A stretch of 23,686 bases of DNA from an uncultured Erythrobacteraceae bacterium (GTDB lineage Bacteria > Pseudomonadota > Alphaproteobacteria > Sphingomonadales > Sphingomonadaceae): contig CAMLQG010000054.1 in the NCBI GenBank assembly GCA_946482075.1, positions 1 through 23,686 of the forward strand, read 5' to 3'. This document shows, piece by piece, positions 1 to 23,686 of this stretch. The translations under genes were made by a program, and so were the position numbers. Each line of letters begins with the position of its first letter. The stretch's first letter is position 1. The notes under the pieces are model-generated. The model was not told the DNA's origin and searched no databases. It worked only from the letters and a program-made list of their open reading frames with translations.

Positions 1-531
1 GTAGCCCGCATAGCCGCCGCTCTGGCTGACGATGCTGACCTGCGAATGCGGGCGGCCGATGCTGGGTGCGACGGCGCCGGAAAAGGTCAGGAAGGCGCCG
101 TGGGCCGCATTGTAGGCGCCGACGATGTTGGGCCCGATGATGCGCATGCCGGTCTCGCCCGCCAGCCGGGTCAATTCGGCCTGCTGGGCGATCCCTGCGG
201 CGCCGAGTTCCGCGAAGCCGGAGCTGAAGACCATCGCGGATTTCACGCCACGTGCCGCGCATTCGCGCGCCGCCTTCAGCACCTTCTCGGCCGGGAGCGC
301 GATCAGCGCGCAGTCGACTTCGCCGGGCACGGCGGCGATCGAGGGATAGCAGGCGAGGCCCTGCACCGTGTCGCGCGTGGGGTTCACCGGATAGATAGCG
401 CCGCGATAGCCCGCCTGTTGCAGATAGGCGATCGGCCGCCCGCCGATCCGCTTGGGATCGTCAGATGCGCCGATGACGGCCACGCTGCGCGGTTCGATCA
501 GCGGTGCGATGGAATTTGTGGCCTTCTTCAC
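1..531 (-). CDS. NDP-forming acyl-CoA synthetase, N-terminal part (runs off the window)
   Basis: The reverse strand is open from a GTG at 531-529 to the window edge, 177 codons without a stop. The start VKKATNSIAPLIEPRSVAVI leads into GASDDPKRIGG, the Rossmann-type CoA-binding domain of NDP-forming acyl-CoA/acetyl-CoA synthetases. Residues further in, including VFSSGFAELG, IIGPNIVGAYN and VSQSGGYAGY, belong to the following succinyl-CoA-ligase-like domain. The catalytic His segment and ATP-grasp part would lie outside the window. I chose GTG because GGAGA sits a few bases upstream and the overlapping ATG is followed at once by TGA. The family makes or hydrolyses an acyl-CoA with ADP or GDP coupling through a phosphohistidine; the substrate cannot be read from the sequence. 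It is divergent from the CoA-transferase genes and shares their 177-bp control region. The family call is firm and the exact role is unknown. Confidence 0.85.
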   Translation of the reverse strand, partial: MKKATNSIAPLIEPRSVAVIGASDDPKRIGGRPIAYLQQAGYRGAIYPVNPTRDTVQGLACYPSIAAVPGEVDCALIALPAEKVLKAARECAARGVKSAMVFSSGFAELGAAGIAQQAELTRLAGETGMRIIGPNIVGAYNAAHGAFLTFSGAVAPSIGRPHSQVSIVSQSGGYAGY

Positions 532-590
532 ATAATCTCCCAATGCCGGTTGCAGGGGGCACCTGCGGTGTCGGTGCTATTGCCAATTCT

Positions 591-604
591 CGAATATTGA
601 TTCA
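591..604. promoter_or_regulatory. Putative operator, site 0 (divergent control region)
   Basis: CGAATATTGATTCA matches the consensus CGAATCATGATTCG, derived from the other leaders in this window, at 11 of 14 positions. It lies between the divergent acyl-CoA synthetase and CoA-transferase genes. It overlaps a perfect inverted repeat at 594-615 (ATATTGAT, 6-base spacer, ATCAATAT). The repeat is directly visible; the regulatory role is inferred. Confidence 0.35.
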
Positions 605-708
605 ATCATCAATATATGTCTAGAAGTGTAGCGAATCCAATGAGAGGGGTTGAAACGGCCAGCCGCATGATCGGACCCGTTTCGCCGGACTGACAAGGCG
701 TTTTGGTG

Positions 709-1392
709 ATGATCGACAAGAGGGTGGCTTCGGCTGCCGAAGCTCTGCGGGATACGAAGGACGGATCGACCGTCCTGCTGGGCGGCTTCGGGGCTGTCGG
801 TCAGCCGAACGAGCTGATCGATGCACTGATCGAACAGGGCGCGCGGCATCTCACGATCGTTTCGAACAATGCCGGCGTCGGTCGGGTGGGCCTTGCGCGA
901 CTGCTCACGTTGAAGCGCGTGGACAAGATCATCTGCAGCTTTCCGCGCAGCTCGGATTCCGTGGCCTTCAACGAACTCTATGCTGCCGGAGAAATTCAGC
1001 TGGAGATCGTGCCGCAGGGCACGCTGGCGGAACGGCTGCGCGCCGCGGGCGCGGGCATACCGGCCTTCTACACGCCTACCGGCGCCGGTACGGTGCTGGA
1101 ACAGGGCAAGGAAGTGCGCGAATTCAAGGGGCGGCGCTACGTGCTGGAAGAAGCGCTCCATGGCGATCTGGCGCTGGTCCAGGCCTGGCGAGCGGATCGC
1201 TGGGGCAATTGTTCCTATCGCGGCACCGGCCGCAACTTCAATCCGGTCATGGCCGCTGCCGCCCAACGCACGGTGGTCCAAACGCGCGCGCTCGTCGAAC
1301 TGGGCGAGATGGACCCCGAAGCCATCATCACGCCGGGCATCTACGTGCAAGGTGTGATCCAGATCGATTCCCCCGACCCCACCGTCTTCTGA
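709..1392 (+). CDS. 3-oxoacid CoA-transferase, subunit A
   Basis: This 227-residue protein has the size of PcaI/ScoA-type alpha subunits. It carries the glycine-rich CoA-binding motif GGFGAVGQP at residues 25-33 and typical later segments such as SNNAGVG and GNCSYRGTGRNFNPVMAAAA. The A and B subunits together move CoA from a donor such as succinyl-CoA to a 3-oxoacid, activating it for thiolysis. I chose ATG 709 (MIDKRVAS); in-frame GTG 706 and TTG 703 directly upstream are alternatives, with AAGG at 695-698 as the likely ribosome site. Subunit B follows after 11 bases, so the two are probably co-translated. The short length argues against the IpdAB-type steroid hydrolases, which share this fold but are longer. 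The natural substrate is unknown; 3-oxoadipate is only the best-known case for the family. Confidence 0.9.
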   Translation: MIDKRVASAAEALRDTKDGSTVLLGGFGAVGQPNELIDALIEQGARHLTIVSNNAGVGRVGLARLLTLKRVDKIICSFPRSSDSVAFNELYAAGEIQLEIVPQGTLAERLRAAGAGIPAFYTPTGAGTVLEQGKEVREFKGRRYVLEEALHGDLALVQAWRADRWGNCSYRGTGRNFNPVMAAAAQRTVVQTRALVELGEMDPEAIITPGIYVQGVIQIDSPDPTVF

Positions 1393-1403
1393 GCTCGCCC
1401 GTC

Positions 1404-2045
1404 ATGACAGAACCCAAACCGCTTGACCGAAACCAACTCGCCGCCCGGATCGCGCGGGACATTCCCGATGGCTGGCATGTGAATCTCGGAATCGGCATGG
1501 CGACCCTGATCGCAGACCACGTCGCGGAAGATCGCGAGATCGTGTTCCATTCGGAAAACGGGATGCTGGGGATGGGCCCCGCGCCGGCGGCGGGTGCGAT
1601 CGATCCCTGGGTGATCAATGCCGGCAAGCAGCATGTCACGCTCAATCGCGGCGGATGCTATTTCCATCATGCGGACAGTTTCGCGATCGTGCGCGGCGGG
1701 CATCTCGACCTTTGCGTGATGGGCGCGCTCGAAGTGTCGCAGAAAGGCGATCTGGCGAACTGGGCGACGAGCGTGGATGCGGCACCCGCCGTGGGCGGTG
1801 CGATGGACCTGGCGGTGGGCGCCCGGCGCATCTGGATCATGATGGACCACACTGCCAAGAACGGTGCGCCGAAGCTCGTCGATACCTGCCGCTATCCACT
1901 GACCGCGCCAGCGGTTGTGTCGCGGATCTATACCGATCTGGGCACGTTCGACGTGGCCGAAGGTGGCTTGCGCACGGTCGACCTGGTCGATGGGCTTTCG
2001 CTGGAGGAACTAAGGGCTCGTACCGGGGCAAGGATCATCGCTTGA
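1404..2045 (+). CDS. 3-oxoacid CoA-transferase, subunit B
   Basis: This 213-residue protein has the standard length of PcaJ/ScoB. The segment HSENGMLGMG contains the glutamate (E51) that, in this family, forms the glutamyl-CoA thioester intermediate. GAMDLAVGARRIWIMMDHTA and the C-terminal TDLGTFDVAEGGL are also characteristic. ATG 1404 is chosen because it follows subunit A by 11 bases and gives the normal N-terminus; the ribosome site is weak, consistent with translational coupling to subunit A. The next gene is 141 bases downstream and has its own operator-like leader, so this pair probably forms a separate unit from the acyl-CoA dehydrogenase operon. Confidence 0.92.
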   Translation: MTEPKPLDRNQLAARIARDIPDGWHVNLGIGMATLIADHVAEDREIVFHSENGMLGMGPAPAAGAIDPWVINAGKQHVTLNRGGCYFHHADSFAIVRGGHLDLCVMGALEVSQKGDLANWATSVDAAPAVGGAMDLAVGARRIWIMMDHTAKNGAPKLVDTCRYPLTAPAVVSRIYTDLGTFDVAEGGLRTVDLVDGLSLEELRARTGARIIA

Positions 2046-2061
2046 CCTCTCCGGACCGCTC

Positions 2062-2102
2062 TTTCAAGAATAACTCGAATCATGAGTCGGAAATCGTGAT
2101 TT
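2062..2102 (+). promoter_or_regulatory. Putative operator/promoter element, site 1 (acyl-CoA dehydrogenase operon)
   Basis: The core CGAATCATGAGTCG (2076-2089) is a palindrome of the form CGA-N-TCATGA-N-TCG and matches the window consensus at 13 of 14 positions. It is followed directly by a second short palindrome, AAATCGTGATTT (2091-2102), and preceded by TTTCAAGAATAACT. The whole stretch resembles 7667-7706 upstream of TonB receptor 1 with few changes. Its regulatory function is inferred from the recurrence. Confidence 0.55.
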
Positions 2103-2186
2103 GTTGACTTGGTGTCCATGCTCTGCCAGCTTTTGATCCGGCAGCGGAACAGCACGACAAGCCGCCACCTCTCAGGGAAAGGTCCA

Positions 2187-3329
2187 ATGCAGAGCTTCGA
2201 TTTCCGACCGCTGGCCATGCCGCCCGGGGAGGCCGCATTGCGCGAGGAGGTCCGCGCTTTCGTCGCGGCCGAAGTTCCTTCGGACAAGAGGACGATAGAT
2301 CCGCTGTTCTTCGTGGATGCGGATATCTCCCGCAAGATCGGCGAACGGGGCTGGATCGGCATGACCTGGCCCACGGCCTATGGCGGGCATGGGCGGTCTG
2401 CGCTGGAACGCTATGTCGTGCTGGAAGAGCTGCTTTCCGCCGGTGTTCCGATGGCCGGGCACCTGACGGCCGACCGGCAGAGCGGTCCGCTGATCCTGCG
2501 TTACGGCAGGGAGGAGCAGCGCAAGGCGTTTCTTCCCCGCATCGCTGCGGGCGAATGCTCCTTCTGCATCGGGATGAGCGAGCCCGATGCCGGATCGGAC
2601 CTGTCCAATGTCGTCACCAGGGCGGTAAGAGTGGATGGCGGCTGGCGGATCACCGGCAGCAAGGTCTGGACTTCCAACGCGCACATCTTCGATTACATGA
2701 TCACGCTCGTGCGCACGGGTGCGAAGGGCGACAATCCGCGCGAAGGCCTGTCGCAGCTGATCGTCGACCTCGCCCAGCCCGGCATCGAGATCCGCCCGAT
2801 CCGTAACATGGCTGGCAGCACCCATTTCAACGAAGTGATCTTCGACAATCATTTCGTGCCGGACGACCGGGTTATCGGCGAGCCGGGCGGCGCGTGGCAG
2901 CAGCTGATGGCCGAACTGGCGCTGGAACGCAGCGGGCCCGAACGCTTCCTTTCCACCTACCGGTTGCTGGTGGCGGCGATCGACCGCGTGGGGCCGCAGC
3001 CGACGGACGGGCAGGCGGCGGCAATCGGCCGGCTGATCGCCCATGGCGCGACTATCCGCGGCATGTCGGTGGCGGTGAACGCGGCCTTGCAGGCGGGCGG
3101 CAAGGTTGATCTGGAAGCGGCGCTGGTCAAGGATCTGGGCACCAATTGGGAACAGGACATAACCACTATCTGCCACGAGCAGATCGATGACGAGGCCGAT
3201 CCGTCCTCGCCCGACGCCTATTCCCGCCTGCTGGCTTCCGGCCTGCTGCATGCACCTTCGTTCAGCCTGCGCGGCGGAACGCGGGAGATCGTGCGCGGCA
3301 TCATCGCGCGGGGATTGGGGCTGCGATGA
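2187..3329 (+). CDS. Acyl-CoA dehydrogenase, large (FadE-type) subunit
   Basis: This 380-residue protein is a full-length acyl-CoA dehydrogenase. SEPDAGSDL (131-139) and WTSNA (161-165) are flavin and substrate contact motifs, and RGGTREI (362-368) is the C-terminal signature. The usual medium-chain catalytic Glu of the EGT motif is Gly here (RGGT). E252 in SGPERF may instead be the base, placed as in isovaleryl-CoA-dehydrogenase-like enzymes; this is an alignment by eye. ATG 2187 is chosen because AGGGAAAGG lies just upstream; the reading frame extends further but without family similarity. The 331-residue partner overlaps this gene by 4 bases (ATGA). Such pairs resemble the alpha2beta2 FadE complexes of actinobacterial sterol side-chain breakdown, which act on bulky CoA esters. 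FAD-dependent alpha,beta-desaturation is secure; the substrate is not. Confidence 0.93.
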   Translation: MQSFDFRPLAMPPGEAALREEVRAFVAAEVPSDKRTIDPLFFVDADISRKIGERGWIGMTWPTAYGGHGRSALERYVVLEELLSAGVPMAGHLTADRQSGPLILRYGREEQRKAFLPRIAAGECSFCIGMSEPDAGSDLSNVVTRAVRVDGGWRITGSKVWTSNAHIFDYMITLVRTGAKGDNPREGLSQLIVDLAQPGIEIRPIRNMAGSTHFNEVIFDNHFVPDDRVIGEPGGAWQQLMAELALERSGPERFLSTYRLLVAAIDRVGPQPTDGQAAAIGRLIAHGATIRGMSVAVNAALQAGGKVDLEAALVKDLGTNWEQDITTICHEQIDDEADPSSPDAYSRLLASGLLHAPSFSLRGGTREIVRGIIARGLGLR

Positions 3330-4321
3330 ACGAAGAAGAGCTGATCGCCCACAATCTGACGCGGCTGTTCGAACGGCACATTCCCGGTGCCGATCGATCC
3401 TGGCTGGACGAGCGGGCATGGTCGGGCGATGCGTGGCGGGCGTTCGAGGAAGCCGGGCTCGCGCATCCGGGACGGGACGCGGAGCGTGGCGGGGCCGATC
3501 TGGGGCTCGAGGTCGAATGCCTCGTCGCCCGGATCGCCGGCGTTCATGCCGCTCCCCTGCCGCTGGTGGAAACCATGGTCGCGGGCCACGCATTGGCTGC
3601 TGCCGGGCTGACGGTTCCGGACGGTGCGATCACTCTGGGCTTCGTGTGTGACGGGGTTGCGGACCGGGTGGCGTGGGACGGCTTTGCCGGCCATGTCGTG
3701 CTGCTGTCCGATATCGAGGGGCAGGCTTTCGCTGCATTGCTGCCCGTCAGTGGTTTCGAGCCGGAGATCGGCCTCAACCTCGCCGATGAGCCGCGTGCCC
3801 GGCTGCGCGCGCCCGCTGGCGAGGGAGGCGTGCCCACGGGCCTGAGCGTCATTCATTTCCGCGCCCATGGCGCGCTGCTACGCGCCGCGCAGATCGCGGG
3901 CGGCATCCAGCGCGCGCTGGCGCTGAGCGTGGCCTACGCGAACACGCGCAAGCAGTTCGGCCAGCCGATCGGCAAGTTCCAGGCGATTCAGCAGCAGCTT
4001 GCGGTGATGGCGGAAGAAGGCGCGGCAGCCCTTAGTGCAGTCGCTTCGGCGGCTCGCATCGGTACGGCCAGCGAGAACTTCATCCTGCATGCAGGCATTG
4101 CGAAGGCGCGGGCGGGGGAAGCGGCGCGCCATGCCAGCGCCATTTCGCACCAGGTCCACGGCGCGATCGGCTTCGCGATGGAGCATGAGCTGCAATTCGT
4201 CACCCGCCGGCTGCTCGCCTGGCGCAGCGAATTCGGCAATGATCGCACGTGGCAGGAAGAGATCGGGCGAAGAGCGATGGCGAACGGCGGCGAAGCGCTC
4301 TGGCCGATGCTTTGCAAGTGA
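3326..4321 (+). CDS. Acyl-CoA dehydrogenase, small partner subunit
   Basis: The protein has 331 residues, about 50 shorter than a standard acyl-CoA dehydrogenase, and diverges in its N-terminal half. The C-terminal helical domain is well preserved: YANTRKQFGQPIGKFQAIQ (204-222) carries the Arg-Gln-Phe FAD/dimer contact, and HQVHGAIGFAMEHELQ and LLAWRSEFGN follow. There is no clear catalytic Glu in the region where the larger partner has one. The start overlaps the upstream stop as ATGA, a sign of tight translational coupling and equal dosage. This looks like the non-catalytic or FAD-contributing half of a heterotetramer, as known for FadE28/FadE29-type pairs. The pairing is inferred from adjacency and sequence type. 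Confidence 0.88.
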   Translation: MNEEELIAHNLTRLFERHIPGADRSWLDERAWSGDAWRAFEEAGLAHPGRDAERGGADLGLEVECLVARIAGVHAAPLPLVETMVAGHALAAAGLTVPDGAITLGFVCDGVADRVAWDGFAGHVVLLSDIEGQAFAALLPVSGFEPEIGLNLADEPRARLRAPAGEGGVPTGLSVIHFRAHGALLRAAQIAGGIQRALALSVAYANTRKQFGQPIGKFQAIQQQLAVMAEEGAAALSAVASAARIGTASENFILHAGIAKARAGEAARHASAISHQVHGAIGFAMEHELQFVTRRLLAWRSEFGNDRTWQEEIGRRAMANGGEALWPMLCK

Positions 4322-4356
4322 CGGGCGAATGACGGAACTGCTCAGTAGGAGGGATT

Positions 4357-5166
4357 ATGCGGTCAACGATTGACCAGGAGAATTACCAATACATCAAGAT
4401 CAGCCGCCGCGGCCGCATCCTGACCTTGTCGCTGAACCGGCCCGAGGTGTTGAACGCCGCCAATGGCGTGCTGCACGAGGAATTGTCACGCGTGTTCACC
4501 GATGCGGCGGAAGACGACGCGTCCGACGTGATCGTGGTGACGGGCGAGGGCACCGCCTTTTCCGCCGGTGGCGATATTGCCTGGATGCAGTCGCTGGTCG
4601 ACGATCCTTCCGAACAGGAAGGTCCGGTACAGCGCCAGGCCAAGCGGATCGTGAAGTCGATCCTCGATTGCGAGAAGCCGATCGTTGCCCGTGTGAACGG
4701 CGATGCGGTGGGGCTGGGGGCTACGCTGGCGCTGTTCTGCGATATCATCATCGCGGTCGATACCGCGCGCATTGGCGATCCGCATGTCCGCGTGGGCTAT
4801 GTTGCCGGTGATGGCGGCGCGGTGATCTGGCCGCAGCTGATCGGCTTCGCGCGCGCCAAGGAATATCTGTTGCTGGGCGATCTGATCGACGCGCCCGAAG
4901 CCGCGCGGATCGGCCTGATCAACTATGCCGTCCCAGCCGAAGAGCTGGACGCCAGAGTCGACAAATTCGCCGACCGCCTGGCGAACGGCGCCACGCTGGC
5001 GATCAAGTGGACCAAGGTTTCGATCAATATCGCGCTGAAGCAGATGCTGAGCGAAGCGATCGACACCTCGATGGCGCTGGAAGTGATGTCCAACGTCAGC
5101 GAGGATCACAAGGAAGCGGTCAGGGCATTCGCCGAAAAGCGCAAGCCGGTGTTCACCGGGCGCTGA
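4357..5166 (+). CDS. Crotonase-family protein (enoyl-CoA hydratase/isomerase-like) lacking both canonical Glu
   Basis: The protein has 269 residues. The first oxyanion-hole motif is GTAFSAGGDIAW (65-76) and the second is NGDAVGLGATLALFCD (114-129), so acyl-CoA thioester binding is likely. The two glutamates of classical enoyl-CoA hydratase (E144 and E164 in the rat enzyme) correspond here to T123 and H143 (GDPHVRVG). An aspartate, D152 in GDGG, lies nearby. Simple hydration by the standard mechanism is therefore doubtful; isomerase, hydrolase or retro-aldol chemistry is possible. A strong ribosome site AGGAGGG lies 3 bases before ATG 4357. The gene is 35 bases downstream of the dehydrogenase pair and in the same operon. 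The fold is certain and the reaction is not. Confidence 0.88.
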   Translation: MRSTIDQENYQYIKISRRGRILTLSLNRPEVLNAANGVLHEELSRVFTDAAEDDASDVIVVTGEGTAFSAGGDIAWMQSLVDDPSEQEGPVQRQAKRIVKSILDCEKPIVARVNGDAVGLGATLALFCDIIIAVDTARIGDPHVRVGYVAGDGGAVIWPQLIGFARAKEYLLLGDLIDAPEAARIGLINYAVPAEELDARVDKFADRLANGATLAIKWTKVSINIALKQMLSEAIDTSMALEVMSNVSEDHKEAVRAFAEKRKPVFTGR

Positions 5167-5190
5167 TGCCGTTTTCGGGGAGGATGAGGG

Positions 5191-5943
5191 ATGGCTGAAA
5201 GAAGCACGAGATTTGCCGGGCGGCGCGTGCTGGTGACGGGCGCCGCGTCCGGCATCGGGAACGCCACCGCGCGGGCGCTGGCGGCCGAAGGCGCGCGCCT
5301 CGCCTGGGTCGATCGCGTGGATTGCGCGCGCCCCGCTATGGGGACGTCGGGCGATCATGTGTCGATCATCGCCGACCTGACGGACTCCGCCGCGGTCGAG
5401 CGGGCCGTGGCCGAAGCGGTCGCCGGGCTGGGCGGGCTCGACGGGGTGGTGAATTCCGCCGGCATTGCCTGCGGCACGCGCTTCGCCGAACTCGAAATGG
5501 GGGAATGGTCGCGCACCATGGCGATCAACCTCACCGCGCCCTACCTCGTCTGCCGGGCCGCGCTGCCGGCGCTGCAGGCGGCGGAGAGCCCCAGCATCGT
5601 CAACGTCGCGTCCGCTACCGCCCTGTTGCCGAGCGCGCTGGCCGGCACCGCCTATGCCGCATCCAAGGGAGGCGTGCTCGTCTTCACCAAGGCGCTCGCC
5701 GCCGAGCTCGCGCCGAAGATCCGCGTCAACGCGGTCTGTCCCGGTCTCGTCGATACACCGCTGATGGCCTATGCGCTCCATGGCGAGGATGGGCCCCCGG
5801 AAGGGATCTTCAAGCCCTATTCGCTGGGTCGCGCTGCCACCTCGTCCGAAGTGGCCGCGGCGATCCTGTACCTGCTCGGGCCAGAAGCGTCGTTCACCAC
5901 CGGTATCGCGCTGCCCGTCGACGGCGGGCGCACTTTTCACTGA
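5191..5943 (+). CDS. Short-chain dehydrogenase/reductase (NAD-type), first of two in tandem
   Basis: This is a 250-residue classical SDR. TGAASGIG (16-23) is the dinucleotide-binding loop, D41 at the end of the second strand favours NAD(H), and NSAG (88-91) replaces NNAG. The catalytic set is S141, Y155 and K159 (YAASK). CPGLVDTP and the C-terminal PVDGGRTF are also typical. ATG 5191 follows GGGGAGG with good spacing. The gene is 24 bases after the crotonase and 29 bases before another SDR. An NAD-type oxidative role, such as dehydrogenation of a secondary alcohol or a 3-hydroxyacyl-CoA, fits the operon. The substrate cannot be determined. Confidence 0.92.
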   Translation: MAERSTRFAGRRVLVTGAASGIGNATARALAAEGARLAWVDRVDCARPAMGTSGDHVSIIADLTDSAAVERAVAEAVAGLGGLDGVVNSAGIACGTRFAELEMGEWSRTMAINLTAPYLVCRAALPALQAAESPSIVNVASATALLPSALAGTAYAASKGGVLVFTKALAAELAPKIRVNAVCPGLVDTPLMAYALHGEDGPPEGIFKPYSLGRAATSSEVAAAILYLLGPEASFTTGIALPVDGGRTFH

Positions 5944-5972
5944 CTTCGCCGCGTGGGGAGAGGACCAAGAGA

Positions 5973-6785
5973 ATGATGGTCGAAGATCTGAAATTCTTCA
6001 TCACCGGCGGTTCCGCCGGTCTGGGCGCCGGCACGGCGCGCGTGGTGGCGCAGGAAGGCGGCATCGTGACGATCGTCGATGTCGACGATGCGGGCGGCTG
6101 GCGGCTGGCCGAGGAGATCAACGATACTGGCGGGCGGGCGGCCTATTTCCATTGCGACGTGACCGATGAGGCGCAGATCGTCGAGGCGATGCGCCTTTCG
6201 GCGGAGAAATGGGGCGGGATCGACGTGCTCCACAACAACGCCGCGATCCACGACACGCGCCTGATGGAAGATCCGAGCCTCGATAATCTTACGGTCGGCC
6301 ACTTTCGTCACGTGCTCGAAGTCGACCTGATCGCGCCCTGGGCCTGCGCCAAGGCTGCGCTGCCCTATCTGCGTGCCAGCACGAACGCCTCGATCATCAA
6401 TGCGGGTTCGATCGCGTCCTTCGTCGGTTATGCCACCAACCTTTGCTATGGCCCCGCCAAGGGCGGCATCGCGATGCTGACCAAGAACCTCGCGCTGCAC
6501 CTCGCGCCTGACAGGATCCGCGCCAATTGCTACTGCCCCGGCGCGTTCGCGACGGAAGGAGCGATGATCTATGCCGAAGGCGTCGGCATGGAGACGTTCA
6601 TCCGCACGCAGACCGCCGCCCATCTTGTGCCGCGACTGGGCAAGCCGCACGAGATCGGCAATCTCGTCTGCTTCCTGGCGAGCGACAAGGCGGCCTTCAT
6701 CAACGGGGTCACCTTCCTGATCGACGGCGGCGCACTGGCTTGGCGCGGCACGATCGACCAGCTCGGCATGGAACCGATCATCTGA
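5973..6785 (+). CDS. Short-chain dehydrogenase/reductase (NAD-type), second of two in tandem
   Basis: This is a 270-residue SDR. TGGSAGLG (11-18) is the cofactor loop, D36 favours NAD(H), and NNAA (88-91) stands in place of NNAG. The catalytic residues appear to be S146, Y159 and K163 (YGPAK). The C-terminal tail after IDGGAL is longer than in its neighbour and includes WRGTIDQLGMEP, so the two SDRs are not recent duplicates. ATG 5973 (or 5976, next codon) follows GGGGAGAGGA. The frame is open far upstream, but that part is antisense-like overlap with the preceding SDR. A dehydrogenase role on an alicyclic alcohol or hydroxyacyl-CoA is plausible but not shown. Confidence 0.9.
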   Translation: MMVEDLKFFITGGSAGLGAGTARVVAQEGGIVTIVDVDDAGGWRLAEEINDTGGRAAYFHCDVTDEAQIVEAMRLSAEKWGGIDVLHNNAAIHDTRLMEDPSLDNLTVGHFRHVLEVDLIAPWACAKAALPYLRASTNASIINAGSIASFVGYATNLCYGPAKGGIAMLTKNLALHLAPDRIRANCYCPGAFATEGAMIYAEGVGMETFIRTQTAAHLVPRLGKPHEIGNLVCFLASDKAAFINGVTFLIDGGALAWRGTIDQLGMEPII

Positions 6786-6809
6786 TCCGATTTCGCAAGG
6801 AGAGCTTCG

Positions 6810-7601
6810 ATGCCCCGCTTGCTGCACGAATATCAGGACCGCTACGCCAATGCGCGCTTCGAGCGCATCGATGGCGTACTCGAAGTCACTTTCCATCGCG
6901 ATGGCGGGCCCGTCTGGTTGACGGACCGGATTCATAATGACCTGCCCGACATCTTCTATGATATCGGCCATGATCCGGAAAACCGCGTGATCATCCTCAC
7001 CGGCGCGGGCGGCGTGTGGTGCGACACGGTGGACCCGGAAAGCTTCCTCTTGGATCCCACGCCGCCGCCGGTCGAGATGGACCGGATCTATACCGAAGGG
7101 AAGATGTTGTTCGTGAACCTGCTGGAAGTGCGGGTTCCAATCATCACCGCCTTTCCCGGCCCCGCACCGATCCATGCCGATATCGGCCTGATCTCCGATA
7201 TCGTGCTCGCATCCGCTACGGCCTGGTTCCAGAACCAGCATTTCGGCAACTGGAACATGGTGCCGGGCGACGGCAATCACATCATTTATCCCTGGCTGCT
7301 GGGTGGCAACCGTGGGCGTTACTACCTGCTCACCAGCAAGATCTGGACCGCGCAGGAAGGCCTCGAATGGGGCGCCATCGCCGAAGTCCTGCCGGGGGAC
7401 CAACTGCTGCCGCGCGCACGCGAACTCGCGCATGAAATGGCGCAGAAACCGATCCTGACTTTGCGCTACACGCGCGAAGTGCTGGTTGCCGAGTTGCGTC
7501 AGCTGTTTCAGCGGCAGCTCAGCCTTGGCCTGGCATTGGAAGGTTTTTCATCGGGCTATGGTACGTGGGCGGGCGCTACGTTGCGCGAACCGTCAAGCTG
7601 A
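6810..7601 (+). CDS. 6-oxocamphor hydrolase-like beta-diketone hydrolase (crotonase fold)
   Basis: This 263-residue protein resembles 6-oxocamphor hydrolase (CamK of Rhodococcus) along its length as I recall that sequence: an EYQDRY-type N-terminus, RVIILTGAG, VPGDGNH and GNRGRYYLLT all have close counterparts. Residues assigned to catalysis in that enzyme (W40, H122, H145, D154, E244) correspond to W36, H122, H144, D154 and E244 here. The family makes a retro-Claisen cut of a cyclic 1,3-diketone, giving a keto acid without CoA. Unlike ordinary crotonases it need not bind CoA. AAGGAGAG precedes ATG 6810 by about 5 bases. It is the last gene of the operon starting at 2187. Its true substrate is unknown; a bicyclic or fused-ring diketone made by the preceding SDRs is a reasonable inference. 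Confidence 0.85.
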   Translation: MPRLLHEYQDRYANARFERIDGVLEVTFHRDGGPVWLTDRIHNDLPDIFYDIGHDPENRVIILTGAGGVWCDTVDPESFLLDPTPPPVEMDRIYTEGKMLFVNLLEVRVPIITAFPGPAPIHADIGLISDIVLASATAWFQNQHFGNWNMVPGDGNHIIYPWLLGGNRGRYYLLTSKIWTAQEGLEWGAIAEVLPGDQLLPRARELAHEMAQKPILTLRYTREVLVAELRQLFQRQLSLGLALEGFSSGYGTWAGATLREPSS

Positions 7602-7666
7602 GCGCTTAGCCCGCTTCAAACCCCGGAATTCTGCCGGTCTAATATCTTGACGAGGGGGCGTTTTCG

Positions 7667-7706
7667 TTTCAAAAAAACTCGGTTCATGATTCGAAATTCG
7701 CGATTT
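7667..7706 (+). promoter_or_regulatory. Putative operator/promoter element, site 2 (TonB receptor 1)
   Basis: CGGTTCATGATTCG (7680-7693) matches the window consensus at 12 of 14 positions and is followed by AAATTCGCGATTT (7694-7706). Aligned with site 1 from AACTCG to GATTT, 25 of 31 positions agree, and the upstream TTTCAA...AACT is shared as well. It lies 65 bases upstream of the receptor's start codon. This is the strongest pairwise match among the five sites. Confidence 0.55.
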
Positions 7707-7770
7707 TAACGTGATCTGGTCCTGTAGAAACTACCTAAATCGGACCGGCTCGGGGATGAGGGGATTGCAT

Positions 7771-10227
7771 ATGAAACGCGCATTGGCCGCCTGGACGCTC
7801 GCTACTGTGGCATCTCAGGCGCTGGCAGTCGGAACCGCGCTGGCGCAGGACACAGGCTCGACGGAAAGCCAGGCTTCGACGGATAATGGCGGCTTGACGG
7901 AAATCATCGTCACGGCGACTCGCCGTGAAACCAATCTCCAGAGTACGCCCGTCACCGTCACCGCGATCGGCGCGGAAATGATCTCACAGACACAAGCGAT
8001 GCGGGTCAGCGATCTTGCCGCCTTCGTGCCGAACTTTTCTGCAGCCACGGCAGCGAACTTCAACGTCGCCTCGTTCGCCATGCGCGGCGTCGCCGACAAT
8101 CAGGTCATCCTGTATACGCAGCCGCCCGTCGGCGTAATCGTGGACGATTTCGTCGTGCCCCGCGCTGAAACCCAGCTGCTCGACACGTTCGATCTCGAAC
8201 AGGTCGAAGTGCTGCGCGGGCCGCAAGGCACCCTGTTCGGCAAGAACACCACGGGCGGCGCGGTCGTCTTGAAGACGAAGCGTCCCGAACTCGGCATCTT
8301 CGGCGTCCAGGTGGAAGGCGAAGTCGGCGATTTCGGCATGATCCGCGCCAAGGGCGCGATCAATATCCCGCTGGGCGAGACGCTCGCCTTTCGTGGGGTC
8401 GTGAGCTACGAAAAATCCGATGGCTATTACCGCAACGGCGCCTGCTATGGCCCGATTACCGGATTTGTGCCCAACAAGTTCGAAGGCGCCGCCGGGTGCG
8501 GCGACAACAGCCGCCTTGGCGGAACGGATATCGTCAATGGCCGCGCCAAGCTGCTCTGGGAACCGTCTTCCGCCTTCAACGCGCTGCTGCAATATGAATT
8601 CGCGCGCGATCGCTCGGATTCCGTCACCGGCGTGAACGACACGCGCGACGGGCTCCTGTTCCAGACATTGGGCGCGGGCCGGTCCACCTCGGGTCGGAAG
8701 GACCCGCTGGACAATGCCGGGATCGGCTGCCGGGGCAACGATGTGCTGCTCGACACCTGCAGGGGCAATGTCGTCGATATCGACGGCGTCTATCTCAACA
8801 TGAACTACGATGCGGGCATCGGCACGTTCACATCCGTGAGCGGCTGGCGACGCGAACATGCGCGCTTGCCCAGCACTTATGCCAACCAGGCGCCGGTAGC
8901 GCCCGATGGCGAAGTCCTGTCGCTGTTCGATTCCAACCGCGAACATGTCCGCAAGGTCTTCCAGCAGGAACTGCGCTTCGCGTCCGATCTGCAGGGCCCC
9001 TTCAACTTCGTGGCGGGCGCTTTCTTCCAGAAGGACACTATCGACTTCTGCATCTCCGAGAATCTCGGCTTTCTCGACCTGACGCAGGGACCGCTGCCGT
9101 TCGGCAGCTGGAACAACACGCCTTACATGCTCTGCAACGCGCAGAAGGCGAAATCGACCGCCCTGTTCGCGGAAGGCAATTTCGACGTGACCGACAAGCT
9201 CACGATCACGGCCGGCTTCCGCTACACTTGGGACGACAAGAAGTGGTACGGCCGCCAGATGGTGTTCATCCCGCAGCTCGAAGGTGGGTTCGATCCCGGC
9301 ATCACGCTGAACCATCCGCTGGACGCCAGCGTGTTCAAATATCCGGAAGGCGTGGTGCAGATCCGCGACAAGACGTCGAAGCCGACCTGGCGTCTGGGCC
9401 TGAGCTATCAGGCGACCGATGATATCTTCGCCTTCTTCACCTATTCGCGCGGCTTCAAGAGCGGCGGGTTCAACGACCAGATCGGCACGTTCCACCCCTT
9501 CGTGAACGGCGATGGGTCGGACAATGACGCCGCCTTCCAGGAAGCCGCCCGCCCGCCGAAGCCGGAAACGGCCGACAGTTTCGAGCTGGGCCTGAAGACG
9601 GAGTTGCTGGATCGCACGCTACGTTTCAACGTCACCGGCTTCTATGTGAAATACAAGGACCTCCAACGGCAGATGATCGTGCCCCTGATCGTGGACGGCA
9701 CGGAATTCCAGGTGACCCGCTATTTCAACGCCGCGCAGGCGGATGTGAAGGGTGTGGAGGTCGATCTCACCTATCGCCCGATCCGCGAACTGACGCTGCG
9801 CGGTTCGCTCGGCACGATGGACGCGAAGTACAAGAAATACGTCTCGCCGATCCCCGCGGGTTACGATCTCGCCACGGCACCGCTCGATCGCACGCCGAAA
9901 GTGACCTGGTCGCTCGGCGCGCTTTACGAACAGCCCGTGGGCGACTTCAAGATCTCCGTGAACGGCGATGTGTCCTATGTAGCGCGCAACCTGTTCGCCC
10001 AATCGATCACCAGCCGCGATGACAATACCTTCCTCAACGCACGCACGCTGGTGAATGCGGCGATCACGCTGAGCACCGACGATGACAGGTATTTCGTCCG
10101 GCTGGTCGGACGCAACCTGACCGACAAACGCTACCGTACGGCGGCGTTGGCGGTGGCGGGGCTGTGGTCCAACGCGCAATGGGGTCCGCCGCGCTATTTC
10201 GGCGTGCAGTTCGGCGCGAAATATTGA
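7771..10227 (+). CDS. TonB-dependent outer-membrane receptor 1
   Basis: The protein has 818 residues. A signal peptide of about 26 residues ends at TALAQ. A TonB-box-like EIIVTATRR (44-52) leads into the plug domain, with VEVLRGPQGTLFGKNTTGG as the conserved plug motif, then a long beta-barrel ending in GVQFGAKY. Cysteine pairs occur in predicted outer loops (ACYGP...AGCGD and GCRGN...DTCRG), suggesting disulphide-stabilised loops. ATG 7771 is chosen because GAGGGG precedes it by 7 bases and the signal peptide starts there; the frame extends to a GTG at 7711 but that would bury the signal. Such receptors import siderophores, vitamins or, in sphingomonads, many organic substrates. Placement inside a catabolic cluster with no iron genes points to uptake of the pathway's substrate (inference). 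Confidence 0.95.
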   Translation: MKRALAAWTLATVASQALAVGTALAQDTGSTESQASTDNGGLTEIIVTATRRETNLQSTPVTVTAIGAEMISQTQAMRVSDLAAFVPNFSAATAANFNVASFAMRGVADNQVILYTQPPVGVIVDDFVVPRAETQLLDTFDLEQVEVLRGPQGTLFGKNTTGGAVVLKTKRPELGIFGVQVEGEVGDFGMIRAKGAINIPLGETLAFRGVVSYEKSDGYYRNGACYGPITGFVPNKFEGAAGCGDNSRLGGTDIVNGRAKLLWEPSSAFNALLQYEFARDRSDSVTGVNDTRDGLLFQTLGAGRSTSGRKDPLDNAGIGCRGNDVLLDTCRGNVVDIDGVYLNMNYDAGIGTFTSVSGWRREHARLPSTYANQAPVAPDGEVLSLFDSNREHVRKVFQQELRFASDLQGPFNFVAGAFFQKDTIDFCISENLGFLDLTQGPLPFGSWNNTPYMLCNAQKAKSTALFAEGNFDVTDKLTITAGFRYTWDDKKWYGRQMVFIPQLEGGFDPGITLNHPLDASVFKYPEGVVQIRDKTSKPTWRLGLSYQATDDIFAFFTYSRGFKSGGFNDQIGTFHPFVNGDGSDNDAAFQEAARPPKPETADSFELGLKTELLDRTLRFNVTGFYVKYKDLQRQMIVPLIVDGTEFQVTRYFNAAQADVKGVEVDLTYRPIRELTLRGSLGTMDAKYKKYVSPIPAGYDLATAPLDRTPKVTWSLGALYEQPVGDFKISVNGDVSYVARNLFAQSITSRDDNTFLNARTLVNAAITLSTDDDRYFVRLVGRNLTDKRYRTAALAVAGLWSNAQWGPPRYFGVQFGAKY

Positions 10228-10237
10228 TCGGGCCTGG

Positions 10238-10266
10238 ACGAGCGCTTCGCGGTGCGGAGCGCTCGT
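10238..10266 (+). terminator. Strong intercistronic stem-loop after TonB receptor 1
   Basis: The arms ACGAGCGCTTCGC and GCGGAGCGCTCGT form a 13-bp stem with one G-U pair and a GGT loop. It begins 11 bases after the receptor stop codon and 48 bases before the next SDR gene. No T-run follows, so it may be a partial terminator or an RNA-stabilising 3' hairpin that sets receptor expression apart from the downstream genes. Confidence 0.5.
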
Positions 10267-10313
10267 GATAGGCGCGATGAAGCGGCCGCGATGCCGCACG
10301 ACGGGAGAGTGCG

Positions 10314-11069
10314 ATGGGGCGGATGGACGGCAAGGTAGCGGTGGTCACCGGTGCCGCGCAGGGCATGGGTGCGGCCCATGCGAAGCTCTTCGTGGACGAA
10401 GGCGCGAAAGTCGTCCTCACCGATCTCAACCGTGAAGAAGGCGCCAGGCTGGCGGCCGAGCTCGGCTCCTCCGCGCTGTTCGTCGCCCATGACGTGGCGG
10501 ATGCGGTCCAATGGGCGGATGTGGTGCGCCAGGGCGAGGACGCGTTCGGCCCGATCGACACGCTGGTCAACAATGCCGGCATCATCGGGACGATCGCCAG
10601 GACGCTGGAACTGTCGGTCGACGATTACCAGCATGTGGTGAACGTCAACCAGATCGGGCCTTTCCTCGGCATGCAGGCCGTGATCCCCTCGATGCTCCAG
10701 AAGGGCGGCGGGTCTATCGTGAACATCTCTTCGGTAGGTGGCCTCGTGGCGCATTATTTCACCTCCAACCTCGCCTATTGCGCCAGCAAGTTCGCGGTTC
10801 GGGGGATGACCAAGCAGGTCGCGCTCGAATTCGCGGACCGCAACATCCGCGTGAACAGCGTGCATCCGGGCTATATCCGCACGCCGATGATGTTCGCCGC
10901 CACCGAAACGGAAACGGACGAGGATGCGGGCTATCTGAACGATATCCCCATGCGCCGCATTGCCGAGCCGGAGGAGGTGAGCAATCTCGTTCTCTTCCTC
11001 GCTTCGGACGAGAGTCGCTTCATAACCGGCATGGAACATGTGATAGACGGCGGCGCGACGATCTTCTGA
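10314..11069 (+). CDS. Short-chain dehydrogenase (NAD-type, hydroxysteroid/cyclohexanol dehydrogenase-like)
   Basis: This is a 251-residue classical SDR. TGAAQGMG (12-19) is the cofactor loop, D37 in VVLTDLN favours NAD(H), NNAG is at 86-89, and the catalytic residues are S140, Y155 and K159 (YCASK). The N-terminus GKVAVVTGAAQGMGAAHA and the HPGYIRTPM and VIDGGATIF segments resemble 3alpha/20beta-hydroxysteroid and cyclic-alcohol dehydrogenases. ATG 10314 follows GGGAGAG; an in-frame ATG at 10323 is a less likely alternative. It is 86 bases downstream of receptor 1, across a stable stem-loop, and 11 bases upstream of an esterase. Oxidation of a ring alcohol is the likely role, but specificity within this large family cannot be read by eye. 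Confidence 0.92.
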   Translation: MGRMDGKVAVVTGAAQGMGAAHAKLFVDEGAKVVLTDLNREEGARLAAELGSSALFVAHDVADAVQWADVVRQGEDAFGPIDTLVNNAGIIGTIARTLELSVDDYQHVVNVNQIGPFLGMQAVIPSMLQKGGGSIVNISSVGGLVAHYFTSNLAYCASKFAVRGMTKQVALEFADRNIRVNSVHPGYIRTPMMFAATETETDEDAGYLNDIPMRRIAEPEEVSNLVLFLASDESRFITGMEHVIDGGATIF

Positions 11070-11080
11070 AAGTGCTGCCG

Positions 11081-12040
11081 ATGTTCGATCCGAATGTTTT
11101 CGATCCTGCGTCCGTTTCGGAGCAGACGCGAGATTTCACCGCCATGTTGGCTGAAATGCAGCCGGACATCCTGGCGGTGCCGCCCGATGCGCAGACGCTG
11201 CGCGATCGGCTAGCCGGTTTTGCGGCGGAAGCCGCCGGAGGGGCGATCTACACCTCGCCCAGGGCCCGGGTCGTGTCGGGAGAATGGAAAAGCAGGGCGG
11301 TCGAGGTTCGAGTGCTCGAACCGGCAAAGCCGCGTGGCGTGGTGGTGTTCATCCATGGCGGCGGGTGGGTGGTCGGATCGCCCGATGCGCAGGACGCCCG
11401 GCTCGAAATGCTGGCAGAGCAAGGCTACGTCGTGGTGGCGCCGCGATATCGTCTGGCGCCGGAACATCCCTATCCGGCCGGGCTCGACGATTGCGAAGCG
11501 GCGATCGGCTGGGCGATCGACGCCTATCCGGAATTGGCTGATCAGGCGAGGATCGCGGTGCTGGGGGAATCCGCGGGCGCCAATCTCGCGGTCGCCGCCC
11601 TGCTGCGCCTGAAGGCCGCGCGGCGGCACTGCCCGATCGGTGCGATGGTGCTGTTCTACGGCGTCTACGATCTTTCCATGACGCCGAGCCAGCGCGCCTA
11701 TGGCGATCCGCAAGGCCTGCTGGGTTCGTCGCTGATGATATGGTTCTATGATCAGTACGTCGCCGAAGGGCAGCGGCGCGACGCGCTCGTCTCGCCCCTC
11801 TATGCCGATCTCGACGATTGCCCGCCCGCGCTGTTCACGGTGGGCACGCGGGACGTCCTGCTGGATGACAGCCTGTTTCTCCACGCGCGCTGGCTGGCAC
11901 AGGGCAATCCAGCGGAACTGCATGTGCTGCCGGGCGGAGTTCATGCGTTCAACTACTATCCGCTGGAGATCGCCGCGCAGGCGAACGAGCGCGTGGCCGC
12001 ATTCCTGCGGCGGGAACTGCGGATCGGGGACGAAGCCTAG
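11081..12040 (+). CDS. Alpha/beta hydrolase, hormone-sensitive-lipase family (esterase)
   Basis: The protein has 319 residues. The oxyanion-hole motif HGGG is at 92-95 (VFIHGGGWVVGS) and the nucleophile elbow GESAG is at 162-166 with S164. The likely acid is D258 (GTRDVLLDD) and the likely base H288 (GGVHAF). These define family IV carboxylesterases. There is no signal peptide, so it is cytoplasmic. ATG 11081 starts 11 bases after the SDR stop; an in-frame GTG at 11072 is a possible alternative. In this cluster it could hydrolyse an ester or lactone made by the Baeyer-Villiger monooxygenase, or remove an acyl group from the incoming substrate. Both are inferences. The stop codon lies within an 18-bp palindrome. 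Confidence 0.92.
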   Translation: MFDPNVFDPASVSEQTRDFTAMLAEMQPDILAVPPDAQTLRDRLAGFAAEAAGGAIYTSPRARVVSGEWKSRAVEVRVLEPAKPRGVVVFIHGGGWVVGSPDAQDARLEMLAEQGYVVVAPRYRLAPEHPYPAGLDDCEAAIGWAIDAYPELADQARIAVLGESAGANLAVAALLRLKAARRHCPIGAMVLFYGVYDLSMTPSQRAYGDPQGLLGSSLMIWFYDQYVAEGQRRDALVSPLYADLDDCPPALFTVGTRDVLLDDSLFLHARWLAQGNPAELHVLPGGVHAFNYYPLEIAAQANERVAAFLRRELRIGDEA

Positions 12041-12047
12041 GCTTCGT
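12030..12047. repeat. Perfect 18-bp palindrome over the esterase stop codon
   Basis: ACGAAGCCTAGGCTTCGT is its own reverse complement and contains the TAG stop of the esterase gene. As RNA it could form a 7-bp stem with a CTAG loop. No T-run follows, so termination is possible but unproven. Confidence 0.4.
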
Positions 12048-12372
12048 GCCGGCGCGCATTCCGGGCAGGACATGCCCGACCCGTATAGGATCATCTTGAC
12101 CGCATCCGGCTCGATCCCGGGAAGCTGTCGCTCATCCTCGCCGTTGATTTGCCCGGCCCACATCACCGCTCGGCAGTTGCCGCGATCCTATGCGACGGAG
12201 GCTTTGTCTAAAAACGCATGTCCTTTTAACGAACGCCCCTCTCCTTGATATTTCAGCGTGTTTTTATTGACCATCGAACCGTGATTCGCAAAATTCCTTC
12301 ACTGACGATGCGTCCGGGCGAGCTCTGTCCGCTGCCGGCACGAACAAAGACAAAATACGGGGAGTACCTGAT
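12041..12372 (+). other. 332-base leader of TonB receptor 2
   Basis: I see no gene here. The 5' part holds half of the palindrome over the esterase stop. The 3' part is AT-richer and contains the operator-like site 3 at 12275-12288. A TTGACC at 12267-12272 would place that operator in a promoter spacer, but no good -10 box is seen at the expected distance. GGGGAG at 12359-12364 is the ribosome site for the receptor. Confidence 0.5.
12275..12288 (+). promoter_or_regulatory. Putative operator, site 3 (TonB receptor 2)
   Basis: CGAACCGTGATTCG matches the consensus CGAATCATGATTCG at 12 of 14 positions, with the right half-site TGATTCG perfect. It lies 84 bases upstream of the receptor 2 start. 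The second AT-rich palindrome seen in sites 1 and 2 is only vaguely present (CAAAATTCC). Confidence 0.42.
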
Positions 12373-14721
12373 ATGCTGCGCCGCCATCCTCTTGCACTGA
12401 CCGGTTCTGTATTCGCGATCGCGATTGCTCTGTCTCCCTGCGGCAGCCGGACGGCCTTCGCGCAGGATCGTCAGGTGGCGGAAAATGCTGCGGCGACGGG
12501 CTTTGGAGACATCGTGGTCACGGCGCGCCGGCGCGAAGAAGCGCTTTCGGACGTGCCGACCTCGATCGCCGCGCTCGACGCCACCGCCTTGCAGGAAAAG
12601 ATGATCTCCTCCGAACAGGATCTGCAGCGGGCCATTCCCGGCCTGGTGGTCCGCGAAAGCTTGACGCAGCACCAGATCAGCTTCGTGATCCGCGGTCAGA
12701 CCTTCGATCCCTTCTCCAGTTCGCCGCCGGCGGTTCTCCCCTATTACAACGAAGTGCCAATGATCCCGGTGGGTGCGAACGATCTGTTCGACCTTGAATC
12801 CGTCCAGGTGCTGAAAGGTCCGCAGGGCACGCTGTTCGGCCGCAACACCACGGGTGGGGCGGTGCTGTTCGGCACGGCCAAGCCGAAGAACGAGCTGAGC
12901 GGCTACATCACGGGCCGTATCGGCAATCGCGACCGGCAAGAAATCGAAGGCGCTGTGGACCTGCCGATCATCGACGACAAGCTGCTGGTTCGCATCGCGG
13001 GCAAGTACAAGCATACCGACGGCTACATCCACAACCTGCTGCTCGACACCATGCTGGGCAACCAGAAGGCGGCATCGGGGCGGATCACGGTCACGCTGCG
13101 GCCAACGGACGGCATCGAGAACACCACCATGTTCCAGTATTCGAAGGATAATGGCAGCAGCGTGGGCGGGGTGCTCTACAGTATCAACAAATGCGGGTCA
13201 GGACTCAATTCCGGGCCGGACTGCGCCTACGGCCCGGCCAACGATCCGTTCTTCTCCGCTTTCGTCGCGGCCAATCCGGGCCTCTATCCCGATGGTTTCG
13301 CCGCCTATCTCGGCGTCCAGCAGGCGCTCGGCAAGCGGCAGGTCTATCACAACAGCCCGTCCTATTACCGGGCCCGTGCGAAGTTCCTGACCAACGTCAC
13401 CTCAATCGACGTGAACGACAATCTGGTGATCAAGAACGTCGCGGGCTGGCACAAGAGCTCGCTCTACGAATCCATGGACGTGGACGGTTCGCCCTATCCG
13501 ATCTTCAACTACGGCCCCGTGGGCGCCAGCACCGGCAAGAACGACTGGACGGAAATGTGGTCGGAGGAACTCCAGCTCCAGGGCGAGGCGGCCGATGGCG
13601 ACCTGCAATATATCATCGGCGGGTTCTATTCCCGCTCTTCGCAGGAACAGTTCAATCCACAGACCTTCTTCGGGTTCGAGCCGCTCGCGCCGGCTGCTAC
13701 CGCCTATCTCCACAATGTTCGCAAGTCGGTCAGCAAGGCGGTTTTCGCGCAGGCCACCTACAAGCTCGATCGCATCGGGCTGAACGGCGTCAGCCTGACT
13801 GCCGGTATCCGCAACACCTGGGAGAAGATCACCCTGCGCCAGCTGCCGCGCGGCATCTTCTATGGTCTTCCTACCCTGTCCAAGAAGTTCAGCGTACCGA
13901 GCTGGCAGGTCGGCATCGATTACAAGCCGAACGACGATCTGATGTTCTACGTCGTCCATCGCGGCAGCTGGCGCAGCGGCGGTTTCAACGCCTTCTCCTC
14001 GCCTTCGCCGGGCACCGGATTCGATCTCGATGACGGGATCGCGTTCAAGAAGGAAACCGTCAAGGATATCGAGATCGGCGCCAAGTTCTCCGGCTATCTG
14101 GGCGGGATGCGTGCGCGGATGAACGTGGCTGGATATTACCAGGTCACCAAGAACGTGCAGCGCAACCTGCCGGTCGATCTCGGTTCCGGTCCGGGTTCTG
14201 CCACGGTCAACGTGCCGGAAGCCAAGGTGAAGGGCGTCGAGTTCGATGCGGAGCTGCAGCCCGCGGAATGGCTGACCATCGGCGGCAACCTGACCTATAC
14301 CAATGCCAAGTTCACCAAGAACGAAGCGCTGGTCGTCGGCAACCTCATCTCCTTCGGGCCGTTCCCGGATACGCCGAAATGGTCGATGTCCGCCTTTGCC
14401 GAAGTGGTGATCCCGACGCCGGAAAGCTTGGGCCGCGTCTCGCTCAGGGGCGACGTCTTCCACCAGACGAAGACCTATTTCTCCAGCCTCAATTCCACGA
14501 TCATCCCGGGCAGCGAACTGCCGGGCTATACGCTCGCCAATTTCCGCCTCAACTTCAACCAGATCGGCGGCTCGGGCTTCTCCGCCGCGGCTTTCGTCAA
14601 CAATGCGTTCGACGAAGACTACTATACCGGCGGTCTTGCCATGGGCGCCCTGTTCGGCCTGAACATCGCCACGGTCGGCCGGCCGCGATCCTATGGCCTG
14701 GAGCTGAGCTACCGCTTCTGA
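12373..14721 (+). CDS. TonB-dependent outer-membrane receptor 2
   Basis: The protein has 782 residues with a signal peptide ending near residue 31 (TAFAQ). The TonB-box-like DIVVTARRR is at 46-54, the plug motif is VQVLKGPQGTLFGRNTTGG, and the barrel ends in LELSYRF with the C-terminal Phe typical of outer-membrane proteins. It differs clearly from receptor 1 in loop regions, for example PNDDLMFYVVHRGSWRSGGF, so it is not a fresh duplicate. ATG 12373 follows GGGGAG by 8 bases. It stands alone between two long leaders and probably has its own promoter. Uptake of a pathway substrate or a related compound is inferred from context; a siderophore cannot be excluded, though no iron genes are nearby. 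Confidence 0.95.
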   Translation: MLRRHPLALTGSVFAIAIALSPCGSRTAFAQDRQVAENAAATGFGDIVVTARRREEALSDVPTSIAALDATALQEKMISSEQDLQRAIPGLVVRESLTQHQISFVIRGQTFDPFSSSPPAVLPYYNEVPMIPVGANDLFDLESVQVLKGPQGTLFGRNTTGGAVLFGTAKPKNELSGYITGRIGNRDRQEIEGAVDLPIIDDKLLVRIAGKYKHTDGYIHNLLLDTMLGNQKAASGRITVTLRPTDGIENTTMFQYSKDNGSSVGGVLYSINKCGSGLNSGPDCAYGPANDPFFSAFVAANPGLYPDGFAAYLGVQQALGKRQVYHNSPSYYRARAKFLTNVTSIDVNDNLVIKNVAGWHKSSLYESMDVDGSPYPIFNYGPVGASTGKNDWTEMWSEELQLQGEAADGDLQYIIGGFYSRSSQEQFNPQTFFGFEPLAPAATAYLHNVRKSVSKAVFAQATYKLDRIGLNGVSLTAGIRNTWEKITLRQLPRGIFYGLPTLSKKFSVPSWQVGIDYKPNDDLMFYVVHRGSWRSGGFNAFSSPSPGTGFDLDDGIAFKKETVKDIEIGAKFSGYLGGMRARMNVAGYYQVTKNVQRNLPVDLGSGPGSATVNVPEAKVKGVEFDAELQPAEWLTIGGNLTYTNAKFTKNEALVVGNLISFGPFPDTPKWSMSAFAEVVIPTPESLGRVSLRGDVFHQTKTYFSSLNSTIIPGSELPGYTLANFRLNFNQIGGSGFSAAAFVNNAFDEDYYTGGLAMGALFGLNIATVGRPRSYGLELSYRF

Positions 14722-14765
14722 CCGGCCGGCATGAACGCAGGGAAAGGCGCCTCAGCCACCGCGTC

Positions 14766-14888
14766 GATGGCCCGTCCGCGCGCTGGTTCCGCGAATTCGA
14801 GCATTCCGGCCGTTTCAGCGACGGCGTGATGGTGGGTGTCAACAGTACCAACGGCCTGATCGGGCGCGGCGGGCCGGATTTGGACTGA
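14766..14888 (+). pseudogene. Possible 3' remnant of an unidentified gene
   Basis: In one frame, positions 14766-14888 read DGPSARWFREFEHSGRFSDG followed by VMVGVNSTNGLIGRGGPDLD and a stop. Nearly every third base is G or C, as in the real genes here, and the residue mix looks like folded protein. There is no credible start or ribosome site, and upstream the frame runs into receptor 2 in a different frame. I do not recognise the family. It may be the leftover end of a deleted gene or a chance reading. Confidence 0.3.
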
Positions 14889-14929
14889 GGGCGGCAAGCC
14901 CCCCCGCAGGCGGAAGGGGAACTGATCGA

Positions 14930-14950
14930 ACGTGTTTCTTCGGCACACGT
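14930..14950 (+). other. Hairpin with a cTTCGg loop in the receptor 2/thioesterase gap
   Basis: ACGTGT and ACACGT are perfect inverted arms around TTCTTCGGC. The inner part can close as the very stable c(UUCG)g tetraloop with one mismatch and a bulge. It lies 31 bases before a second hairpin. It could be part of the end of the receptor 2 transcript. Confidence 0.3.
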
Positions 14951-14980
14951 CCTGCTTTCGCGGGTGGTGCGAAGATGGGG

Positions 14981-15004
14981 GGAAGGGCTGGAGGGAGCCC
15001 TTCC
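14981..15004 (+). terminator. Stem-loop, candidate terminator after TonB receptor 2
   Basis: GGAAGGGCT and AGCCCTTCC form a perfect 9-bp stem with loop GGAGGG, and further G-U and G-C pairs can extend it outward to 14978-15007. No T-run follows. It lies between the receptor gene and operator-like site 4, a suitable place to separate the two transcription units. Confidence 0.4.
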
Positions 15005-15039
15005 TTCGTGCGGCGCGGACATTCCGCCCAGGCTTATTT

Positions 15040-15053
15040 TGATTGATGAATCG
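15040..15053 (+). promoter_or_regulatory. Putative operator, site 4 (thioesterase-BVMO operon)
   Basis: TGATTGATGAATCG matches the consensus at 10 of 14 positions, with the right half ATGAATCG nearly intact. It is followed by AAAACCAATTTT, comparable to the second AT-rich palindrome after sites 1 and 2. This is the weakest of the five sites by sequence but is similarly placed, about 105 bases before the first gene of a seven-gene operon. Confidence 0.32.
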
Positions 15054-15157
15054 AAAACCAATTTTCTTGCAATCGACCCTGGCTCTGTCCTAAATCGACT
15101 CGCCAGCCGGGATGCCGTTCCGCTGCCGACACATAATCCAGGAGCGAAACCGCCACT

Positions 15158-15604
15158 ATGTCAGAGCAGCAGGAACCCGATCCTTTCCTGTGGGAACGCG
15201 TGACCGATTCCGGGCCGTTCATCCAGTTTATCGGGCCATTCTACAGGCTGACACAGGGCTGCGGCCCGGATGAGCCGGTGCGGTACGGTTTCCGCGTGAA
15301 CGATCATCACTGCAATCCCTACCGGACATGCCATGGCGGCATGCTGTGCAGCTTCGTGGATTTCTGCATGTTCCGGGCCTTCCTGGCGCAGTTTCCGGAA
15401 CTGACGGGATCGCCCACGCTCAACATGGCGCTGGATTATTTCTCAGGCGCGAAGCTGGGCGAATGGGTGGAAAGCCGTGTGACCATCACGGCGCGGACCA
15501 AAGGTACGATCTTCACCAGCTGCGACCTCGTTGCCGGCGACCGAAAGCTGCTGCGGGCTACGGGGATATTCCCAGCGTGGCGCAAGGATGGCGTGCGCAA
15601 TTGA
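15158..15604 (+). CDS. Hot-dog fold thioesterase (PaaI-like)
   Basis: The protein has 148 residues, the normal size for single hot-dog thioesterases. The segment HHCNPYRTCHGGMLCSFVD contains N53, HGG at 59-61 and D68, matching the N...HGG...D pattern of the PaaI family, where the Asp is catalytic. The C-terminal half has the expected strand segments (LDYFSGAKLGEWVESRVT). It would release CoA from stalled or dead-end acyl-CoA esters, a common role in CoA-dependent catabolic operons. ATG 15158 is chosen as the only start with a ribosome site (AGGAG, spaced 13 bases). It is first in the operon that runs to 22445. The substrate is unknown. Confidence 0.85.
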   Translation: MSEQQEPDPFLWERVTDSGPFIQFIGPFYRLTQGCGPDEPVRYGFRVNDHHCNPYRTCHGGMLCSFVDFCMFRAFLAQFPELTGSPTLNMALDYFSGAKLGEWVESRVTITARTKGTIFTSCDLVAGDRKLLRATGIFPAWRKDGVRN

Positions 15605-15681
15605 GAGCGGCCTGCGAGGCCTGATTGGATGACGGGATCGCCGATCGCCGGAATGGCGAGAGGCGATTGAGAGGAAAGCAT

Positions 15682-17322
15682 ATGACGGGCAAGGATAGCG
15701 ACGTTCTCGATGCCGTGGTGATCGGCGCGGGGATCACGGGCATCTATCAGGCGTATCTGCTGCGCGAGCGGGGCTTCCGCGTGCAGGGGATCGAGGCGGG
15801 CGACGATGTCGGCGGTGTGTGGCACTGGAACCGCTTCCCGGGCGCCCGGCTCGATACCGAAAGCTACACCTACGGTTATTTCGCGATGAGCGGAATCCTG
15901 CCCGACTGGAAATGGAGCGAGCAGTTCGCCAGCCAGGGAGAGATACTGAGCTATATCCGCGCGGCTTCCGACACGATGGATATCCGTGGCACCTTTCGCT
16001 TCAACACCCGCGTGCTGGGCGCCGATTTCGTCGAGGACGGCTGTCTGTGGGACGTCCATCTCGACAATGGCGAGACGCTGCGCTGCCATTATCTGATAAC
16101 CGCCGTGGGGCCGCTCTCCGCCACGCGTATTCCGGATTATCCGGGCGTCGACGATTTCAGGGGCGTTTCCTACCATTCGTCCCAATGGCCGGCGGACCCG
16201 GAGGGCGGCACTGGTCCGGCGCAGATCGATTTCGCGGGCAAGCGGGTCGGCGTGATCGGGACGGGTGCGACCGGCATTCAGATCATCCCGATCGTGGCGG
16301 AAACGGCGGCCGAGCTTTATGTCTTTCAGCGCAGCCCGAACTGGTGCGTGCCGCTGGGCAATTCGCCGCTCAGCGAAGAGGAAATGGCGCATATAAGCGC
16401 GCATTACCCGGATCTTCTGGATTACTGCCTGTCTACGCCCTCGGGCTTCGCCCACATGCCGCGCGAACAGGACGGCGAAGCGGCCAGCGGGGAAGAACGC
16501 GCGGCGTTCCTGGAAGATCGCTACACCACGCCGGGCTACGCGATCTGGCACGGCAATTACCGCGACATGCTGACGAGCCGCACCACCAACAATGCGATTT
16601 CGGCCTTCATCGCCGACAAGATCCGGAGCCGGGTGGAAGATCCCCAGGTGGCGGAAAAGCTGGTCCCCACCGATCACCCCTACGGCACCAAGCGCGTGCC
16701 GATGGAGACGAATTACTACGAGGCCTACAATCGGCCCAACGTCCGTCTGGTCGATATCAGGGAAGCGCCGATCACCAAGATCACGCCGGGCGGCATCCAG
16801 ACGTCGGAGGCGCATTACGACCTCGATATCATCATCTACGCCACCGGCTTCGACGCGGTGACCGGCGCGCTGGACCGGATGGATATCAAGGGCAGGGGCG
16901 GCGTGCTGCTGCGCGACGCCTGGGCCGACGGCCCGGAAACTTTCCTCGGCCTGAACGTCGCGGGCTTCCCGAACCTTTTCACGCTGGTATCCGCGCATAA
17001 TGGCGCGAGCTTCTGCAATGTCGGCATCTGCAGCGCCAAGCAGGTCGAATGGACCACCGAGATGCTCGCATATATGCGCGACAAGGGCCTGACCTGCGCG
17101 GAGCCGACCTTGGAAGCGCAGGCGGAATGGACCGAGCATGTCCTGTCCGGCCTGGAAGGCACGCTGCTATGGGAAGGCGATGCGTGGTGGATGAAGATCA
17201 CCTATGACGATGCCGGCAACAAGGTGATGCGCGCGCTCGCTTATTTCGGCGGCGGGCCGGAATATCGCCGGCGGTGCGACGAAGTGTCCTCCAACGGCTA
17301 TCGAGGCTTCGTGCTGAACTGA
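15682..17322 (+). CDS. Type I Baeyer-Villiger monooxygenase
   Basis: This is a 546-residue flavoprotein with two Rossmann motifs: GAGITG (15-20) for FAD and GTGATG (193-198) for NADPH. The BVMO fingerprint FxGxxxHxxxW(P/D) is present as FRGVSYHSSQWP (159-170). GTKRVPMET and YATGFDAVTGAL further on are typical of the cyclohexanone/cyclopentadecanone group. The enzyme inserts oxygen next to a ketone carbonyl, giving a lactone from a ring ketone or an ester from an open one, using NADPH and O2. ATG 15682 follows GAGGAAA with good spacing. The next gene is an amidohydrolase whose relatives include lactonases, so ring-ketone to lactone to hydroxyacid is a natural reading. The exact ketone is unknown. 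Confidence 0.95.
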   Translation: MTGKDSDVLDAVVIGAGITGIYQAYLLRERGFRVQGIEAGDDVGGVWHWNRFPGARLDTESYTYGYFAMSGILPDWKWSEQFASQGEILSYIRAASDTMDIRGTFRFNTRVLGADFVEDGCLWDVHLDNGETLRCHYLITAVGPLSATRIPDYPGVDDFRGVSYHSSQWPADPEGGTGPAQIDFAGKRVGVIGTGATGIQIIPIVAETAAELYVFQRSPNWCVPLGNSPLSEEEMAHISAHYPDLLDYCLSTPSGFAHMPREQDGEAASGEERAAFLEDRYTTPGYAIWHGNYRDMLTSRTTNNAISAFIADKIRSRVEDPQVAEKLVPTDHPYGTKRVPMETNYYEAYNRPNVRLVDIREAPITKITPGGIQTSEAHYDLDIIIYATGFDAVTGALDRMDIKGRGGVLLRDAWADGPETFLGLNVAGFPNLFTLVSAHNGASFCNVGICSAKQVEWTTEMLAYMRDKGLTCAEPTLEAQAEWTEHVLSGLEGTLLWEGDAWWMKITYDDAGNKVMRALAYFGGGPEYRRRCDEVSSNGYRGFVLN

Positions 17323-17347
17323 GGGGTCGAGCAAGGGAGTGGATCGG

Positions 17348-18385
17348 ATGAGCACGCTGGACGAAGATGGCGCCGCCGCTTTCAGGTGGAAGCCCGACTG
17401 GCTGGGCAAGACCGTCGAGGACGTGCTCGATCCCGCTTTGCCGATCATCGATCCGCACCAGCACATGTGGGAATATGGCCGCCGGTACTTCCTGGATGAG
17501 TCCTGGGAGGATGCGCAGAGCGGGCATAATGTGATCGCCACCTGCAACGTCCAATGCGGCGCGATGTATTCCGCCGATGCCGACCCGCTGATGGCGCCGG
17601 TGGGGGAGACCGAATTCGCCAACGGCATCGCCGCGCGCAGCGCCACCGGCGCTTTCGGCCCTTTCCGCGCCTGTGCCGGGATCATCGGTTTCGCCGATCT
17701 GACGCAGGGCGCGGCAGTCGAGCCGGTGCTGTCAGCTCACAAGCGCGCCAGCCCGCGCTTCCGGGGCTTGCGGCATATCGCAGTGTGGGATGCGGATCCG
17801 GCCGTCTCCACGGTGGCGTCCTTTCCGCAGGGCTTGTTGCTCGACCCGAAGTTCCGCCAGGGTGCCGCGATCCTGCCGCACCATGACCTGTCGTTCGAAA
17901 CCTGGATCTATCATACGCAGCTTGGCGAGCTGGCGGAATTCGCGCGTGCGCTGCCCGAACTCAAGGTTATCCTCAACCATATCGGAACCCCGCTCGGCAT
18001 CGGAATCTATGCCGGTCGCGGGGACGAGGTGTTCGCACATTGGCGTGACGGGATCCGCGTGCTCGCGCGGTGCGAAAATGCGTCGGTCAAGCTGAGCGGC
18101 ATGGCGATGCATGCGATGGGCTTCGCCCTTGAAGCGCGCACCGTGCCCGCCGGTTCGGCGGAACTCGCCGCATTGTGGAAGCCTTATGTCGAAACCTGCA
18201 TCGAGGCGTTCGGCGTGGAGCGGTGCATGTTCGCAAGCAATTTCCCGGTTGAGAAGCTGGCTTGCAGCTATTCCGTCCTGTGGAATGCTTTCAAGCGGCT
18301 GACGGAAGGCTGCTCGCCATCCGAACGGGACAGGCTGTTCGCCGGCACCGCGAGAGAGGTCTACCGGCTCGAATTGCCCGCATAG
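17348..18385 (+). CDS. Amidohydrolase-2 (TIM-barrel metal-dependent hydrolase), possible lactonase
   Basis: The protein has 345 residues. IIDPHQHMW contains the HxH metal motif (H37, H39); RGLRHIAVWD, the NHIG segment and the C-terminal MFASNFPVEK are typical of amidohydrolase family 2. The usual metal Asp of the SDWP motif is Asn here (SNFP), a variant I associate with one subgroup of the family. Known relatives include lactonases such as 2-pyrone-4,6-dicarboxylate hydrolase and fucono-lactonase, and also decarboxylases. Being 25 bases after the Baeyer-Villiger monooxygenase, it is a good candidate to open the lactone that enzyme makes (inference). ATG 17348 follows AAGGGAG by 8 bases; GTG 17339 in frame is an alternative. 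Confidence 0.9.
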   Translation: MSTLDEDGAAAFRWKPDWLGKTVEDVLDPALPIIDPHQHMWEYGRRYFLDESWEDAQSGHNVIATCNVQCGAMYSADADPLMAPVGETEFANGIAARSATGAFGPFRACAGIIGFADLTQGAAVEPVLSAHKRASPRFRGLRHIAVWDADPAVSTVASFPQGLLLDPKFRQGAAILPHHDLSFETWIYHTQLGELAEFARALPELKVILNHIGTPLGIGIYAGRGDEVFAHWRDGIRVLARCENASVKLSGMAMHAMGFALEARTVPAGSAELAALWKPYVETCIEAFGVERCMFASNFPVEKLACSYSVLWNAFKRLTEGCSPSERDRLFAGTAREVYRLELPA

Positions 18386-18405
18386 GACGCTTCCCTCATC
18401 TAGGA

Positions 18406-18451
18406 GTTGCGGCGAAGCGCCGAACCCGGTTTACTGGTTTCGCAGAACCAG
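18406..18451 (+). other. Two back-to-back hairpins in the amidohydrolase-DUF35 gap
   Basis: GTTGCGGCG-AAG-CGCCGAAC (18406-18425) and CTGGTT-TCGCAG-AACCAG (18434-18451) are inverted repeats filling most of the 85-base gap, just before the ribosome site at 18460. They may stabilise or separate parts of the operon transcript. No T-run follows either, so full termination is unlikely. Confidence 0.35.
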
Positions 18452-18470
18452 AGACGACCGGGAGAATGGC

Positions 18471-18911
18471 ATGGCTGATCCGCATGGCGGAGCGGAAGTG
18501 TGGAACGCCTATCCGCACCTCGAAATCGATACGGATAGCCGCGCTTTCTACGAAGGCTGGCTGGCGCGGGAACTGCGCGTGCCCAAATGCGCCGATTGCG
18601 GGAAATGGCACATGCCGCCGCGCGATATCTGCCCGCATTGCTGGTCGCACGCGATCGAGGCGAAGCCCGTCAGCGGGCGAGGGCGCATCCATCTGCTGAT
18701 GATCCTTGGGCAGGGGAAGGATGCACCGGGTGTGACCTATCCCTATCCCGTGGCGACGGTCGAACTCGAAGAGCAGGAAGCTCTGCGCTTCACCTCCACG
18801 ATCGTCGGCTGTGCGCCGCAGGACGTAAAGATCGATATGGACGTGGAACTCGAATGGGTGGATCGTGCTGGTGCGCCCTTTCCCGCCTTCCGTCCGCGAA
18901 AGGGGGCGTAA
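18471..18911 (+). CDS. DUF35 protein (Zn-ribbon plus OB-fold), partner of the thiolase-like enzyme
   Basis: The protein has 146 residues. A rubredoxin-like Zn ribbon with C40, C43, C54 and C57 (CADCGKWHMPPRDICPHC) is followed by an OB-fold half (GRIHLLMILG ... YPVATVELEE). DUF35 proteins bind acyl-CoA and form complexes with thiolase-fold enzymes or MaoC-type hydratases. In steroid side-chain degradation a DUF35 domain partners the aldolase Ltp2. The stop codon is separated from the following thiolase start by a single base (TAA-G-ATG), so the two are almost certainly made together as a complex. GGGAG precedes ATG 18471. Family and pairing are well supported; the reaction follows from the partner. 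Confidence 0.92.
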   Translation: MADPHGGAEVWNAYPHLEIDTDSRAFYEGWLARELRVPKCADCGKWHMPPRDICPHCWSHAIEAKPVSGRGRIHLLMILGQGKDAPGVTYPYPVATVELEEQEALRFTSTIVGCAPQDVKIDMDVELEWVDRAGAPFPAFRPRKGA

Positions 18912-18912
18912 G

Positions 18913-20097
18913 ATGGCCCGCAACCGCATTCGGGACCAGATCGCCATCGTCGGTCTCGGCTATACGCCCTATAGCCGCACTGGCACGCGCACGGCGCGCT
19001 CGCTCGCGGCGGAAGCCGCCGTCGCGGCCATTCGCGATGCCGGGTTGAAACGCGAGGATATCGGCGGGGTCGTATCCTCCGCGGGCATGGGCTCCTTCAC
19101 TATCTGCCCGCCCGGCGCAACCGAGATGACGACGATGCTGCGTCTGCCGAACGTCGAATATTTCAACGATGGCAACGGCGTGTTCGTCTCGCCTCTGATC
19201 GATGCGATGCATGCGATCTTTGCGGGTGCCGCCGATTACGTGCTGGTCTATCACTACAATTTCCGCTCGCCGTTCAATTCGCGACAGGCGGCGGAAGATC
19301 CGTTCCGCCGCTGGCTGCGCGGCTATGACAATCTGCCGCCCGAGAATGCGAAGAACGCGGCTGCGTACGCCGCCTGGTCGAGCCGCTATATCGCCGATTA
19401 CGGAGTGCGGCGGGAGGATCTTGGCCGGGTCGCGGTCAACAGCCGCACCAACGCGCTGGACAATCCGCTGGCGGCGATGCGCAAGCCTTTCACGATGGAG
19501 GAATATCTCGCCGGGCGCATGGTGCGCGAGCCGCTGGGCATGTTCGACATGGACTTGCCGATCGACGGGGCGGATGCTTTCATCCTGACTTCGGCCGAAC
19601 GCGCGAAGGACTTGGCGAAGCCGGCCGTGCTGATCAACGCAGCGGTGCAGGGTCTGTGCGAGACGGCCAGCGACGAGGACCAACTCCGTTCGCTTGATCA
19701 TCACGGGCAGGACGTGGTCGTCCGCCAGCTGTGGAACCGGTCGAGCCGGACGCTGGCCGATATCGACCTCGCCTACATGTACGAAGGCTTCACCTTCATC
19801 ACCCTGTCCTGGTTCGAGAAGCTGGGTTTCTGCGGCAAGGGCGAAGCAGGGCGGTACCTCGAGGATCACTGGGACAGCGCGGTCAATCGCATCGTCCTGC
19901 CGCGCGGCGTGCCGGTGAACCGCAATGGCGGAATGCTGAGCGAAGGCGGCAGCCAGGGTGCGGGCTTCGTGCGCGATGCGGTGATGCAGCTGCGCGGCGA
20001 GGCAGGAGAGCGACAAGTGCCGGATGCGAGGACCGCTCTGCTCGCAATCGGCGGCTTCTTCTACAATTCCCAGGCGATGATGCTGGTCAAGCCCTGA
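18913..20097 (+). CDS. Thiolase-fold acyl-CoA enzyme (SCP2/Ltp-type) lacking the usual Cys and His
   Basis: This 394-residue protein has the thiolase fold of lipid-transfer-type (SCP2-thiolase) enzymes: IAIVGLGYTPYS at the start, AAEAAVAAIRDAGL, EKLGFCGKGE, and NRNGG (336-340) near the end. Where thiolases carry the nucleophilic Cys, this one reads DGNGVFVSP (86-94), and the GHP motif with the catalytic His reads SEGGSQGAG (343-351). Ordinary thiolysis is therefore unlikely. The closest mechanistic precedent is Ltp2, a thiolase-fold retro-aldolase that needs a DUF35 partner, and such a partner lies one base upstream. A retro-aldol cleavage of a beta-hydroxyacyl-CoA is the favoured inference. 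ATG 18913 follows AAAGGGGG; the frame extends upstream only inside the DUF35 gene. Confidence 0.88.
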   Translation: MARNRIRDQIAIVGLGYTPYSRTGTRTARSLAAEAAVAAIRDAGLKREDIGGVVSSAGMGSFTICPPGATEMTTMLRLPNVEYFNDGNGVFVSPLIDAMHAIFAGAADYVLVYHYNFRSPFNSRQAAEDPFRRWLRGYDNLPPENAKNAAAYAAWSSRYIADYGVRREDLGRVAVNSRTNALDNPLAAMRKPFTMEEYLAGRMVREPLGMFDMDLPIDGADAFILTSAERAKDLAKPAVLINAAVQGLCETASDEDQLRSLDHHGQDVVVRQLWNRSSRTLADIDLAYMYEGFTFITLSWFEKLGFCGKGEAGRYLEDHWDSAVNRIVLPRGVPVNRNGGMLSEGGSQGAGFVRDAVMQLRGEAGERQVPDARTALLAIGGFFYNSQAMMLVKP

Positions 20098-20128
20098 CAT
20101 TCATCCGACAATCGAGAGATCCGAAAGC

Positions 20129-21619
20129 ATGCCTGAAATCAAATCCATTGCCGATCTTGCGGGGCAGACGGGGGTGCCGATCAGTCAGATCCTGGCTTTC
20201 CACGCCGATCGCGATCCCGATCGCATCGCGGTGACGATCGCGGGAGACAGCATCACCCGGCGGGAGCTGGATTTGGCATCCAACCGACTGGCGCGGGCCT
20301 ATGACAGGCTCGGCGTGGGGCAGGATGACTATGTCACGATCGGTCTGCCCAACAGCATCGAGTTCTTCGTCGCCGCTTTCGCCGCGTGGAAATGCGGGGC
20401 TACGCCGAACCCGATCTCCTGGCGCCTGCCGCTGGCCGAAGCGCAGGGTATCGTCGATCTGGTGCAGCCTGCGCTCGTCGTCGGCGGGCCCGCGGAGCTT
20501 GTGGCGCGCGCGCGGGTAGAACCGGGCCACCAGCCCGATCCAGCCCTGTCCGACGTGCCGCTGGAACCGAAGGTCGCGCCCTATTGGAAAGCGATGAGCT
20601 CGGGCGGCAGCACCGGCCGGCCGAAGATCATCGTCGCGCACAAGGATGCGGTGTTCGATCCGATGGCGCCGATCCAGGGCCAGCAGGTGGACGGCAATGT
20701 CCTGATTCCGGGCCCGCTCTACAATAACGGCCCGCTGATGTGCGCCATGCTCGGCCTGTTCTCGGGCAATCACGTGATCCTGATGCAGCGTTTCGACGAA
20801 GTGCAGACGCTGGCACTGATCCAGCAGCACAAGGTGGACTGGACGTTCATCGTGCCTACCATGATGAACCGCATCTGGCGGCTGGGGGAAGAGGTTCGCA
20901 ACCAATATGATGTGTCCAGCCTCAAGGTGGTGATGCACAGCGCATCGATGTGCCCGGTGTGGCTCAAGCAGGCCTGGATCGACTGGATCGGTCCGGAAAA
21001 GATCATCGAAGGCTATGGCGGCACCGAAGGGCAGGGCACGGCCATGATCAGCGGCACCGAATGGCTTGAGCATCGCGGATCGGTCGGCCGGGCGATGCCC
21101 GGCGCGCGCATCCAGATCCTCGACGAGGAAGGGTGCGAACTGCCGCCGGGCGAAGTGGGCGAGATCTTCTTCCTGCCCGATAATCCCGAGCAGAAGACCT
21201 ACCACTATCTCGGCGCCGAACGGCGGGAAGTGGGCGCGGCGGGTTCGGTCGGCGATATGGGCTATCTCGACGAAGACGGCTGGCTGTTCATCGCCGATCG
21301 CCGCACGGACATGATCGTGACGGGCGGAGCCAATGTCTACCCGGCGGAAGTGGAAGCCGCGCTCGACGCGCATCCCGCGGTCAAGTCGAGCATCGTGATC
21401 GGACTGCCGGACGAGGACATGATCGCGCGCGTCCATGCGATCGTCCAGAACGATCCTGCCCAGCCTGAACCGACGCATGACGAACTGGTCAGCTTCCTGA
21501 AGGGACTGATCGTGCCTTACAAGATCCCGCGCTCGTTCGAGTTCACTTCGGAAAACCTGAGAGACGATGCGGGCAAGGCGCGCCGTAGCCAGTTGCGGGC
21601 GGAGCGGGTTCCGGCTTAA
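20129..21619 (+). CDS. Acyl-CoA synthetase (ANL superfamily, AMP-forming)
   Basis: This is a 496-residue adenylate-forming enzyme with the core motifs in order: P-loop MSSGGSTGRPK (156-166), YGGTEG (296-301), GDMGYLDEDGWLFIADR starting near 375, hinge region RRTDMIVTGGANVYPAEVE, and the C-terminal catalytic Lys K483 in DDAGK. It activates a carboxylic acid as acyl-AMP and then acyl-CoA. There is no signal or membrane segment. Only a weak ribosome site (GAGAG, about 10 bases) precedes ATG 20129, 31 bases after the thiolase-like gene. It probably loads CoA onto the acid released by the monooxygenase/hydrolase steps or onto a side-chain acid. Specificity cannot be read by eye. Confidence 0.94.
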   Translation: MPEIKSIADLAGQTGVPISQILAFHADRDPDRIAVTIAGDSITRRELDLASNRLARAYDRLGVGQDDYVTIGLPNSIEFFVAAFAAWKCGATPNPISWRLPLAEAQGIVDLVQPALVVGGPAELVARARVEPGHQPDPALSDVPLEPKVAPYWKAMSSGGSTGRPKIIVAHKDAVFDPMAPIQGQQVDGNVLIPGPLYNNGPLMCAMLGLFSGNHVILMQRFDEVQTLALIQQHKVDWTFIVPTMMNRIWRLGEEVRNQYDVSSLKVVMHSASMCPVWLKQAWIDWIGPEKIIEGYGGTEGQGTAMISGTEWLEHRGSVGRAMPGARIQILDEEGCELPPGEVGEIFFLPDNPEQKTYHYLGAERREVGAAGSVGDMGYLDEDGWLFIADRRTDMIVTGGANVYPAEVEAALDAHPAVKSSIVIGLPDEDMIARVHAIVQNDPAQPEPTHDELVSFLKGLIVPYKIPRSFEFTSENLRDDAGKARRSQLRAERVPA

Positions 21620-21653
21620 GCCGACGGCCAATCCTACCAGAGGTCAAGCAAAC

Positions 21654-22445
21654 ATGAGCAAGAGTGTGAACTACGAACGTCTTACCATCGAGATGCAGGA
21701 TGATGGGGTCGTCGTCGTCACGCTGAACCGCCCGCCGGTGAACGCGTTCGACATGGTTATGCATGACGAGATCTTCGCGTTCTTCGCCGATCCCGATCAG
21801 GCGGGGGAGGATATCCGCGCGATCGTGCTGCGCGGCGCAGGCAAGCATTTCTGTGCCGGCAACGATCTGGCCGATTTCCAGACGATGACGCCGCAGAATT
21901 CGCCCGATCGCATGCGGCGGGTGCGCCAGGCGCTGCATGCGATCCAGTCCTGCCCGGTTCCGGTCATCGCCTGCGTGCACGGCGTGGCTGTGGGGACCGG
22001 CGTCGCGCTGATCGCCAATTGCGATTTCGCGGTGGCGGCCGACGATGCGAAGATCGGCTTGCCGGAACTGAATGTGGGTGTGATGGGCGGCGCGCGCTTT
22101 CTCGCCCGGATCGCGCCCGAACCGCTGATGCGGCGGATGTTCTTCACCGCCGGGATCATCTCCGCCAAGGAATTCTGTGCGGCGGGTGGCTCTCTTGAGC
22201 TTGCTCCTGCCGGACAGGAATTCGAAACCGCGCTGGCGCATGCACGGACGATCGCAAGCCACAGCCCCACGGCGGTGCGACTGGCCAAAAAGTCGGTCGA
22301 TCACACCGAAGGGCTCGGCCCCCGCCATGGCTACGAGATCGAGCAGATGGCCACGATCACCATGAGCGGGCATGACGAAGCCAAGGAAGCGGTCAACGCC
22401 TTCCTCGAAGGCCGCAAGGCGACCTACCGGCCGGCGAACACGTGA
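21654..22445 (+). CDS. Crotonase-family enoyl-CoA hydratase/isomerase-like, one canonical Glu replaced
   Basis: The protein has 263 residues. GKHFCAGNDL (64-72) is the first oxyanion-hole motif and HGVAVGTGVALIANCD the second. At the first catalytic Glu position of classical hydratase there is A118, while the second Glu is kept as E138 (GLPELNVG). A one-Glu enzyme could act as an isomerase, a hydratase of altered mechanism, or a C-C bond lyase. AGAGGT lies 9 bases before ATG 21654; the frame is open further upstream only over the end of the synthetase gene. It is the last gene of the operon and is followed by the large palindromic repeat. It differs from the crotonase at 4357, so the two probably act at different steps. 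Confidence 0.9.
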   Translation: MSKSVNYERLTIEMQDDGVVVVTLNRPPVNAFDMVMHDEIFAFFADPDQAGEDIRAIVLRGAGKHFCAGNDLADFQTMTPQNSPDRMRRVRQALHAIQSCPVPVIACVHGVAVGTGVALIANCDFAVAADDAKIGLPELNVGVMGGARFLARIAPEPLMRRMFFTAGIISAKEFCAAGGSLELAPAGQEFETALAHARTIASHSPTAVRLAKKSVDHTEGLGPRHGYEIEQMATITMSGHDEAKEAVNAFLEGRKATYRPANT

Positions 22446-22454
22446 GAGTTTGAT

Positions 22455-22530
22455 CGTCATTGCGAGCGCAGCGAAGCAATCCAGCCTCCCGTGTGAGGCC
22501 CTGGATTGCTTCGCTGCGCTCGCAATGACG
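22455..22530. repeat. Large palindromic repeat (30-bp perfect arms) between convergent genes
   Basis: The arms at 22455-22484 and 22501-22530 are perfect reverse complements over 30 bases, beginning CGTCATTGCGAGCGCAGCG, with a 16-base loop that can pair further (CCTC/GAGG). I associate closely similar elements with dispersed copies in alphaproteobacterial genomes (recalled, not checked). It lies between the stop codons of two convergent genes, where it could serve as a two-way terminator. It may also be a REP-like mobile element. Confidence 0.85.
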
Positions 22531-22553
22531 CGAAAGCCTCTTGTTCAACCCTT

Positions 22554-23576
22554 TCAGGCCAACAAATGCAGGAAATCGTTGAACTGGACGTTCTGGATTT
22601 CGCCGTGCCCGATCCGGCCATTATAATTCCATTCGATCATGCAGATCGGACAGCGGACGTTGAGCCATGCGGTGAGCGGAGTGGCGGCGCGGACCTTGCC
22701 GTGGAATTCGTGAACGCGGCCATGCTCGTCGGTCAGCTTGAGATACATCGCGCGGGGCAGCAGGTGCTCCCGGTCATAGTCGATCTTCGAGCTGATATGG
22801 GTGACGATGCATTTCTGGCCGTCGACCACCAGCCAGCCGAACCGCAGGAGCGAGCCGGGCGGGATTTCGAACTTGCCCTTCCAGATCGGGTCCAGCGCCT
22901 CGTCTTCCATGCCTACCACGGTGAAGGACAGGTCCGGGCCGAAGGCGCCGGTGGTCCATGAATTGGGCGGGATGCCCATCGGGTCTTCCAGCCGGTATTC
23001 ACCGAAGGAACGGTCGCGCATGCTGTAGCAGTTCACGTCATAGCGCTCGCCGCGCAGGGTGATCTCGCCTGTGCAGTGCATCGTCTGCTCGAAATGGTTG
23101 CTGGTCGGCCAGACGAGCGGTTCGGTCACCGCCGTCTGAACCACGTCGAAGCTGTTGCCGCGTTCCTTGTCCTCATATTTCAGATGCCAGACCTTGCTGG
23201 GCTCCGTCATCTTGATCGACAGGCCGCTGTCGAGCGTGAAGTCGGTGAAGCTCTTCGCGAAGACATCGCCACTCATGAAACCGCGGAAATCGAACAGCTC
23301 GCAGGCGAGATTGATCGGCTTGAAGCCGCGCCACGCCATGGTGCCGGATTCAAGCGCCTTGAGATTGGGATGGTACCAGACCCAGGTGAAGCAATGGAGA
23401 TCGGCCTCGGGCACGTAGAAGCCGTAATATTGCGTCTCGGTCAGCGCGTAATGCGGCTTTTCCTTGCAGATTTCGGGATGGAGCTCCTCGTCGCGCGGGT
23501 CGTAGGTCCCGAAGCCGCCCTTGTGATATTGTACGAAATAGGCCGATCCGAGTTCGAGATTCTGCGTTTCGCTCAT
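22554..23576 (-). CDS. DUF7064/DUF7065-type protein (lipocalin-like, CrtC/AttH-related), function unknown
   Basis: The protein has 340 residues, beginning MSETQNLELGSAYFVQYHKG. It is rich in aromatic and beta-strand segments (TETQYYGFYVPE, CFTWVWYHPN, CYSMRDRSFGEYR, WTTGAFGPDLSF), with no signal peptide or membrane helix. The pattern fits the two-domain lipocalin-like proteins related to hydroxyneurosporene synthase/AttH, annotated as DUF7064 and DUF7065; I give this from memory. Some relatives handle hydrophobic ligands. ATG at 23576-23574 is chosen because AGGA lies about 4-5 bases upstream and the family-like sequence begins there; the frame extends 24 codons further without similarity. 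It converges on the crotonase gene across the repeat. A role in binding or modifying the pathway substrate is possible but only inferred from location. Confidence 0.75.
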   Translation of the reverse strand: MSETQNLELGSAYFVQYHKGGFGTYDPRDEELHPEICKEKPHYALTETQYYGFYVPEADLHCFTWVWYHPNLKALESGTMAWRGFKPINLACELFDFRGFMSGDVFAKSFTDFTLDSGLSIKMTEPSKVWHLKYEDKERGNSFDVVQTAVTEPLVWPTSNHFEQTMHCTGEITLRGERYDVNCYSMRDRSFGEYRLEDPMGIPPNSWTTGAFGPDLSFTVVGMEDEALDPIWKGKFEIPPGSLLRFGWLVVDGQKCIVTHISSKIDYDREHLLPRAMYLKLTDEHGRVHEFHGKVRAATPLTAWLNVRCPICMIEWNYNGRIGHGEIQNVQFNDFLHLLA

Positions 23577-23686
23577 GGCATCCTGTCCCTTGGGTAAGAG
23601 CCGTTCGATACCAGAGCAGCGGCGCGGAAATTCGCTGTTCGCGCACACCAGCCGTCCTGACTGTGAACGGGCGGCGTCGTGCTGCC

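Follow-up and report, generated by a model that had tools for sequence, protein, structure and literature searches.

Sphingomonads possess many TonB receptors together with catabolic islands, the inducers of which are mostly unknown. One of the closest described regulators is EdcR of Caenibius tardaugens, presented in PMC8700777 as a TetR-type repressor of the estradiol cluster that acts at several promoters through the palindromic operator TnnCnnTACnAnTnGTAnnGnnA, which overlaps the -10 box. PMC8700777 also names the KstR and KstR2 regulons. Their regulators are actinobacterial TetR-type repressors of steroid catabolism, and the comparison made here is at the level of regulator family and pathway type. 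PheR of Sphingobium sp. SHPJ-2 is, according to PMC13273656, an IclR-family repressor that affects catabolism and TonB receptor expression and whose 44-bp footprint contains GCAACG as the essential determinant.

In this study, a 23,686-nucleotide stretch of DNA from an uncultured Erythrobacteraceae bacterium (contig CAMLQG010000054.1), referred to as the window, was analyzed. Like the EdcR system as outlined in PMC8700777, it presents a palindromic candidate operator at several promoters of a sphingomonad catabolic cluster, the TetR-type repressor being a feature of EdcR. The EdcR operator itself was not found in any window leader; its two matches in the window, at 3 mismatches, both lie inside tonB1 and are within chance. 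The regulator proposed below would resemble PheR, as portrayed in PMC13273656, in being one sphingomonad repressor acting on both catabolism and TonB receptors, but PheR differs in its family and its GCAACG determinant.

Five predicted operons share a palindrome in their leaders

Pfam and NCBIfam scans were applied to the 21 genes called in the window, and no regulator gene was found among them. Ahead of the first gene in each of five predicted operons lies one site, its centre at a distance of 84.5-111.5 bp (Table 1). The sites share the 14-bp palindrome CGAATCATGATTCG, with the extended 20-bp form TTTCGAATCATGATTCGAAA. The coordinates and match counts given for the five 14-mers in an earlier sequence-only reading proved exact, with 3 mismatches at 591, 1 at 2076, 2 at 7680, 2 at 12275, and 4 at 15040. 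Three further positions tie with 15040 at 4 mismatches, namely 2090 (in the leader of 2076), 15615, and 18190.

Table 1. Palindromic sites, genes with predicted operons, and second cores in the window.
Feature	Position	Strand	Description
Site A	588..607		20-bp palindrome in the divergent leader of the CoA-binding-domain gene (-) and scoA (+); centre 111.5 bp from ATG at 709
Site B	2073..2092		leader of acad1-acad2-ech1-sdr1-sdr2-ech2; centre 104.5 bp from ATG at 2187
Site C	7677..7696		leader of tonB1-sdr3-abh; centre 84.5 bp from ATG at 7771
Site D	12272..12291		leader of tonB2; centre 91.5 bp from ATG at 12373
Site E	15037..15056		leader of thioesterase-BVMO-amidohydrolase-ChsH2-thiolase-acs-ech3; centre 111.5 bp from ATG at 15158
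CoA-binding-domain gene		-	divergent from scoA (+) across leader A
scoA-scoB	709..2045	+	3-oxoacid CoA-transferase subunits (TIGR02429, TIGR02428)
acad1-acad2-ech1-sdr1-sdr2-ech2	2187..7601	+	predicted operon: two acyl-CoA dehydrogenase-like subunits, two enoyl-CoA hydratases (ech1, ech2), two SDRs
tonB1-sdr3-abh	7771..12040	+	predicted operon: TonB receptor 1, SDR, alpha/beta hydrolase
tonB2	12373..14721	+	TonB receptor 2
thioesterase-BVMO-amidohydrolase-ChsH2-thiolase-acs-ech3	15158..22445	+	predicted operon: includes flavin monooxygenase (BVMO-like), ChsH2-like protein, acyl-CoA synthetase (acs), enoyl-CoA hydratase (ech3)
Inverted repeat ATATTGAT-N6-ATCAATAT	594..615		perfect; overlaps site A; contains second core AATCATCAAT, rank 4 of 23,677 with the TetR-linked core matrix
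Second core AATCGTGATT	2087..2106		14 bp downstream of site B; rank 1, the window's top match to the TetR-linked core matrix
Second palindrome AAATTCGCGATTTT	7691..7710		14 bp downstream of site C; core-matrix rank 10

Taken by itself, a mismatch count across the window does not reach significance: 4 matches at no more than 3 mismatches compare with 2.07 expected, and 17 of 100 shuffles reach 4. Beyond such plain counting, the joint and positional evidence for the five sites is strong. The best palindromic 14-mer found de novo over the five leaders is exactly the shared palindrome, with 58 of 70 letters matching. The corresponding control maxima were 53 in 200 sets of leaders shuffled with dinucleotides preserved, 53 in 300 random five-leader sets of real leaders plus 36 same-locus sets, and 57 in 600 sets of control leaders. 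For the 20-mer, 77 of 100 letters match, and the control maxima were 69 with shuffled leaders and 73 and 74 with real-leader sets.

With a leave-one-out weight matrix, each site was the best non-training position of the window except for the one at 12272, above which only the overlapping second site of leader A, at 595, was placed. The matrix built from all five scores the sites at 19.1-27.5 and nothing beyond the five leaders at more than 11.1. No score comparable to the five sites occurs in the short intra-operon gaps. The earlier reading noticed no copy inside a gene, and this holds at this level of score, the called genes containing no comparable copy.

A related palindrome recurs near a TetR gene in other genomes

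The leaders of TonB1 homologues from other genomes contain a related palindrome, AAACARTCATGAYTGTTT, which recurs near a TetR-family gene. The window receptor tonB1 sits in a supported 22-row clade, nested among receptors with TetR-linked operators. The palindrome is present at no more than 4 mismatches for 19 of the 21 relatives in this clade; L044 is without it, and the locus of the other one, L282, ends before the leader. At no more than 3 mismatches, loci chosen for the close TetR or for a TonB1 of 54-61% identity contain 23 sites in 227 kb, 33 in 177 kb, and 21 in 159 kb; three control locus groups of 380, 364, and 361 kb (1.1 Mb) contain none.

The regulatory gene conserved nearby encodes a TetR_N protein (PF00440). 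Of 19 site-tetR pairs counted, 8 have the site 26-38 bp from the tetR start, as expected for autoregulation. In a set of 80 loci, the palindrome was found at no more than 4 mismatches in 9 of 9 loci with a clear TetR gene versus 16 of 71 others, the nine being seven query members plus L032 (86%) and L025 (58%), and the weak TetR hits L070 and L012 being counted as without. Around distant TetR genes (L283-L290), it occurs at no more than 3 mismatches once, in L290, and the window-type score is at most 15.8. AAACARTCATGAYTGTTT is presumed to be the operator of the TetR encoded near the TonB1 homologues, a protein that would bind it.

Many of these sites are paired, about 100 bp apart. In three loci sampled, the neighbours encode Rieske oxygenases, a PQQ dehydrogenase-like protein, a CoA ligase, a thiolase, a class III CoA-transferase, and an acyl-CoA dehydrogenase; no relative of the window BVMO is listed in a survey of 40 loci. 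Operator-like sites occur at some gammaproteobacterial receptors too. No published description of this operator was seen among the papers listed in literature searches, of which those found by letter strings were judged by title.

The window sites keep the core of the TetR-linked operator but differ outside it

The TetR-linked system and the window are alike in having an even palindrome with the same centre between TCA and TGA and the same 10-bp core, AATCATGATT (pattern AxTCA-TGAxT), a homologous TonB receptor downstream, and sites at several promoters of one catabolic region. In the window, it is site C that lies upstream of the TonB1-clade receptor. They are unlike in their flanks, which read AAAC...GTTT there and TCG...CGA in the window, so that half-sites of AAAC-AWTCA face half-sites of TCG-AWTCA.

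A core matrix was derived from the central 10 bp of 86 distinct related sites, the window being excluded. Among 23,677 window positions, it ranks site B 2, E 5, C 6, A 8, and D 9, all within the top nine. Table 1 gives the rank of each second core, and the top ten includes two positions outside the five leaders, 20125 and 15617. The core match is equalled on both measures used by 1 of 3,839 permuted palindromic matrices, an optimistic figure because AAACARTCATGAYTGTTT first drew attention, out of a few top control palindromes, through its likeness to the motif of the window. The core is absent from all 600 control palindromes examined, and the inner TCATGA occurs in 7. When the matrices are widened to 12 or 14 central positions, the window sites are no longer favoured.

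Directly outside the core, the base is G in 10 of 10 window half-sites, followed farther out by C or T and then mostly T, whereas in the TetR-linked loci it is mostly C. Among TetR-linked half-sites picked by the core alone, C has this position in 90% (144/160) at the highest threshold and 80% (242/304) at the lowest; a figure of 99% refers to sites selected by likeness to a consensus that already has C. Control loci, partly chosen for the window-type word, have C there in 7 of 46 and 43 of 168 at the highest and lowest thresholds. The canonical palindrome has no match at no more than 3 mismatches in the window, and no clade TetR gene was found there (tblastn at E 1e-5; Pfam and NCBIfam scans). 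Conversely, the best window-type score in 55 loci fetched for TetR or TonB1 (L274-L328) is 15.9, below the 19.1 of the weakest window site.

A candidate repressor and the competing regulators

The reading that we favour, with moderate confidence, is that the five sites are operators of one homodimeric repressor, probably a TetR relative with altered outer specificity, that is encoded beyond the window. Such a repressor would switch uptake, through the two TonB receptors, together with all catabolic operons, and would most likely be related to the TetR-family protein whose gene lies near the TonB1 homologues of other sphingomonads. The window operators would have retained the 10-bp core while their flanks changed from the AAAC to the TCG type. 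Control would presumably be by repression, not activation. In the absence of substrate, the dimer would sit on or beside the promoter and block RNA polymerase, and the pathway substrate or its CoA thioester may act as the inducer that releases it.

A single dimeric regulator of uptake and catabolism had already been suggested in the sequence-only reading. That suggestion gained from one symmetrical motif in all five operon leaders, from the window genes including no regulator, and from the recurrence of the core in the TetR-linked operator of homologous receptors; the exact motif that it expected in related clusters was not found in the related loci examined. We infer that one regulator, encoded beyond the window, serves all five operons.

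As to how the two operator types parted, we tentatively suggest a switch of operator specificity, in which a TetR and its regulon were carried with the TonB receptor into a new pathway and the base pair directly flanking the unchanged 10-bp core went from C to G at all five promoters. On this account, the two regulons would no longer cross-talk.

Coordinated control through the same operators might instead be the work of a dimeric regulator from a different family (MarR, GntR, IclR, LacI, or other), with the core a product of convergence. This seems rather unlikely, although the contrast between the outer G of the window and the outer C of the TetR-linked half-sites would fit it, as would a window without a visible TetR gene, and the family cannot be told from the geometry of a palindrome alone. 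The rarity of the core match among permuted matrices and control palindromes speaks against it, as does the nesting of the window TonB1 among receptors having the TetR-linked operator. We also set aside a LysR-type reading, since an even-centred palindrome is not what the features of that family would suggest.

It is very unlikely that the canonical TetR of the related clusters itself controls the window, the sites being weak versions of its operator. The common core would agree with this, as would the second core that leaders A, B, and C each contain, but the substitution of G for C in all ten half-sites, together with the consistent bases farther out, speaks for a coherent different consensus, not decay, and the window is without a canonical match.

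A promoter or sigma-factor element common to the five leaders, in place of an operator, is still less probable. Weak promoter-like pairs do occur near three of the sites: site D lies inside the spacer of TTGACC(12267)-16-CAAAAT, site A overlaps such a pair, and site B adjoins one, the same scan listing none at sites C and E; the distance to the start codon is also similar in all five. On the other hand, the sites are placed differently relative to these pairs (spacer, overlap, downstream). Their strongest feature is symmetry, as the palindromic 20-mer stands more standard deviations above shuffled controls than do unrestricted words, and they have their core in common with a TetR-linked operator. 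Least credible, and largely refuted, is the idea that the sites arose by chance from AT-rich leaders within a GC-rich genome, or form an RNA element. Although plain mismatch counting is not significant and gaps A-D have a G+C of 0.49-0.57 against 0.63 for the window (gap E, 0.63), the score was never reached by dinucleotide shuffles or by real-leader sets from other loci, and no Rfam family was found at gathering score.

The favoured repressor reading gives a cluster of unknown substrate a five-site candidate operator. Beyond the window, the comparison assigns a probable operator to a TetR clade found repeatedly near the Rieske oxygenase and receptor genes of sphingomonads. If both operators belong to sister regulators, they would constitute a natural pair whose two regulons are kept apart by an outer base pair, of use in biosensors and in matching clusters with their substrates. 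If the specificity switch is true, both operator types are in hand and the evolution of one regulator-operator pair becomes directly testable.

The window-type motif and the cluster in other genomes

The same motif had been expected in related clusters; the related loci were found to have a version with different outer bases. A single-protein scan with tonB1 found no orthologous cluster. Matches to acad1 (E 1e-90) are present in 128 of 397 family genomes at 44-58% identity, and 20 regions around them show other gene contexts and no orthologous cluster. In 195 genus genomes, the best identity is 52% for the amidohydrolase and 48% for tonB2, and 20 regions around these matches are without the cluster and without a comparable motif score (best 16.5). 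In a plasmid collection, no record covers 80% of a 5.7-kb DNA query, and two protein queries match at below 60% identity.

At no more than 2 mismatches in 16, the window-type motif is present in 46 of the 195 genus genomes and 78 of the 397 family genomes, two overlapping sets, and never more than twice per genome. A reversed control pattern occurs in 8 and 11 genomes, respectively, so the window-type word is commoner than its control. By a crude ORF caller, 13 of 30 placed genus sites lie inside a called gene. The genes by some of the others encode a cupin, a DsbA-like protein, LysE, a GntR-aminotransferase, a class III CoA-transferase, FecR, an SDR, a phosphoesterase, a TonB receptor, and one protein without a family. 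Some of these neighbours are catabolic, yet no cluster of sites was seen, and a widespread window-type regulon was dropped as an explanation.

Apart from the palindromes, the word CCGCTGCCG is common to leaders B, D, and E, and it is present in two genes as well.

The five palindromes in the leaders of the cluster

The coordinates and match counts of the sequence-only reading were exact on recount, and its 14-mer CGAATCATGATTCG was recovered as the palindromic 14-mer whose summed match over the five leaders is greatest (58/70). Each copy had been assigned to a leader, and the sites indeed occupy the five gaps longer than 130 bp that precede a forward gene. Mismatch counting across the window gave four matches at ≤3 mismatches versus 2.07 expected, which is not significant because 17 of 100 shuffles reach four. 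The significance of the motif is in its recurrence and place, not in a simple mismatch count. Compared with the score of 58, the maximum was 53 in shuffled-leader sets (n = 200), 53 in random sets of five real leaders (n = 300) together with same-locus sets (n = 36), and 57 in sets from control loci (n = 600). The 20-bp extension of the palindrome, TTTCGAATCATGATTCGAAA, scored 77/100 versus maxima of 69 in shuffled leaders and of 73 and 74 in real-leader sets.

When leave-one-out matrices were applied to the window with the training sites excluded, the held-out site ranked first for sites A, B, C, and E and second for site D, behind an overlapping site within leader A. The matrix built from all five sites gave 19.1 to the weakest of them and 11.1 to the highest-scoring position beyond the five leaders; the smaller gaps preceding sdr3, bvmo, and chsH2, like the two gaps at the window end, scored 5.4 at most. 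The five sites are very likely operators of one regulator.

Weaker second cores (the core being the central 10 bp) follow site B and site C at 14 bp, and site A is overlapped by the perfect inverted repeat ATATTGAT-N6-ATCAATAT. At sites A, B, and D there are weak promoter-like pairs that either overlap or border the palindrome; the same search listed none at sites C and E. The word CCGCTGCCG with extensions is common to leaders B, D, and E, and also occurs in coding sequence.

Positions of the palindromes and other features in the window
Feature	Position	Strand	Location
Site A	588..607		centre 111.5 bp upstream of scoA start codon
Site B	2073..2092		centre 104.5 bp upstream of acad1 start codon
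Site C	7677..7696		centre 84.5 bp upstream of tonB1 start codon
Site D	12272..12291		centre 91.5 bp upstream of tonB2 start codon
Site E	15037..15056		centre 111.5 bp upstream of thioesterase gene start codon
CCGCTGCCG, leader B	2138-2150	reverse	between palindrome and start codon
CCGCTGCCG, leader D	12328-12338		between palindrome and start codon
CCGCTGCCG, leader E	15117-15128		between palindrome and start codon
CCGCTGCCG	1253; 9091		coding sequence
TonB receptor 2 gene (tonB2)	12373-14721
30-bp inverted repeat, arms	22455-22484; 22501-22530		between convergent ech3 and DUF7064 genes

Gene content and lineage of the cluster

By family scans, no regulator gene was among the 21 genes called in the window. 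They include CoA-transferase subunits, a two-subunit acyl-CoA dehydrogenase, hydratases, SDRs, two TonB receptors, a BVMO-like monooxygenase, an alpha/beta hydrolase, an amidohydrolase, an acyl-CoA synthetase, a DUF7064 protein, and a ChsH2-like protein with a thiolase. This set suggests the breakdown of a cyclic ketone-forming compound, for example a terpenoid or steroid-like molecule. The perfect 30-bp inverted repeat resembles a repeat element or a terminator. An orthologous cluster was not found in the regions fetched from the genomes searched, because relatives of acad1, the amidohydrolase, and tonB2 lie there in other contexts. TonB receptor 2 has its nearest relatives (81% and 76%) on ENA contigs, with no others above 52%; the lineage that carries the cluster therefore appears to be thinly sampled.

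A TetR-linked operator with the same core in other genomes

Palindromes with the same core came to light at loci of tonB1 homologues through the real-leader controls. In a direct scan, AAACAATCATGATTGTTT at ≤4 mismatches was present in 25 of 80 such loci, and 20 of these have it at most about 420 bp upstream of the receptor match. It is also found at receptors about 60% identical to tonB1, mostly as pairs about 100 bp apart, and is absent at four receptors of 48-51% identity. A TetR-family gene (PF00440) is the regulatory neighbor that is conserved: among the 80 loci, the operator occurs in 9/9 with a clear copy of this gene versus 16/71 others. In further genomes, loci with a close TetR or a 54-61% receptor carry 10-19 sites per 100 kb at ≤3 mismatches. 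At this threshold loci of distant TetR genes yielded one site in 154 kb, and none was found in three loci of 48-51% receptors or in three control groups (1.1 Mb).

Intergenic bases make up only 12.6%, though 53 of 77 sites are intergenic; the remaining 24 lie within called genes, in part perhaps because the gene caller is crude. In 8 of 19 site-tetR pairs the site is 26-38 bp from the tetR start, as expected for autoregulation. Paired operators were seen in the tonB1 and tetR leaders of several fetched loci (L309-L313, L294-L298, L315-L317), and 19 of 33 neighboring pairs closer than 300 bp are spaced by 99-105 bp. Because this is close to ten helical turns, it suggests looping or paired promoters. 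The operator (2-4 mismatches) also lies upstream of receptor homologues outside sphingomonads, in gammaproteobacterial or unclassified proteobacterial loci (L011, L013, L014, L018, L040), including a Steroidobacteraceae genome.

Relation of the window sites to the TetR-linked operator

A tree of 47 receptors places tonB1, with a long end branch (0.6), in a clade of 22 rows supported at 100/99. Eighteen of the 21 relatives of tonB1 in this clade are marked with the operator; L299 has it on longer inspection, it is absent at L044, and the L282 locus stops short of the leader. A core matrix was built from the central 10 bp of 86 distinct related sites, window excluded. Of 23,677 window positions, it gave ranks 2, 5, 6, 8, and 9 to sites B, E, C, A, and D, respectively, and ranks 1, 4, and 10 to the second cores of leaders B, A, and C. 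With half-site columns permuted or complemented, 10 of 3,839 control matrices put as many top-ten positions in leaders, 26 touched all five, and one did both, odds that are somewhat flattering because the related motif was chosen by eye for its likeness to the window motif.

The base directly outside the core is C in 99% of the 86 related sites, which were selected by a consensus containing that C, and in 90% of related half-sites (144/160) selected by core alone at the highest threshold. All ten window half-sites have G there, then C or T, then mostly T. Because these bases differ, related-site matrices widened to 12 or 14 positions fail to recover the window sites, the window contains no copy of AAACAATCATGATTGTTT at ≤3 mismatches, and 55 TetR- or TonB1-derived loci hold no window-type site equal to the weakest in the window (best 15.9 versus 19.1). 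The window thus behaves like the TetR-linked regulon, but is not counted as a member. The regulator is probably of the TetR family with changed outer specificity; its acting by repression, its inducer, and the location of its gene are points that we infer.

Known systems and window-type sites elsewhere

EdcR, the TetR repressor of the Caenibius tardaugens estradiol cluster, is proposed to act via a palindrome overlapping -10 boxes (PMC8700777), and other palindromes are proposed for a TetR gene in a bile-salt study of C. tardaugens (PMC12882949). The EdcR operator is absent from the window leaders. PheR of Sphingobium, which links catabolism to TonB receptors, is an IclR-type regulator (PMC13273656). 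Searches of open-licence PubMed Central by motif letters or regulon found, among the papers listed, no description of the window-type or TetR-linked operator.

The window-type motif (≤2 mismatches in 16) occurred in 46/195 genus and 78/397 family genomes, two overlapping sets, with at most two copies per genome and no second regulon seen. A reversed control pattern occurred in 8/195 and 11/397, and the excess of TCGAATCATGATTCGA-like words arises partly via recurring words such as TCGAACCATGCTTCGA. The near-palindrome TCGACTCATGATTTGA is identical in three genomes (genome:contig:position G423:C24:8424, G044:C11:735137, and G184:C12:84633), the first copy lying between divergent cupin and DsbA-like genes.
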